Shown here piece after piece: positions 1-64,000 of a DNA stretch of 64,000 nucleotides (the stretch's first letter is position 1; each line of letters starts with the position of its first letter). The stretch covers positions 3,918,035-3,982,034 of the forward strand of contig NC_015125.1 in assembly GCF_000202635.1 (NCBI RefSeq), given 5' to 3'. The position numbers and the translations under genes are program-made. The notes beneath the pieces are model-generated. The model worked only from the letters and a program-made list of their open reading frames with translations. It was not told the DNA's origin and searched no databases. This DNA comes from Microbacterium testaceum StLB037 (GTDB lineage Bacteria; Actinomycetota; Actinomycetes; Actinomycetales; Microbacteriaceae).

Positions 1-432
1 GATCTGCGGCGGAGCGGCGTTGATCGCGCGGTGGTCGTACGCGGAGTGCTCCTCGCCGCGCCAGGCGAGCACGTAGTCGGCGGGCTGCGCGCCGCGTCCG
101 AGCAGCACGCCGTGTTCGCGGTAGCTGGGGAAGACGAAGTCGCCGGGGGCGAGGGCGTGGGCGGTCCCGACCTGCACGGCCTCCTGCCCGCGACACGGAG
201 CCCAGAGGGCGAGCTGCCCCTGGCGTTGGAGCGCGACGCCCTCGGCATCCAGTCGTCGGGTCAGGACCATGTCGCGGTGCAGTGCCCGCAGTTCGTGCGG
301 CGAGAGGTCGGCGATCCACGGTTCGAGAGTGGCGTCGGGCACGCGGGCGCCGTCGGGCTCGAGCACGCGCAGCACATCCCCCTCGTCGGGGACTCCTCCG
401 GTGACCGAGTCCTGGGTCTGGGTGTACGTCAT
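1..432 (-). CDS. 2-oxoacid dehydrogenase E1 component alpha subunit (N-terminal part, runs off left edge)
   Basis: Reading the minus strand gives an open frame from about 432 to the window edge. The encoded protein contains ELRALHRDMVLTRRLDAEG, then RQGQLALWAPCRGQEAVQVG and FPSYREHGVLLGRG. This is the N-terminal part of the thiamine-diphosphate E1-alpha subunit of pyruvate or branched-chain 2-oxoacid dehydrogenase, which decarboxylates the 2-oxoacid and passes the acyl group to the E2 lipoyl domain. Two in-frame ATGs lie at 438 and 432. The GGAGGG ribosome site abuts the first, so the second, 6 nt downstream of it, is the better start. About 144 residues of a usual 370-400 are present. The gene diverges from an Lrp/AsnC regulator, a common arrangement for bkd operons, so a branched-chain substrate is plausible; the fragment cannot settle pyruvate versus branched-chain. 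Confidence 0.85.
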   Translation of the reverse strand, partial: MTYTQTQDSVTGGVPDEGDVLRVLEPDGARVPDATLEPWIADLSPHELRALHRDMVLTRRLDAEGVALQRQGQLALWAPCRGQEAVQVGTAHALAPGDFVFPSYREHGVLLGRGAQPADYVLAWRGEEHSAYDHRAINAAPPQI

Positions 433-594
433 CGTCATCCCTCCAGCTGCGGCCCGGGCCTCTTGTGAAGGCCGGGGCGGTGCGGATGCCGGCAGCGTCG
501 CCGACACGGCCGACCGTACGCGCGGAAGGCAGGGCGCTCAAGACCTCGGTAGATAACTCAGCATTGTGCGCATCAGGAGGGGTGGGCGCCCTGC

Positions 595-600
595 TAATGT
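595..600 (+). promoter_or_regulatory. -10 box of the leaderless lrp-type gene
   Basis: TAATGT ends 8 nt before the ATG at 609, so transcription would begin at or next to the start codon. No ribosome site is correctly spaced for 609; an AGGAGG at 575-580 would suit only a start near 582-590. Confidence 0.45.
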
Positions 601-608
601 TTCGCAGC

Positions 609-1082
609 ATGAGCAAGCTCGACGCCGTCGACCTCGACCTCCTCCGCGCTCTGTCGGCCGACCCGCGCGCCACGGTCGTCGCGCTCGCGGAGAAGCTCGG
701 CCTCTCGCGCAACACCGTGCAGGCCCGCATGAGCCGCCTCGAACGCGGGGGCGTCTTCCTGTCGTACGAGCGCACGCTTTCGGCCGAGGCGCTCGGGTTC
801 CCGATCGAGGCGTTCCTGCAGGTCACCGTGCGCCAGGCCGAGCTGCCGGCGATCCGCGAGGAGCTCGCGAAGGTCCCCGAGGTGCTCCAGGCGCACGGCC
901 TGAGCGGTCAGGTCGATCTTCTCGTGCGGGTCGCGTGCCGCGACACCCAGCACCTGTTCGACACGGACGCCCGCATCCTCGCGATCGAAGGCGTCGAGCG
1001 CACCGAGACCTCGCTCGTGATGGGCGAGGTCATCGGCTACCGCGTGGGCCCGCTGATGGATCTGGCGCGCGACGGGGTCTGA
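609..1082 (+). CDS. Lrp/AsnC family transcriptional regulator
   Basis: This 157-residue protein has the standard Lrp layout: an N-terminal helix-turn-helix (LDAVDLDLLRAL ... LAEKLGLSRNTVQARMSRLE) within the first 55 residues, then an RAM/AsnC effector-binding domain that in this family binds an amino acid and drives oligomerisation. The frame is open further upstream, but family members begin a few residues before the first helix, which favours the ATG at 609; ATG 597 and GTG 582 are alternatives. It is divergent from the E1-alpha gene with about 175 nt between, so it probably controls that operon in response to a branched-chain amino acid or related ligand. Its stop codon lies in the first unit of a short repeat. 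Confidence 0.85.
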   Translation: MSKLDAVDLDLLRALSADPRATVVALAEKLGLSRNTVQARMSRLERGGVFLSYERTLSAEALGFPIEAFLQVTVRQAELPAIREELAKVPEVLQAHGLSGQVDLLVRVACRDTQHLFDTDARILAIEGVERTETSLVMGEVIGYRVGPLMDLARDGV

Positions 1083-1152
1083 GCCTCTCGCCGCGCCCCG
1101 GCCCCTAAGCCTCTCGCCGCGCCCGGTCCCTGAGCCTGTCGAAGGGACCGGA
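1083..1152. repeat. Short dispersed repeat, three tandem units after the Lrp gene
   Basis: Three imperfect units of 25-26 nt follow the stop codon, each starting with a GAGCCT/AAGCCT core. The last unit contains CCTGAGCCTGTCGAAGGG and is flanked by GGTCCC and GGGACC, which can pair. A related copy lies at 14422-14446. The core resembles a TTCGACAGGCTCAGG-type repeat that I recall as common in actinobacterial genomes. Confidence 0.6.
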
Positions 1153-1161
1153 ACCCGCGAC

Positions 1162-2154
1162 TCACGGCGCCGGCACCACCGGGATACTCGCCGTCTCGTC
1201 CTTCGGCTCGGCCGGGCTCCCGGCATCCAGTCGCACGAGCACGACCCCGACGAGGATCAGTGCCCCGCCCACGAACTGGATGGGCGCCGGCGCCTCGCCC
1301 AGCAGAAGCCACGCGAAGCCCAGGGCGAAGAGCACCTCGCTGAGACCGACGAACGACGCCAGGCGAGAGCCGATGAGCGGCACCGCGATCACCCCGAGCG
1401 CGTAGCCGAGGGTGGTCGCCACGGCACCCACCCACAGCAGGGGTAGGATGCCGGGAACCTGGAGCCCCGCGAGCGACACCGTGATCGAGGGAGCGGCGAA
1501 GGGCAGCACGCCCACCCCGACGAGCACGCCCATGAGCAGGGTCCCGGTGAGGAGACCGCCGGCGGCGAGCGCGAGGGGCGGGAGATCGTCGCCCGCGCGC
1601 CCGGCGATCACGAAGTAGGCCGCCGCGCAGACGGCGGCGCAGAGGGCGAAGAGCGTGCCGAGCAGGTCGAAGCGCGCTCCGCTGATGTCGACGACCAGCA
1701 CCAGACCGGTCATCGCGACGATCGAACCGATCAGCACGGCCTTCGACGGCGCACGGCGCGTGCGCACCCAGACGGCGATCACGATGAGCACCGGCGCGAT
1801 GTACTGGATCAGCAGGGCGACGGCGACCGGCATCCGTTGCATCGCGGCGAAGTAGAACAGCTGACAGCCGGCGACCGCGGTCAGGCCGAAGGCGACGATG
1901 AGGAGGCCGTGCCGCCGGAGGAACCCGCGCTGGCGGCGGATCGCCACGAGGAGGGCGGGCGAGAGCAGCAGAGCGGCCACCCCCATGCGGACCAGCAGCA
2001 CGGCGCCGAGCGACCATCCGCCGTCGAGGAGAGGCTTCACGAACGGTCCGCTGGACGAGAATGCCAGCGCCGAGGCGACGGCGATGAGGAGCCCGGTGAC
2101 GGCGCCGGAGCCGTGGCGGGTGGGTCGGGGAAGAGTGACGGACGACGTGGTCAT
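1162..2154 (-). CDS. EamA/DMT-superfamily transporter
   Basis: This 330-residue integral membrane protein has about ten hydrophobic segments arranged as two EamA repeats (roughly residues 20-160 and 170-305), the layout of drug/metabolite transporter exporters. The segments GPFVKPLLDGGWSLGAVLLVRMG and LRLDAGS bracket the membrane part. Proteins of this family export amino acids, metabolites or drugs; the substrate cannot be read from the sequence. It diverges from a CGNR zinc-finger regulator over a 71-nt gap that contains repeated TGTCA half-sites, so the regulator probably controls it. No strong ribosome site precedes the ATG at 2154. Confidence 0.85.
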   Translation of the reverse strand: MTTSSVTLPRPTRHGSGAVTGLLIAVASALAFSSSGPFVKPLLDGGWSLGAVLLVRMGVAALLLSPALLVAIRRQRGFLRRHGLLIVAFGLTAVAGCQLFYFAAMQRMPVAVALLIQYIAPVLIVIAVWVRTRRAPSKAVLIGSIVAMTGLVLVVDISGARFDLLGTLFALCAAVCAAAYFVIAGRAGDDLPPLALAAGGLLTGTLLMGVLVGVGVLPFAAPSITVSLAGLQVPGILPLLWVGAVATTLGYALGVIAVPLIGSRLASFVGLSEVLFALGFAWLLLGEAPAPIQFVGGALILVGVVLVRLDAGSPAEPKDETASIPVVPAP

Positions 2155-2164
2155 GCGGGCCTGC

Positions 2165-2224
2165 TGTCAGGGGTCAAGAGCGTTTACACTCGTGACAGTA
2201 CGACCTGGACATGTCAGGAGTCAA
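2165..2224. promoter_or_regulatory. Shared control region between EamA and CGNR genes with direct repeats
   Basis: TGTCAGGGGTCAA (2165-2177) recurs as TGTCAGGAGTCAA (2212-2224), and an inverted TGACA lies at 2193-2197. TACACT at 2185-2190 is a possible -10 for the plus-strand gene. The second repeat overlaps the ribosome site, so binding there could block translation or transcription of the regulator itself. Confidence 0.4.
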
Positions 2225-2225
2225 C

Positions 2226-2786
2226 ATGGTCTTCATCCGTGACACCGAGCTGGTGCTGCGCGCGACCGTCGAGCTGGTCAACACGCTGCCCCACACCGAG
2301 GTGAGCGGCGTCGACACCCTCACGACGATGGCCGAGCTCGACGACTTCGCCGAGCGGCACACCTACACCGGTTCGCGCGCCCGCGACGGACGCGAGCTGG
2401 CCGCCGTGCGCGGCATCCGTTCCCGCATCCAGCAGCTGTGGAACGTGGATCGCGACGACGCGGTGCCCCTCGTGAACGCGATGCTGCGCGACGGGCGGGC
2501 CCTGCCGCAGCTCGTGCGGCACGACGAGTTCGACTGGCACATCCACGCGTCGGAGGCGTCGGACCACCTCGCCCAGCGCATGCTCGTGGAGACGGCCATG
2601 GCGTTCGTCGACGTGATCCGCGCCGACGAGTACGCCCGCATCCGCGTGTGCGATGCCGACGACTGCGACGGCGTCTACGTCGACTTCTCGAAGAACGGCT
2701 CGAAGCGCTATTGCGACTCCGGCAACTGCGGCAACCGGATGAACGTCAACGCGTACCGCAAGCGGAAGGCGGAGGCGCCGGCCTGA
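2226..2786 (+). CDS. CGNR zinc-finger (ABATE-domain) transcriptional regulator
   Basis: This 186-residue protein has an N-terminal ABATE-like region (about 1-130) and a C-terminal CGNR zinc finger. The finger has cysteines in VCDADDCDG and YCDSGNCGNRMN, with the diagnostic DFSKNGSKRYC segment between. The family is regarded as stress-related DNA-binding regulators. ATG 2226 is chosen over ATG 2211 because AGGAG ends 5 nt before it. The gene is divergent from an EamA exporter, a pairing I have seen repeatedly in actinobacteria, so it is probably the transporter's regulator. Confidence 0.85.
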   Translation: MVFIRDTELVLRATVELVNTLPHTEVSGVDTLTTMAELDDFAERHTYTGSRARDGRELAAVRGIRSRIQQLWNVDRDDAVPLVNAMLRDGRALPQLVRHDEFDWHIHASEASDHLAQRMLVETAMAFVDVIRADEYARIRVCDADDCDGVYVDFSKNGSKRYCDSGNCGNRMNVNAYRKRKAEAPA

Positions 2787-2804
2787 CGGTCGCGCACACG
2801 GGCA

Positions 2805-2971
2805 GCGCGCGTCGGCGCGGCGCGGGCGGCACACGTCTGCGCGGTGCGGGCGGCGCGCGTCGGCGCGGTGCGGGCGGCACGCGTCTGCGCGGTGCGGGCG
2901 GCACAGCCAGCACGCGTCGGCGCGGCGCGGACGGGTCGCCCCGCCTCGGACGGGTCGCCCCGCCTCAGCCC
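2805..2971. repeat. 24-bp tandem repeat followed by a 19-bp tandem repeat
   Basis: Four contiguous 24-bp units run 2805-2900 (consensus begins GCACGCGTCKGCGCGG). A 9-bp interruption follows, then a fifth unit (2910-2933) and two 19-bp units (GGTCGCCCCGCCTC core) at 2934-2971. The array fills the gap between two converging genes; the last unit overlaps the end of the hydrolase gene. There is no spacer diversity, so it is not a CRISPR array. Confidence 0.8.
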
Positions 2972-3837
2972 ACGAACTCCCGGATCGCGGATGCCGCCGC
3001 TTCGGGCGTTTCGTAATGGATCAGGTGGCCGACCTCGGGGATCTCCACGAGCTCGGCGTCGGGGAAGAGCGTCGCCAGATGCCGCTCGGCCTCGATGGGC
3101 GTGATGTCGTCTCTCTGCGCGGCGATGAGCAGCGTCGGCTGCGTGATGCGCGGCGCGAACGCACGCACGTCGTGGGACACGCTCGTCACGAACGCCTCGT
3201 GCAGCACGTCACGGTCGGCGAAGCGGGAGAAGTACTCGTCGTGCTGCTCGTGGACGAAGCGGCGCAGGGCGGGATCGCGTGTCTTGGCCATGGCGTTGCT
3301 CATGACGCGCACGATCAGCCCGTTGCGGAGAAGCCTGTCGCCGAGCGGGCGCGGCAGCTTCGCCCCGACGAGGTAGTAGAACACGGCGAGCCGGGTCAGG
3401 ATGCCGCGGGGCCCCTCGAGCGCGGGAGCGCCGATCGGATTCACGAGGATGAGCTTCGGCGTCGCGAGACCGCCCGCCACCGCCGCCGAGGACACGATCG
3501 AGCCGAACGAATGCCCGAGCACCACCGCCCCCGGCGCGACGGCGTCGACGAACGCACGCAGCCACGCGGCGTAGGTGTCGAGATCGTGGGCGCGTCCACG
3601 AAGGGGCGGCGTCTCACCGAAGCCGGGCAGGTCGGGCGACACGACCCGGATACCGGGGAGGTGCGCGACCACCGGGTCGAGGCCGTGGTGCTCACCGCGG
3701 AACCCGTGGACCGCCACGATCGTTGTGTCGGCGTCGTCGTCGCCGTAGACCCAGTACGCCGTCGTCCCGCCCAGCACGTCGACCTCGCGCCGCTGGACGG
3801 GGATCGCGGCGAGGAGGTCGGCGTACGGGTTCGGCAT
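2965..3837 (-). CDS. Alpha/beta-fold hydrolase
   Basis: A 290-residue alpha/beta hydrolase. Visible features are the oxyanion-hole segment VAVHGFRGEHHG, DLPGFGETPP, the nucleophile elbow GHSFGS, a late acid (AAQRDDITP) and the C-terminal catalytic histidine in VGHLIHYETPE. This is a Ser-His-Asp serine hydrolase of the epoxide-hydrolase/haloperoxidase-like group; the substrate is unknown. The frame is open well upstream, but ATG 3837 is chosen because a TAAACT -10 box sits 7 nt before it and the family aligns from there. It is divergent from a DnaQ-like exonuclease, and its promoter is a variant of the DNA-damage type seen elsewhere in the window. Confidence 0.8.
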   Translation of the reverse strand: MPNPYADLLAAIPVQRREVDVLGGTTAYWVYGDDDADTTIVAVHGFRGEHHGLDPVVAHLPGIRVVSPDLPGFGETPPLRGRAHDLDTYAAWLRAFVDAVAPGAVVLGHSFGSIVSSAAVAGGLATPKLILVNPIGAPALEGPRGILTRLAVFYYLVGAKLPRPLGDRLLRNGLIVRVMSNAMAKTRDPALRRFVHEQHDEYFSRFADRDVLHEAFVTSVSHDVRAFAPRITQPTLLIAAQRDDITPIEAERHLATLFPDAELVEIPEVGHLIHYETPEAAASAIREFVG

Positions 3838-3844
3838 GGGTTCG

Positions 3845-3866
3845 AGTTTACGAGGGGGTCCGGACA
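3845..3866 (-). promoter_or_regulatory. Variant PafBC-type DNA-damage promoter of the alpha/beta hydrolase
   Basis: On the minus strand TGTCCG (3866-3861) is followed by exactly 10 nt, then TAAACT (3850-3845), then 7 nt and the ATG. The upstream element differs from the TGTCRG consensus at one base, so this is weaker than the six exact sites. Confidence 0.4.
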
Positions 3867-3914
3867 TCGCCATCCCTCTCTCCCCAGGCCGGCCGGTCAC
3901 TCCTCCTCCACAAC

Positions 3915-4006
3915 CTCGGCATCCTCTCCCCAAACCCGGGCCGCACTCATCCTCCACATCCTCGGCATCCCCTCCCCAAACCCGGGCCGCACTCATCCTC
4001 CACATC
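3915..4006. repeat. 46-bp tandem duplication
   Basis: Two nearly identical 46-bp units start at 3915 and 3961, each running from CTCGGCATCC through CCAAACCCGGGCCGCAC to CCACATC. Partial copies flank them. The array lies between the divergent hydrolase and exonuclease genes, upstream of both promoters. Confidence 0.8.
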
Positions 4007-4054
4007 CTCGACATCTCGGCATCCCTCCCCTATTCCTGCGCGCCTCGCCGTCCA

Positions 4055-4076
4055 TGTCGGACCCCCGATCTACGGT
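4055..4076 (+). promoter_or_regulatory. PafBC-type DNA-damage promoter of the exonuclease gene
   Basis: TGTCGG (4055-4060), 10 nt, TACGGT (4071-4076), then 6 nt to the ATG at 4083. It matches the known RecA-independent mycobacterial promoter (TGTCRG, 10 nt, TAnnnT) and predicts a leaderless transcript. Confidence 0.75.
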
Positions 4077-4082
4077 GACCCC

Positions 4083-4817
4083 ATGACCCTGTGGCAGGCC
4101 GAGCCGCTCCCCCTCTTCCAGGCTCCCGAGTGGACGCGTCTCGTGGGCGTCTTCGATCTCGAGACGACCGGTGTCGATGTCGTGAACGACCGCATCGTGA
4201 CCGCGCACGTGGGGGTCCTCGACGCCGACGGTCACGTGATCGATGCACGCGACTGGCTGGCCGATCCGGGCGTGGATATCCCCGACGGCGCCGCCGCGAT
4301 CCACGGGATCACCTCCGAGCGGGCGCGAGCCGACGGCGCTCCGGCCCCGCGTGTCGTGGCCGAGGTGGTCGAGGCGCTGAGCGCGCTGTTCGCGGCCGGC
4401 ATCCCCGTGGTGGCTTACAACGCGCCCTTCGACTTCTCGATGCTCAAACACGAGGCCGTGCGGCACGGGGTCGCCCCGATCGAGGCGCCCTCGCCGGTGA
4501 TCGATCCGCTCGTCGTCGACAAGACCTACGACCGCTATCGCCGCGGCAAGCGCACCCTCTCGGTCGTCGCCGAGCACTACGCCGTGCCGCTGGAGTCGGC
4601 TCACGAGGCCTGCGCCGACGCGGTCGCCGCCGGTCGCCTCGCCCTGGCTCTCGCCGACCGGTTCGCCCCGTGGCTGCCCGCCACGCTCGAGGAGTTGCAC
4701 ACGCGCCAGATCTCCTGGGCCCGGGCCCAGGCGGCGAGCCTCACCGAGTACTTCGTCAAGATCGGTCGTCTGGATGCCACGGCTCCCCCGCTCGACGGGG
4801 CGTGGCCGATCCGCTGA
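4083..4817 (+). CDS. DnaQ-like 3'-5' exonuclease (DEDDh family)
   Basis: A 244-residue stand-alone exonuclease of the DnaQ/epsilon type. All five DEDDh residues are visible: D25 and E27 in FDLETTG, D117 in YNAPFDFSML, and H174 and D179 in HEACADAV. Such enzymes remove nucleotides from 3' ends using two metal ions, in proofreading or repair. There is no polymerase or helicase domain, so it is not DnaE or DinG; it resembles the separate exonuclease-domain proteins of actinobacteria. The ATG at 4083 is supported by the leaderless promoter ending 6 nt before it. That promoter type suggests induction by DNA damage, which fits a repair role. The C-terminal 65 residues (after LALALADRF) have no catalytic motif I recognise. 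Confidence 0.85.
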   Translation: MTLWQAEPLPLFQAPEWTRLVGVFDLETTGVDVVNDRIVTAHVGVLDADGHVIDARDWLADPGVDIPDGAAAIHGITSERARADGAPAPRVVAEVVEALSALFAAGIPVVAYNAPFDFSMLKHEAVRHGVAPIEAPSPVIDPLVVDKTYDRYRRGKRTLSVVAEHYAVPLESAHEACADAVAAGRLALALADRFAPWLPATLEELHTRQISWARAQAASLTEYFVKIGRLDATAPPLDGAWPIR

Positions 4818-5045
4818 GAGGCGAAGAAGGACCGTTGATTGCGGCCGATCGCGTGGGACGTGCGCACGGACGTTGCCGGACGCCGCGATCGGTGGTCCGG
4901 TACTTCCCGGCGGGCGCGACCTCCTCTACGTCGGCGGTCCGGCTGAGGATTTCTCCCGGATGTCCGCCCCTTCGCCGAATGTGACGTCCTCCACACCGGC
5001 CATCCGACCGAGCTCCTCCCCCGGCATCCCACCCCTCCCCGCCGA
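4818..5045. other. Intergenic region, no gene seen
   Basis: No coding frame or clear terminator with a T-tract. CCGATCGCG (4845-4853) can pair with CGCGATCGG (4884-4892) around a 30-nt loop, which might act as a weak terminator for the exonuclease gene. Confidence 0.3.
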
Positions 5046-5067
5046 TGTCGGAGGTCCCCGATAGCGT
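5046..5067 (+). promoter_or_regulatory. PafBC-type DNA-damage promoter of the DUF222-HNH gene
   Basis: TGTCGG (5046-5051), 10 nt, TAGCGT (5062-5067), then 6 nt to the ATG at 5074. Spacing is identical to the uvrA, uvrB and exonuclease promoters. Confidence 0.75.
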
Positions 5068-5073
5068 TTCGAC

Positions 5074-6699
5074 ATGGACACTCTCGCCTCCCCCGCAGGC
5101 CGGCCGTCGCCGCCGGTGCGGGCGTGCGACGGGGTCCCGTGGCCCGCCGATGAAGAGCTCGACGACGAAGCGGCGTGGGCGCGGCTGCTCGATCTCGGCG
5201 TCGCGGACGACTCCGACGACGGACTCTCCCCTGCCGAGGTCTCCCCCGACGATCTCACCGCCCCCTTCGATGCCGTGTCCGCCTCGGTATCCGATCTCGA
5301 TGCGGTCCTCGGCCATCTCGAGCTGATCGCCGCCGAGCGGCAACGCCTCGCGGCCGAAGAGGACCGCCTCATCGCGACCGTGCTGCGTGACGCCGCCGCC
5401 GATCCGACGCCCTGGGTCGGCCCCGACCCGACCCTCGACCCCGCGTGGGAAGATTCGCGGGGCCGCACCCTCGGTGCGGTGCGACGCGACCGCATCGATC
5501 TCGCGCAGCGCGCTGCGGCTGCCGAAATGGCGGTGCGTCTGCGCCTCTCGGAGCAGACGATCCGCACGCGCGCCACGCACGTCGAGGTCCTGCAGGAGCG
5601 CTGCCCTCGGCTGTGGGACGAGTTCGCCGACGGACGGACGTCCGAGCGCCACGCCCTCGAGGCGGCCCGGCTCGCGACCTCGCTGCCCCACGACGACACG
5701 ACATGGAGCGCGTTCGACGCTGGCGTCGCCGATACCGCGACCGCACTGACGCCCACGAAGTTCGCCGTCGCCGCGCGTGCGCTCCGCGAGCGCGTGCACG
5801 CCGAGTCGGTCGACGCTCGCCACCGCCGCGCCGCGCGAGATCGCGGAGTGTGGATGACGCCCGAACTCGACGGCATGGCGTCCCTCAACGCCCTCCTCCC
5901 CGCGGAGAGAGCACGAAGCATCATGGCGCGCCTCGATCGCGCCGCTCGGCACCTGCGCGCCGCACCCGACGAGGAGCGCACGCTGGCGCAGCTCCGCGCG
6001 GACGTGCTCGCCGACCTGGTGACCGCTCCCGCCCCCGACGCGGCGACCGCCGGCGATCTCAGGCCCGCTCCCGCCCCCGACGCGGCGACCGCCGGCGATC
6101 TCAGGCCCGCTCCCGCCTCCCACGGGGCGACCGCGGGCGATCCGCCACCCGCTCCCGCGCAGCCGGGCGAGGCCGCACACCGGGGCGAAGCCGCACCCAT
6201 CCCCGCGGCAGCGCGAACCAACCCCTCCTCGCCCACGGTCGTCGTCACCATCCCCGCGCTCGCCCTCCTCGGCACTGACGACCATCCCGCAACGCTTGAG
6301 GGATACGGCCCGATCGACCTCGACACCGCGCGCCGCCTCGCGGGCGAGGCCAGATCCTGGATCCGCCTTCTCACCCACCCCGTCACGGGCGCCCCTCTTG
6401 TCCTGGATCGCCAGACCTACCGCGTTCCCGCCGCCCTGCGCCGCTGGCTCGGCGTCACGTCGCCCACCTGCGTCTTCCCCGGATGCAACCGCACCGCCCG
6501 CGACTGCGATCTCGACCACCTCACCGCCTGGGCCGACGGCGGCACCACGAATGCCGACAACCTCGCGCCGGAGTGCCGACATCACCACCGCCTTCGTCAC
6601 GAGACCCGGTGGTCGCCCGCGCACGACCCCGTGACGGGCGACCTGCGGTGGACGTCTCCGCTCGGCGGCACGTACGACACCGATCCGCCCCCGTTCTGA
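5074..6699 (+). CDS. DUF222 / HNH endonuclease (13E12 repeat family)
   Basis: A 541-residue protein with an N-terminal DUF222 region (about residues 70-310) and a C-terminal HNH nuclease (about 465-515). The nuclease shows CVFPGC, the DLDH metal-binding pair, GGTTNADNLAPEC and HHHRLRH. The family is called 13E12 in mycobacteria and is abundant in actinobacteria; HNH proteins cut DNA using one metal ion, but the biological role of DUF222-HNH proteins is unclear. Between the domains, three copies of a 14-residue Ala/Pro-rich unit (PDAATAGDL core) make a flexible linker. The start is fixed by a leaderless promoter of the DNA-damage type. Members of the family respond to DNA damage in mycobacteria as far as I recall. 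Confidence 0.85.
   Translation: MDTLASPAGRPSPPVRACDGVPWPADEELDDEAAWARLLDLGVADDSDDGLSPAEVSPDDLTAPFDAVSASVSDLDAVLGHLELIAAERQRLAAEEDRLIATVLRDAAADPTPWVGPDPTLDPAWEDSRGRTLGAVRRDRIDLAQRAAAAEMAVRLRLSEQTIRTRATHVEVLQERCPRLWDEFADGRTSERHALEAARLATSLPHDDTTWSAFDAGVADTATALTPTKFAVAARALRERVHAESVDARHRRAARDRGVWMTPELDGMASLNALLPAERARSIMARLDRAARHLRAAPDEERTLAQLRADVLADLVTAPAPDAATAGDLRPAPAPDAATAGDLRPAPASHGATAGDPPPAPAQPGEAAHRGEAAPIPAAARTNPSSPTVVVTIPALALLGTDDHPATLEGYGPIDLDTARRLAGEARSWIRLLTHPVTGAPLVLDRQTYRVPAALRRWLGVTSPTCVFPGCNRTARDCDLDHLTAWADGGTTNADNLAPECRHHHRLRHETRWSPAHDPVTGDLRWTSPLGGTYDTDPPPF
6025..6150 (+). repeat. 42-bp in-frame tandem repeat inside the HNH gene
   Basis: Three 42-bp units start at 6025, 6067 and 6109; the first two are nearly identical and the third has diverged. 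They encode an Ala/Pro-rich linker between DUF222 and HNH. Because 42 is a multiple of three, copy-number change would keep the frame. Confidence 0.85.
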
Positions 6700-6914
6700 T
6701 CGCACAGCGTTGCCCCGCCGCTCGCCCGCACCCCGACCACACGCGGCAATTCCCCGGCAACCGCGGCACCGCCCCCCACCACCCGCGACGCTGCTTCAGC
6801 CACACGCGCGCAGCTCCACCACTTGCCGCCCAACCGACCACCCGCCGCACAGCTCCACCGCGCCACCAGGCCACCTCGCGATCCGCCCTCCCTCATGAAT
6901 GCCAAACTGAACCC

Positions 6915-7730
6915 GTGACCTGCCGCATCGCCACCGTCCAGATGGAGGCCGTCCCCGGCGACGTCGACGCGAATGTCGCGCGAATCGCGCACCTCGTCGA
7001 CGACGCAGCGGCAGGGGGAGCCGATCTCGTCCTCTTCCCCGAGGCCGCCGTCACGGGGTATGACGAACGTGCTTTCGCGGGCCCGCTCCCCCCGTTCACC
7101 GCCGGCGGATGGTGGACCCGCGTGCAAGACGCCGTCGACCGCACCGGTGTCACCGCCGTCGTCAACACCGCTTTTCAGCGGGAGGGATGCCGCACCCTCA
7201 GTGACGTGATCCTCGCCCCCGGCCGCGAACCGCTCGTCGCCTACGACAAGCAACACCTGCACGACAGCGAGCGCTCCCTCTTCACCCCCGGCGATCACGG
7301 CGCATCGTTCGTTCTGAACGGCCTCCGCTTCGCCCTCTCCGTCTGCTACGACGCGAACTTCCCTGAACACGCGGCCGCCGCAGTCAGCGCCGGGGCGGAC
7401 GTCTACCTCAACAGCGGTGCGTACTTCCCCGGGGGCGAACACCGCCGAGACCTCCACTACGCTGCCCGCGCCCTCGACAACGGCATGTACGTCGCTTTCA
7501 GCGGCCTCATCGGCGCGCCACACGCGTTCATCGGCGGCTCCGCCGTCTTCGATCCCGTCGGCCGACGCATCGCCGCCGTCGACGAGGGCGAGCACGTCGC
7601 CTTCGCCGACCTGGACGCGGGAGTCATCGCCGAGACGCGCGCGCAGCAACGGATGTGGGCGGATCACCGCGACGAGCTCGGCCCCCACCGGCACCTCGGA
7701 TCGCTCGAGACGTCGGGCACCACGCGCTGA
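6915..7730 (+). CDS. Carbon-nitrogen hydrolase (nitrilase superfamily)
   Basis: A 271-residue nitrilase-fold amidase. The Glu-Lys-Cys triad is visible: E in LFPEAAVTGY, K in YDKQHLHDSE and C in LSVCYDANFPE. These enzymes hydrolyse amide or nitrile C-N bonds of small molecules in the cytoplasm; the substrate is unknown. The GTG at 6915 is used because family members begin with a short strand such as CRIATVQME. A CAAACT box ends 6 nt before it, giving a weak leaderless promoter, and no ribosome site is present. The 215 nt before it contain no feature I recognise. Confidence 0.85.
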   Translation: MTCRIATVQMEAVPGDVDANVARIAHLVDDAAAGGADLVLFPEAAVTGYDERAFAGPLPPFTAGGWWTRVQDAVDRTGVTAVVNTAFQREGCRTLSDVILAPGREPLVAYDKQHLHDSERSLFTPGDHGASFVLNGLRFALSVCYDANFPEHAAAAVSAGADVYLNSGAYFPGGEHRRDLHYAARALDNGMYVAFSGLIGAPHAFIGGSAVFDPVGRRIAAVDEGEHVAFADLDAGVIAETRAQQRMWADHRDELGPHRHLGSLETSGTTR

Positions 7731-7853
7731 CCGGCGCGTGCTCTGAAACACCGGCACGCGCCCTCGAGACACAGCACCGCGCCGACCGGCACGCGCCCTG
7801 AAACACCGGCACGCGCCCTCGAGACACAGCACCGCGCTGACCGGCACACGCCC
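7731..7853. repeat. 55-bp tandem duplication
   Basis: Two units start at 7744 and 7799 (TGAAACACCGGCACGCGCCC), with a further partial ACCGGC-GCG copy before the first. The array sits between the converging amidase and RBBP9-like hydrolase genes. Confidence 0.75.
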
Positions 7854-7879
7854 CGGAGCCCGGGACCATGCTCGCGGCC

Positions 7880-8428
7880 TCATTCCCGAACGAGTTCGGC
7901 GAGCACCGTTCTCCCCCATTCCCACTCGTCCAGGCCGCTCGCGGTGTTGAGGTGCCCGAGCCCGCCGGCGTCGCGGAACGCGCTTCCCCATCCCGAGGCG
8001 AAGCGTTCCGCGACCTCGATCGGGCAGTACGGATCGTCGGAACTGGCGACAACCACGCTTCGGCACGAAAGCGGGCGCACCTCGACGCCCACGAAGCTCG
8101 ATGCAGCCGCGCGCGGAAAGACGTCGCCGTCGGGATCCGGAGGGGCGACGAGCAGCATCCCCGCAACCTCTGCATGCGCGGGCCGCGCCTCCCACCCGGC
8201 CGCCGCCCAGCACCCGAGGCTGTGCGCAACCAGGATGACCTCATCGCCGGATCCCGCGCGGTCGGTGACAGCTCGATCGACGGCGTCCACCCAGTCCTCG
8301 AGCTCGGGCTCATCCCATGATCGAGGGGCCACCCGCACGGCCGCGTCACGCCATCGCCTCTCCCACCGGGTCTGCCAGTGCTGCTCGCCCGATCCTCCGA
8401 TGCCGGGAACGATCACATACGCGACCAT
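7880..8428 (-). CDS. RBBP9/YdeN-type alpha/beta hydrolase
   Basis: A 182-residue small serine hydrolase of the RBBP9/YdeN family. It opens with YVIVPGIGGSGEQHWQ, has the nucleophile elbow AHSLGCW, an acid in SSDDPYCP and a terminal histidine in GLGHLNTASGL. The short length is normal for this family. The frame runs on upstream, but ATG 8428 is where family homology begins. It is divergent from an Lrp/AsnC regulator (122-nt gap), which may control it. The substrate is unknown. Confidence 0.8.
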   Translation of the reverse strand: MVAYVIVPGIGGSGEQHWQTRWERRWRDAAVRVAPRSWDEPELEDWVDAVDRAVTDRAGSGDEVILVAHSLGCWAAAGWEARPAHAEVAGMLLVAPPDPDGDVFPRAAASSFVGVEVRPLSCRSVVVASSDDPYCPIEVAERFASGWGSAFRDAGGLGHLNTASGLDEWEWGRTVLAELVRE

Positions 8429-8550
8429 CGATGACCACCCATTCACTTGTGCACCGCGCGAGCGCGCGGCATCCCTTCCACGAGAATGAGGGATGCACTC
8501 GCCTGGCGCATCGACCACAAGCGATGTACAAGCAAATGGAGCCGAACACG

Positions 8551-9000
8551 ATGGAATCACTCGATGCGATCGACCGCCGAATCCTCGAACTACTGCAGAA
8601 CGATGGTCGATTGACGGGGGCCGAGGTGGGTCGGCGGGTCGGACTTTCTCAGCCTGCAGCAAGCGCGCGCATCCTGCGGCTGGAGCGTGCGGGCGTGATC
8701 GCCGGATACCGCGCGGTCGTCGATCCCGCCGCCGTGGGGCTCGTCATCCACGCCGTCATCCGACTGCGCACCACCCACGCCCAGCTCGCCCCCGCCCGCG
8801 AGCTCGCCGAGCGCCTGCCGGAGGTCACGTCCATGGTCCGCGTCACCGGGGAGGACAGTCTCCTTTTCGACGTCAACTGCCCCGATGCCGCGCAGCTGGA
8901 GAAGGTGGTCGACGCCCTCGCGCGCTTCGGCCCCGTGACGACGTCGCTCGTCCTCAGTACCTACCCCCCGAAGCCGCTGCTGCCCACGCAGTCGGCGTGA
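8551..9000 (+). CDS. Lrp/AsnC family transcriptional regulator
   Basis: A 149-residue Lrp-type regulator. The helix-turn-helix is GAEVGRRVGLSQPAASARILRLERAGVI (about residues 20-47), followed by the AsnC ligand-binding domain. In-frame ATGs at 8524 and 8536 are possible, but ATG 8551 has GGAG about 9 nt upstream and matches the family N-terminus (MESLDAIDRRIL). It is divergent from an RBBP9-like hydrolase and is followed by a terminator hairpin facing rpmE2. The ligand is unknown. Confidence 0.82.
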   Translation: MESLDAIDRRILELLQNDGRLTGAEVGRRVGLSQPAASARILRLERAGVIAGYRAVVDPAAVGLVIHAVIRLRTTHAQLAPARELAERLPEVTSMVRVTGEDSLLFDVNCPDAAQLEKVVDALARFGPVTTSLVLSTYPPKPLLPTQSA

Positions 9001-9029
9001 CCGACAGGCTTTCGCATCCCCCCGAAAAC

Positions 9030-9067
9030 GCGAAAGCCCCCCATCCCGAAGGACGAGGGGCTTTCGC
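9030..9067. terminator. Terminator hairpin between lrp-type gene and rpmE2
   Basis: GCGAAAGCCCC (9030-9040) pairs with GGGGCTTTCGC (9057-9067) around a 16-nt loop. It lies just after two converging genes and could serve both. Confidence 0.75.
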
Positions 9068-9085
9068 AGCGAGAACCGCTGAGGA

Positions 9086-9337
9086 TCAACGACCGCCGAA
9101 GTTCTTGAAGCGCTGGTTGAACTTCTCGACGCGACCGGCCGAGTCCATGATGCGCTGCTTACCCGTGTAGAAGGGGTGCGAAGCCGACGAGATTTCCACG
9201 TCGATGACGGGGTACTCCACGCCGTCCAGCTCGATCGTCTTGTCGCTCGAGACGGTCGAACGGGTGAGGAACGTGTCGCCCGAACCGAGGTCGCGGAACA
9301 CGACGGCCTTGTACGTGGGGTGGATGTCAGTCTTCAT
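9086..9337 (-). CDS. rpmE2: 50S ribosomal protein L31 type B
   Basis: An 83-residue ribosomal protein with [16 protein letters not shown] at the start, then FLTRSTV and [21 protein letters not shown]. It lacks the CxxC pairs of the zinc-binding L31 and so is the zinc-independent paralogue. AAAGGA precedes the ATG at 9337. In actinobacteria this gene is often repressed by Zur under zinc-replete conditions, but I see no clear Zur palindrome upstream. Confidence 0.93.
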
Positions 9338-9447
9338 GGGAGGTCCTTTGAGAAGTGGTGCCCTGGATTCTGCCAGGACGTCAAAGTCTGCGGCGCCGAA
9401 GGCACCAACGGGAGAGTCTACCAGGCTGCGTAACGATTCGCGCGCGG

Positions 9448-10230
9448 TCAGACGGCCCGCGCGGCGTACCGCCCCGCCTCGTGCGTGAGCGTGATCTCGA
9501 GCCCGAACGTCTTCGACAGGTTCTCGGCCGTCAGCGCCTCATCCAGAGGACCGGATGCCACGACCTCGCCATCGCGCAGTAGAAGCACGTGCGTGAACCC
9601 GACGGGGATCTCCTCGACGTGGTGCGTCACCATCACCATGGCGGGGGTGGTCGGCGCCTGCGCGTAGCCCGACAGCAGCGTGAGCAACTCCTCGCGAGCG
9701 CCGAGATCGAGGCTCGCCGTGGGCTCGTCGAGCAACAGCAGCTCGGGGTCGGTCATCACGGCCCGGGCGATCTGGACGCGCTTCTGTTCGCCGTCGCTCA
9801 GCGTGCCGAACGTGCGGTCGGCCAGGTGGTCGAGGCGCCACTCGGCGAGCACGCGCAGCGCGCGGCGCTCGTCGATGTCGTCGTACTGCTCGCGCCAGCG
9901 ACCCGTCACGGAGTAGGCCGCGGTCAAGACGACGTCGAGCACCGCCTCCTCCGGCGGAACGCGACGCGCCATCGCCGACGAGGCGAAGCCGATCCGCGGA
10001 CGCAACTCGAAGACGTCGGTCCGGCCGAGCTGCTCGCCGAGGATCGTCACCGTGCCCGACGTGGGGTGGAGCAGCGTGTCCGCGAGCTGAAGAACAGTCG
10101 TCTTCCCCGCACCGTTGGGACCGAGCACGACCCACCGCTGATCGTCCTCGACACGCCAGTCGAGGTGGGACACGATGTCCCGCGTGTTCCGGCGGACGAC
10201 GACGTCGGAGAACTCGAGAACCTGGGGCAT
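9448..10230 (-). CDS. ABC transporter ATP-binding protein (ModF/YlmA-like)
   Basis: A 260-residue single ABC ATPase with Walker [10 protein letters not shown], Walker [13 protein letters not shown] and H-loop VTHHVEE. The signature is LSDGEQKR rather than LSGGQ. No permease or binding protein is adjacent, so its partner or role is unknown; the sequence resembles stand-alone ModF/YlmA-type ATPases. A TAGGCT box (10242-10237) ends 6 nt before the ATG, so the gene appears leaderless. Confidence 0.82.
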
Positions 10231-10292
10231 GGATCTAGCCTACTGGCCTCGACCCGAGCGACCGGATGCCACGCGGCCCCGCCGTGGAGAGG

Positions 10293-11498
10293 TCAACGGT
10301 GCGACACCGAAGCGCCCGCCACCTCCGCATACAGGGCCGCCGTCGTCTGGGCGATCGCGGCCCAGCTGAAGGCGTCGATGGCGCGCTGACGACCGGCCTC
10401 ACCGTAGGCGCGGGCCGTCTCGACATCCGTCACCACCTCGGTGAGCACGCGGGCCAGGTCGTCCACGAAGCGCTCGGGGTCCACGGGCGTTCCGGTCCCG
10501 TCCTGGACCTGCTCGATGGGCACCAGTCGTCCGGTCACGCCGTCGACCACCACCTCCGGGATGCCCCCGGTCGCCGTTCCCACGACCGCCGCCCCGCATG
10601 CCATCGCCTCGAGGTTCACGATCCCCAGGGGCTCGTAGACCGAGGGACAGACGAAGGTCGTCGCGGCGGTGAGGATCGCACACAGCTCGTTGCGCGGCAG
10701 CAGACGATCGATCCACACCACGCCGTCGCGCGTCGCCTGGAGCCCGCGCACGAGCTCCTCGACCTCGGCCATGATCTGCGGGGTGTCGGGCGCGCCCGCA
10801 CACAGGATCAGCTGCACATCCGCCGGCAGCTGCTCCGCGGCCCGGAGCAGGTAGGGCAGCCCCTTCTGCCGGGTGATGCGCCCGACGAAAACCACCGACG
10901 GCCGAGACGGATCGATACCGACGGATGCCAGGAATGCATCGTCCGACACCGGATGCCACGCCTCCGTGTCGATGCCGTTGTAGATCACGCGCACCTTGTC
11001 GGGATCGAGCGACGGGTAGCTGCGCAGGATGTCGTCGCGCATCCCCGAGCTGACCGCCACGACCGCCGCGGCCCCCTCGTAGGCGGTCTTCTCGATGTAG
11101 CTGGACACCGCGTAGCCCCCGCCGAGCTGCTCGGCCTTCCAGGGCCGGAGCGGCTCGAGGCTGTGCGCGGTGACGACGTGCGGGATCCCGTGGAGAAGGG
11201 ATGCCAGGTGCCCGGCGAAGTTCGCGTACCAGGTGTGCGAGTGCACGACGTCGGCGCCCGCGACGTCGGAGACGATCTCGAGGTCGGTGCCGAGCGTCTG
11301 AATGGCGCCGTTCGCCGAGAGCAGTTCCGCCGGAACACCGTAGGACGTCGTGTCGGCCTCGTCACGCGCGGCCCCGAACGCGCGGACCTGCACCTCGGTA
11401 CCCTCGGCGCGCAGCGCCTTGACCAGTTCGGTGGCGTGGACCCCGGCTCCCCCGTAGATCTCCGGCGGGTACTCCTTGGTCACGATGTCGACGCGCAT
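10293..11498 (-). CDS. glgA: ADP-glucose-dependent glycosyltransferase (GlgA/GlgM, GT4)
   Basis: A 401-residue GT-B glycosyltransferase with VDIVTKEYPPEIYGGAGVHATELVKAL at the N-terminus and the nucleotide-binding CPSVYEPLGIVNLEAMACG near residue 300. Actinobacterial proteins of this size and fold are annotated glycogen synthase. The mycobacterial member (GlgM) makes maltose-1-phosphate from ADP-glucose for the GlgE pathway, so either activity is possible. It is divergent from glgC, which supplies ADP-glucose. TACGGT (11511-11506) ends 7 nt before the ATG, so the message is probably leaderless. Confidence 0.88.
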   Translation of the reverse strand: MRVDIVTKEYPPEIYGGAGVHATELVKALRAEGTEVQVRAFGAARDEADTTSYGVPAELLSANGAIQTLGTDLEIVSDVAGADVVHSHTWYANFAGHLASLLHGIPHVVTAHSLEPLRPWKAEQLGGGYAVSSYIEKTAYEGAAAVVAVSSGMRDDILRSYPSLDPDKVRVIYNGIDTEAWHPVSDDAFLASVGIDPSRPSVVFVGRITRQKGLPYLLRAAEQLPADVQLILCAGAPDTPQIMAEVEELVRGLQATRDGVVWIDRLLPRNELCAILTAATTFVCPSVYEPLGIVNLEAMACGAAVVGTATGGIPEVVVDGVTGRLVPIEQVQDGTGTPVDPERFVDDLARVLTEVVTDVETARAYGEAGRQRAIDAFSWAAIAQTTAALYAEVAGASVSHR

Positions 11499-11505
11499 GA
11501 GACGA

Positions 11506-11568
11506 ACCGTAGTACAGCGAAAGGCGCGCCGCGCGCGTGTTCCCGCATCCTCCTACGACCCCTAGTGT
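11506..11568. promoter_or_regulatory. Divergent leaderless promoters of glgA and glgC
   Basis: On the minus strand TACGGT (11511-11506) precedes the glgA ATG by 7 nt. On the plus strand TAGTGT (11563-11568) precedes the glgC ATG by 6 nt. Neither gene has a ribosome site. Confidence 0.5.
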
Positions 11569-11574
11569 GGTGCC

Positions 11575-12819
11575 ATGCCTGCAGCGCCGAAGGTCTTCGG
11601 AATCATCCTCGCCGGCGGCGAGGGAAAGCGACTCATGCCCCTGACGGCGGATCGCGCCAAACCCGCCGTCCCCTTCGGCGGCCAGTACCGCCTGATCGAC
11701 TTCGCGATCTCGAACCTCATCAACTCGGGGCTGCGTCAGCTGGTCGTCCTGACCCAGTACAAGTCGCACAGCCTCGACCGCCACATCTCGCAGACGTGGC
11801 GCATGTCGCCGATGCTCGGTGCGTACGTGGCATCCGTCCCGGCCCAGCAGCGGCTCGGCAAGCGCTGGTTCTCCGGTTCGGCCGACGCGATCCTGCAGTC
11901 GATGAACCTGATCCGCGACGAAAAGCCCGACATCGTCGTGGTCATCGGCGCCGACCACGTGTACCGCATGGACTTCAAGCAGATGCTCGACGCGCACATC
12001 GCCTCCGACGCGCGCGCCACCGTCGCCGGCATCCGTCAGCCCATCTCGCTCGCCAACCAGTTCGGGGTCATCGACACCGATCCGACCGATGCGACGAAGA
12101 TCCGGGCGTTCCTCGAGAAGCCGCAGAACCCCGAGGGCTTGGCCGATGCGCCCCACGAGGTCCTCGCCTCGATGGGCAACTACATCTTCGACGCGGACGC
12201 CCTCGTCGAAGCCGTCACGCACGACGGCGAGCTGCCGACCTCGGCGCACGACATGGGCGGCGACATCGTGCCGTACTTCGTCAACCGCGGCGAAGCGGCG
12301 GTGTACGACTTCCAGCGCAACGACGTCCCCGGCTCCACCCCGCGCGACCAGTCCTACTGGCGCGACGTCGGCACGATCGAGTCGTTCTACGACGCCCACA
12401 TGGACCTGATCTCGACCCTGCCGATCTTCAACCTCTACAACACCGACTGGCCGATCTACTCGCAGACCTTCAACGCCCCGCCGGCGAAGTTCGTCCGCGA
12501 CTCGGTCGGACGCATCGGAAACGCGATCGACTCGATCGTCTCTCTCGGGTCCGTGCTGTCGGGCACGCACCTCGAACGCAGCGTGGTCGGCCCGTGGGCG
12601 CTCGCCGGCGGCGGGTCGACGATCACCGACTCGGTGCTGTTCGACAGCGTCCAGGTCGGCGCGGGAGCGCGCATCCACCGCGCGATCCTCGACAAGAACG
12701 TCGTCCTCGAGCCCGGCGCGACCATCGGCGTGGACCGCGAGCGAGACCTCGCGCGCGGCTTCACGGTGACCGAGACAGGCATCACCGTCGTGGGCAAGGA
12801 CGCGCACGTCCACGCCTGA
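11575..12819 (+). CDS. glgC: Glucose-1-phosphate adenylyltransferase
   Basis: A 414-residue ADP-glucose pyrophosphorylase that makes ADP-glucose from ATP and glucose-1-phosphate, the committed step to glycogen or maltose-1-phosphate. The N-terminal nucleotidyltransferase domain shows [20 protein letters not shown] and [14 protein letters not shown]; a left-handed beta-helix follows, with repeats such as [15 protein letters not shown]. Length is normal. It is divergent from glgA and converges on luxS across a strong terminator. Confidence 0.95.
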
Positions 12820-12831
12820 TCCACAGACGAA

Positions 12832-12866
12832 AAAGGGGCGGTGACCACCACGGTCACCGCCCCTTT
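12832..12866. terminator. Bidirectional terminator between glgC and luxS
   Basis: AAAGGGGCGGTGACC (12832-12846) pairs with GGTCACCGCCCCTTT (12852-12866) around a 5-nt loop, giving A-rich and T-rich edges on both strands. Confidence 0.88.
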
Positions 12867-12880
12867 GCGTGGGAGGTCTC

Positions 12881-13354
12881 TCACACCCCGACGCGCTGGA
12901 ACGCGTCGTGGCTGATGCCCTTCTCGAGGACGACTTTCGACCACTCGCGCGCGCTGTGCAGGCTGTGGTCGCGGTAGTTGCCGCAGCTGAAGGCGTCGGT
13001 GCCGGGCACGTCGTCCCACTGCACGTCCTCGGCGATCGCGCGCAGGGAGTCGGTGATCGCGGCGACAAGGACCGGCACCTCCGGCTCGCCCCACATGATG
13101 ACGTGGAATCCGGTGCGGCATCCGAAGGGAGAGATGTCGATGAGACCGTCGATGCGGTCGCGGACGAGGCTCGCGAGCAGGTGCTCGATCGTGTGCAGCC
13201 CCGCGGTGGGGATCTCGCCCTCGTTGGGCTGAACCAGCCGCAGGTCGAAGTTCGTGATGACGTCGCCGCGCGGGCCCGTCTCGGTGCCGATCCGGCGCAC
13301 GTAGGGGGCCAGCACGGCGGTGTGGTCCAGGGTGAAGCTCTCGACGTCGGCCAT
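12881..13354 (-). CDS. luxS: S-ribosylhomocysteine lyase LuxS
   Basis: A 157-residue LuxS. The metal site HTIEH and a later Cys ([11 protein letters not shown]) are present, as is the catalytic FGCRTGFH. The enzyme cleaves S-ribosylhomocysteine to homocysteine and the AI-2 precursor DPD in the activated methyl cycle. No pfs or metE-type gene is adjacent. A TAGGCT box at 13396-13391 gives a leader of about 30 nt with AAGGGAC before the ATG. Confidence 0.95.
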
Positions 13355-13424
13355 GGAAGGTCCCTTCTCAGAAGTCGGCAGTACCGGAAAAGCCTACGCG
13401 CGGCCGGCCGGCGGATGACCGCGC

Positions 13425-13752
13425 GTGACGCCGCGCGACGAACTCCGCCCGAACCGCGGAGTGTGGAGCGCCTGCCAGCGCCCGCACGCACGCACCGCCG
13501 CAGGTGCCCACGCACGAGACCGCGCGACGAACTCCGTCGAACCGCGAGCGTGGACCGCGTGCCAGCGCCCGCACGCACGCACCAGCAAATGCCCCCGTAC
13601 GACGCCGCGCGACGGACTCCGGCGAACCGCGAGCGTGGACCGCGTGCCAGCGCCCGCACGCACGCACCGCCGCGCAGCAGACGCCCACGCACGACGCCGC
13701 GCGACGGACTCCGGCGAACCGCTAGCGTGGAGCGCGTGCCAGCGCCCGCTCG
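13425..13752 (+). repeat. Four imperfect 85-92-bp tandem copies of the serB promoter and 5' end
   Basis: The segment GAACCGC(G/T)AGCGTGG, followed by the first codons GTGCCAGCGCCCGC, recurs starting at 13451, 13539, 13624 and 13716. Only the last copy leads into the real gene and only it has an intact TAGCGT -10 box; earlier copies have GAGCGT or GAGTGT. This fills most of the 381 nt between luxS and serB. Confidence 0.8.
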
Positions 13753-14377
13753 ATTCCTCGTCGTCCTCGATGCCGACTCGACCCTGATCCGCAACGAGGT
13801 CATCGAACTCCTCGCCGACGAGGCCGGTCGCGGCCCCGAGGTGGCCGCGGCGACCGAAGCCGCGATGCGGGGAGAGGTCGACTTCGCGACCAGCCTGCGC
13901 TCGCGGGTGAAGGCTCTCGCCGGCGTCCCCACGGAGGCGTTCGCCCGCGCGATCGCCCGTATCGAGCCGACCCCCGGTGTGCGCGAGCTCATCGCCGCCG
14001 TGCACGAGCGCGGCGGTGCCGTGGGCGTCGTCTCGGGTGGGTTCCACGAGGTGCTCGACACCGTCGCGCCGGATCTCGGTGTCGATGCCTGGCGCGCCAA
14101 CCGCCTGGTCGCCTCGGGCGGTCTCCTCACCGGAGAGGTCGATGGCGACATCGTGGATGCCACGGCCAAAGCCGACACCCTGCGCTCCTGGGCCGCGGAG
14201 CGCGGCGTGCCTCTTCCCCTCACGCTCGCGATCGGGGACGGCGCCAACGACCTCGAGATGATGGCGGCCGCCGGCCTCGGCCTCGCGTTCAACGCCAAGC
14301 CCGCGGTGCGCGAGCGCGCCGACCTCGTGATCGGCGAGGTCGACCTGTCCGAGGTCATCGCGCTACTCCCCCGCTGA
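13736..14377 (+). CDS. serB: Phosphoserine phosphatase
   Basis: A 213-residue HAD phosphatase. The catalytic motif is LDADSTLIRNEVIELLA, with motif II VVSGGF and motif III/IV GDGANDLEMMAAAGLGLAF, characteristic of SerB, which makes serine from phosphoserine. The nucleophile motif reads DADST, as in other actinobacterial SerB proteins. There is no ACT domain, so it is the short form. The GTG at 13736 is chosen because TAGCGT ends 7 nt upstream and the frame begins shortly before the catalytic strand. Degraded copies of this same start region lie tandemly upstream. Confidence 0.9.
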   Translation: MPAPARFLVVLDADSTLIRNEVIELLADEAGRGPEVAAATEAAMRGEVDFATSLRSRVKALAGVPTEAFARAIARIEPTPGVRELIAAVHERGGAVGVVSGGFHEVLDTVAPDLGVDAWRANRLVASGGLLTGEVDGDIVDATAKADTLRSWAAERGVPLPLTLAIGDGANDLEMMAAAGLGLAFNAKPAVRERADLVIGEVDLSEVIALLPR

Positions 14378-14446
14378 CCCCGTCGAGGCAACCGCCCCCA
14401 CCCCGCCCCCACCCGCGCAAAGGTCCCTGAGCCCGTCGAAGGCACC
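14375..14446. repeat. Two copies of the TGAGCC-GTCGAAGG repeat after serB
   Basis: A degenerate copy (TGACCCCGTCGAGGCAACC) starts at the serB stop codon. A better copy (CCTGAGCCCGTCGAAGG, flanked by GGTC and CACC) lies at 14422-14446. They are related to the units at 1083-1152, which also begin at a stop codon. Confidence 0.6.
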
Positions 14447-14469
14447 GCCCCGCCACACCCCCTCGCGGA

Positions 14470-14491
14470 TGTCGGAACCCCGCCCTACCCT
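14470..14491 (+). promoter_or_regulatory. PafBC-type DNA-damage promoter of an alpha/beta hydrolase
   Basis: TGTCGG (14470-14475), 10 nt, TACCCT (14486-14491), then 6 nt to the ATG at 14498, exactly the spacing of the uvrA and uvrB promoters. Confidence 0.72.
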
Positions 14492-14497
14492 CGACGC

Positions 14498-15211
14498 ATG
14501 AACGTCATCCTGGTTCCCGGTCTGTGGCTCACCGCCTCCTCGTGGGATGCCGTCATCCCCGCCCTTCTCGAAGCCGGCCATCGCCCCGAGGCCCTGAGCA
14601 TGCCGGGCATCGGAATCCCAGCCGCCGGCTCGGCGCACATCGGCATCGCCGACTGGATCGACGAGGTCGTCCGGGTGATCGACCGCGACGACGAGCCGGT
14701 CGTCCTCGTCGGTCACTCGGGAGGGGCGAACGTCGTGTGGGGTGCGGCCGATGCGCGGCCCGATCGGGTCGCACGCGTCGTCTTCGTCGATGCCGTGCCC
14801 CCGCTCGACGGCGCGCGGATCTGGGAGTTCCCGATCGTCGACGGGGTCGTTCCGTTCCCGGGGTGGGATTCCTTCGACGACGAGGAGGTCGCCGACCTCG
14901 ACGCGCAGACGCGTCACCGCGTCGAGGGCGAGACCACGTGGATCCCCGCCCGCATCCCCACCGATCCGATCTCCCTCTCGGACGACCGTCGCCACGGCAT
15001 CCCGATCACCCTGATCACCTGCCTCATGACGTCAGCCGACACGAGGAAACTCATCGACGACGGCGCCCCGTGGATCGCCGAGCTGGCGGCCGCGGCCGAC
15101 CTCGAGATCGTGGATCTGCCCGGTGGCCACTGGCCGCAGTTCGCGCAGCCCGACGCCCTCGCCCAGGCCCTCGTCGCGGCGATCCGCACGGAGCCGGTGC
15201 GGGCGCGTTGA
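14498..15211 (+). CDS. Alpha/beta hydrolase under a DNA-damage-type promoter
   Basis: A 237-residue alpha/beta hydrolase beginning MNVILVPGLWLTASSWD. It has the elbow GHSGGANV (nucleophile Ser) and a C-terminal His in LPGGHWPQF, so the triad looks complete. The closest recognisable relatives are small esterase-like hydrolases of actinobacteria; I cannot name a substrate. The promoter places it in the presumed DNA-damage regulon, although no nucleic-acid motif is visible. It may process a metabolite or a modified base or nucleoside, which is speculation. It converges on fabG. Confidence 0.82.
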   Translation: MNVILVPGLWLTASSWDAVIPALLEAGHRPEALSMPGIGIPAAGSAHIGIADWIDEVVRVIDRDDEPVVLVGHSGGANVVWGAADARPDRVARVVFVDAVPPLDGARIWEFPIVDGVVPFPGWDSFDDEEVADLDAQTRHRVEGETTWIPARIPTDPISLSDDRRHGIPITLITCLMTSADTRKLIDDGAPWIAELAAAADLEIVDLPGGHWPQFAQPDALAQALVAAIRTEPVRAR

Positions 15212-15264
15212 GGACGGGAGCGAGGTGAGCCGCACGTGCCCGGCTCGTGGTTCGGAGCCTGAGC

Positions 15265-15975
15265 TCAGTGCCCCATGCCCAGGCCGCCGTCCACCGGGAT
15301 GACGGCACCCGAGATGTACGCCGCGTCGTCGCCGGCGAGCCACGTCACGACGCCGGCCACCTCGTCGGGCGAGGCGAACCGCCCCGCGGGGATGTTCTTC
15401 TTGTACTCCGCCTGCGTGTCCACCGGCAGTTCGGCGGTCATATCCGTCTCGATGAATCCGGGCGCCACCACGTTCGCGGTGATTCCGCGTCCACCCAGCT
15501 CACGGGTGAGCGAGCGGGCGAATCCGACGAGGGCGCTCTTGGAGGCGGCGTAGTTGATCTGTCCGGCCGAGCCGTAGAGACCGACGACGCTGGAGATCAG
15601 GATGACGCGCCCCCAGCGAGCCTTGAGCATGCCCTTCGAGGCGCGCTTGACGACGCGGAACGCGCCGCCGAGGTTGGTGTTCACGACGCTGTCGAAGTCG
15701 TCCTCGCTCATGCGGAGAAGCAGCGTGTCCTTCGTGACACCGGCGTTGGCGACGACGACCGCGATCGGTCCGAGCTCGGCCTCGACCTGGGTGAACGCGG
15801 CGTCGACGGCGGCGGCATCCGTCACGTCCGCGCGCACGGTGAGAGTTCCTTCGGGGCCCTCGCCGGAGCGCGCGGTCACGGCGACGCGCCAGCCCTCCGC
15901 CACGAACCGCTCCGCGATGGCGCGTCCGATACCGCGATTTCCTCCGGTGACGACGACGATGCGGTCCTGCGACAT
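15265..15975 (-). CDS. fabG: 3-oxoacyl-ACP reductase / SDR family oxidoreductase
   Basis: A 236-residue short-chain dehydrogenase: TGGNRGIGRA cofactor loop, NAGVTKD, catalytic Ser in ILISSVVG and the YAASK motif with Tyr and Lys. The C-terminal PGFIETDMTAELP and VTWLAGDDAAYISGAVIPVDGG are typical of FabG, which reduces 3-oxoacyl-ACP with NADPH in fatty acid synthesis. The open frame extends upstream, but AGGAG lies 5 nt before the ATG at 15975. No fatty acid synthesis genes are next to it, so another SDR substrate cannot be excluded. Confidence 0.85.
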   Translation of the reverse strand: MSQDRIVVVTGGNRGIGRAIAERFVAEGWRVAVTARSGEGPEGTLTVRADVTDAAAVDAAFTQVEAELGPIAVVVANAGVTKDTLLLRMSEDDFDSVVNTNLGGAFRVVKRASKGMLKARWGRVILISSVVGLYGSAGQINYAASKSALVGFARSLTRELGGRGITANVVAPGFIETDMTAELPVDTQAEYKKNIPAGRFASPDEVAGVVTWLAGDDAAYISGAVIPVDGGLGMGH

Positions 15976-16108
15976 ATGAACTCCTGCATGGCGGGGCGGA
16001 AAGGAACCGGCCCAGCCTATCCGCGGCCGCTCGAGGTTTGACACGACCCTCACGGCGCTGGAACGCTGGAGCGGAGCGCGCCGACCACCGCTCGAGAGAG
16101 GGAACGTC

Positions 16109-16915
16109 GTGAGCGACAACAACACCCCCGACCCGAACACCGGCGAAACCGGCGCCACGTCGGGAACCGACGCCTCCCCCGAACTGACCAGCGACGCCTC
16201 CGCGACGAGCAACGCCGCCCCGGAGGCACCCACGAGCCCCTCGGGGGGCTACGCCGCCGCTCCGCCGCCCCCGCCCGGGTACGACACCCCGGCGTACGGC
16301 TCCTCGGCCCACGCCGGCCCCACCGGCGCCAACGCGAGCGACGCCAGCTCGACCGACGTCAGCCCGACCAGCCCCGGCTCGAGCGACGCCGACGCTCCGA
16401 CGGCCGCGACCACCGGCGGATACGCGGGTGGGTACACGACTCCGCCCGCCCCCGGCTACGGCGCCCCGGCGGCCGACGCCGCCCCCGCGTATCCGGGTTA
16501 CCCCACTCCCTCGGCCGACGCCGCCCCCGCCTACGGCGCCACGCCCTACGGAACGCAGGGCTACCCGGCGCCCGCCTACGGAACCGCTGCATACGGCGCA
16601 CAGGGCTACTCCGGCTACGGCACGCAGGGCTACGGCTCGTACGCCGCGGCCGCGCGGACGAACGTGCTCGCGATCATCTCCCTCGTCGGGTCGATCGCGG
16701 GATTCTTCATCCTGCCGTTCGCCGGCCCCCTGGTCGGCGTCATCACCGGGCACATCGCTCTCGGCCAGATCAAGCGGAGCGGCGAAAAGGGTCGTGGCAT
16801 GGCCCTGACCGGAGTCATCCTCGGCTGGGTGAACATCGCGCTCGCCGTGATCTTCATCGCCTTCATCGTCATCGTGGCGATCGCGGGCGCGAGCAGCTCC
16901 AGTTACCGCTACTGA
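16109..16915 (+). CDS. DUF4190 membrane protein with Pro/Tyr-rich N-terminus
   Basis: A 268-residue protein with two parts. The first 180 residues are low-complexity, rich in Ala, Pro, Gly and Tyr, with repeats such as TQGY and PAYG. The last 85 hold two hydrophobic segments (NVLAIISLVGSIAGFFILPF and GVILGWVNIALAVIFIAF) around GHIALGQIKRSGEKGRGMAL, the DUF4190 pattern. Function is unknown; the disordered part is probably cytoplasmic. GTG 16109 is used, with GAGGGAA upstream. A TTGACA at 16038-16043 may belong to its promoter, but the -10 is weak. Confidence 0.8.
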   Translation: MSDNNTPDPNTGETGATSGTDASPELTSDASATSNAAPEAPTSPSGGYAAAPPPPPGYDTPAYGSSAHAGPTGANASDASSTDVSPTSPGSSDADAPTAATTGGYAGGYTTPPAPGYGAPAADAAPAYPGYPTPSADAAPAYGATPYGTQGYPAPAYGTAAYGAQGYSGYGTQGYGSYAAAARTNVLAIISLVGSIAGFFILPFAGPLVGVITGHIALGQIKRSGEKGRGMALTGVILGWVNIALAVIFIAFIVIVAIAGASSSSYRY

Positions 16916-16957
16916 ACGGTCCGCGTCCCACGCGAACGGGCGTACCCTGGGGGGACC

Positions 16958-17338
16958 GTGAAGACTTCGCAGCGCGCCCTTTCAGCGACGTCTCTCCCGC
17001 AGGCCCCGCGGGAAGACGCCGGTTCCCGTTTCACCAAGTACATGGTGATGATGGGGATCCGCATCGCCTGCTTCGTGCTGATGGCGGTTGTGCACCCGTA
17101 CGGCTGGTACACGTTCGTCTTCGCGGCCGGGGCGATCTTCCTCCCCTATCTCGCCGTCATCGTGGCGAATGTGGGCGCCGACGTGGGGGCGCGCACCGCC
17201 GAGACGCCCGAGCGGCAGATCGAGGCCCCCGGCGCGACGACGCCGACGCCGCCTCCCGCGGCACCGACCGTCATCCGTATCGCCGAGACGCCGCGACTCG
17301 ACGCCCCTCGCGACGCCCCTCGCGACGACGCATCGTGA
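16958..17338 (+). CDS. DUF3099 family membrane protein
   Basis: A 126-residue protein with two membrane segments (MGIRIACFVLMAVVHPYG and FVFAAGAIFLPYLAVIVANV) in the middle and a Pro/Ala-rich, charged tail. This is the DUF3099 layout of actinobacteria, function unknown. The GTG start at 16958 is preceded by TACCCT and a G-rich stretch. It opens a three-gene operon with the next two genes, which start inside or right at the previous stop codon. Confidence 0.8.
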   Translation: MKTSQRALSATSLPQAPREDAGSRFTKYMVMMGIRIACFVLMAVVHPYGWYTFVFAAGAIFLPYLAVIVANVGADVGARTAETPERQIEAPGATTPTPPPAAPTVIRIAETPRLDAPRDAPRDDAS

Positions 17339-17541
17339 ACGCCGAGGCCGCGGAATGCTCGCGAGCCGGATGCCGTGACACCGCCGTCTGGGCGATCCGG
17401 TGGCGCAATCCCCGGATCCACACCGTCGACCGCCGGAAGACCTGGGTGGCGTGCGCCGAGCACGTCGTCTACCTCCGGGAGTTCCTGAGCGCGCGCGACT
17501 TCCCCGTCGAGGTGCAGGCACTGGCGGGGGAAGCGTCGTGA
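17335..17541 (+). CDS. Conserved small protein (68 aa)
   Basis: A 68-residue protein starting at a GTG whose last two bases overlap the previous TGA (GTGA). It has cysteines at C8, C13 and C40 and a histidine at H43 (CSRAGC ... CAEH), which could bind zinc. Similar proteins are found beside SURF1 in actinobacteria, sometimes mislabelled acetone carboxylase. Function is unknown; tight coupling to SURF1 suggests a link to cytochrome oxidase maturation. Confidence 0.75.
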   Translation: MNAEAAECSRAGCRDTAVWAIRWRNPRIHTVDRRKTWVACAEHVVYLREFLSARDFPVEVQALAGEAS

Positions 17542-18431
17542 GCGCCCGGGAGATGCCCGCCGGCGCGCGGTGGGCCATGTACGTGGGCATCGCGATCCTG
17601 TTCGCGATCGCCTGCGCCTACCTCTCGAACTGGCAGTTCTCCCGCAACGCGGAGCGCAGCGAGCAACTGCAGCTCGTCGCCGAGAACTACGACGCGGCCC
17701 CCGTCCCCCTGGGCGACCTCCTGGCTCCGGGTGCCGACCTCACTCCATCCGACGAATGGCGACCGGTTCGCCTCGAGGGGCAGTACCTGCCCGACGAACA
17801 GCTCCTGGTGCGCAACCGGGCGCACAACGGCTCGGCCGCCTACGAGCAGCTCGTCCCGTTCCGCCTCACCGACGGCCGCACGTTCCTCGTCGACCGTGGG
17901 TGGCTGCCGCCGGGAAACAGTCAGTCTCTGCCCGACGACATCCCCGCCCCTCCGTCGGGCGAGGTCACCGTCGAGGTCCGGCTGCGACCGGGCGAGGCGG
18001 CTCCGACATCCGGTCGGACCGCTGAAGCCGGCCAGGTGCCCACCATCAACCTCGGTCTCGTCGCGGAGCAGACGGGTCCCATCGAGCCGGGCGCTTACGG
18101 CCTGCTCATGTCGGAGAACCCGGCACCGGCCACCGCGCCCCTCACCGTCGATCCGCCGAGCGACGACCCCGGCCCCTACCTCTCGTACGCGATCCAGTGG
18201 ATCCTCTTCGCGCTCATGGGGTTCGGCTTCATCACCTACGTGATCGTCAGCGAGCGCAAGCTCCGCCGCGAGGAAGCGGACGACGAAGACTTCGATGAGC
18301 CCGTCCCCGCCCCCGTGGCCGAACACCTCGAGCCCCGCCGCCGCGTCGACCCCGTCGCCCTGCACCGCGCGCGCAAGCGCCCGAAGGACCGCGACGCCGA
18401 CGACGAGGACGCCCTGCTCGACGCGCGGTGA
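17538..18431 (+). CDS. SURF1 family protein
   Basis: A 297-residue membrane protein with a transmembrane helix near each end (about residues 10-30 and 215-240) and the SURF1 core between, including EWRPVRLEGQY, LVRNRAHNGSAAYEQLVPF and LVDRGWLP. SURF1/Shy1 proteins help insert heme a into cytochrome c oxidase. The start GTG overlaps the previous stop codon. The tail after residue 240 is charged and cytoplasmic. The heme A and heme O synthases lie about 13 kb downstream. Confidence 0.88.
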   Translation: MSAREMPAGARWAMYVGIAILFAIACAYLSNWQFSRNAERSEQLQLVAENYDAAPVPLGDLLAPGADLTPSDEWRPVRLEGQYLPDEQLLVRNRAHNGSAAYEQLVPFRLTDGRTFLVDRGWLPPGNSQSLPDDIPAPPSGEVTVEVRLRPGEAAPTSGRTAEAGQVPTINLGLVAEQTGPIEPGAYGLLMSENPAPATAPLTVDPPSDDPGPYLSYAIQWILFALMGFGFITYVIVSERKLRREEADDEDFDEPVPAPVAEHLEPRRRVDPVALHRARKRPKDRDADDEDALLDAR

Positions 18432-18438
18432 ACCGGCG

Positions 18439-18462
18439 CGGATGCCGGGGCTGTGGCATCCG
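18439..18462. terminator. Terminator-like hairpin between SURF1 and the ABC-F gene
   Basis: CGGATGCC (18439-18446) pairs with GGCATCCG (18455-18462) around an 8-nt loop, between two converging genes. There is no T-tract. The arms are the over-represented GGATGCC word. Confidence 0.6.
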
Positions 18463-18485
18463 GTCCTCGAAGAACCGACCGCAGG

Positions 18486-20084
18486 TTACGCCAGCGTGAT
18501 CAGGTCCGCGTAGTCGCGGCCCCAGATGTCTTCGACGCCGTCGGGGAGGATCAGCACCCGCTCGGGGTTGAGCGCCTCGACGGCCCCCTCGTCGTGCGAG
18601 ACGAGCACGACAGCGCCCTCGTAGTGCGCGAGAGCGCCGAGGATCTCCTCGCGAGACGCGGGGTCGAGGTTGTTGGTGGGCTCATCCAGCAGCAGCATGT
18701 TCGCCGACGACACCACGAGCGTTGCGAGCGACAGACGCGTCTTCTCTCCACCCGAGAGCACGCCCGCGGGCTTCAGGACGTCGTCACCGACGAAGAGGAA
18801 CGATCCGAGCACCTTCCGGGCCTCGGTCGCGGTGATGTGCGGAGCCGACGACATCATGTTCTCGAGCACGGAGCGGTTCACGTCGAGGTTCTCGTGCTCC
18901 TGCGCGTAGTAGCCGATCTTCAGACCGTGCCCGGGCTCGAGCTGACCGGTATCGGGCTGGTCGACGCCGGCCAAGATACGCAGCAGCGTCGTCTTTCCCG
19001 CGCCGTTGAGGCCCAGGATGACCACGCGCGAGCCGCGGTCGATCGCGAGGTCGACGTCGGTGAAGATCTCGAGCGACCCGTACGACTTCGACAGACCGGA
19101 TGCCATGAGCGGCGTCTTGCCGCACGGCGCGGGCTTCGGGAAGCGCAGTTTCGCGACCCGCTCCTCGGCACGCACCTCGTCGAGGCCCGAGAGCATCTTC
19201 TCGGCGCGCGCGACCATCTGGTGCGCGGCCGCGGCCTTCGAGGCCTTGGCACCGAAGCGCGCGGCCTGCAGCTGCAGCGCGGTGGCCTTCTTCTCGACGT
19301 TGACGCGCTCCTTCTTGCGGCGCTCCTCGTCGGCCACCCGCTGGCGCAGGTAGTTCTTCCAGTTCATGTTGTAGATGTCGATGACCTGGCGGTTGGCATC
19401 CAGATAGAAGACGCGATTGACCGTCTCGCCGACGAGCTCGACATCGTGCGAGATCACGATGAGCCCGCCCTTGTAGCCCTTCAAGAACTCGCGGAGCCAC
19501 ACGACGCTGTCGGCGTCGAGGTGGTTGGTCGGCTCGTCGAGGATCATCGTCTGCGCATCCGAGAACAGAATGCGCGCGAGCTCGATACGCCGACGCTGAC
19601 CACCCGAGAGGGTCTTCAGAGGCTGGTCGAGGATGCGGTCGGGAAGCGACAGGTTGTGGGCGATGGATGCCGCCTCGGCCTCCGCCGCGTACCCGCCCGC
19701 CGCTTCGAAGCGCTCCGTGAGGTTGCCGTACTTCTTCATCGCCTTCGCGGCGACCGCCGGGTCGTCGTCGCCCATGGCCATCGACGCCTCGTGCATGCCG
19801 AGGGCGAGCGAACCGAGTCCCCGGGCGTCGAGGATGCGCGTGCGGGCGAGCATCTCGGGGTCACCGGAGCGGGGATCCTGCGGAAGGTAGCCGAGCTCGC
19901 CGGAGCGGTCGACGCCGCCGTTCGAGGGCAGCAGGTCGCCGGCGAGCACCTTGGTGAGCGTGGTCTTGCCCGCGCCGTTGCGCCCGACGAGGCCGATCTT
20001 GTCGCCGTCGGAGACGCGGAACGCCACGTCGGACATGAGCACGCGGGCGCCCACGCGGATCTCGAGGTCGTGCACGGCGAGCAC
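18486..20084 (-). CDS. ABC-F family ATPase
   Basis: A 532-residue protein with two ABC domains and no membrane segments. Domain 1 has GRNGAGKTTLTK, LSGGQRRRIE and ILDEPTNHLD; domain 2 has GLNGAGKTTLL, LSGGEKTRLS and LLDEPTNNLD. The linker (about residues 235-300) is Lys/Arg/Ala-rich. This is the ABC-F layout, whose members act on the ribosome as translation factors or antibiotic-protection proteins. Subfamily and any resistance role cannot be assigned here. The start is GTG 20084, with a likely -10 box TATACT at 20144-20139 (leader about 48 nt). Confidence 0.88.
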   Translation of the reverse strand: MLAVHDLEIRVGARVLMSDVAFRVSDGDKIGLVGRNGAGKTTLTKVLAGDLLPSNGGVDRSGELGYLPQDPRSGDPEMLARTRILDARGLGSLALGMHEASMAMGDDDPAVAAKAMKKYGNLTERFEAAGGYAAEAEAASIAHNLSLPDRILDQPLKTLSGGQRRRIELARILFSDAQTMILDEPTNHLDADSVVWLREFLKGYKGGLIVISHDVELVGETVNRVFYLDANRQVIDIYNMNWKNYLRQRVADEERRKKERVNVEKKATALQLQAARFGAKASKAAAAHQMVARAEKMLSGLDEVRAEERVAKLRFPKPAPCGKTPLMASGLSKSYGSLEIFTDVDLAIDRGSRVVILGLNGAGKTTLLRILAGVDQPDTGQLEPGHGLKIGYYAQEHENLDVNRSVLENMMSSAPHITATEARKVLGSFLFVGDDVLKPAGVLSGGEKTRLSLATLVVSSANMLLLDEPTNNLDPASREEILGALAHYEGAVVLVSHDEGAVEALNPERVLILPDGVEDIWGRDYADLITLA

Positions 20085-20308
20085 AGCGAACGTCCGTTCT
20101 TCGGGGTCGGGGATCAGCCAGAGAATGGCCAGCCACCCAGTATAAGACGCGCCCCTGCATGCCCGCCGACAGCCTCGTTTCCGACGACGACGCCCGCCGT
20201 CTTCGCCGCCCCGAGCAGACGCGAAAGCCTCGGGCCCGATAGCTCGGCGTCGAGACGATCGCCCGGATTCTCGGCATCCCGGTTTGCGTTCTCACCCGAA
20301 CCCTGACC

Positions 20309-20332
20309 TAAACTAAGCCTATCCTTACCTAA
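20309..20332 (+). promoter_or_regulatory. Iron-responsive (IdeR/DtxR) box and promoter of the siderophore operon
   Basis: TAAGCCTATCCTTACCTAA (20314-20332) closely matches the actinobacterial iron box. A TAAACT -10 (20309-20314) overlaps it, so Fe(II)-loaded repressor would block transcription. AGGAGG follows, 6 nt before the GTG at 20350. Confidence 0.75.
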
Positions 20333-20349
20333 CACGCAGGAGGCTCTTC

Positions 20350-21387
20350 GTGTCCCGATTCCGCGCTCTGGCGGCCCTCGCCGTCGGTTCCGCTCTCGTC
20401 CTTTCCGGCTGCGCCGGCACATCGGCCGCCTCCGGAGGGTCGGACGCGTCGTCCTCCTCCGCGAGCGACGCCTTCCCGGTCACGATCGACCACGCCTTCG
20501 GCGAGACGACGATCCCCGCGGCGCCGAAGCGCGTCGTCACCGTCAGCTGGGGCAACCAGGAAGCCGCGCTCGCCCTCGGCGTCGTGCCGGTGGCCATGCC
20601 CAAGGTGACCTGGGGCGACGAGGACGGCGACGGCCTCCTCCCCTGGGTCAAGGACAAGCTCGACGAGCTGGGCGCCGCTACCCCCACCCTCATGGACGAG
20701 ACGAACGGCTTCGACTACGAGGCGATCGCCGACGCCAAGCCCGACGTCATCCTCGGCGCGTACTCCGGGATGACGCAGGAGCAGTACGACACGCTCAGCA
20801 AGATCGCTCCCGTCGTCGCCTTCCCCGAGATCGCCTGGGGCACTTCCTGGGAGCAGATGACCCTGACGGATGCCAAGGCCCTGGGCCTCGAGGCAGAGGG
20901 CGAGAAGCTGGTCTCCGACCTCGAAGCCCACGTCACCGACGAGGCGGCGAAGTACCCCGCGCTCGCCGGGAAGAAGACGCTCTTCACGTACCTCGACCCC
21001 ACCGACCTCAGCACCGTCGGGTACTACTCCCTCAAGGACCCCCGCGCGCTCTACCTCAGCGAGATCGGCATGACGCCGTCCTCCGCCGTCGAGACCTCGA
21101 GCAAGGACAGCTCGACGTTCTGGTTCACGCAGAGCACCGAGAACATCGAGACGTTCTCCGACGTCGACGTCATCGTCGGCTACGGCACGTCCGAACTCCT
21201 CACCCAGCTGCAGGGCGACCCGCTGTGGTCGCGCATCCCCGCCGTGAAGTCGGGCGCGGCAGCGCTGCTCACCGACAACACCACCCTGGCCGCCGCCGCC
21301 AACCCCAGCCCGCTGTCCATCGGCACGAGCTACGGCGACGAGTACATCGCCACGGTCGGCGAGGCCGCCACGAAGGCCGGTTCGTGA
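20350..21387 (+). CDS. Iron-siderophore ABC transporter substrate-binding lipoprotein
   Basis: A 345-residue lipoprotein. A 20-residue signal ends with lipobox LVLSGC (Cys21). The mature protein is a FecB/FhuD-type binding protein: PKRVVTVSWGNQEAALALGV, YEAIADAKPDVILGAYSG and a C-terminal helix region. It would bind a ferric siderophore outside the membrane and pass it to the two permeases encoded next. The first gene of the iron operon, it has a clear ribosome site and an iron box upstream. Confidence 0.92.
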   Translation: MSRFRALAALAVGSALVLSGCAGTSAASGGSDASSSSASDAFPVTIDHAFGETTIPAAPKRVVTVSWGNQEAALALGVVPVAMPKVTWGDEDGDGLLPWVKDKLDELGAATPTLMDETNGFDYEAIADAKPDVILGAYSGMTQEQYDTLSKIAPVVAFPEIAWGTSWEQMTLTDAKALGLEAEGEKLVSDLEAHVTDEAAKYPALAGKKTLFTYLDPTDLSTVGYYSLKDPRALYLSEIGMTPSSAVETSSKDSSTFWFTQSTENIETFSDVDVIVGYGTSELLTQLQGDPLWSRIPAVKSGAAALLTDNTTLAAAANPSPLSIGTSYGDEYIATVGEAATKAGS

Positions 21388-21409
21388 CCCTCTCGGCACT
21401 CCCCGCCCG

Positions 21410-22456
21410 ATGACCGCTGTCATCCCGGCACCGCCCGCCCCCGGCGACGCGCGTTCGCGTCGCCGGGGGCGTCGGCGCGTCGTCTGGGCGGTGGTGCTGC
21501 TGGCGGCACTCGTGGGGGCTGTCCTCCTCTCGGTGACCTTCGGTGCCCGCGACGTCGCGCCCCACGACATCTGGGCGGGCCTGACGGGCTCGACCGACAC
21601 GGCCTCCGCGGCAGCGGTCGGCAAGCGCGTTCCCCGCACCATCCTCGCGATCCTCGTGGGCGCCGCCCTCGCCGTCTCGGGTGCGGTCCTGCAGGGCGCG
21701 ACGCGCAACCCCCTCGCCGACCCGCAGATCCTCGGCATCAACGGGGGCGCGGCGCTCGCGATCGTGATCGGCATCGCCTTCTTCGGCCTGAGCTCCGCCA
21801 CCGGTTACATCTGGACCGGCATGGTCGGGGCCGCAGCGGCGGCGATCTTCGTCTACGCGATCGGCTCCCTCGGCCGGGGCGGTCCGACTCCGCTGCGACT
21901 CGCGCTCGCCGGAGCCGTCACCGCGGTGGCCTTCAGCTCTCTGCTGAGCGCGATCCTGCTCCCCCGCATCAACGTCATGAACGTCTTCCGCTTCTGGCAG
22001 GTCGGGGGCGTCGGCGGGGCGACGGTGGACACGATCCTGCAGGTCCTGCCGTTCCTGCTCATCGGTCTCGTGATCTGCCTGGCCAGCGCGTCCGCGCTCA
22101 ACACGCTGGCTCTCGGCGATGAGCTCGCCGCCGGTCTGGGCGCCCGCGTGCGCACCGCACGCCTGTTCTCGTCGGCCGGAGCGGTGATCCTGTGCGGTGC
22201 CGCCACCGCGGTGGCCGGTCCCATCGGCTTCGTCGGGCTCGTGGTGCCGCACATCTGCCGCCTGCTGGTCGGTGTCGACCACCGCTGGCTGCTGCCCATC
22301 TCCGCGGCCGGGGGCGCGATCCTCCTCACCGTCTCCGACGTCATCGGCCGCGTCATCTCGCGCCCGGAGGAGATCGAGGTCGGCATCGTCACCGCGCTCC
22401 TCGGCGCCCCCTTCTTCATCGCTCTCGTCCGCCGCCAGAAGATGAGGGCCCTGTGA
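21410..22456 (+). CDS. FecCD-type siderophore ABC permease (first)
   Basis: A 348-residue permease with about nine to ten membrane helices of the FecCD/BtuC type, including the ATPase-contacting loop GLVVPHICRLLVGVDHR and GATRNPLADPQILGINGGAAL. The positively charged N-terminus (RSRRRGRRR) is cytoplasmic. It forms a heterodimer with the next permease to import ferric siderophore. Confidence 0.92.
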   Translation: MTAVIPAPPAPGDARSRRRGRRRVVWAVVLLAALVGAVLLSVTFGARDVAPHDIWAGLTGSTDTASAAAVGKRVPRTILAILVGAALAVSGAVLQGATRNPLADPQILGINGGAALAIVIGIAFFGLSSATGYIWTGMVGAAAAAIFVYAIGSLGRGGPTPLRLALAGAVTAVAFSSLLSAILLPRINVMNVFRFWQVGGVGGATVDTILQVLPFLLIGLVICLASASALNTLALGDELAAGLGARVRTARLFSSAGAVILCGAATAVAGPIGFVGLVVPHICRLLVGVDHRWLLPISAAGGAILLTVSDVIGRVISRPEEIEVGIVTALLGAPFFIALVRRQKMRAL

Positions 22457-23514
22457 GCACCGCTACTCTCAGCCCCGGTTCGTCGTCGACCCTCACCGCG
22501 GTCGTCGCCGGCCGTCGCCGACGCCGCCGGCGCTGGACGCTGGTGACCGGCATCCTGATCGCGGCCGTCGTGCTCGCCTACGCGGGCTCGCTCATGTTCG
22601 GCCAGACGTTCTACTCGCCCGCGGAGGTCTGGGGCGTGGTGACCGGACAGCTCGTGCCCGGAGCCTCGTTCACCGTCGGCGAGCTTCGGCTTCCGCGCGC
22701 GACGACCGCGCTGATGACGGGGCTGTGCTTCGGTATGGGCGGTGTCGTGTTCCAGTCGATGCTGCGCAACGCCCTCGCGAGCCCGGACGTGATCGGCATC
22801 AACACCGGCGCGAGCGCCGCCGCCGTCATCGGCATCGTCGTGCTCGGGCTCGGCGAGACCGCGGTGTCGGTCATGGCGATGGTCGCCGCCCTCGTCGTGG
22901 CCCTCTCCATCTACCTCCTCGCCTACCGCAAGGGCGGCTCGGGGGCACGCCTGATCCTCGTCGGCATCGGGATCGCGGCCATGTGCCAGGCGATCGTGTC
23001 GTACGTCATCTCGCGCGCGGCCGAGTGGGACCTTCCCGCCGCCATGCGCTGGATCACGGGGAACCTCAACGACGCGACGTGGGATCGAGCGGTCCCCGTT
23101 GCGGTCGCGGTGGTCGTGCTCGGTCCGATCCTTCTCGGACTCTCGGGACGCCTCGAGATCCTCCGCATGGGCGACGACACCGCCGCGGCCGTCGGACTGC
23201 CCGTCGAGCGCAGCCGCGTGCTCCTCATCGTCGCCGCGGTCGGCCTCCTCGCCTTCGGCACCGCGGCCGCCGGCCCCATCGCGTTCGTGTCGTTCCTCGC
23301 GGGCCCGATCGCCGTGCGCATCCTCGGCCCCGTCGGCTCCCCCGTCCTGCCGGCGGGTCTCGTGGGCGCGCTCCTCGTCCTCGTGGCCGATTTCTGCGCC
23401 CAGTTCGCCTTCGGCACCCGCCTGCCCGTCGGCGTGATCACCGGAGTGCTGGGAGCGCCCTATCTCGTCTACCTGCTCATCCGCAGCAGTCGATCCGGAG
23501 GGACGTCGCTATGA
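22453..23514 (+). CDS. FecCD-type siderophore ABC permease (second)
   Basis: A 353-residue FecCD permease. The GTG start shares GTGA with the previous stop, which implies translational coupling. QSMLRNALASPDVIGINTGAS and AGPIAFVSFLAGPIAVRILG are the usual conserved loops. The N-terminus carries a run of arginines (RRRRRRR), also typical of cytoplasmic tails. The ORF is open further upstream in another frame of the first permease, which is not coding. Confidence 0.92.
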   Translation: MSTATLSPGSSSTLTAVVAGRRRRRRRWTLVTGILIAAVVLAYAGSLMFGQTFYSPAEVWGVVTGQLVPGASFTVGELRLPRATTALMTGLCFGMGGVVFQSMLRNALASPDVIGINTGASAAAVIGIVVLGLGETAVSVMAMVAALVVALSIYLLAYRKGGSGARLILVGIGIAAMCQAIVSYVISRAAEWDLPAAMRWITGNLNDATWDRAVPVAVAVVVLGPILLGLSGRLEILRMGDDTAAAVGLPVERSRVLLIVAAVGLLAFGTAAAGPIAFVSFLAGPIAVRILGPVGSPVLPAGLVGALLVLVADFCAQFAFGTRLPVGVITGVLGAPYLVYLLIRSSRSGGTSL

Positions 23515-23545
23515 CCGCCTCCTCCCCCACCGAAGGAGTCACGCG

Positions 23546-24370
23546 ATGACCACCGAGCGCACCCTGACCGCGGACGGCGTCACCCTCGGCTACGGCGACC
23601 GGACGATCGTGGAGTCGCTCGACCTGGCACTCCCCCCGGGCAAGGTCACGACGATCGTCGGCGCGAACGCGTGCGGCAAGTCCACGCTGTTGAAGTCGAT
23701 GGCCCGGCTCCTGACCCCGACGTCCGGTCAGGTCCTGCTCGACGGCAAGGCGATCCACCGCCTGCCGACCAAACAGGTCGCTCGAGTGCTCGGTCTGCTT
23801 CCCCAGTCGCCGCTCGCTCCGGACGGCATCGCCGTGTCCGATCTCGTCAGCCGCGGTCGACACCCGCACCAGGGCGCTCTCTCGCGATGGACGAGCGCGG
23901 ATGACGCCGCTGTCGCGCGCGCCCTCGACGCGACCGACACCGCGCACCTCGCCGACCGCCCCGTCGACGAACTGAGCGGCGGGCAGCGCCAGCGCGTCTG
24001 GATCGCGATGGCACTCGCGCAGGAGACCGACGTGCTTCTCCTCGACGAGCCGACGACCTTCCTCGACATCAGCCACCAGATCGACGTGCTGGATCTGCTC
24101 ACCGATCTCAACCGCGAACGCGGCACGACGGTCGCCATGGTCCTGCACGACCTCAACCTCGCCGCACGCTACGCCGACCACCTCGTGGCCATGTCCCTGG
24201 GCCGGGTGATCGCCGCCGGCGACCCCTCGGAGGTGCTCACCGAGGCGACCGTCCGCGAGGTGTTCGGCCTCGACAGCCGCGTCGTCCCGGACCCGCTGAC
24301 GGGCCGCCCCATGGTCGTCCCGATCGGTCGTCACCACACGCTGGTCGAACCGGAGCAGACGCGGATCTGA
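23546..24370 (+). CDS. Siderophore ABC transporter ATP-binding protein
   Basis: A 274-residue FecE/FepC-type ATPase: Walker A GANACGKSTLLK, signature LSGGQRQRVW, Walker B LLLDEPTTFLD, H-loop VLHDLN. It powers ferric-siderophore import through the two preceding permeases. GAAGGAG lies about 8 nt before the ATG. A short 31-nt spacer separates it from the second permease. Confidence 0.93.
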   Translation: MTTERTLTADGVTLGYGDRTIVESLDLALPPGKVTTIVGANACGKSTLLKSMARLLTPTSGQVLLDGKAIHRLPTKQVARVLGLLPQSPLAPDGIAVSDLVSRGRHPHQGALSRWTSADDAAVARALDATDTAHLADRPVDELSGGQRQRVWIAMALAQETDVLLLDEPTTFLDISHQIDVLDLLTDLNRERGTTVAMVLHDLNLAARYADHLVAMSLGRVIAAGDPSEVLTEATVREVFGLDSRVVPDPLTGRPMVVPIGRHHTLVEPEQTRI

Positions 24371-24392
24371 GCGGCAGGGCGCGGCCCGTCGC

Positions 24393-25325
24393 TCAGGCCG
24401 TACGCTCGCCCTGGCCTTCTCGCCAGTACCCCATGAAGGCGACGCGCTTGCGGTCGACACCGCATCCCTGCACGAGCATCCGGCGCAGCGTCTTCACCAT
24501 CGACGACTCGCCGGCGATCCAGGCGTAGAACTCGCCCTCGGAGTCGTCGGGGCTGTCCCAGAGCAGGTCGACATCGACGTCGATGTCCTCGAGCACCTGG
24601 GGACGCGGCGCCGCCGCGCGCGTGAGGACGTCGCCCGAGACCTTCGTCCACGCCTCGACGGCTTCGATCAGGGCCTCGCCGTGCGAGCGGTCGTCGCGCG
24701 CGAGCCAGGTCACGCGCGCGTTCCGGGCGGCGAGGGGAAGCGCGTCGTCGATCGTCGGCACCTCGATGAACGCGTCGACGTCCATCCCGGGCTCGAGTCC
24801 TTCGAGGACCGCGCAGATCGCCGGAGCCGCCGTCTCGTCACCGGCCAACAGCAGGCGACGGGCCGTCCCGGGATGGAAGTCGATCCCCTGAGCCGACTCC
24901 GGACTCCGGGCATCCGGCCCGACGACGAGGATGCTGTCCCCCGCTGCGGCGACCTCGGCCCATGCTCCCGCCGGGCCGGCATCGTGATGAAGGACGAAGT
25001 CGACGTCGAGCTCGCGGGCCACGGGGTCGATCCGGCGCACGGTGTACGTGCGGAACGGCATCCGCTCCCCGTCCGGCAGATCGCGCCACCGGACGTACCA
25101 CTCGCCGTTGTCGATCGCGGTCGGGTCGTGCTGGCCGATGTCGCACAGCCGTCCGTCCGGCCCGGGCAGCACGATCTTGATCCGCTGGTCGCGCCGATCG
25201 GTGCCGAAGACATCGAAGTCGTCGGAGGTGAACGTGATGCGGGCGAAGTGCGGCGAGAGTCGCCGCGCCTCCTTCACCACGGCGACGTACGGGCGGTAGG
25301 CAGGACGTGTGGCGGTGGTGGTCAC
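24393..25325 (-). CDS. Siderophore-interacting protein (ferric-siderophore reductase, SIP/ViuB family)
   Basis: A 310-residue FAD-dependent reductase: the N-terminal flavin-binding part shows FRTYTVRR (the RxYT motif), the middle LLLAGDETAAPAICAVLE, and the C-terminus WIAGESSMVKTLRRML, all typical of SIP. The enzyme reduces Fe(III)-siderophore after uptake to release iron. It converges on the uptake operon, and its own iron box overlaps the start region. The GTG at 25325 has TATCCT 6 nt upstream, so it appears leaderless. Confidence 0.9.
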   Translation of the reverse strand: MTTTATRPAYRPYVAVVKEARRLSPHFARITFTSDDFDVFGTDRRDQRIKIVLPGPDGRLCDIGQHDPTAIDNGEWYVRWRDLPDGERMPFRTYTVRRIDPVARELDVDFVLHHDAGPAGAWAEVAAAGDSILVVGPDARSPESAQGIDFHPGTARRLLLAGDETAAPAICAVLEGLEPGMDVDAFIEVPTIDDALPLAARNARVTWLARDDRSHGEALIEAVEAWTKVSGDVLTRAAAPRPQVLEDIDVDVDLLWDSPDDSEGEFYAWIAGESSMVKTLRRMLVQGCGVDRKRVAFMGYWREGQGERTA

Positions 25326-25327
25326 CG

Positions 25328-25347
25328 AATAAGGATATCCTTACCTA
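25328..25347 (-). promoter_or_regulatory. Iron box with embedded -10 of the siderophore-interacting protein gene
   Basis: On the minus strand TAGGTAAGGATATCCTTATT forms a near-palindrome centred on AAGGATATCCTT. TATCCT (25337-25332) inside it is the -10, 6 nt before the GTG. Repressor bound here would sit directly on the transcription start. Confidence 0.7.
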
Positions 25348-25401
25348 TCTCCAGATGCCAGGCGCCCGGCATCCGATATCTCGGAGTCGAGCGACCCGGG
25401 C

Positions 25402-26565
25402 TCACTCCGCGCGTACGAGCCGTCCGATGCGCTCGATCGCGTCGCGCAGCACCTCGGGCGCGCAGCCGACATTGATGCGCACGTGCCCGACACCCTCCGC
25501 GCCGAACAGGGGCCCGTGGTGCAGGGCGACTTTCGCCTCGCGTCGGATGAACGGCGCCGGGTTGTCCCCCCACCCGTACGCGGACACGTCGACCCAGGCG
25601 AGGAAGCCGGCCTCGGGAACGCGATAGCGAGCGAGCGGCAGGTGCTCGGCGAGCAGGTCGGCGAGCAGCCTTCGGTTGTCGTCGAGGGCCGCGAGCAGCC
25701 CATCGAGCCAGGCGTCGCTCTCGGCGGCGAACGCGGCGCGGTTGGCGATCACCCCGAAGAGACCGGCCCGCCACTCGACCTCCCACGGCAATCCCTTCAC
25801 CACCGCGGCGGTCTCCTCCGACGCGGTCACGATGACCGCGCATTTCAGCCCCGCGAGGTTGTAGGTCTTGCTCGCGCTCGTCACGGCGTACCCGACCGCG
25901 GCGGCCTCGGGTCCGGCATCCAGGAACGGGGTGAAGACCGACGGGGCGTGCGTGAGCGGCGCGTGGATCTCGTCGCTGACGACCGTGGCCCCGTAGCGAT
26001 GAGCCAGGCGGGCGAGGGCTGCGAGCGACTCCCGCGTGTGGACGGTCCCGGTGGGGTTGTGCGGGTTGCAGAGGAGCACCGAGCGCGCTCCCTGGCCCAG
26101 GGCTCGCTCGATCCCGTCGAGGTCGAGCGACCAGCGCTCGCCGTCGTCAAGGAGCGGCACGCGTTCGACGACCGCGCCGGCCTCTTCGACGGTGTCGTAG
26201 AACGGCGGATACACCGGCGGGGTCACGACCACGCGGTCGCCCGGGTCGGTGACGGCGCGCAGCACCTCGACCACGCCCATCATCACGTCCCCCGTCCACC
26301 GGATGCGCTCCGGGTCGGGCCGCCACCCCCAGCGACGCTCCGCGTACGCGGCGAAGTCGAGGTCGATGCCCGGACGCGGCGGGGTGTAGCCCGTGTCACC
26401 GATCTCGACCGCCCGGTGCAACGCCGCCGTAATCGCGGGCGCCAGCGCGAAATCGGTCTCGGCCACGAACATCGGGATGACATCGTCGCCGTACGAGCGC
26501 CACTTGGTACTGCTGCGCTGACGGAGGAGGTCGAGCGGCAGGGCCTGGAGGGGAGGAACGCTCAT
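25402..26565 (-). CDS. PatB/MalY-type pyridoxal-phosphate C-S lyase
   Basis: A 387-residue fold-type I PLP enzyme. The PLP lysine is in SASKTYNLAGLK and the substrate-side motifs NPHNPTG and VVSDEIHAPL are present. The N-terminus (STKWRSYGDDVIPMFVAETDF) is that of PatB/MalY cystathionine beta-lyases, which convert cystathionine to homocysteine, rather than general aminotransferases. It may also act on other cysteine S-conjugates. TAGGCT (26577-26572) lies 6 nt before the ATG, so it is leaderless. Confidence 0.87.
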   Translation of the reverse strand: MSVPPLQALPLDLLRQRSSTKWRSYGDDVIPMFVAETDFALAPAITAALHRAVEIGDTGYTPPRPGIDLDFAAYAERRWGWRPDPERIRWTGDVMMGVVEVLRAVTDPGDRVVVTPPVYPPFYDTVEEAGAVVERVPLLDDGERWSLDLDGIERALGQGARSVLLCNPHNPTGTVHTRESLAALARLAHRYGATVVSDEIHAPLTHAPSVFTPFLDAGPEAAAVGYAVTSASKTYNLAGLKCAVIVTASEETAAVVKGLPWEVEWRAGLFGVIANRAAFAAESDAWLDGLLAALDDNRRLLADLLAEHLPLARYRVPEAGFLAWVDVSAYGWGDNPAPFIRREAKVALHHGPLFGAEGVGHVRINVGCAPEVLRDAIERIGRLVRAE

Positions 26566-26645
26566 CGCAAAAGCCTAATGACGAGCCCGGATGCCGGGGA
26601 ATCCGGGTGTCAGACGGAGAAACACGGACGGCTCTCGGTACGAAA

Positions 26646-26676
26646 GAACGCCCACCCCTTGTGCGGGTGGGCGTTC
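26646..26676. terminator. Terminator hairpin after the suf operon
   Basis: GAACGCCCACC (26646-26656) pairs with GGTGGGCGTTC (26666-26676) around a 9-nt loop, just downstream of the sufT stop on the minus strand. Confidence 0.8.
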
Positions 26677-26701
26677 TCGAGACCTCGGATCGGTCCTGTG
26701 C

Positions 26702-27031
26702 TCAGATCGCGAAGCCCAGGGCACGCATCATGTCGCGCCCGTCGTCGGTGATCCGCTCGGGGCCCCACGGCGGCATCCACACCCAGTTGATGCGGAAGCG
26801 GTCCACCACGTTGTCGAGGGCCTGAGCCGTCTGCTCTTCGAGCACGTCGGTCAGCGGGCAGCCGGCCGAGGTCAGGGTCATGTGGATGACGAGGGCGTCG
26901 TTCTCGTCGTCCCACGCGAGGTCGTAGATGAGCCCCAGATCGACGACGTTGATCCCCAGTTCGGGGTCCATGACGTCTTTCAGGGCCTCGGTGACCTCGT
27001 CGTACTTCTCGGGCGCGAGGGTTGCGGTCAT
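26702..27031 (-). CDS. SufT-like metal-sulfur cluster assembly factor (MIP18/DUF59)
   Basis: A 109-residue DUF59 protein with DPELGINVVDLGLIYDLAW, the MIP18-family core, and a cysteine in LTSAGCPLTD. Such proteins help mature or deliver Fe-S clusters. It ends the sufB-D-Rieske-C operon, starting 9 nt after the sufC stop. Called SufT in many genomes. Confidence 0.88.
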   Translation of the reverse strand: MTATLAPEKYDEVTEALKDVMDPELGINVVDLGLIYDLAWDDENDALVIHMTLTSAGCPLTDVLEEQTAQALDNVVDRFRINWVWMPPWGPERITDDGRDMMRALGFAI

Positions 27032-27040
27032 GTAACGATC

Positions 27041-27811
27041 TTACGCGTCGATCGGCGTACCGGCCTCGAGGAAGCGGTCGTAACCCTCTTCCTCGAGTCG
27101 GTCGGCGAGCTCGGGCCCGCCCTCTTCGACGATCCGGCCCTTGACGACCACGTGCACGAAGTCGGGGCGGATGTAGCGAAGGATGCGGGTGTAGTGCGTG
27201 ATCAACAGCACGCCGAGGTCGGTCTGCTCCTTCGCGCGGTTGACGCCCTCCGACACGATCTTGAGCGCGTCGACGTCGAGACCGGAGTCGGTCTCGTCGA
27301 GCACGGCGATCTTCGGCTTCAGCAGCTCGAGCTGGAGGATCTCGTGACGCTTCTTCTCTCCACCCGAGAAGCCCTCGTTGACGTTGCGCGCGGCGAACTT
27401 CGCGTCCATGCGCAGGTTCTCCATGGCACCCTTGACGTCCTTGGTCCAGCTGCGGATCGCCGGCGCCTCGCCGTCGATGGCCGTCTTCGCGGTACGCAGG
27501 AAGTTGGTGACCGTGACACCGGGGATCTCCACCGGGTACTGCATCGCCAGGAAAAGACCGGCGCGAGCGCGCTCGTCGACGCTCATCTCGAGCACGTCCT
27601 CCCCGTCGAGCGTGATGGACCCGCTCGTGACGGTGTACTTGGGGTGGCCGGCGATCGTGTACGCCAGGGTCGACTTGCCGGAGCCGTTGGGGCCCATGAT
27701 CGCGTGGGTCTCACCGGTGCGCATGGTCAGCGTCACGCCGTTGAGGATCGGGGTCGTACCGTTCTCCGTCTCGACCGTCACATGGAGGTCGCGGATCTCG
27801 AGGACAGACAT
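27041..27811 (-). CDS. sufC: Fe-S cluster assembly ATPase SufC
   Basis: A 256-residue ABC ATPase: GPNGSGKST, FSGGEKKRHEILQ signature, LDETDSGLDVDALK Walker B and LLITHYTRIL H-loop. The ATPase drives assembly on the SufB-SufD scaffold. The EKKRHEILQ stretch is diagnostic of SufC. It is encoded after the Rieske-type gene, in the same operon. Confidence 0.95.
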   Translation of the reverse strand: MSVLEIRDLHVTVETENGTTPILNGVTLTMRTGETHAIMGPNGSGKSTLAYTIAGHPKYTVTSGSITLDGEDVLEMSVDERARAGLFLAMQYPVEIPGVTVTNFLRTAKTAIDGEAPAIRSWTKDVKGAMENLRMDAKFAARNVNEGFSGGEKKRHEILQLELLKPKIAVLDETDSGLDVDALKIVSEGVNRAKEQTDLGVLLITHYTRILRYIRPDFVHVVVKGRIVEEGGPELADRLEEEGYDRFLEAGTPIDA

Positions 27812-27865
27812 GGTGTTCCTTACTCGTAAAGACTGGGGGGTCGTGGGCGTTGTCGTGAGCGGCGC

Positions 27866-28195
27866 TCAGGCCGTCGCCTTGGTGACGGAAGGATCGATGA
27901 GCACGTCGTCTCCGTCGATCACGACCTCGTACACGGGGACCGGCTCGAAAGCCGGAAGGTTCAGGGGGCGGCCGGTCTTCAGCGAGAACGCCGAGCCGTG
28001 TGCCCAGCACTCCAGCGTCTCGCCCTCGACGAAGCCGTCCGACAGCGAGATGTCGCCGTGCGTGCAGACGTCGCCAATGGCGTGCACCTCACCATTGCCG
28101 TCAAGGACGACGGCGATCGCGACGCCGTCGATCTCGACGCGGTGCGCCTCGTCCTGGGTGAGGTCGCTCAGGCCGCAGGCGCGCGAGGCGCTCAC
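27866..28195 (-). CDS. Rieske-type ferredoxin in the suf operon
   Basis: A 109-residue Rieske [2Fe-2S] protein with ligands in CTHGDISLSDG and CWAHGSAFSL (Cys-X-His ... Cys-X2-His). It is annotated as a non-heme-iron-oxygenase ferredoxin subunit, and in actinobacterial suf operons is thought to supply electrons for cluster assembly. Its GTG start overlaps the sufD stop, so the two are coupled. Confidence 0.9.
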   Translation of the reverse strand: MSASRACGLSDLTQDEAHRVEIDGVAIAVVLDGNGEVHAIGDVCTHGDISLSDGFVEGETLECWAHGSAFSLKTGRPLNLPAFEPVPVYEVVIDGDDVLIDPSVTKATA

Positions 28196-29385
28196 GCCGC
28201 AGCTCCCTCGGCCAGCTCGCGCTCGATCGCCGCGATGAGTTCGGTTTCGAGCTCCGGGATGCCGATGCGCTGGACGATCTCGCTCAGGAACCCGAGCACG
28301 ACGAGCCGTCGCGCCTCTTCCTCGGCGATGCCGCGAGCCTGAAGGTAGAACAGCTGCTCGTCGTCGAAGCGTCCGGTGGCGCTCGCGTGGCCGGCGCCCT
28401 GGATGTCGCCCGTCTCGATCTCGAGGTTCGGGATCGAGTCGGCGCGCGCGCCGTCGGTGAGCACGAGGTTGCGGTTGGCCTCGTACGAGTCGGTGCCCGT
28501 GGCATCCGGTCCGATGAGGACGTCGCCGATCCAGACGCTGCGCGCGCTCTCGCCCTGCAGCGCGCCCTTGTAGAGCACGTCGCCGACGGTGTGCGGTCCC
28601 TTGTGGTGCAGGTAGACCTGCGACTCGAGGTGCTGTCCGGCGTCGGAGAACGACAGACCGTACAAGCGCCCCTCGGCTCCGGCGCCCGAGAGCTCGACCG
28701 AGGGGTTCACGCGCACGACACCGCCGCCGAAGCTCACCACGACGTGCGTGAGCTTGGCGTCGCGGTCGACGCGGGCCTGGTGCGACGACGCGTGGATCGC
28801 GTCGTCGTTCCAGTTCTGCACCGACACGACGGTGAGCTGCGCACCGTCGCGGACGAGGATCTCGACGTTCTGCGCGTGCTGGGCGGTGCCTTCGTGGCGC
28901 AGCACGACGGTGCCGCGCGAGTTCGGCTGCGCCTCGATCACGACGTGCGCGTGCGCAAGGCCACCCGTGCCCGTGAGGCGCACCACGACGGGCTCAGCGA
29001 GCTCGACGTTCGCGGGGATGCGCAGCAGGGGCGCCTCGACCTCGTGCGCCCAGGCGAGGGCGGCCGGCAGGTCTTCCGGGCGGAAGTGCTCGCCGCGGGG
29101 AGCGTCGCCCACCGCGAGGCGCAGCTGCTCGACCTCGGCGGGTGCCTCGACGTCGACGGCGATGACGCCGGTCGGACCGGCCTCGTCGACGAAGAGCGGC
29201 GCGAGCCGGTCGGTCGGGCTGAGCTTCCAGTTGACCTCACGGCCCGTGGGAGTGCCGAAGTCGGCCGGGTCGAACGAGGTCTTCCGCTCCGAGCGCGTCT
29301 GCACCGGAACGGCGGATGCCACGAGGGCGGCCGGGTCGATATGACCCGCCGCAGCGGATGCGGGGGTCTGCGTCGCGGTCGTCAC
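28192..29385 (-). CDS. sufD: Fe-S cluster assembly scaffold SufD
   Basis: A 397-residue SufD. The C-terminal beta-helix domain has ALQGESARSVWIGDVLIG and DIQGAGHASATGRFDDEQLFYLQARG, typical of SufB/SufD proteins. It pairs with SufB as the SufBC2D scaffold. It starts at GTG 29385, directly after sufB with no gap. Confidence 0.93.
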   Translation of the reverse strand: MTTATQTPASAAAGHIDPAALVASAVPVQTRSERKTSFDPADFGTPTGREVNWKLSPTDRLAPLFVDEAGPTGVIAVDVEAPAEVEQLRLAVGDAPRGEHFRPEDLPAALAWAHEVEAPLLRIPANVELAEPVVVRLTGTGGLAHAHVVIEAQPNSRGTVVLRHEGTAQHAQNVEILVRDGAQLTVVSVQNWNDDAIHASSHQARVDRDAKLTHVVVSFGGGVVRVNPSVELSGAGAEGRLYGLSFSDAGQHLESQVYLHHKGPHTVGDVLYKGALQGESARSVWIGDVLIGPDATGTDSYEANRNLVLTDGARADSIPNLEIETGDIQGAGHASATGRFDDEQLFYLQARGIAEEEARRLVVLGFLSEIVQRIGIPELETELIAAIERELAEGAAA

Positions 29386-30804
29386 TTAACCAACACTGCC
29401 TTCCATGCCCATCTCGATGAGCTTGTTGAGTTCGAGCGCGTACTCCATGGGGAGCTCACGCGCGATGGGCTCGATGAATCCGCGCACGATCATCGCCATG
29501 GCCTCGTCTTCGGGGAGGCCGCGCGACTGCAGGTAGAACAGCTGCTCCTCGCTGACCTTCGAGACGGTTGCCTCGTGGCCCAGCTGCACGTCGTCGACGC
29601 GGATGTCGATCGCGGGGTACGTGTCGGAGCGGGAGATCGTGTCGACCAGGAGCGCGTCGCAGCGCACGGTGTTCGCGGAGTGGTGCGCGTTGGCATCCAC
29701 TCGCACTTCACCGCGGTAACCGGCGCGACCGCCGCCGCGGGCGATCGACTTCGAGACGATCGACGACTGCGTGTACGGCGCCATGTGGATCATCTTCGCG
29801 CCGGCGTCCTGGTGCTGACCGGGACCGGCGAAGGCGACCGAGAGCGTCTCGCCCTTGGCGTGCTCGCCCATGAGATAGATGGAGGGGTACTTCATCGTCA
29901 CCTTGGAGCCGATGTTGCCGTCGACCCACTCCATGGTCGCGCCCTCGTGGGCGACGGCGCGCTTGGTGACGAGGTTGTAGACGTTGTTCGACCAGTTCTG
30001 GATCGTCGTGTAGCGCACGCGGGCGTTCTTCTTCACGATGATCTCGACCACGGCCGAGTGCAGCGAGTCGCTCTTGTAGATCGGGGCGGTGCAGCCCTCG
30101 ATGTAGTGGACGTAGCTGTCCTCGTCGGCGATGATCAGCGTCCGCTCGAACTGACCCATGTTCTCGGTGTTGATGCGGAAGTACGCCTGCAGCGGGATCT
30201 CGACGTGCACGCCCTTGGGGACGTAGACGAACGAACCGCCCGACCAGACGGCCGTGTTGAGCGCGGCGAACTTGTTGTCGCCGGCGGGGATGACGGTGCC
30301 GAAGTACTCCTCGAAGAACTCGGGGTGCTCCTTGAGCGCGGTGTCGGTGTCCATGAAGATGACACCCTGCTGCTCGAGGTCCTCGCGGATCTGGTGGTAG
30401 ACCACCTCGGACTCGTACTGTGCGGCGACACCGGCGACGAGACGCTGGCGCTCCGCCTCGGGGATGCCGAGCTTCTCGTACGTGTTGCGGATCTCCTCGG
30501 GAAGCTCTTCCCACGATCCCGCCTGCTTCTCGGTCGAGCGCACGAAGTACTTGATGTTGTCGAAGTCGATGTCCGACAGGTCGGCGCCCCAGGTCGGCAT
30601 GGGCTTGCGACCGAAGAGCTGATAGCCCTTCAGGCGCGTCTTGAGCATCCACTCGGGTTCGGACTTGAGGGCGGAGATCCCGCGCACCACGTCCTCGTTG
30701 ATCCCGCGCTGGGCGACCGCGCCGGCGGCGTCGGTGTCGTGCCAGCCGAACTCGTATTGCCCCAGGCTTTCGAGTTCGGGTCGGTCGATGAGTACATCGG
30801 ACAT
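29386..30804 (-). CDS. sufB: Fe-S cluster assembly scaffold SufB
   Basis: A 472-residue SufB with [26 protein letters not shown] and the C-terminal [19 protein letters not shown] conserved in the family. It is the cluster-building scaffold of the SUF complex. ATG 30804 is preferred over GTG 30813 because AGGAGAG sits 8 nt before it. It leads the operon. No sufR regulator and no sufS/sufU follow; the operon ends with sufT. Confidence 0.93.
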
Positions 30805-31053
30805 GGTGATCACTCTCCTTCTCGGGCCTCAACGGTGTCATCCGCCCCGACATTCCAGACTCCGGTCGAAGTCTCAGGAACGTCGCTGGTGGGCCCGCTC
30901 GAAGGCGCTGGCTGCGCGCCTAGACTGTCTCTGGTGCCGAACGCGTGAGCGCTGCACCCGGACCCTTTGATTCTACAGGCAAGACCCGCTCCTGGCACGG
31001 CAGCATCGCTGCCCCGACGGCCCCGAGCGGCCCGCTGCCAGGAAGCCCGACGC

Positions 31054-32043
31054 ATGTCCTCCGCCTCGACCCCGTCCCCGCTCTCACGTCTGCGTGACGT
31101 GCTCACGCGCCTGCGCGACCGACTCCCGACCGCTGTCACGCGCCGTACGCGCGTCCTCGCATGGCTGGTCCTGATCAGCAACGTCGTGATCGTCGGCACG
31201 GGCGGCCTCGTCCGTCTGACCGGTTCGGGCATGGGCTGTTCGACCTGGCCCTACTGCACCTCGGACTCGCTCGTCCCGACGCAGGAGCTCGGCATCCACG
31301 GGGCCATCGAGTTCGGCAACCGCACGCTCACCGGTGTCCTCGTCGTCATCGCGCTCCTGGCCTTCCTCGCGGTGGTGCGCACCGGCCGACGCGACCTGCG
31401 CACGCTCACGCTTGCGAACGGCATCGGCATCATCCTGCAGGCCGTGGTCGGCGGCGTCATCGTGTGGCTGCACCTTCCCCCCACCCTGGTGGGCATCCAC
31501 TTCGTCATCTCCGCGGCACTCGTCGCGAACGGCGCCGCGCTCGTCGCCCGCGCCTCCTCTCCCGCCGGCCCGCGCGTCCTGGCCGTGAGCCGTCCCTTCG
31601 CCGTCCTCTCCCATGTCACGAGCGGTTTCGTCGCGCTGACGGTGCTCGTCGGCATCCTGTTGACCGGCTCCGGTCCCCACGCGGGCGACGACCAGGCCGC
31701 GCGTAACGGACTCGACCCCGTCCTCTGGCAGCACATCCACTCCTGGCCGGCCTACGCGACGTTCGCGCTGACCCTGATCCTCGTCGTCGCGTCGTGGCGC
31801 ACCCCCGCCGCGCTGCGGCTGCGTCGATGGACGGGACTGCTGCTCGGCATCGAAGTGGTGCAGATCGCCGTCGGGCTCTGGCAGGCACGGACCGGCCTGC
31901 CGATCGTCCTCGTCAACATCCACATGGTGCTCGCCGTGTCGCTCGTGGCCGCGATGACCGCCGTCCTCATGCACCTGAAGGCCACCGCCTCCGTCGCGGC
32001 GTCCGCGGCTCCGCGGGCGGAGACCGCCTCAGCCCGGAGCTGA
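31054..32043 (+). CDS. ctaA: Heme A synthase (COX15/CtaA)
   Basis: A 329-residue protein with about eight membrane helices. Conserved histidines lie in GIHGAIEFGNRTLTG, VGIHFVISA, FAVLSHVTSG and HIHSWPAYATF. It converts heme O to heme A for cytochrome c oxidase. ATG 31054 is used, with AGGAA about 11 nt upstream. It is divergent from sufB. Confidence 0.92.
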   Translation: MSSASTPSPLSRLRDVLTRLRDRLPTAVTRRTRVLAWLVLISNVVIVGTGGLVRLTGSGMGCSTWPYCTSDSLVPTQELGIHGAIEFGNRTLTGVLVVIALLAFLAVVRTGRRDLRTLTLANGIGIILQAVVGGVIVWLHLPPTLVGIHFVISAALVANGAALVARASSPAGPRVLAVSRPFAVLSHVTSGFVALTVLVGILLTGSGPHAGDDQAARNGLDPVLWQHIHSWPAYATFALTLILVVASWRTPAALRLRRWTGLLLGIEVVQIAVGLWQARTGLPIVLVNIHMVLAVSLVAAMTAVLMHLKATASVAASAAPRAETASARS

Positions 32044-32270
32044 CTGCCCTCCGCGAGACGACCGTTCCGGATGCCGCGACGTCCGACATCCGCGGCGGAC
32101 ACGCCCCTTATACGCTCATAGGTGATTCATCGGCGACCCCTAGCCGACGCCCTGACGTATGCGACACCGTGGAGTGTCCGGTGCACCCCTGCGCCCGGAT
32201 CCCTGGTGCCGCGGCACCGGAAACCGCATCCGCGCCTCCCCCGGCCGCGGAACGACAAGGAGTACATCTC
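32044..32270. other. Intergenic region before the membrane protein gene
   Basis: No coding frame is evident. TACGCT at 32111-32116 is a possible -10, about 155 nt before the next gene, and AAGGAG at 32257-32262 is its ribosome site. Confidence 0.35.
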
Positions 32271-32741
32271 ATGCAGACCCGTCCCCGTCTGGTCACCAAC
32301 GTCCCGTTCTGGGTCCTCGTGATCGCATCGCTTGCCGCAGTGATCGGCGGACTCGTTCTCGTCCTGCGTCAGGTCGACGCGATCCAGGCCCTGGTCAACG
32401 ACCCGAACGCCACGGTCGTCACCGTCTACGTCGCCCAGTCGTGGGTGTCCGTCGGTGCCGCCATCCTCGCCGCGGGCGCGATCGGCCTCGCCTCGGCACT
32501 CGCCGTCGCCACGGTCGTCTCGACCCGCACGAACCCCGACGTCGCGATCGAGACCATCGATTGGACCAGCGACGACGAATCGGCCGCCGAGCAGATCCCC
32601 GCCTTCGCCACGGCCCCCGCTGCGGCCACGCCCGCCGCGCCGATCGCCGTGGAGGACGCCGACATCGAGACGCCCTCGACCGCCCCGGCTCCCGCGCAGG
32701 CCGCGCCGCAGAAGGACGACACGGACCCCGCCGCGCGCTGA
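32271..32741 (+). CDS. Small membrane protein of unknown function
   Basis: A 156-residue protein with two membrane helices (VPFWVLVIASLAAVIGGLVL and SVGAAILAAGAIGLASALAV) near residues 11-31 and 60-80, and an Ala/Pro/Asp-rich cytoplasmic tail (residues 95-156). I recognise no family. The frame is open upstream, but AAGGAG ends 8 nt before ATG 32271. It lies between heme A and heme O synthase genes and a shared terminator, so a role in the oxidase region is conceivable but unproven. Confidence 0.7.
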   Translation: MQTRPRLVTNVPFWVLVIASLAAVIGGLVLVLRQVDAIQALVNDPNATVVTVYVAQSWVSVGAAILAAGAIGLASALAVATVVSTRTNPDVAIETIDWTSDDESAAEQIPAFATAPAAATPAAPIAVEDADIETPSTAPAPAQAAPQKDDTDPAAR

Positions 32742-32754
32742 GCGTCGAGACACG

Positions 32755-32788
32755 AAAGCGCCCGCCCCGATTCGGGGCGGGCGCTTTT
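32755..32788. terminator. Bidirectional terminator between membrane protein and ctaB
   Basis: AAAGCGCCCGCCCC (32755-32768) pairs with GGGGCGGGCGCTTT around a short loop and ends in TTTT, between converging genes. Confidence 0.88.
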
Positions 32789-32794
32789 CCGTTG

Positions 32795-33721
32795 TCAGAA
32801 CGGCAGCAGCGGGTCGACGGCGATCGCGACGAAGAGCAGCGTCAGGTAGGTGATCGACGCGTGGAAGACCCGCATCGGGCGGGGCTCACCGCCGCGCACC
32901 GCACGCGAGTAGAGGCGGTGCGACTCGTAGATGAACCAACCGCCGAAGACCAGGGCCGAGACGGTGTACACGAGCCCCATGGATGCCACCGGGATGAGCA
33001 GCAGCGAGCAGGCGACGGTGGCCCACGCGTACAGGATGACCTGGAGACCCACCTGCGATCCGCTGCGGGTCGCGCCGAGCATCGGCACGTCGACCTCGTC
33101 GTACTGGTCGGCGTACTTCATCGACAGCGGCCAGTAGTGCGGCGGCGTCCAGAGGAAGACGAGCGCGAACAGGATGAGCGGCGCCCAGGTGAGCGATCCG
33201 GTCACGGCCGACCAGCCGATGAGGACGGGGAAGCACCCGGCGATCCCGCCCCACACGATGTTCTGCTCGGTGCGGCGCTTGAGGATCATCGTGTAGATGA
33301 CGACGTAGAAGAAGATCGCCGCGGCCGAGAGCCCCGCAGCGAGCGGGTTCGTGAAGGCCCACAGCCACACGGTCGAGAAGACCGCGAGCGTCCACGCGAA
33401 GATCAGCGCACCGCGCGGTGAGACCTCGCCGGTGACCAGCGGACGGTTCTCGGTGCGCTGCATGTGCGCATCGATGTCGCGGTCGAGGTACATGTTGAAC
33501 GCCGCGGCGGAGCCGGCGCTCAGCGAGCCGCCGATGACGGTCGCGAAGATCAGCCAGAGGTTCGGCAGACCACCCTGCGCGAGGATCATGACCGGCACCG
33601 TCGTGACGAGCAGCAGCTCGAGCACACGAGGCTTGGTCAGGGCGACGTACGCCCGAACGGTTCGTCCGACGGAGCGGCGATCGGTCGTCGCAATGACGTG
33701 CGACGTCGTCGAGATGTCCAT
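32795..33721 (-). CDS. ctaB: Protoheme IX farnesyltransferase (heme O synthase)
   Basis: A 308-residue UbiA-family membrane protein with about nine helices and the prenyl-diphosphate motif [20 protein letters not shown]; the second polar motif is near residues 190-200. It adds farnesyl to heme B, giving heme O. It diverges from the pentose-phosphate operon. A TAGAAT -10 is possible at 33761-33756. Confidence 0.93.
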
Positions 33722-33949
33722 CGTCCCCCGGGGTAGCGCGTATGAAACCTCAACGATTCTACGTCATGCCCACCACACGACCGGCCGCCTGTCGACCCCC
33801 GTCACGGACCGCAACGCACGCGGTCGATCTCGCTATGCTGGCCGTGAACGCGCGCCCCGCGCCGACACCCCACCCCTCTCCCACTCCTACGGTGGTGAGT
33901 GCGGCGTCGGAAGTGATCCGGGCGCACAGTATCGAGAAAGGCGACCCTG

Positions 33950-36079
<2,130 letters not shown>

Positions 36080-36096
36080 TCGAGGAGAACAGACAC

Positions 36097-37218
36097 ATGA
36101 GCACTCCCACCGAAGACCTGTCCGCCGCGGGCGTCAGCATCTGGCTCGACGACCTCTCCCGCCAGCGCATCCAGTCCGGCAACCTCGCGGAGCTCATCGA
36201 GTCCCGCAACGTCGTCGGCGTGACCACCAACCCGACGATCTTCGCCGGCGCGCTGTCGAAGGGCGAGGCCTACGAGGGCCAGGTGAAGGAGCTGGCGGCT
36301 CAGGATGCCGGCGTCGACGAGGCGATCTTCTCGATCACCACCGACGACGTGCGCGACGCGTGCGACATCTTCCTGCCCGTCTTCGACGCCACGAACGGCG
36401 TCGACGGTCGCGTGTCGATCGAGGTCTCCCCCGACCTGGCCCACGACACCGAAGGCACCATCGCCCAGGCGAAGGACCTCTCGGCTCGCGTCGACCGCAA
36501 GAACGTCCTCATCAAGATCCCCGCGACCAAGGCGGGCCTACCGGCCATCACCGAGGTCATCGGCGCGGGCATCTCGGTGAACGTCACGTTGATCTTCAGC
36601 CTCGAGCGGTACGCCGAGGTCATCGACGCCTACCTCACGGGTGTCGAGAAGGCACAGGCCGCCGGCCACGACATCTCGACGCTCCAGTCGGTCGCGTCCT
36701 TCTTCGTGTCGCGCGTCGACACCGAGATCGACAAGCGTCTCGCCGCTCTCGGCACCGACGAGGCCGCCGCGCTCAAAGGCAAGGCCGGCATCGCCAACGC
36801 CCGCCTCGCCTACGAGCTCTACGAGCAGAAGTTCGCCGAGCCCCGTGCCACGGCCCTCCTCGACGCCGGAGCCACCGTGCAGCGCCCGCTGTGGGCCTCG
36901 ACGGGGGTCAAGGACCCGGCGCTGCCCGACACGCTCTACGTCACCGAGCTCGTCGCTCCCGGCACCGTCAACACCATGCCGGAGAAGACGCTCGAGGCGA
37001 CCTTCGACCACGGCGTCATCACCGGCGACACCGTCACCGGTGCCTACGCCGAGGCGCACGAGGTCTTCGACCGTCTGGCCGCCGCGGGCGTCGACGTCGC
37101 CGACGCGACGCAGACGCTCGAGGACGAGGGCGTCGAGAAGTTCATCGCCTCCTGGCACGAACTGCAGGACACCGTGAAGACCGCTCTCGACGCCGGAAGC
37201 GCCCAGGCCGCACAGTGA
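36097..37218 (+). CDS. tal: Transaldolase
   Basis: A 373-residue transaldolase of the longer actinobacterial type. The Schiff-base Lys is in [12 protein letters not shown], and [10 protein letters not shown] and [15 protein letters not shown] are conserved. It moves dihydroxyacetone units between sugar phosphates. GAGGAG precedes the ATG, and its stop overlaps the start of pgi. Confidence 0.95.
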
Positions 37219-38840
37219 CGTTCGAGGTCAAGGTCACCGGCCACGTCAAGTCGGTCGTCGACGCCGAGCTGCCCGGTCTGGTCGGCTCGCTCGTGGCATC
37301 CGGTATCACCGCCGGAGACGCGAGCCTGTGGGGCCCGGCCGCCGAAGACGAGGCGTCTCGTCGGCTCGGGTGGGTGCAGGCGGTCTCCGTCTCGCGCCCG
37401 CTCGTGCCCGAGATCACCGCCCTGCGCGACGAGTTCGTCGCGCAGGGCGTGACCCGCGTCGTGCTCGCCGGCATGGGCGGTTCCTCGCTCGCCCCCGAGG
37501 TCATCGCCCAGTCCGCGGGCGTCCCGCTGGTGATCCTCGACTCCACGGCCCCCGGCCAGGTGCTGGCCGCGATCGACGGCGACGCCGAAGCCGGCGGGCT
37601 CGCCCAGACGCTCCTCGTGGTCTCGAGCAAGTCGGGCTCCACGATCGAGACCGACTCCGCCAAGCGCGCGTTCGAGGCCGCCTACCGCGACCTCGGCATC
37701 GATCCCACCGAGCGCATCATCGTGGTCACCGACCCCGGTTCCCCGCTCGAGCAGGCCGCGCGCGCCGATGGGTACCGCGTCTTCACCGCCGACCCCACCG
37801 TGGGCGGTCGTTACTCGGCACTCACGGCCTTCGGTCTGGTCCCGGCCGGTCTCGCCGGCGTCGACATCGACGACCTCCTGAACGAGGCGGATGCCACCCT
37901 CCTCGAGGTCGCGATCGACTCCCCCGAGAACCCGGCGCTCGTGCTCGCTGCGGCGATCGCGGGCGGCGGCGAGCACCGCCGCGACAAGCTCGGACTCGTG
38001 ATGGACGATGCTCACCTTCCGGGCCTCCCGGACTGGATCGAGCAGCTCATCGCCGAATCCACCGGCAAGCAGGGAACCGGCATCCTCCCGGTCGTCCTGC
38101 TTCCCGTCTCGCCCGAGGTCGAATCCGTCCCCGACGACCTGCAGGTCGCCCGGTTCGTGGACGACGCCCACAAGCTGCACCTCTTCGAGCACCACCACGG
38201 CGAGATCCTCGTCAGCGGGTCCCTCGGCGCGCAGTTCGTGGTCTGGGAGTACGCGACGGCGATCGCCGGACGAATGCTGGGCATCGACCCGTTCGACCAG
38301 CCCGACGTCGAGTCCGCGAAGGTCGCCACGCGCGGGCTTCTGGATGCGCGCCCCGAGCCCACCCCGCCGGCGTTCGTCGTCGATGGGGTCGAGGTGCGTG
38401 TCTCCGACCCCGCTCTGGCCGCCAGTGGAACCGTCGCCGGTGTCCTCGAGGCACTGTGGGCCACGGTTCCGGCCGACGGCTACGTCAGCATCCAGGCGTA
38501 CGTGAACCGACTGGACGTTCCCCAACTCCCGGGACTGCGCGAGCTCGTCGCGGCGGACGCGGGACGCCCCACCACCTTCGGATGGGGTCCGCGGTTCCTG
38601 CACTCCACCGGGCAGTTCCACAAGGGAGGCCCGGCGACGGGCGTGTTCCTCCAGATCACCGAACGCACCGACGTCGACCTCGAGATCCCCGGTCGCCCGT
38701 TCACGTTCGGTCAACTCATCCAGGCGCAGGCCGCGGGAGACGCGAGCGTGCTGGCGGACGGTCACGGCCGTCCGGTCGTCACGCTGACGCTGACCGACCC
38801 GCAGGTCGACGTCCTCTCACTCTTCGAGGCGGCACAGTAG
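37215..38840 (+). CDS. pgi: Glucose-6-phosphate isomerase
   Basis: A 541-residue PGI in the divergent actinobacterial form found in pentose-phosphate operons. The phosphate-binding [19 protein letters not shown] and a C-terminal [11 protein letters not shown] (catalytic His and Lys) are present. It interconverts glucose-6-P and fructose-6-P. The GTG start shares GTGA with the tal stop. Some genomes annotate such genes as bifunctional with transaldolase; here they are separate. Confidence 0.9.
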
Positions 38841-38843
38841 AGC

Positions 38844-40394
38844 ATGGTCGTAGAGATCACACCGGGTCACAACCCCCTGCGCGATCCTGAGGATCGCCGT
38901 CTGAGCCGCATCGCCGGCCCCAGCGCCCTCGTCATCTTCGGCGTGACCGGAGACCTGTCTCGCAAGAAGCTCATGCCGGCGGTCTACGACCTGGCCAATC
39001 GCGGTCTGCTGCCCCCGGGCTTCGCGCTCGTGGGCTTCGCGCGCCGCGACTGGGAGGACCAGGACTTCGCCAAGGTCGTGTACGAGTCGGTCAAGCAGTA
39101 CGCCCGCACGGAGTTCCGCGAAGAGACGTGGAAAGAGCTCCTCGAGGGCATCCGCTTCGTCCAGGGAGAGTTCGACGACCCCGCGGCGTTCCAGCGCCTG
39201 CGCGAAACAGTCGATCGTCTCGATGTCGAACGCGGCACGATGGGCAACCACGCGTACTACCTGTCCATCCCGCCGAAGGCCTTCCCGCTCGTCACGACGC
39301 AGCTGAAGGCGTCCGGCCTCGTCGGCGAGACCGCGGACGACACCGCCGGCTGGCGTCGCGTCGTCATCGAAAAGCCCTTCGGCCACGACCTCGCGTCCGC
39401 GCGCGAGCTCAACGAGGTCGTGGAAAGCGCCTTCCCCGCCGACTCGATCTTCCGCATCGACCACTACCTCGGCAAAGAGACGGTGCAGAACATCTTGGCG
39501 CTGCGCTTCGCCAACGAGTTGTACGAGCCGATCTGGAACCGCAACTACGTGGACCACGTCCAGATCACCATGGCCGAAGACATCGGCGTGGGCGGGCGAG
39601 CCGGCTACTACGACGGGATCGGCGCGGCGCGCGACGTCATCCAGAACCACCTCCTGCAGCTTCTCGCCCTCACGGCGATGGAAGAGCCCATCAGCTTCAA
39701 CGCCGCGGATCTGCGTGCCGAGAAGGAGAAGGTTCTCGCCGCCGTCCGAGTGCCCGAGAACCTCGCCGAGGCGACCGCGCGCGGACAGTATGCGGGCGGG
39801 TGGCAGGGCGGCGAGCAGGTGCTCGGCTTCCTCGAGGAAGACGGCATGAACCCCGAGTCGGTCACCGAGACCTACGCGGCGATCAAGCTCGAGATCAACA
39901 CGCGCCGCTGGTCGGGCGTGCCGTTCTACGTCCGCAGCGGAAAGCGTCTGGGCCGCCGCGTCACCGAGGTGGCCGTCGTCTTCAAGCGCGCGCCGCAGCA
40001 GCTGTTCTCGCAGAGCCAGACGCAGGAGCTGGGACAGAACGCGCTCGTCATCCGCGTGCAGCCCGACGAGGGTGTCACGATCCGCTTCGGCTCGAAGGTC
40101 CCCGGCGACGGTACGCAGGTCCGCGATGTGACGATGGACTTCGGCTACGGTCACGCGTTCACCGAGGCGAGCCCCGAGGCCTACGAGCGGCTCATCCTGG
40201 ACGTGCTGCTCGGCGACCCGCCCCTCTTCCCCCGTCACGAGGAGGTCGAGCTCAGCTGGAAGATCCTCGACCCGATCGAGGAGTTCTGGGCCGCCGAGGG
40301 AGGCCCGCTCGAACAGTACTCGCCCGGATCGTGGGGCCCGGCATCCGCCGACGAGCTCCTCGCCCGCGACGGCCGCACCTGGAGGCGCCCGTGA
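38844..40394 (+). CDS. zwf: Glucose-6-phosphate 1-dehydrogenase
   Basis: A 516-residue enzyme with Rossmann motif GVTGDLSRKKL and catalytic RIDHYLGKE. It oxidises glucose-6-P, making NADPH and 6-phosphogluconolactone. It starts 3 nt after the pgi stop and overlaps opcA at its 3' end. Confidence 0.96.
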   Translation: MVVEITPGHNPLRDPEDRRLSRIAGPSALVIFGVTGDLSRKKLMPAVYDLANRGLLPPGFALVGFARRDWEDQDFAKVVYESVKQYARTEFREETWKELLEGIRFVQGEFDDPAAFQRLRETVDRLDVERGTMGNHAYYLSIPPKAFPLVTTQLKASGLVGETADDTAGWRRVVIEKPFGHDLASARELNEVVESAFPADSIFRIDHYLGKETVQNILALRFANELYEPIWNRNYVDHVQITMAEDIGVGGRAGYYDGIGAARDVIQNHLLQLLALTAMEEPISFNAADLRAEKEKVLAAVRVPENLAEATARGQYAGGWQGGEQVLGFLEEDGMNPESVTETYAAIKLEINTRRWSGVPFYVRSGKRLGRRVTEVAVVFKRAPQQLFSQSQTQELGQNALVIRVQPDEGVTIRFGSKVPGDGTQVRDVTMDFGYGHAFTEASPEAYERLILDVLLGDPPLFPRHEEVELSWKILDPIEEFWAAEGGPLEQYSPGSWGPASADELLARDGRTWRRP

Positions 40395-41338
40395 TCATCG
40401 ACCTGCCCGACACCACCGTCAGCGCGATCTCGAAGAAGCTCGTCAGCGTCCGCGAAGAGGGCGGCGCCGTCGCCCTCGGTCGCGTGCTGACGCTCATCAT
40501 CGTCACCCACCACGGTGCCGAGGAGGAGGTCATCGAGGCCGCGAACGATGCCTCGCGAGAGCACCCCATGCGCGTCATCGCCGTGCTGTTCGGCGACGAG
40601 GACGAGGATCCGCGCCTCGACGCGCAGATCCGCGTCGGCGGTGACGCCGGCGCGAGCGAGGTCGTGGTGCTGCGCGCCCACGGGGCCGCGGGATCGAACG
40701 CCGAGAGCCTGGTGACGGGTCTGCTGCTGCCGGACGCGCCGGTCGTCGCCTGGTGGCCCGCCGATGCGCCCGTGAACCCGTCGAAGTCGGCGATCGGGCG
40801 GATCGCTCAACGCCGCATCACCGATGCGTCCTCGCAGGAGGACCCCGCGGCCTGGGTCGCCCGCCTCGGCGAGCACTACGCCCCGGGTGACACCGACTTC
40901 GCGTGGACGCGTCTCACGCGCTGGCGCGAGCAGCTCGCGGCGGTCCTCGACCAGCCGCCCTACGAGCCGGTGACCGCGATCGAGGTCAAGGGCGCGGCCG
41001 ACTCCCCGTCGACCGCCCTCCTGGCGGCGTGGCTCGGCCTGAAGCTCGAGGCCCCCGTGGATTACACCTACCTCTCGTCCGAGGAGTGGGCCACCGGCAT
41101 CAAGTCGGTGCGCCTGACCCGGGCGAGCGGTGACACGCTCCTGGAACGTCCGGAGCCCGCGGTCGCCGTGCTGTCGCAACCGGGTCAGCCCACGCACGAC
41201 CTCGCGTTCCCCCGACGTACCCTTCGCGAATGCCTCGCCGAAGAGCTGCGTCGTCTTGATCCCGATGTGCTCTACGGGCGGGTCATCACCGAGTGCGCGC
41301 ACCTATTGCGCACCGCCGACGAGCGGAGCGACGCGTGA
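40391..41338 (+). CDS. opcA: Glucose-6-phosphate dehydrogenase assembly protein OpcA
   Basis: A 315-residue OpcA. Characteristic segments are LTLIIVTHHGAEEEVIEAANDASREHPMRVI and LPDAPVVAWWPADAPVNPSKSAIGRIAQRRITDA. OpcA is required for G6PDH activity or assembly in actinobacteria and cyanobacteria. GTG 40391 shares GTGA with the zwf stop, the usual operon order zwf-opcA-pgl. Confidence 0.92.
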   Translation: MIIDLPDTTVSAISKKLVSVREEGGAVALGRVLTLIIVTHHGAEEEVIEAANDASREHPMRVIAVLFGDEDEDPRLDAQIRVGGDAGASEVVVLRAHGAAGSNAESLVTGLLLPDAPVVAWWPADAPVNPSKSAIGRIAQRRITDASSQEDPAAWVARLGEHYAPGDTDFAWTRLTRWREQLAAVLDQPPYEPVTAIEVKGAADSPSTALLAAWLGLKLEAPVDYTYLSSEEWATGIKSVRLTRASGDTLLERPEPAVAVLSQPGQPTHDLAFPRRTLRECLAEELRRLDPDVLYGRVITECAHLLRTADERSDA

Positions 41339-42126
41339 GTGAGAACGGGGCGTCCAAGCGCGTCATCATCAAGCGCGATCCCGAGGCTCTCGCCGACTAC
41401 GTCGCGACGCGCTTCGTCAATCGCATCGTCAAGCGCGTGGCCGAGGGCAAGCGGATGCACATCTGCCTGACCGGAGGAACGATGGGCGGTGCCGTGCTTC
41501 GCACCGCCGCCCGCGACCCGCGCCTGGCCGAGATCGACTGGTCGCTCGTGCACTTCTGGTTCGGCGACGAGCGGTTCGTCCCGCGGGACTCCGACGATCG
41601 CAACGAGAAGCAGGCGCGCGAGGCTCTTCTCGACGGCCTCGAGATCCCGTCCGCCAACATCCACGCCGTGGCGTCCTCCGACGAGGGGCTCGACCTGGAT
41701 GCCGCCGCCATCGCCTACGCGGACGAGCTCGCGCAGTTCGCACCGTCGGACCGCAGCGAGACCGGCCCGTGGCCGTCGTTCGACATCTGCTTCCTGGGTG
41801 TCGGTCCCGACGCGCACATCGCCTCGCTCTTCCCCGATCGCCCCGAGATCTCGGTGACCGATCGAGCGACGGTACCCGTGCGCGACTCCCCCAAGCCGCC
41901 GAGCGACCGCGTCTCCCTGACACGACCGGTCATCAACTCGTCGAAGCGCGTGTGGATGGTCATCGCGGGAGCCGACAAGGCCGCTGCCCTCGGACTCGCC
42001 CTCGCCGGCGCGAGCTATCAGAGCGTGCCCGCCGCGGGAGCCAAGGGGCGCCGCCGCACGGCGTTCTTCGTCGACGAGTCGGCCGCCGACCAGGTTCCCC
42101 CGCAGCTCATCGACCGCGAGTACTGA
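41335..42126 (+). CDS. pgl: 6-phosphogluconolactonase
   Basis: A 263-residue DevB-type lactonase: CLTGGTMGGAVLR, FWFGDERFVPRDSDDRNEKQA and LGVGPDAHIASLFP. It hydrolyses the lactone made by Zwf. Its GTG overlaps the opcA stop. It ends the operon before a strong terminator. Confidence 0.94.
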   Translation: MSENGASKRVIIKRDPEALADYVATRFVNRIVKRVAEGKRMHICLTGGTMGGAVLRTAARDPRLAEIDWSLVHFWFGDERFVPRDSDDRNEKQAREALLDGLEIPSANIHAVASSDEGLDLDAAAIAYADELAQFAPSDRSETGPWPSFDICFLGVGPDAHIASLFPDRPEISVTDRATVPVRDSPKPPSDRVSLTRPVINSSKRVWMVIAGADKAAALGLALAGASYQSVPAAGAKGRRRTAFFVDESAADQVPPQLIDREY

Positions 42127-42142
42127 CCCGAGTCAGGCATGA

Positions 42143-42190
42143 AGCAGGGAAGAGACCGGATGCCAGTGGCATCCGGTCTCTTCCCTGCTT
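42143..42190. terminator. Strong terminator after pgl
   Basis: A 23-bp perfect stem from AAGCAGGGAAGAG to its complement, with only AGT as loop. The apex arms are CGGATGCC/GGCATCCG. It stands between the pentose-phosphate operon and rbpA, which is on the opposite strand. Confidence 0.9.
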
Positions 42191-42210
42191 CCGCGTAGGG
42201 CGGGCTGACG

Positions 42211-42564
42211 TTACTGTCCGCGGCGCTCGCGCAGCTGCTGGAGGGCGTCGTCGAGGAGCGAGGCCGCCTCTTCGTCGGTGCGGCGCTCTTTCACGTACGC
42301 GAGGTGCGTCTTGTACGGCTCGGACTTGGCGAGAGCCGGCGGGTTGTTCTTGTCGCGACCGGCGGGGAGGCCGGAGTGCGGAGAGTCGATCGTCTCGGGG
42401 ATCTCGTCGTCGGGAATCCCGGCGGCGAAGTAGCGGACCGTCTCGTTGCCGAGGGCGTCCCAGTACGACACCGCGACGCGATCGGCGTGGAAGCCGTGGT
42501 CCTGCTCGCCCATCGGGCCGGCGCCCACCCGGGAGCCGCGAATCGCGTTGCCGCCAGTAGCCAT
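42211..42564 (-). CDS. rbpA: RNA polymerase-binding protein RbpA
   Basis: A 117-residue actinobacterial RbpA, which binds RNA polymerase and the principal sigma factor and stabilises open complexes. Recognisable segments are NAIRGSRVGAGPMGE and YFAAGIPDDEIPETIDSPHSG, then KSEPYKTHLAYVKERRTDEEA. The expected zinc-coordinating pattern is reduced here (I see no cysteines), which is seen in some RbpA homologues. It lies 1 nt downstream of secG. Confidence 0.92.
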   Translation of the reverse strand: MATGGNAIRGSRVGAGPMGEQDHGFHADRVAVSYWDALGNETVRYFAAGIPDDEIPETIDSPHSGLPAGRDKNNPPALAKSEPYKTHLAYVKERRTDEEAASLLDDALQQLRERRGQ

Positions 42565-42565
42565 G

Positions 42566-42814
42566 TCAGATCTCCGCGAACTTGGTCAGCAGACCGAGAC
42601 CGACGATGGTGACGAACCACACCAACGCGAGCACGATCGTGAATCGGTTGAGGTTGCGCTCCGCCAGACCCGACGAACCGAGCGCGGAGCTCATGCCGCC
42701 GCCGAACATGTCGGACAGGCCACCGCCGCGCCCCTTGTGAAGCAGGATGAGGAGGGTCAGCAGGAGGCTGGTGACACCCAGGAGCACCTGCAGGACGAAC
42801 TCGAGAATCTGCAC
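42566..42814 (-). CDS. secG: Preprotein translocase subunit SecG
   Basis: An 82-residue SecG with two membrane helices (LEFVLQVLLGVTSLLLTLLILLH and FTIVLALVWFVTIVGLGLL) around the GRGGGLSDMFGGG loop. GTG 42814 follows AAAGG. It completes the SecYEG channel. It follows the glycolytic genes gap-pgk-tpiA, the conserved order in actinobacteria, with rbpA after it. Confidence 0.93.
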   Translation of the reverse strand: MQILEFVLQVLLGVTSLLLTLLILLHKGRGGGLSDMFGGGMSSALGSSGLAERNLNRFTIVLALVWFVTIVGLGLLTKFAEI

Positions 42815-42885
42815 TGTCGAAAGCCTTTCACAGCGATCGGTAGACCGCACAAGCGTCAAGTATACGGGGAGGCGGGGCGGGCACA

Positions 42886-42918
42886 CGGATGCCCGCGACG
42901 AAGCGCCGCGGGCATCCG
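42886..42918. terminator. Terminator-like hairpin after tpiA
   Basis: CGGATGCCCGCG (42886-42897) pairs with CGCGGGCATCCG (42907-42918), just downstream of tpiA on the minus strand. There is no T-tract. A TATACT in the following gap could start a separate secG transcript. Confidence 0.65.
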
Positions 42919-42926
42919 GTTCGGGG

Positions 42927-43715
42927 TCAGACCCCGACGTGCTTCTGGTAGCGGATGATCGCGGCGAACTCGTCGACGACGAGGCTCGCGCCACCCACCA
43001 GGGCACCGTCCACATCGGGCTCGCGCATGAACGCGGCGATGTTGTTGGCCTTGACCGAACCGCCGTACAGGACGCGCGTGCGCGCGGCTGCGTCGGCGCC
43101 GAGCTTCTCGGCGACGACCGCGCGAAGCTTCGCGCAGACCTCCTGAGCCTGCTCGGGGGTCGCCGCCTGCCCGGAACCGATCGCCCAGACCGGCTCGTAA
43201 GCGACGACGATCTCAGCCGCGGATGCCACACCCTCGAGGGCGACCTCGAGCTGACCCACGGGCACGGCGCTGGCGCCGAACTTCTCGAGGTCTTCCGAGG
43301 TCTCGCCGACGCAGATCACCGGGACGAGACCATGGCGCAGGGCCGCCTGGGTCTTCGCCGCGACGACCTCGTCGGTCTCGTTGTGGAACTGGCGACGCTC
43401 GGAGTGACCGATGATCACGTAGCGCGCGTTGAGCTTCGCGAGGAACTGCCCCGAGATCTCGCCGGTGTACGCACCGGAGTCGTGGGCGGACAGGTCCTGG
43501 CCGCCGAGCGCGAACTCGATCTTGTCCGCGTCGAGGAGCGTCTGAACGGTGCGCAGGTCGGTGAACGGCGGGAAGACCGCGACCTCGACACTGCCGTTCT
43601 CGTGCTTCGCTTCCTTCAACGTCCAGTGCAGCTTCTGGACGAACGCGACCGCCTGCAGGTGGTCGAGGTTCATCTTCCAGTTGCCGGCGATGAGGGGGGT
43701 TCTGGTCACACCCAT
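42927..43715 (-). CDS. tpiA: Triose-phosphate isomerase
   Basis: A 262-residue TIM barrel. GNWKMN provides the catalytic Lys, IGHSERR the His, and [11 protein letters not shown] the Glu. It interconverts DHAP and glyceraldehyde-3-P. It overlaps the pgk end by 10 nt, and follows it in the operon. Confidence 0.96.
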
Positions 43716-44920
43716 CCGAGGACCTCCAGTCCGGGGAGCTTCTTGCCTTCGAGGAACTCCAGGCTGGCGCCGCCACCCGTGGAGATGTGACCGAACTGGT
43801 CGTCCGCGAAGCCGAGCTGACGCACGGCCGCCGCGGAGTCGCCGCCGCCGACGACACTGAGGCCGTCGACCTCGGTGAGCGCCTGCGCCACGGTCTTCGT
43901 CCCCGCCTCGAACGCCTTCATCTCGAACACACCCATCGGGCCGTTCCAGAAGACCGTCCGCGAGGCGCGGATCGCGTTCGCGAAGATCTCCGCGGTGCGG
44001 GGGCCGATGTCCAGCCCGAGACCCGCGGAACCGAAGGCGGTGTCCTCGAGAGCGTCCGCATCCGCGACCACGTGCTCGGCGTCGGCCGAGAACGACGCCG
44101 CCACGACGGCATCCACAGGAAGCACGATCTCGACGCCGCGCTCTTTCGCCGTGGCGAGGTAGCCCTTCACCGTGTCGATCTGGTCCTGCTCGAGCAGGCT
44201 CGAACCGACCTTGTGGCCCTCGGCGACGAGGAAGGTGAACATCATGCCGCCACCGACGAGGAGCTTGTCGACGCGCGGCAGCAGGTGCTCGATGACCCCG
44301 AGCTTGTCGCTGACCTTCGAGCCACCGAGGACGACCGTGTAGGGACGCTCCGGGTTCTCGGTCAAGCGGTCGAGGACCTCGAGCTCCTTCTGGATGAGGA
44401 GCCCCGCGGCCGACGGCACGATCTGGGCGAGGTCGTAGACGCTCGCCTGCTTACGGTGCACGACACCGAAGCCATCCGACACGAGCGCGTCGCCGAGACG
44501 GGCGAGCTCTCGTGCGAAGGCCTGACGCTCGGCCTCGTCCTTCGAGGTCTCCCCCGCGTTGAAGCGGAGGTTCTCGATGACGGCGACCTCACCGTTCTCG
44601 AGGGCGGCCACGGCATCCTGAGCCGACTCGCCGACCGTGTCGCGCGCGAACGCGACGGGCTGGCCGAGAAGCTCGGACAGGCGCTGCGCGACCGGCTCGA
44701 GGGAGTACTTCGGGTCGGGCGCGCCGTCGGGGCGGCCCAGGTGCGAGCACACGACCACACGCGCGCCGGCGTTGATCAGTGCGTTGAGAGTCGGCAGCGA
44801 CGCGCGCGCGCGGCCATCGTCCGTGATGACGCCGTCCTTGAGAGGAACGTTCAGGTCACAACGGACGATGACGCGCGTGCCGGCGAGCGACCCCAGCGAA
44901 TCGAGGGTGCGCAGAGCCAT
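43706..44920 (-). CDS. pgk: Phosphoglycerate kinase
   Basis: A 404-residue PGK with [19 protein letters not shown] and the C-terminal [13 protein letters not shown] nucleotide loop. It makes ATP from 1,3-bisphosphoglycerate. It begins 6 nt after the gap stop, with no clear ribosome site, so it probably relies on re-initiation. Confidence 0.96.
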
Positions 44921-44926
44921 GAAGGG

Positions 44927-45952
<1,026 letters not shown>

Positions 45953-46000
45953 TCAGTTGTGCGCGAGAAGCGCGTGATTGCGGTGTTCGCTGGCGGACAA

Positions 46001-46034
46001 CGGCGTCCCGGTGAGGTGTCCCACCGGGACGCCG
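46001..46034. terminator. Terminator hairpin after sod
   Basis: GCGTCCCGGTG pairs with CACCGGGACGC around an 8-nt loop, directly downstream of the sod stop on the minus strand. Confidence 0.75.
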
Positions 46035-46040
46035 CACCGT

Positions 46041-46667
46041 TTACGACAGTACCAGCAGACCCGTGGTCTTCTCTCGGGCAGCGGCGAAGCGCTCCTGGGC
46101 GTCGGCCCAGTTGGCGATGTTCCAGAACGCCTTCACGTAGTCGGCGCGGACGTTCTTGTAGTCGAGGTAGTAGGCGTGCTCCCAGACGTCGAGAAGCAGC
46201 AGCGGCACGGTGCCGGCGACGATCTGGCCCTGCTGGTCGAAGAACTGCTGGATGAGCAGGTTCTGGCCGATCGAGTCCCAGAACAGACCCGCCCAGCCCG
46301 AGCCCTGGACACCGAGCGCGGCGGCCGTGAACTGAGCGCGGAAGGCGTCGAACGAGCCGAACTGGTCGTCGATCGCGGCCTCGAGGTCGCCGGTGGGCTT
46401 GTCGCCGCCGTTGGGCGAGAGGTTCGTCCAGAAGATCGAGTGGTTCGTGTGACCGCCGAGGTTGAACGCGAGGTCCTTCTGCAGGCGGTTGATGTTGGCG
46501 AAGTCGCCCTTCTCACGCGCTTCGGCGAGCAGGTCGAGGGTCGTGTTCGCGCCGTTCACGTACGTCTGGTGGTGCTTGCTGTGGTGCAGCTCCATGATGG
46601 TCGCACTGATGTGCGGCTCCAGCGCGGCGTAGTCGTAAGGGAGTTCGGGCAGTGTGTACTTCGCCAT
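46041..46667 (-). CDS. sodA: Superoxide dismutase (Mn/Fe)
   Basis: A 208-residue Mn/Fe SOD with [24 protein letters not shown] and [13 protein letters not shown], which supply the metal His/Asp ligands. It converts superoxide to oxygen and peroxide. GGAAG precedes the ATG; TAGGAT at 46748-46743 is a possible -10. Metal specificity is not certain from these motifs. Confidence 0.94.
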
Positions 46668-46831
46668 GGTCTCTACTTCCGGATCGGTCGCTGCACCGAG
46701 GCCTCAACGCAAGAAACGACGTGCAGCGAGGGTGACGTTTTCATCCTACTGACGGGTAACGCCGCACCCACGGGGTTGCTTCCCCACATGACGGAAGATA
46801 GGTCGCCCGGGCGCGTCGCGCTCTCGGGAGA

Positions 46832-46856
46832 CGGATGCCGAGGGCCTCGGCATCCG
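46832..46856. terminator. Terminator-like hairpin after whiA
   Basis: CGGATGCCGAG (46832-46842) pairs with CTCGGCATCCG (46846-46856) around a 3-nt loop, 6 nt after the whiA stop. No T-tract. Confidence 0.7.
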
Positions 46857-46862
46857 GGAATC

Positions 46863-47840
46863 TCAGCCCTCGATGCCGACCGGCACCGCGGCCTCGGTGC
46901 CGGGGATGCCCTCGGCCTCGGCCTTCTTGTCGGCCATCGCCAGGAGGCGGCGGATGCGGCCCGCGACGGCGTCCTTCGTCAGGGGCGGGTCCGCGTGGTG
47001 CCCGAGCTCGTCGAGGCTCGCGTCGCGGTGCGCGAGTCGGAGCTCGCCCGCCTGCTGCAGGTGCTCCGGGACCTCGTCGCCGAGGATCTCCAGGGCACGC
47101 TCGACGCGCGCGCAGGCCGCGACGGCCGCCTGAGCCGAGCGGCGGAGGTTCGCGTCGTCGAAGTTGACGAGACGGTTCACGCCCGCGCGCACCTCGCGGC
47201 GCTGGCGCATCTGGTCCCACTCCCCCGCGGTGCGACGGGCACCCATCTCGTAGAGGGCGCCGCGGATGGCCTCACCGTCGCGGACGACGACGCGCGGCAC
47301 CCCGCGCACCTCGCGCGCCTTCGCGGGGATGCCGATGCGGTGACCGGCGCCGACCAGGGCCATCGCCGCCTCGGACGACGGGCAGGAGATCTCGAGGGCG
47401 GCCGAGCGACCGGGGTCGCTCAGCGACCCGCTCGCGAGGAACGCGCCGCGCCAGATCGCGCTGAGGTCGGGGCGCGACCCGGTGGTGAGCTTGTTGGGGA
47501 GACCGCGCACCGGACGACGGCGCTGGTCGAGGAGGCCGGTCTGGCGAGCGAGGGTCTCGCCTGCCTCGATGACACGCACCGCGTAGTACCCCCCGGTGCG
47601 TCCGCCGGAGCCCTGCACGTGGTGCAGTTCGGGGCGGACGCCGTACAGCTCGACGAGGTCGCGGGCGACGCGGCGCGCGAGGACGTCGGAGTCGAGTTCG
47701 GCCTCGACCGCGACGCGGTTGGCGATCGAGTGCAGGCCGCCGGAGAAGCGCAGGATGGCTGTGAGCTCCGCGACACGCGCCGTGGGGCGCGGGTCGCGTA
47801 CGGTGATGAGCTCGGCCTTCACGTCGGCGGTCAGCGGCAC
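46863..47840 (-). CDS. whiA: DNA-binding regulator WhiA
   Basis: A 325-residue WhiA. The N-terminal LAGLIDADG-derived half ([32 protein letters not shown]-type [13 protein letters not shown]) and C-terminal helix-turn-helix ([30 protein letters not shown]) are present. In Streptomyces it works with WhiB to start sporulation septation; in non-sporulating relatives it acts in cell division. GTG 47840 is chosen for GAGGAG just upstream; the frame is open further but the extra residues are not part of the family. It ends the uvrA-uvrC-rapZ-whiA series. Confidence 0.92.
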
Positions 47841-47887
47841 GGTACTCCTCAGTTCGGGGGGTGGGAGGCGGGGGACGAGGGTACAGC

Positions 47888-48766
47888 CTACTCGCGGCCG
47901 AGGTCGCGGTGAGCCACGCGAACGGCCACCCCCGGGATCTCCTCCAAACGCTCGGCGAGCTCTCGGGACATGACCACCGAGCGGTGCTTGCCCCCCGTGC
48001 ATCCGATCGCCACGACCGAGTGACGCTTGTTCTCGCGCTGGTATCCCTCGAGGACCGGACGGAGCGCCGCGGCGTACGCGTCGAGGAACTCGGCCGCGCC
48101 CTCCTGGCTCAAGACGTTCTCGCGCACGGCGGGGTCCTCCCCCGTCAGCGGCCGCAGATCCTCGTTCCAGAAGGGGTTCGGGAGGAAGCGCATGTCCGCC
48201 ACCAGGTCGACGTCGGGGGGCAGCCCGTACTTGAACCCGAAGCTCATGAGCGTCACCGTGTGCCGCGCCGCGCCCTCCTCGCCGAACAGCTGAACGGCCC
48301 GGAGCGACAGCTGGTGCACGTTGAACATCGAGGTGTCGATGACGATGTCCGCCGCCTCGCGGATGGGGGCAAGACGCTCGCGCTCGCGTCGGATCCCGTC
48401 GAGGATCGTGCCCTCCCCCTGCAGCGGGTGCGGCCGGCGTACGGCTTCGAAACGCCGCACGAGGACGGCATCCGACGCATCGAGGAACACCAGACGGACC
48501 TGACGGCCCGCCTGCAGCGCCCGGAGGGCCTCCGGCAGGTCGCTGAAGAGCGTTCGCCCCCGGACGTCGACCACCACCGCGACCCGCGGTACGGCCCCGC
48601 CGGCCAGCTCCGCCAGTTCGAGGAGAGGGCGGAGCATCTGCGGCGGCAGATTGTCGACCACGTACCAGTCGAGGTCTTCCAGGGCGTTCGCCACCGTGGA
48701 CCGACCGGCCCCCGACATGCCCGTGACGATGAGCACGTCCCCTGGTTCGTCGCGGCCCGGTTCCAT
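47888..48766 (-). CDS. rapZ: RapZ/YvcJ nucleotide-binding protein
   Basis: A 292-residue RapZ-like ATP/GTP-binding protein. The P-loop is GMSGAGRST, with Arg at the usual Lys position. The C-terminal half has [25 protein letters not shown] and [11 protein letters not shown], diagnostic of the family. In E. coli it is an RNase adaptor for GlmZ; its actinobacterial role is not established. GGGAGG precedes the ATG. It lies 47 nt upstream of whiA; the yvcK/gluconeogenesis-factor gene often found between them is absent. Confidence 0.9.
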
Positions 48767-48795
48767 GGCGGTCGCCTCCCGTCGTCCTTCTCAGC

Positions 48796-50739
48796 CTACC
48801 GAGCCAGATGCGTGTGGATCGCCTCGGCGAGAGCCGGGCCGATGCCGGGAAGCGCGGTGATCTCGTCGGGCGTGGCGTTCTTCAACGCCGTCACCGAGCC
48901 GAAGTGACGCAGCAGGGCCTTGATGCGGGTGTCCCCGAGCCCGGGCACTTCGGCCAGCACGCTGGTGATGTCGCGCTTCCGGCGCTTACGCTGGTGCACG
49001 ATCGCGAAGCGGTGCGCCTCATCGCGCAGGCGCTGGAGCAGGTACAGCGCCTCGGACGTCCGTGGCAGGATCACCGGGTACTCCTCCCCCGGCAGCCACA
49101 CCTCCTCGAGGCGCTTCGCGATGCCGCACAGCGCGATCTCCTCGTGCCCCGCATCGGCCAGCGCGCGAGCGGCCGCCGTGACCTGCGGTTGTCCGCCGTC
49201 GACGACGAGCAGCTGAGGACGGTAGGCGAAGCGCGGACGCTTGCGCGCCGTCACGACCTCCCCGTCCGCCGTGGCCTCGGCCGAGTCGGGCGCGGCGACG
49301 ATCGCACCGCCGATCGTCTCGGGTTCTTCCTCGTCGGGACGGTCGAGGTACGCCAGGCGTCGCGTGAGCACCTGATACATCGAGTCGGTGTCATCCGTCG
49401 TCTCGGCGACCCCGAAGGACCGGTACTGGTCTTTCCGTGGCAGGCCGTCTTCGAACACGACCATGGATGCCACGACGTTGGTCCCCGAGAGGTGCGAGAC
49501 GTCGAAGCACTCGATGCGCAGCGGCGCCTCGGTGAGCCCGAGGGCTTCCTGCAGGTCCGTGAGGGCCTGCGAGCGGGCCACGTAATCGCTGGTCCGCCGC
49601 GTCTTGTGCAGCATGAGCGCCTGCTGGGCGTTCAGCGTCGCGGTCTTCAGGAGGTCGGCCTTGCGCCCCCGCTGGGCGACCTGCAGGGTGACGGGGCGGC
49701 CACGTCGCTCGCGGAGCCAGGCCTCGAGCTGCTCGGCGTCGTCGGGCAGCTCCGGTACCAGCACCTGACGGGGGATGTCCGCGGCATCCGCGTCTCCGTA
49801 GGTGCGCTGGAGGACCTGGTCGACGAGGTCGGCCCCGGCGATGTCGATCTCCTTCTCGATCGTCGTCGCGCGGACACCGCGCACGCGTCCGCCACGGACG
49901 ACGAAGTGCTGCACCGTCGCGGCGAGCTCGTCCTCGGCGATGCCGAACAGGTCGGCATCCGTGTCGGGTGCCAGGACGAGGGCGCTCTTGCCCAGAACTG
50001 CCTCGATCGCCTGCAGGCGATCGCGATACAGCGCGGCCGACTCGTAGTCCATCGCCGCCGAGGCTTCCTTCATGCGGGCGGTCAGCTGCTTCGCGAAGCG
50101 CTGATCACCACCCGACATGAACGCGACGAAGTCGTTCACGATGGCGCGGTGCTCCTCGATCGTCACTTTCATCGAGCAGGGTCCGCCGCAGCGGCCGATC
50201 TGTCCGGGGAAGCACGGTCGACCCGACTGCATCGCCTTCTTGTAGGAGGAGTCGCTGCACGTGCGGATCGGGAACACCTTGATCATCAGGTCGATCGTGT
50301 CGTGCACCGCCCACACCTTCGGGTACGGCCCGAAGTACTTCGCCCCGCGGATCTTGTGGTTGCGCGTGACGATCACGCGCGGGGCTTCGTCAGCGAGGGT
50401 GATCGCCATGTAGGGGTAGGACTTGTCGTCCTTGTAGCGGACGTTGAACGGCGGATCGAACTCCTTGATCCACATGTACTCCAGCTGCAGCGAGTCGACG
50501 TCGCTCGGCACGACCGTCCATTCGACGCTCGCCGCGGTCGTCACCATACGCCGGGTGCGCTCGTGCAGGGAGTGCAGCGGAGCAAAGTAGTTCGACAGGC
50601 GCGCCCGGAGGTTCTTCGCCTTGCCGACGTACAGCACCCGACCCTCGGCATCCCGGAATCGATACACGCCCGGGTTGGTGGGGATCTCCCCCGCCTTCGG
50701 TCGGTAGGGCAGGTGCGACACCCGTTCTCGGGATGCCAC
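48796..50739 (-). CDS. uvrC: Excinuclease ABC subunit C
   Basis: A 647-residue UvrC. N-terminal GIY-YIG nuclease ([30 protein letters not shown]), UVR motif, a central cysteine region ([29 protein letters not shown]), an endonuclease V-like part ([22 protein letters not shown]) and C-terminal HhH ([18 protein letters not shown]). It cuts on both sides of the lesion once UvrAB has loaded. GTG 50739 lies 3 nt after the uvrA stop, so it is coupled to uvrA and shares its damage-inducible promoter. Confidence 0.96.
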
Positions 50740-50742
50740 GAC

Positions 50743-53709
<2,967 letters not shown>

Positions 53710-53715
53710 CTGTTA

Positions 53716-53737
53716 AGTCTAGGTGGGGCCTCCGACA
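53716..53737 (-). promoter_or_regulatory. PafBC-type DNA-damage promoter of uvrA-uvrC
   Basis: On the minus strand TGTCGG (53737-53732), 10 nt, TAGACT (53721-53716), then 6 nt to the GTG of uvrA. It matches the RecA-independent mycobacterial DNA-damage promoter. Confidence 0.85.
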
Positions 53738-53843
53738 TCGGCCCCGGGTTCGCCGCCGGCGCACGGATGTGCGAGGGTTCTCACCCGGTCCACACGCTCG
53801 CCGGGACATCTCACCCCTCGCGGGGCAGCCCTCTCGACGGGAC

Positions 53844-54272
53844 TCAGGCGCGAGGAGGGCCCGCGAACGGGGCGAGGCCGTCGCGCAGAGCGACCAGGGC
53901 GTCCTCATCGATTCCGACGCGGGCCATGATCTTCCCGGGCACCTCTAGCGCCGCCGCGCGCAGAGCAGCGCCCTCTTCGGTCAAAGCGATGTCGAGCACG
54001 CGCTCGTCGTCCGCGCGGCGCGTGCGCACCACTCGACCCTGCGCTTCGAGTCGCTTCACGAGCGGAGACAGGGTGGCCGGCTCCATGGCGAGCTCGGACG
54101 CCAGAGCGCCGAGCGAACGCGGGGCCTCCTCCCACAGCGCCAGCATCACGAGGTACTGAGGATGGGTCAGCCCCAACGGTTCGAGCACGGGGCGATAGAT
54201 CGACACGACATTGCGCGCCGCCGTGACCAGGGCGAAGCACACCTGGTTCTCCAACTTGAGCAGATCGTCCAT
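53844..54272 (-). CDS. MarR-family regulator, OhrR-like
   Basis: A 142-residue MarR regulator beginning LENQVCFAL, the OhrR-type sensing segment with Cys12 and a later tyrosine (SIYRPVLEPLGLTHPQY). The winged helix (LGALASELAMEPATLSPLVKRLEAQG) binds DNA. In OhrR the N-terminal Cys is oxidised by organic hydroperoxides and releases the DNA. It diverges from a small zinc-ribbon-like gene rather than an ohr peroxidase. A palindrome lies in the 38-nt gap. Confidence 0.85.
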   Translation of the reverse strand: MDDLLKLENQVCFALVTAARNVVSIYRPVLEPLGLTHPQYLVMLALWEEAPRSLGALASELAMEPATLSPLVKRLEAQGRVVRTRRADDERVLDIALTEEGAALRAAALEVPGKIMARVGIDEDALVALRDGLAPFAGPPRA

Positions 54273-54293
54273 GCGCCCCTTCCTCTCAAATAG

Positions 54294-54305
54294 TTAGTAC
54301 ACTAA
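54294..54305. promoter_or_regulatory. Probable MarR/OhrR operator between divergent genes
   Basis: TTAGTACACTAA is an inverted repeat with a 2-nt centre, in an A/T-rich context (ATAGTTAGTACACTAATAAT). It covers TACACT (54298-54303), a -10 for the plus-strand gene 7 nt before its ATG. Confidence 0.65.
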
Positions 54306-54310
54306 TAATC

Positions 54311-54547
54311 ATGACACGAAGGGATGCCGATCGGCCGCCGCTGCGCGACCGGGTCCGCGAGGCCGGCGGCTGGTACCAGTACGTCAACACGCGACTGATC
54401 CGCGTCGCGGGTCCCGCATCCGTGGGACCGTACGAAACGACCCCGGAACCGGTGCGCACCGGCCGACCGTGCCCCCTGTGCGGTCACGCCATGTCGGAGC
54501 ACAGCGTCGACCGCTCGGGGCCCAAACCCCTCCTGCACTGCCCCTGA
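54311..54547 (+). CDS. Small protein with CPLCG zinc-binding motif
   Basis: A 78-residue protein with a basic N-terminus (RDRVREAGGWYQYVNTRLIRVAG) and C-terminal CPLCGHAMSEHSV...LLHCP, which could bind one zinc. I do not recognise a named family. It is leaderless, transcribed from a -10 that lies inside the probable operator of the divergent OhrR-like regulator, so it is likely a target of that regulator and possibly part of an oxidative-stress response. Confidence 0.72.
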   Translation: MTRRDADRPPLRDRVREAGGWYQYVNTRLIRVAGPASVGPYETTPEPVRTGRPCPLCGHAMSEHSVDRSGPKPLLHCP

Positions 54548-54568
54548 GCCCGCGCGCGGATCCGCTCC

Positions 54569-54988
54569 TCAGAGCTGCGGTCGACCCTCGGCATCCAGAG
54601 GCCATCCGGGGTTGACGGCGACCTCCCAGGGGTGCCCGTCCGGATCGATGAACACGCCCGAGTAGCCGCCCCACGGCGTCGACGCTCCCCCACGTGCGAG
54701 CGTCGCGCCCGCCGCGACCGCCTGCTCCAGCAGCGCGTCGACCTCGTGTGCGTCGCCCACATTATGGGCGAGAGTGACTCCGCCCCATCCCCCGGCATCT
54801 TCGACCCCGGAATCCTCGGCCAGCTTCCTCCGATCCCACAGGGCGAGGACCATGCCGCCGACGTCGAAGAACGCCACCTCGCCCTCGACCGAGGTCGGGT
54901 GGGGGCGCCATCCGAGTGCCGAGTAGAAGGCGATGGCGCGCTCGAGCTCGCCGACGCCGAGCGTGACGAGAGTGATTCGTTGTCGCAT
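54569..54988 (-). CDS. VOC (glyoxalase/bleomycin-resistance) family protein
   Basis: A 139-residue VOC-fold protein with the two beta-alpha-beta repeats: ITLVTLGVGELERAIAFYSALGW and VFIDPDGHPWEVAVNPGW. Members bind metal or small ligands; some are glyoxalases or antibiotic-binding proteins. It starts 17 nt after uvrB, so it is probably co-transcribed with it. The ligand is unknown. Confidence 0.83.
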   Translation of the reverse strand: MRQRITLVTLGVGELERAIAFYSALGWRPHPTSVEGEVAFFDVGGMVLALWDRRKLAEDSGVEDAGGWGGVTLAHNVGDAHEVDALLEQAVAAGATLARGGASTPWGGYSGVFIDPDGHPWEVAVNPGWPLDAEGRPQL

Positions 54989-55005
54989 CCCTGACCGCCT
55001 CGAGC

Positions 55006-57075
55006 TCAGGCGTGCCCGGCCCGCTCCATCGCACGCAGTTCCTTCTTGAGATCCTGCACCTCGTCACGGAGACGCCCCGCAAGCTCGAATTTCAGCTCGG
55101 CCGCCGCGGCCAGCATCTGTTGGGTGAGATCGGCGATCGTCGACTCGAGCTGGTCGGCGCCCTCGGCGGCGATCCCCGTCCGACGCAGCTGCGGCGTCGG
55201 AGACTTGCCCTTGCCCGCCTTGTCGTTGCGGGCGAGCAGCTTCTTGGTGTCGGTCGCCTCGCGGTTCAGCACTTCGGTGATGTCGGCGATCTTCTTCCGC
55301 AGCGGCTGCGGGTCGATGCCGTGCTCTTTGTTGTAGGCCACCTGCTTCTCGCGACGGCGCTCGGTCTCGTCGATCGCGTTGCGCATGGAATCGGTGATCT
55401 TGTCGGCGTACATGTGCACCTCGCCGGACACGTTTCGAGCCGCACGACCGATCGTCTGGATGAGCGACGTCCCGCTGCGGAGGAACCCCTCCTTGTCGGC
55501 ATCCAGGATCGCCACGAGCGAGACCTCGGGAAGGTCCAGACCCTCTCGCAGAAGGTTGATGCCGACGAGCACGTCGTAGACGCCCGCCCGCAGCTCGGTG
55601 AGCAACTCCACGCGGCGAAGGGTGTCGACGTCCGAGTGCAGATACCGGACGCGGACGCCGTGTTCGCCGAGGAAGTCGGTGAGCTCCTCCGCCATCTTCT
55701 TCGTCAGGGTCGTGACGAGAACGCGCTCGTCGCGCTCCACGCGAACGCGGATCTCCTCGAGCAGGTCGTCGATCTGCCCCTTCGACGGCTTCACGATGAT
55801 CTCGGGATCGACCAGCCCGGTCGGGCGGATGATCTGCTCGACCACCCCGTCCGCGATGCCCATCTCGTATCGTCCCGGCGTCGCCGAGAGGTACACGGTC
55901 TGCCCGATGCGCTCTTTGAACTCGTCCCAGCGCAGGGGCCGGTTGTCCATCGCGCTCGGAAGGCGGAAGCCGTGCTCGACGAGCGTGCGCTTGCGCGAGG
56001 CGTCGCCCTCGTACATGGCGCCGATCTGCGGGACCGTCACGTGCGACTCGTCGATCACGAGCAGGAAGTCGTCGGGGAAGAAGTCGAGCAGCGTGTGCGG
56101 GGGCTCGCCGGCCACCCGACCGTCCATGTGGCGCGAATAGTTCTCGATGCCGGAGCAGAAGCCGAGCTGCTGCAGCATCTCGAGGTCGAAAGTCGTTCGC
56201 ATCCGCAGGCGCTGGGCTTCGAGAAGCTTGCCCTGGGACTCGAACTCTTTCAGGCGGTGTTCGAGCTCGTGCTCGATCGTGCCGATCGCGCGCTGGACCG
56301 TCTCGGTCCCGGCGACGTAGTGCGAGGCGGGGAAGATCGGGACGGAATCCATCTTCTCGATCACGTCTCCCGTGAGCGGATGCAACGTGTACAGCGCCTC
56401 GATCTCGTCACCGAACATCTCGATGCGGATCGCGTACTCCTCGTACACCGGGATGATCTCGATCGTGTCGCCCCGCACACGGAAGTTGCCGCGGGAGAAG
56501 TCGACGTCGTTGCGGTTGTACTGCATCGAGATGAACTTGCGGATGAGGGCATCCCGGTCGTACCGCTCCCCCACCTGCAGAGCGACCATCGCGCGCAGGT
56601 ACTCTTCCGGGGCGCCGAGACCGTAGATGCACGAGACGGTCGACACCACGACGACATCGCGACGCGAGAGCAGCGAGTTCGTCGTCGAGTGGCGCAGCCG
56701 CTCGACCTCCGCGTTGATCGAGGAGTCCTTCTCGATGAAGGTGTCCGTCTGCGGCACGTACGCCTCGGGCTGGTAATAGTCGTAGTACGAGACGAAGTAC
56801 TCGACGGCGTTGTTCGGCAAGAGCTCGCGGAACTCGTTCGCCAGCTGCGCCGCCAACGTCTTGTTGTGCGCGAGCACGAGCGTCGGACGCTGCACCTGCT
56901 CCACGAGCCACGCGGTCGTCGCGGACTTACCGGTTCCGGTCGCACCGAGGAGCACGACGTCGGTCTCGCCGGCATTGATGCGCGCGGCGAGGTCGGCGAT
57001 CGCCTGCGGCTGGTCGCCGGAGGGGCTGTACTCGCTGATGACCTCGAAGGGACGAACGGATCGCGTGGCCTGCAT
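55006..57075 (-). CDS. uvrB: Excinuclease ABC subunit B
   Basis: A 689-residue UvrB. Walker [15 protein letters not shown], the beta-hairpin [20 protein letters not shown], helicase motifs ([17 protein letters not shown]) and C-terminal UVR domain ([21 protein letters not shown]) are present. It verifies the lesion and recruits UvrC. ATG 57075 is leaderless. coaE lies directly upstream on the same strand, but the damage promoter is in the gap between them. Confidence 0.97.
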
Positions 57076-57081
57076 GATTCC

Positions 57082-57103
57082 AGCGTAGGCGGGGGCTCCG
57101 ACA
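57082..57103 (-). promoter_or_regulatory. PafBC-type DNA-damage promoter of uvrB
   Basis: On the minus strand TGTCGG (57103-57098), 10 nt, TACGCT (57087-57082), 6 nt to the ATG. Identical layout to uvrA. Confidence 0.85.
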
Positions 57104-57142
57104 TCGGGGTCGGGTTGCGTTCGCCCACCACGAACGCCGAGG

Positions 57143-57745
57143 TCAGCGCGCGGGCGCCACCCGCTCCCACAGGTCGTCGACCTGGCGCCGGGTGTCGTCC
57201 AACTCGGTGGCCGTGTCGATCACCACGTCGGCCAGGGCGAGTCGTTCCTCATCCGACGCCTGCGACCCGATCCGCGCGCGGGCATCGCTCTCGCTCATCC
57301 CCCGGTTCTCGACCAGACGCCGGACCCGGAGGTCCGCCGGTGCGTGCGCGACCACGACGAGATCCCACGCGTCCCCGCCGCGGGCCTCGGCGAGCAGAGG
57401 CACGTCATAGACGACGACCGCGGCGGGATCAGCCCCGAGGGCCGCCCGAAACCGCCGCTCCGACTCCTCCCGGACCGCCGGATGCACGAGAGCGTTCAGG
57501 GCGGCGAGGCGCTCGGGGTGGCCGAACACCCGCGCTCCGAGAGCCTGCCGATCCAGATTGCCGTCGGGAGCGATCACCTCCGCGCCGAACTCCCGCGCGA
57601 TCGCGTCCAGCACGGGTGATCCCGGGGACTGCACCTCGCGGACGATCGCGTCAGCGTCCACGACGACGGCACCGCGGTCACGGAGCATCGCCGCGACGGT
57701 GGACTTTCCCGACGCGATACCGCCGGTGAGAGCGAGAAGGGGCAC
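57143..57745 (-). CDS. coaE: Dephospho-CoA kinase
   Basis: A 200-residue CoaE with P-loop [11 protein letters not shown] and DADAIVREV near the N-terminus. It phosphorylates dephospho-CoA, the last step of CoA synthesis. The frame is open upstream to 57793, but the GTG at 57745 gives the usual length and start (PLLALTGG). I see no good ribosome site. It is followed by uvrB, the conserved actinobacterial order. Confidence 0.92.
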
Positions 57746-57842
57746 CCGACGAGGATGCCACACACCTCGCGGGCGCGGCCGGTGGTTTACCATTCAAGAG
57801 AGCCGCGCTCTGGCTTTCTCGAATCCCCGCGGAAGTCTGATC

Positions 57843-58211
57843 ATGCCCAACCCGAACGTCGCGGTCATCGTCGAAGACGACGCGGACATCCGATCCCTGA
57901 TCATCGCGGTGCTCGAGCAGGCCGGTTACGTCGTGCACGCGGCATCCGGAGGCCTGGAGGGGATCGACCTGGTCGCTCGGTACGAACCGGCGGTCACGAC
58001 GCTCGACGTCAGCATGCCCGGCATCGACGGGTTCGAGACGGCCCGCCGCATCCGGGCATTCAGCGACACGCGCATTCTCATGGTCAGTGCCCGTGCGGAC
58101 GAGACCGAGGAGCGCGCCGGACGCGATGCGGGCGCGGACGACTACCTCACCAAGCCGTTCCGGCCGCGCGAACTCCGCGAACGCGTCCGGTTGCTCCTCG
58201 GCGGCGAGTGA
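57843..58211 (+). CDS. Single-domain response regulator
   Basis: A 122-residue receiver domain with no output domain. The acidic pocket is EDDAD, the phosphorylation site D55 is in TLDVSMPG, and S82 and K104 (LTKPF) are in place. ATG 57843 follows GGAAG; the frame is open upstream but homology starts here. It converges, 3 nt apart, on the degenerate GGDEF gene whose operon includes the histidine kinase, which may be its partner. CheY-like regulators act by protein-protein contact. Confidence 0.88.
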   Translation: MPNPNVAVIVEDDADIRSLIIAVLEQAGYVVHAASGGLEGIDLVARYEPAVTTLDVSMPGIDGFETARRIRAFSDTRILMVSARADETEERAGRDAGADDYLTKPFRPRELRERVRLLLGGE

Positions 58212-58214
58212 GCG

Positions 58215-59372
58215 TCAGGCGAGTCCGCCGGGGAGCTCTCCCGTCAGCACCGCCTCGGCGGCCGCGGCATCCGCGGATCCGATGAGCCGCTCCGCGTCGA
58301 ACCCCACCTGACTGGCCAGGGCCAGGCCGGCTCCCACGACGGGGGCCACGGACGTTCCCAGGGCCGAGACGTCCGCCACGACCCGATCGCGGAGAGACCG
58401 CGCGACGCGGCGGACATCGGTCACGCTCGTCGTGACGAAGGCCACCGTGACACCCGTGGTGTCCGTCTCGCCGACGAGGGCCATCGTGGGCGCGTGACGC
58501 CTCGCCGCCGCACGGAAGGTGCGGAGGATGGCGTCCGCTTCTTCGGGACCGAACGCCATGGACACCCGACGGAGATCGTCGATCCGCAGGCAGATCACGC
58601 ACGGGTCCTCCCCCGCCGACTCCGCGCGCGGCAGCAGGATGCTGAGCGCACCGCGGAACGAATCGCGGAACAGGATGCCGTCGCCGTCCACCGTCAGGTT
58701 CTTCGCGGCCGAGTTCACCCGGGACGCCGTGTCGCTCGACCTCAGCGTCGAGGTCACGACGACCGCAGCCACCACGAGGACGAGGGTCAGGAGCGAGGCG
58801 ATGCGCGTGTCGAACGCGGCGCGGAAGAGTTCGCTCTCGGGGCCGAGCGTGACGAACACGACGGCGCGCGCCGTGAACCACACCGACTCGATCGCGAGGA
58901 TCACGGTGAGTCCCGCAGCGCTCCACCGTCCGCGCACGACGCCGCGCCGCGTCTCGATCGCACCGAGGGTCGCGAACAGGGCGTTCCCGAGGAAGAACGG
59001 CACGGCACCGGCCCAGGGGCCGCCCTCCGGCCCCGCCGCGAGAGCGGCGACGATGATCGCCAGCACGGCGACGCCCCAGACGATCAGGGGCACCCGCATC
59101 GCGCGACCGTTGAACGCGGCGCAGCCGAGCCAGATGAAGCCCGTCGCCCCGACGAACACGCCGTTGCCGATCGCGACGGCGACGAAGGCGTCCGGGAGCA
59201 CGAGGCCGATGAGGTAGCAGAGCGCAGACAGGCACCCGCTGAGATAGGCCCCCGACCAATAGCGGCCCGCCACGCCGTCCTTGAGCATCAGGGTGTCGAG
59301 CACGTACATCGTCGTCGATACGAGGATGACCAGAAGCGCCGCGACCTGCAGGCTCACCGAGTCGAGCGTCAC
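58215..59372 (-). CDS. Membrane protein with degenerate GGDEF-like domain
   Basis: A 385-residue protein with about seven membrane helices in the first 215 residues and a cytoplasmic GGDEF-fold region after residue 240 (VICLRIDDLRRVSMAFGPEEADAILRTFRAA). The expected GG(D/E)EF signature is replaced by LVGETDTTGVTVAF, so it is unlikely to make c-di-GMP. GTG 59372 overlaps the histidine kinase stop, indicating coupling. It could be a sensing or scaffold partner for the kinase. Confidence 0.78.
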   Translation of the reverse strand: MTLDSVSLQVAALLVILVSTTMYVLDTLMLKDGVAGRYWSGAYLSGCLSALCYLIGLVLPDAFVAVAIGNGVFVGATGFIWLGCAAFNGRAMRVPLIVWGVAVLAIIVAALAAGPEGGPWAGAVPFFLGNALFATLGAIETRRGVVRGRWSAAGLTVILAIESVWFTARAVVFVTLGPESELFRAAFDTRIASLLTLVLVVAAVVVTSTLRSSDTASRVNSAAKNLTVDGDGILFRDSFRGALSILLPRAESAGEDPCVICLRIDDLRRVSMAFGPEEADAILRTFRAAARRHAPTMALVGETDTTGVTVAFVTTSVTDVRRVARSLRDRVVADVSALGTSVAPVVGAGLALASQVGFDAERLIGSADAAAAEAVLTGELPGGLA

Positions 59373-60988
59373 GGGGTGCTCCCCTGAGTCCGCGGCAGGC
59401 GCACGATGAAGGTGGCCCCGGTGCCGAGCGCCGAGCTCACCGTGATCTCGCCGCCGTGCGCGCGGACGATGTCCCGGCTGATCGCCAGCCCCAGGCCGCT
59501 GCCGTGCGTCGACGAGTTGCGCACCGCGTCTCCGCGGAAGAAGCGGTCGAAGACCCGCCCCTGCTCGGTGCGCGAGATGCCCGGCCCGTCGTCGGCGACA
59601 GCGATCTGCACCGCGGTCTCGCTGACGTCCACCGCGACCGTGACGGTGCCGCCCCGGACGTTGTACTTGATGGCGTTCGAGATGAGGTTGTCGACCACCT
59701 GCCGAAGACGCCGCGGGTCGACGTGGGCGGAGCCGTCGCGCAGGCCGGAGGAATCGATCCGGATGCCGTGATCGGCCGCCCGCGGTTGCTGGGACTCGAT
59801 CGCTGCCCGGACGATCGCCGCGATGTCGGTGTCGGTGGGGACGAGATCGAACTCCGCGCCGTGGCGCGACGCGGCGGACATCGAGAGGATGTCGGAGACG
59901 AGTTCGCGCAGACGGGTCGCATTGCGCTCGGCCACTTCGAGTCGTTCGCGGGTCTCGGCGATGATCGCGGGGTCGTCGAGGGCGAGGTCGAGGTAGCCGA
60001 TGATCGACGTCAGCGGCGTGCGAAGCTCGTGCGACACGCTGGCGACGAGGTCGTCGCGTGCGCGGAGCGCCTGCTCTTCGGCCGTCACGTCGCGGGAGAC
60101 GACGATCGTGCCGGGATCCGCATCCGACCCCGACGGAAGCCGCCGAGCCGTGACGCTGAGCGCCCGGCGGTCCTCCCCGGGGGCGCCGAACCAGACGAGT
60201 TCCCCCTCGAACAGCTCCCCGGCCCTGGCCCGCGACAGCGGGGTGGCCTCGGCCGGCACCGGGGTGGTGCCATCCGCCGCGTAGGCCGCGATGGGCGCAC
60301 CGAGAACGTCGACGGTGGCCTGAAGGCGTGCGTGAGCTTCGTTCGTGACGGCGAGGTCCCCCTCAGGCGTGACCCGGATGACGCCGAAGTCGACGGCATC
60401 CAGCACCTCGGTGACGAGATCCTCCTGCCGCCGCGCGCGGTCAGCGGAGCGACGCAGATCGGCGGACTGCTTCTCCAACAGGGCGCGTTGCGCGCGCGCC
60501 CGGCGTGCCGTCGTGTGCGCGAGGGCCGACAGCGCCACGACGGTGAAGGGCAGCACGAACGTCGAGGACGTGAGGCGCTGTTCGGCATCGTGCACGAGCT
60601 GGAACGTGACGATCGCAGACACTCCGACCAGCACGGCGACCACGCCGCCGACGCCGAAGGTCGAGCCGATCCAGATCGCGGGGAAAGCCCACAGCAGCCC
60701 GACGCCGGCGAGAGGAGCGCTCTCGCGCAAGACGGCGATCGCGACCATGTCGATGACCGGGACGAGTCCCAACGCCCAGGCCGGCAGTGCCCTCCACGGT
60801 GCCAGGATCGCGAAGACCGCGCCGCCGAAGATGACCGTGACGCTGACGGTGAAGAGGGGCGCATTCCGCACTTGACCGAGCAAGGATGCCGAGACCACGA
60901 GCAGCAGAGTCGCGGCGAGCAGCAGCGCCTGATTCGAGAGGATGCTTCGGTGAATCCCGAGTCGCTCCGTGAGTGACAAGCCCGGCAT
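59369..60988 (-). CDS. Membrane sensor histidine kinase
   Basis: A 539-residue kinase. About six membrane helices (residues 15-160), a coiled-coil (AQRALLEKQSADLRRSADRARRQ), a PAS-like region, the His-box (ASVSHELRTPLTSIIGYLD) and a HATPase domain (NLISNAIKYN, DDGPGIS, HGSGLGLAI) are visible. ATG 60988 is favoured over 61000 because TATGGT, which contains the ATG at 61000, is the -10 box 7 nt before it. It is coupled to the degenerate GGDEF gene and converges on a lone response regulator, its most likely receiver. Confidence 0.88.
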   Translation of the reverse strand: MPGLSLTERLGIHRSILSNQALLLAATLLLVVSASLLGQVRNAPLFTVSVTVIFGGAVFAILAPWRALPAWALGLVPVIDMVAIAVLRESAPLAGVGLLWAFPAIWIGSTFGVGGVVAVLVGVSAIVTFQLVHDAEQRLTSSTFVLPFTVVALSALAHTTARRARAQRALLEKQSADLRRSADRARRQEDLVTEVLDAVDFGVIRVTPEGDLAVTNEAHARLQATVDVLGAPIAAYAADGTTPVPAEATPLSRARAGELFEGELVWFGAPGEDRRALSVTARRLPSGSDADPGTIVVSRDVTAEEQALRARDDLVASVSHELRTPLTSIIGYLDLALDDPAIIAETRERLEVAERNATRLRELVSDILSMSAASRHGAEFDLVPTDTDIAAIVRAAIESQQPRAADHGIRIDSSGLRDGSAHVDPRRLRQVVDNLISNAIKYNVRGGTVTVAVDVSETAVQIAVADDGPGISRTEQGRVFDRFFRGDAVRNSSTHGSGLGLAISRDIVRAHGGEITVSSALGTGATFIVRLPRTQGSTP

Positions 60989-61060
60989 GGCCCTGACCAT
61001 AGCGCGAGCATAGGCCGAGCGCGCCCCCTGCCTCGGCGCGGCGACTTTTGGAGAGCGCTC

Positions 61061-61615
61061 TCAGCCGACCCGCCGGGCGATCGCTTCGCTCGTCCATCGT
61101 GCGAACTGCTGCCAGGGATCCTCGATACCGGCTCGCAGGGCCTCGACGTGCATCGCAAGCGTGTCACTCAGTCGGAACCACTCCGTTCGCGCGAACCGCT
61201 CCTCGGCGAACTGCTCATGTCGTCGACGCTCCACGAGGCGATCGCCTCGCTCGAAAGCGAGGAGTTCGTCATGCCACAGGGCTTGCAGCCGCTGCCGTGG
61301 CTGCGCCGTCGTCCCGATCTTGACCCGGTCCTCGAACCGGAGGTAGTACACGACATCGACCCTCGGCGGAGGAAGCTCTCCGTCGACGGGATCACCGACC
61401 CGCCACTCGCACACGGCGCAGAGCCACCCGCTCGGCCAACGTACCCCCAGGCGGGCTCCGCACAGGGCGCAGGGCGAAGGAAGAACGTCCGTGACACCGT
61501 CGTGAGTCCCCGCCCAGTCCGCCGCGACGGAGTAGTGCCAGTCGCACAGGGCGAGGGGCGCGTCCGCCTCCACCGGTGAGACGCACCCGGAGACGACGCA
61601 GACGGTGGATGCCAT
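61061..61615 (-). CDS. Zinc-ribbon GIY-YIG (T5orf172-like) protein under a DNA-damage-type promoter
   Basis: A 184-residue protein in two parts. The N-terminal part has cysteines C6, C11, C24 and H27, and a zinc ribbon C49-C52/C66-C69 (CALC ... CAVC). The C-terminal part has a GIY-YIG-like fold of the T5orf172/MUG113 type: VVYYLRFEDRVKIGTTAQPRQRL with a catalytic-type Arg, and RRHEQFAEERF with a Glu in the expected place. Such domains are nucleases or DNA-binding. The frame is open upstream, but ATG 61615 is set by the leaderless promoter. This suggests a damage-induced nuclease not previously described as far as I know. Confidence 0.75.
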   Translation of the reverse strand: MASTVCVVSGCVSPVEADAPLALCDWHYSVAADWAGTHDGVTDVLPSPCALCGARLGVRWPSGWLCAVCEWRVGDPVDGELPPPRVDVVYYLRFEDRVKIGTTAQPRQRLQALWHDELLAFERGDRLVERRRHEQFAEERFARTEWFRLSDTLAMHVEALRAGIEDPWQQFARWTSEAIARRVG

Positions 61616-61621
61616 GAGCAC

Positions 61622-61643
61622 ACCGTAGACGCCGCCTCCGACA
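61622..61643 (-). promoter_or_regulatory. PafBC-type DNA-damage promoter of the GIY-YIG gene
   Basis: On the minus strand TGTCGG (61643-61638), 10 nt, TACGGT (61627-61622), 6 nt to the ATG. Confidence 0.75.
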
Positions 61644-61650
61644 TCGCGGG

Positions 61651-63903
61651 TCACTCCGCGACGGCATCCTCCATCACCAGGAAGAGACCCGCGTACGGAC
61701 CGAGCTCGAGGGCGAAGCTCTGCAGCTCGTCCACGCGGCCCACGACGTCTCCGGTGGCCGCGTCGACCGCGGTGCTCTGCGGCACCAGCCACTCCGACCG
61801 CACGGTACCCTCGATCGTCTCCCCCGAGAAGTTCAGGACGGTGAGCTGCAGCGGAGCGTCCTCGCGACGACGGTCTCCCCCGTCGAGGCGGTGCACCATG
61901 ACCAGCATGCTGGGGTGTCCGACCTGGGGGATGTCGACCTGGGATGCCACGGCGATGGCGTTGTCCGTCCGGATCCTGAGCACGTCCCGAAGCCCGGACA
62001 GGAACGACGAGGGGTCGTTCTGCTGAGCCGTCAACGACCCGTACAGCGAACGGGCCCGAGGCATTCCGGAGGCGGAGCCGTTGGCATCCGGAGCCACGTC
62101 GAGGAGATCGTGTGCGCCGCGCTCGATCCAGCGGGTGTCACCCGAGGCGATCAGGTGCCGCACGTCGTCGACGGGCACGGTCAGCGAGCCCGTGAGATCC
62201 CAGCCGGACAGGGCGAAGACGCCCGGCTGCCAGGAGTTGTACTTCGCGAGAAGCAGGTGGGCGTCGCGGATCGCGGGTGCGTCCGCCTCGGTGATGTCCG
62301 CCAGGGTCGCCCGTCCCTGCGTCGCCGCGATCAGAGAGGCCGTCGTGCAGGCGATGCCGTTCTGCGTGAAGACCAGGTTGTAATCCGCGTCGACGGTGAG
62401 TTTCTCGGTGAGCTCCGCCCGCACCGTCTCGGCGATCTCGGCTCCGGTGGCCTCGCCGTGACGGAAGGGGTACACCGTGTCGTGGTGGGTCGTCGCCCAG
62501 TGCACAAGCTCGTATGTCAGCTCATCGTGGTTCTGCATCCCGTGCACCAACTGCGCGGGCTCCACGCCGATCTCGAGCGAGGTCGTGAGGGCGAGCCGCA
62601 GGAACTCGGTGTTGGCCGTCGCCAGGGCGTGGTGATACCCCGGCCGCGTGACGAAGTCATAGGACAGGTCGGCTCCGACCGCAGCCGTGTCGCGGATGTC
62701 CTCGATCGTGAGGTTGAGCTCCTGGAACGTGAAGCCGCCGACCTTTCGCACCATGCCCGCGATGATGTGGTTGGCCGCGTGCGAGAGGGGGTGTCCCTCC
62801 GACCACGCCGGGAGACCCTCGGCGCTCTTCTCCACGCCGAGGAAGCCATTGGCGTCGAGCCGGAGAGCGCTCGTTCCGAGATCGCCGAGCGAGTGCAAGG
62901 CATCCCCGATGACCAAGCGCATGCCGGCGAACGTCGGGTCGAGCCAGTTGATGGAGGGCTGCCCCTCCTTGAAGTAATGGAGGTAGACCCAGCGGCGTTC
63001 CATGCCGTCGGTGCCGACGACCGGTGCCGTCGCGCTCCAGTTCGTCTCCTTCACCCCCGGCGTGTAGAAGATGACGCGCTGAAGCTCGCCGATGATGTAC
63101 CCCCGCGCGCTGAGTTCGCGCTCGGTGTCCGCGTCGAGATTCACGGAGTCCCGGCCCGAAGGGACCTCGGGGAGCAGACCCCAGTCCTCGCGCGGGATCT
63201 CGACCATGTGGTAGATCCCGGGATAGTCCTTGTACGCCATCTCCGCGAGACGGAAGTCCGCGCCCTTCCCCGTGTGGCCGGGGACGATGTCGTCGATGAC
63301 GCTCCCCCCGTGCGCGTCCGCGACGTCGGCTACCCGTCGGAAGGCGTTCTCGTCACCGAAGTCCGGGTCGATCTGGGTGCTGATGCGGTCGAAGTGGCCA
63401 TCGACGCTCGGCGTCTCCTGCCAGCCCGTGATCCCACCGGCGCGCTTGACAGGCCCGGTGTGGATGCCGTTGATCCCGACCCATTCGAAGGCCTCCCAGA
63501 GCGTCTCGTCGCCGAGCGCATCCAAGAACGACTCGCCGGGCCGCGTGATCAGCGAGATCGGGTAGGCGGTGAACCACACATCGGTGGACTCGATCGCACG
63601 CCGCGCGTCCGGGCGCGCGTACGGATTGCGCCACATCGACGGCTGGCCCGAGAGTTGGCGGCTCAGAACGTCCGCGTCCTTGAGCATCGACTGGCGCACG
63701 AGCCATTCCACGTACGACGGGTTGCCGCCGTTCGCGTTCCGGGGGTCCGTCAGAAAACGACGAAGCGTGCCACCGCGGAACTGGTCCCGCGGACGCAGAC
63801 GCCGCGGTCGCGCCGGATAGCGCTGCTCGTCGTAACTGATCTCCGTCTGCTCCGCAGCGATCGTCTCGTCATCCATCACGGTGCGCTCGTCGGCATCGTC
63901 CAC
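61651..63903 (-). CDS. GH13 family enzyme, probably maltose alpha-D-glucosyltransferase (trehalose synthase)
   Basis: A 750-residue GH13 (alpha-amylase superfamily) protein. The nucleophile is in [15 protein letters not shown], the general acid in [10 protein letters not shown] and the third acid in MQNHDELT. The start [17 protein letters not shown] and [19 protein letters not shown] are not found in amylases but in trehalose-synthase-like proteins of actinobacteria, which interconvert maltose and trehalose. Identification as TreS is by resemblance only. GTG 63903 has GGGAGG 6 nt upstream. A variant DNA-damage promoter lies about 27 nt before it. Confidence 0.72.
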
Positions 63904-63929
63904 CCGCGACCTCCCTCACGTCATCTCCG

Positions 63930-63951
63930 ACGCTAGTCGTTCCTGCCGACA
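63930..63951 (-). promoter_or_regulatory. Possible PafBC-type promoter of the GH13 gene
   Basis: On the minus strand TGTCGG (63951-63946), 10 nt, TAGCGT (63935-63930). Unlike the others the gene is not leaderless: the start codon is 26 nt further on and has a ribosome site. Confidence 0.5.
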
Positions 63952-64000
63952 TCGCATCTAGGCATTGACCTCGGCGCCGTGCGGACCCACCGTTCCGTCG

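Follow-up and report, generated by a model that had tools for sequence, protein, structure and literature searches.

Candidate PafBC-type promoters, mostly abutting the start codon, at DNA-repair and other genes of Microbacterium testaceum StLB037

In the window, the whole 64-kb stretch of Microbacterium testaceum StLB037 DNA analysed here, six genes are preceded by a promoter element of the PafBC type. On the forward strand, TGTCGG-N10-TACGGT (4055..4076) lies ahead of the ATG at 4083 of an exonuclease gene (RNase_T, PF00929; 4083..4817), TGTCGG-N10-TAGCGT (5046..5067) ahead of the ATG at 5074 of a DUF222 gene (PF02720; 5074..6699), and TGTCGG-N10-TACCCT (14470..14491) ahead of the ATG at 14498 of an alpha/beta hydrolase gene (14498..15211). 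On the reverse strand, TGTCGG-N10-TAGACT (53716..53737) precedes the GTG at 53709 of uvrA (50743..53709), with uvrC (48796..50739) directly 3′ of it; TGTCGG-N10-TACGCT (57082..57103) precedes the ATG at 57075 of uvrB (55006..57075); and TGTCGG-N10-TACGGT (61622..61643) precedes the ATG at 61615 of a GIY-YIG-like gene (61061..61615; MUG113, E 2.6e-05; T5orf172, E 0.00033). The sequence-only reading had described a layout shared by these six genes, and it is borne out: all six elements read ATGTCGGA, the start codon follows exactly 6 nt on, and a G precedes the element in five of the six. The six genes that start there are predicted to be leaderless. That reading had also named the gene at 5074 a DUF222-HNH gene; the DUF222 domain was found, and HNH is not among its listed domain matches.

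Two further sites had been read as near-matches that keep the 10-nt spacing with small changes. Both keep the spacing, but only the site at 3845..3866 (reverse strand; TGTCCG-N10-TAAACT) is changed. It has an ATG 7 nt downstream, at 3837, opening an alpha/beta hydrolase-like gene (2965..3837, reverse strand) that is predicted to be leaderless, has NCBIfam matches all under their cut-offs, and is a possible regulon member. The element at 63930..63951 (reverse strand; TGTCGG-N10-TAGCGT) is exact and has no start codon at +6/+7. The called start of treS (TIGR02455; 61651..63903, reverse strand) is at +26 from it; among the strict members in the window, treS is the most doubtful.

Seven matches to TGTCRG-N10-TAnnnT were found in the window, compared with a mean of 0.11 and a maximum of 1 in 100 dinucleotide-preserving shuffles. 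TGTCGG by itself occurred at chance frequency (68 copies, 64.7 expected), so the signal lies in its combination with the spaced TAnnnT. The genome-wide scan that had been proposed as a check gave strong enrichment, with 98 strict TGTCGG-N10-TAnnnT sites and 2 for the pattern read backwards. When spacings from 4 to 16 were allowed, there were 117 matches (31 reversed); thus only about 19 are spread over the twelve other spacings, near background. The earlier judgement that such strict spacing is improbable by chance holds for the window and the genome alike, and the motif observation in the window is confirmed as real. With the R form included, this genome has 102 TGTCRG sites and three congeners have 21-49. 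A scan with one mismatch gave 442 matches against 145 in controls; we do not take this excess as the size of the regulon because few degenerate sites were found among leaderless genes.

For most of the 98 strict sites, the −10 box lies 6-7 nt ahead of an ATG or GTG, the layout that we used as the criterion for a leaderless gene. An ATG or GTG is at +6 or +7 in 75 of them, and in 73 it is the called gene start (60 at 6 nt, 13 at 7 nt). Gene starts were chosen by frame composition, and four of them (numbers 4, 10, 18 and 50) were set by hand to +6/+7, which raised the count from 69 to 73. The leaderless layout claimed for the window is therefore real at the level of sequence and extends well beyond the window. 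The other 25 sites fall outside +6/+7, with leaders as for recA (+104) and imuA′ (+42). Leaderless genes are reported to average 19.2% in Actinobacteria (PMC3160421, in the part available), and published shares are mostly 17-25%. In Streptomyces lividans, the distance from the −10 box to the transcription start is given as 6.3 nt on average in the accessible part of PMC8079986. A leader was described for Mycobacterium tuberculosis Rv1955, which is transcribed from a RecA-NDp promoter (excerpt of PMC2897130), so this promoter class is not always leaderless.

By our reading, 27 of the 98 sites stand ahead of replication, recombination or repair genes, a raw count; such genes typically make up 3-5% of a genome. 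The suggestion that repair genes should recur among the targets is thus supported to the extent that the motif precedes many of them. They include recA (element at G000:C1:306941), uvrA, uvrB, mfd, clamp-loader genes and imuA′-imuB-dnaE2; dnaE, dnaX, holA, holB, ligA and gyrB are also preceded by strict motifs. For roughly two in three of the 98 genes, among them purA, acs, pta and transporters, no link to nucleic acids is evident. The Pfam scan covered 96 of the 98 genes; longer products were truncated to 900 residues, and some stopped at the edge of the locus. The two left out were L077 (GyrB by eye) and L074, a near-copy of the DUF222 gene in L051. The names RadA, ImuA′ and TatA were assigned by eye and are backed by domains or neighbouring genes.

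The sequence-only reading had inferred PafBC as the regulator and had proposed a search for its genes. These were found about 31 kb outside the window, in the order pafB-pafC-tatA-tatC, and this arrangement supports the inference. The adjacent pafB (330 aa) and pafC (321 aa) lie at about 3885251-3887205 (G000:C1); on their 3′ side come an 84-aa frame, judged tatA-like by eye, and then tatC (E 4.9e-26). Among proteins of solved structure, PafB hits the mycobacterial PafB chains 9fnd and 7p5x (2-3e-30) and PafC hits 7p5x (5.5e-28); PafC also matches HTH_PafC (PF19187) at E 2.1e-30. The PafB stretch MFERDK..LR.LGIP.ET is identical in 9fnd, and we take it to be the putative DNA-reading region. PF03136, the family of pafA, had no match anywhere in the whole genome. 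The pafA gene plays no part in regulation by PafBC, and its usual neighbours, the tat genes, are present here. A tight association of pafBC with pafA is reported in the part of PMC8223512 available.

The motif exceeded its control in all 35 genomes sampled from the class (1992 in sum, control 324), and the leaderless layout accounted for about 59% of the background-corrected sites in the 34 other class genomes. Beyond the class, the 117 genomes in which PafC matched strongly had 1144 motifs against 783 in the control, and the 144 with a weak or no match had 1585 against 1560. Clear enrichment, by our criterion of at least three times the control and at least 8 above it, was seen in 17 of the 117 and 7 of the 144, respectively. 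The nearest UvrB from a named organism is that of Microbacterium commune (91%). At uvrB, the element is present in 21 of 80 loci from other records, all 21 with the leaderless layout. Several genomes without the element still have a leaderless −10 box there. Such a bare box was counted at 47 of the 80 uvrB loci, a count within which locus L090 was unreadable, too near a contig end; we do not rely on this box because it has a background in some Firmicutes and other phyla.

For holA and recG, conservation was followed in the order at 30 loci each, taken from the 38 genomes that matched holA and the 39 that matched recG. The strict element (in the form TGTCRK) was absent from all 29 other holA loci and present at 2 of the 29 other recG loci, neither of which has a start at +6/+7. 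Under looser criteria, holA and recG each had a leaderless −10 box at 5 of 30 loci. Where the element would lie, congener G230 has GGTCGG (holA) and CGTCCG (recG), and family member G206 has TGACGG (recG); the remaining loci match at 1 to 5 of the 6 positions. The expected conservation is missing in strict form, which suggests turnover of the sites.

It is very probable, in our judgement, that these sites serve as promoters for the primary sigma factor and depend on PafBC, and that most of the regulon is leaderless mRNA. The mechanism of activation is taken over from the mycobacterial literature. DNA damage would expose single-stranded DNA, PafBC would bind it, and the bound PafBC would join the RNA polymerase holoenzyme and read TGTCRG at about −26, while sigma would read TAnnnT as the −10 box. 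Because, at most sites, this box is 6-7 nt from the start codon, transcription would begin at or next to that codon and yield a leaderless mRNA from most of the regulon. The place of the element agrees with a −26 motif contacted by PafB, as described in an excerpt of PMC11804915, and its form is that of the M. tuberculosis motif, TGTCGG-10N-TA-3N-T, in the part of PMC8151990 available. PafBC appears to activate some hundred genes, of which many serve DNA repair and most have a promoter abutting the start codon. What we infer for M. testaceum StLB037 itself is that damage induces these genes, that pafBC is required and that the 5′ ends lie where predicted.

TGTCGG might instead be a generic piece of leaderless sigma-70 promoters, unrelated to PafBC, repair genes being often leaderless. 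Leaderless genes are indeed common in Actinobacteria, leaderless transcripts of M. smegmatis are reported to be enriched for DNA metabolism (excerpt of PMC6448022), and uvrB keeps its leaderless −10 box in several genomes without the element. Here, the leaderless share is almost as high among non-repair targets (50 of 71) as among repair targets (23 of 27). However, 481.6 kb of the genome yielded 140 leaderless candidates, of which 68 have TGTCRK at the right offset, while the remaining 72, taken together, retain nothing of the element: their mean match was 1.97 of 6 at offset 16 and 1.76-2.15 at other offsets, and a match of 5 of 6 was found in 1 of the 72. Sites with leaders exist, as at recA and imuA′, and outside the class the motif excess tracks the presence of PafC in sum. 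We rate this explanation as very unlikely. We rate as similarly low the reading of the element by another WYL-domain activator. Of the five WYL domains in the genome, three lie elsewhere than in the pafBC pair, but the motif and its spacing are those published for PafBC, and it is the pair beside tatA-tatC that keeps the putative DNA-reading stretch.

Membership in a LexA/SOS regulon is suggested by an SOS-like box, GAACACATGTTC, adjoining the imuA′ element, so imuA′ is likely to be under dual control, SOS and PafBC-type. For the set, this explanation is extremely unlikely: GAAC-N4-GTTC was found at only 1 of the 98 sites (−200 to +300 nt of the motif start), and the TGTCRG-N10-TAnnnT element is not palindromic. 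In favour of chance matches in a GC-rich genome, a few of the sites, for example 1829008 and 2716051, have no convincing downstream gene, and the hexamer alone is at chance frequency. For the set as a whole, chance was refuted by the reversed-pattern, shuffle and start-position controls, and we give it hardly any weight.

Whether the PafBC regulon is preferentially leaderless by promoter design across the class, with a Microbacterium-type lineage having placed the replicase (dnaE, dnaX, holA, holB), ligase and gyrase under damage control, we regard as an even question. If so, damage-response proteins would be translated by the leaderless route class-wide. A gene that already has a leaderless −10 box needs no more than the hexamer at the fixed spacing to acquire such a promoter, so genes could be gained and lost easily. 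The findings make it testable whether damage-response proteins depend on leaderless translation. The set can serve directly as a gene list for a damage response of Microbacteriaceae that is probably SOS-independent, and it could help explain the excess of DNA metabolism among M. smegmatis leaderless transcripts. The analysis also points to such a response in a Streptomycetaceae-like genome, a question that a paper had left open.

The PafBC regulator and its promoter motif are already known; in the literature searched, we found no report of the leaderless rule or of a set as large as the 102 TGTCRG sites. In Streptomyces, SCO6735 has a RecA-NDp promoter, the same type outside mycobacteria; the term 'leaderless' does not occur in the available part of that paper (PMC5087735). 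For S. venezuelae, an excerpt of PMC9380542 states that an initial search found the M. smegmatis motif not conserved. DriD of Caulobacter is likewise a WYL-domain protein that binds single-stranded DNA and activates a non-canonical damage response (PMC12340889, in part), but the protein and its promoter differ from those of PafBC. The LexA regulon is also a damage response and probably shares the imuA′ operon here, but LexA represses, and does so through a palindromic box that occurs at a single site of our set. The closest system is that of mycobacteria, with the same TGTCRG-N10-TAnnnT element and the same regulator pair. Its targets recA and uvrABC overlap with ours according to the part of PMC8223512 available, and a PafBC route to dnaE2 is described in an excerpt of PMC12702967, matching the element at imuA′-imuB-dnaE2. 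The strict motifs at dnaE, dnaX, holA, holB, ligA and gyrB may occur in the mycobacterial regulon too. The differences from it are that, in M. testaceum, no pafA was found and most sites are at +6/+7 from the start codon.

The sequence-only reading had described six window genes with TGTCGG, 10 nt, TAnnnT, 6 nt and a start codon in that order, and all six were confirmed on reading, as was the G preceding the element in five of them. At all six sites the element reads ATGTCGGA. Two further sites do keep the 10-nt spacing. The one at 63951 (minus strand), upstream of treS, is an exact element, with the called treS start at +26 (in nt from the TAnnnT, or -10, box), and the one at 3866 (minus strand) is a TGTCCG variant with an ATG at +7. 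The 64-kb window (69.4% GC) contains seven matches to TGTCRG-N10-TAnnnT, against a mean of 0.11 and a maximum of 1 in 100 shuffles, and the start codon lies at exactly +6 at six of these seven. Such spacing had been called improbable by chance, which the shuffles and the following genome counts bear out.

The genome is a single contig of 3.98 Mb, and the window occupies its right end. The suggested scan of this genome for the motif near start codons gave 98 strict TGTCGG sites versus 2 matches to the reversed pattern (the element read backwards). When spacings of 4 to 16 were allowed there were 117 matches in all versus 31 reversed, so that only about 19 fell on the twelve spacings other than 10. 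We read all 98 sites individually in their loci and called the gene starts ourselves: 60 were at +6, 13 at +7 and 2 at +8 or +10; 15 others reached at most +40, and 8 lay beyond that. Because the -10 box lies on average 6.3 nt from the transcription start in S. lividans (PMC8079986), a leaderless message is expected from a start at +6 or +7. The 73 of 98 starts at these positions exceed the mycobacterial leaderless rate of 25% (PMC6448022, PMC3898074; binomial p ~1e-24). Elsewhere, published values are 17% (S. lividans) and 21% (S. coelicolor) of primary start sites (PMC8079986), an average of 19.2% of genes in Actinobacteria (range 2.3–29.8; PMC3160421), a third in M. avium (PMC3774663) and, in a smaller M. 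smegmatis study that PMC6448022 cites, 40%. Five pairs of strict sites are divergent, 36–105 bp apart (contig positions 498797/498844, 2484659/2484695, 2762959/2763017, 3072604/3072683 and 3381675/3381780).

The element might be only a part of a generic leaderless promoter. In 481.6 kb of own sequence, 140 leaderless candidates were found, 68 with TGTCRK and 72 without, a proportion that is not a genome ratio since this sequence was chosen in a way that over-represents PafBC sites. The 72, taken as a group, lacked any sign of the element at the expected offset: at least four of six hexamer positions matched in 7 and five of six in 1, similar to other offsets. Among the best 80 uvrB loci of the matches listed (nearest, Microbacterium commune, 91% identity), 21 had TGTCRK-N10-TAnnnT upstream, each with an in-frame start at +6 or +7. 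Among their sources are Microbacterium, Curtobacterium, Arthrobacter, Streptomyces, Mycolicibacterium, Nocardia, Nocardioides, Planomonospora and some MAGs, one of them Acidimicrobiales. Several uvrB loci lacking the element, from Rothia, Mobiluncus and Corynebacterium, had a leaderless -10 box, a pattern noted for L084, L107 and L109; leaderless uvrB is therefore not tied to the element alone. TGTCAC or TGTCGC stood at the element's offset before leaderless uvrB in L112, L113, L132 and L119 (two Acidimicrobiia MAGs, one unplaced Actinomycetota MAG and one MAG labelled Acidobacteria). The strict site at holA and recG was not conserved across the order, and the loci of the closest relatives had degenerate hexamers.

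By our reading, 27 of the 98 downstream genes (96 of them covered by a Pfam search) act in replication, recombination or repair, as a raw count: DnaE, RecA, FtsK, two ExoIII-type nucleases, UvrD, RadA, Tag, RecQ, RecF, SbcD, an RNase_H_2/AAA protein, DnaX, HolB, ImuA', Mfd, AlkZ, a UvrD/PDDEXK protein, RecG, LigA, SRAP, HolA, GyrB (by eye), RarA, an RNase_T exonuclease, UvrA and UvrB. Further nucleic-acid members are one GIY-YIG-like gene, one oligoribonuclease-like gene and four DUF222 genes; no such role was evident for the other 65. The DUF222 genes are at 5046–6699 in the window and in loci L006, L051 and L074, the last two being near-copies, promoter included. Starts were at +6 or +7 in 23 of the 27 (exceptions: RecA +104, UvrD +10, ImuA' +42, GyrB +8) and also in 50 of the 71 others, so that the leaderless layout tracks promoter class more than repair function.

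The imuA'-imuB-dnaE2 operon (locus L062, 6436–9401; from 3003235 on the contig) has the element 42 nt upstream of its start. ImuA' was identified by its neighbours: the genes that follow have a weak Y-family polymerase match (best E 7.8e-05) and a Pol III alpha match (best E 1e-13). The promoter region also has an SOS-like box, GAACACATGTTC; this box adjoins a second -10 box and would fit control by both PafBC and SOS.

In 296 genomes of the phylum, sites exceeded the control in all 35 of the class, own genome included (sum 1992 versus 324; lowest ratio 1.67), and 1019 versus 15 remained when ATG or GTG at +6/+7 was demanded. The control-subtracted leaderless share was about 0.59 in the 34 other class genomes and 0.78 in our own; values for single genomes are noisy, exceeding 1 in three. 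The site set of our genome is unusually large, with 102 TGTCRG sites versus 21, 49 and 43 in three sampled congeners. Beyond the class, sites numbered 1144 versus 783 in the control for the 117 genomes whose PafC match was strong (E up to 1e-15, our cut) and 1585 versus 1560 for the 144 whose match was weak or absent. Only 17 of the 117, and also 7 of the 144, were clearly enriched, so the link between PafC and the motif is loose there.

A distant genome of 9.7 Mb (G123), probably a Streptomyces, had 53 leaderless TGTCRK sites versus 2 reversed. Its UvrB shares 83–84% identity with its counterparts in Streptomyces oceani and Peterkaempfera, and 79% with that in Planomonospora. All 53 sites were read; one opens a 3-residue frame and is surely no gene. 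Seven lead to counterparts of our 98 (RecA, UvrB, RadA, RecQ, DnaX, RarA and an ExoIII; at least 40% identity over 150 residues); among 84 neighbouring control frames one did so (Fisher p 0.0055). When E up to 1e-20 was the sole criterion, the counts were 10 of 53 and 3 of 84. AlkZ of this genome matches a member of our set at 34%. These sites bear on PMC9380542, in which an initial search saw no conservation of the M. smegmatis motif in S. venezuelae.

The sequence-only reading had inferred PafBC and left the regulator to be sought outside the window. A pafB-pafC pair was found at about 3885–3887 kb, ~31 kb away, followed 3' by an 84-aa frame read as TatA and by TatC (E 4.9e-26). PafC has an HTH_PafC domain (E 2.1e-30), both proteins have WYL domains, and their best solved relatives are 6sj9, PafBC of Arthrobacter (PMC6789036), and the mycobacterial PafBC 7p5x and 9fnd. 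Three WYL domains occur elsewhere in the genome; a leaderless TGTCCT-N10-TAGCGT layout at 1687107 is ~0.4 kb upstream of one of them.

As judged from sequence, this genome is a new host of a genuine PafBC-type regulon, with a predicted damage response. Its regulator and motif are ordinary: both, and the sigma-adaptation mechanism, are already known (PMC11804915, PMC6789036, PMC8151990), as are RecA-NDp promoters outside mycobacteria (PMC8223512, PMC5087735). The leaderless layout is strong, and our partial search, which took in few subscription journals, found no literature joining it with PafBC. DNA metabolism is enriched among M. smegmatis leaderless transcripts (PMC6448022). The available parts of PMC7790235 and PMC10936776 leave PafBC and leaderless transcripts unconnected, one of the two appearing merely as cited work or a separate topic. 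In PMC2897130, lexA is leaderless and Rv1955, its RecA-NDp case, has a leader. The M. tuberculosis motif frequently extends over -35 and -10, and in occasional cases it lies immediately downstream of the start site (PMC8151990). A review describes pafBC as tightly associated with the Pup ligase locus (PMC8223512); our genome differs, in that pafBC is present while a family search found no Pup ligase match anywhere in it.
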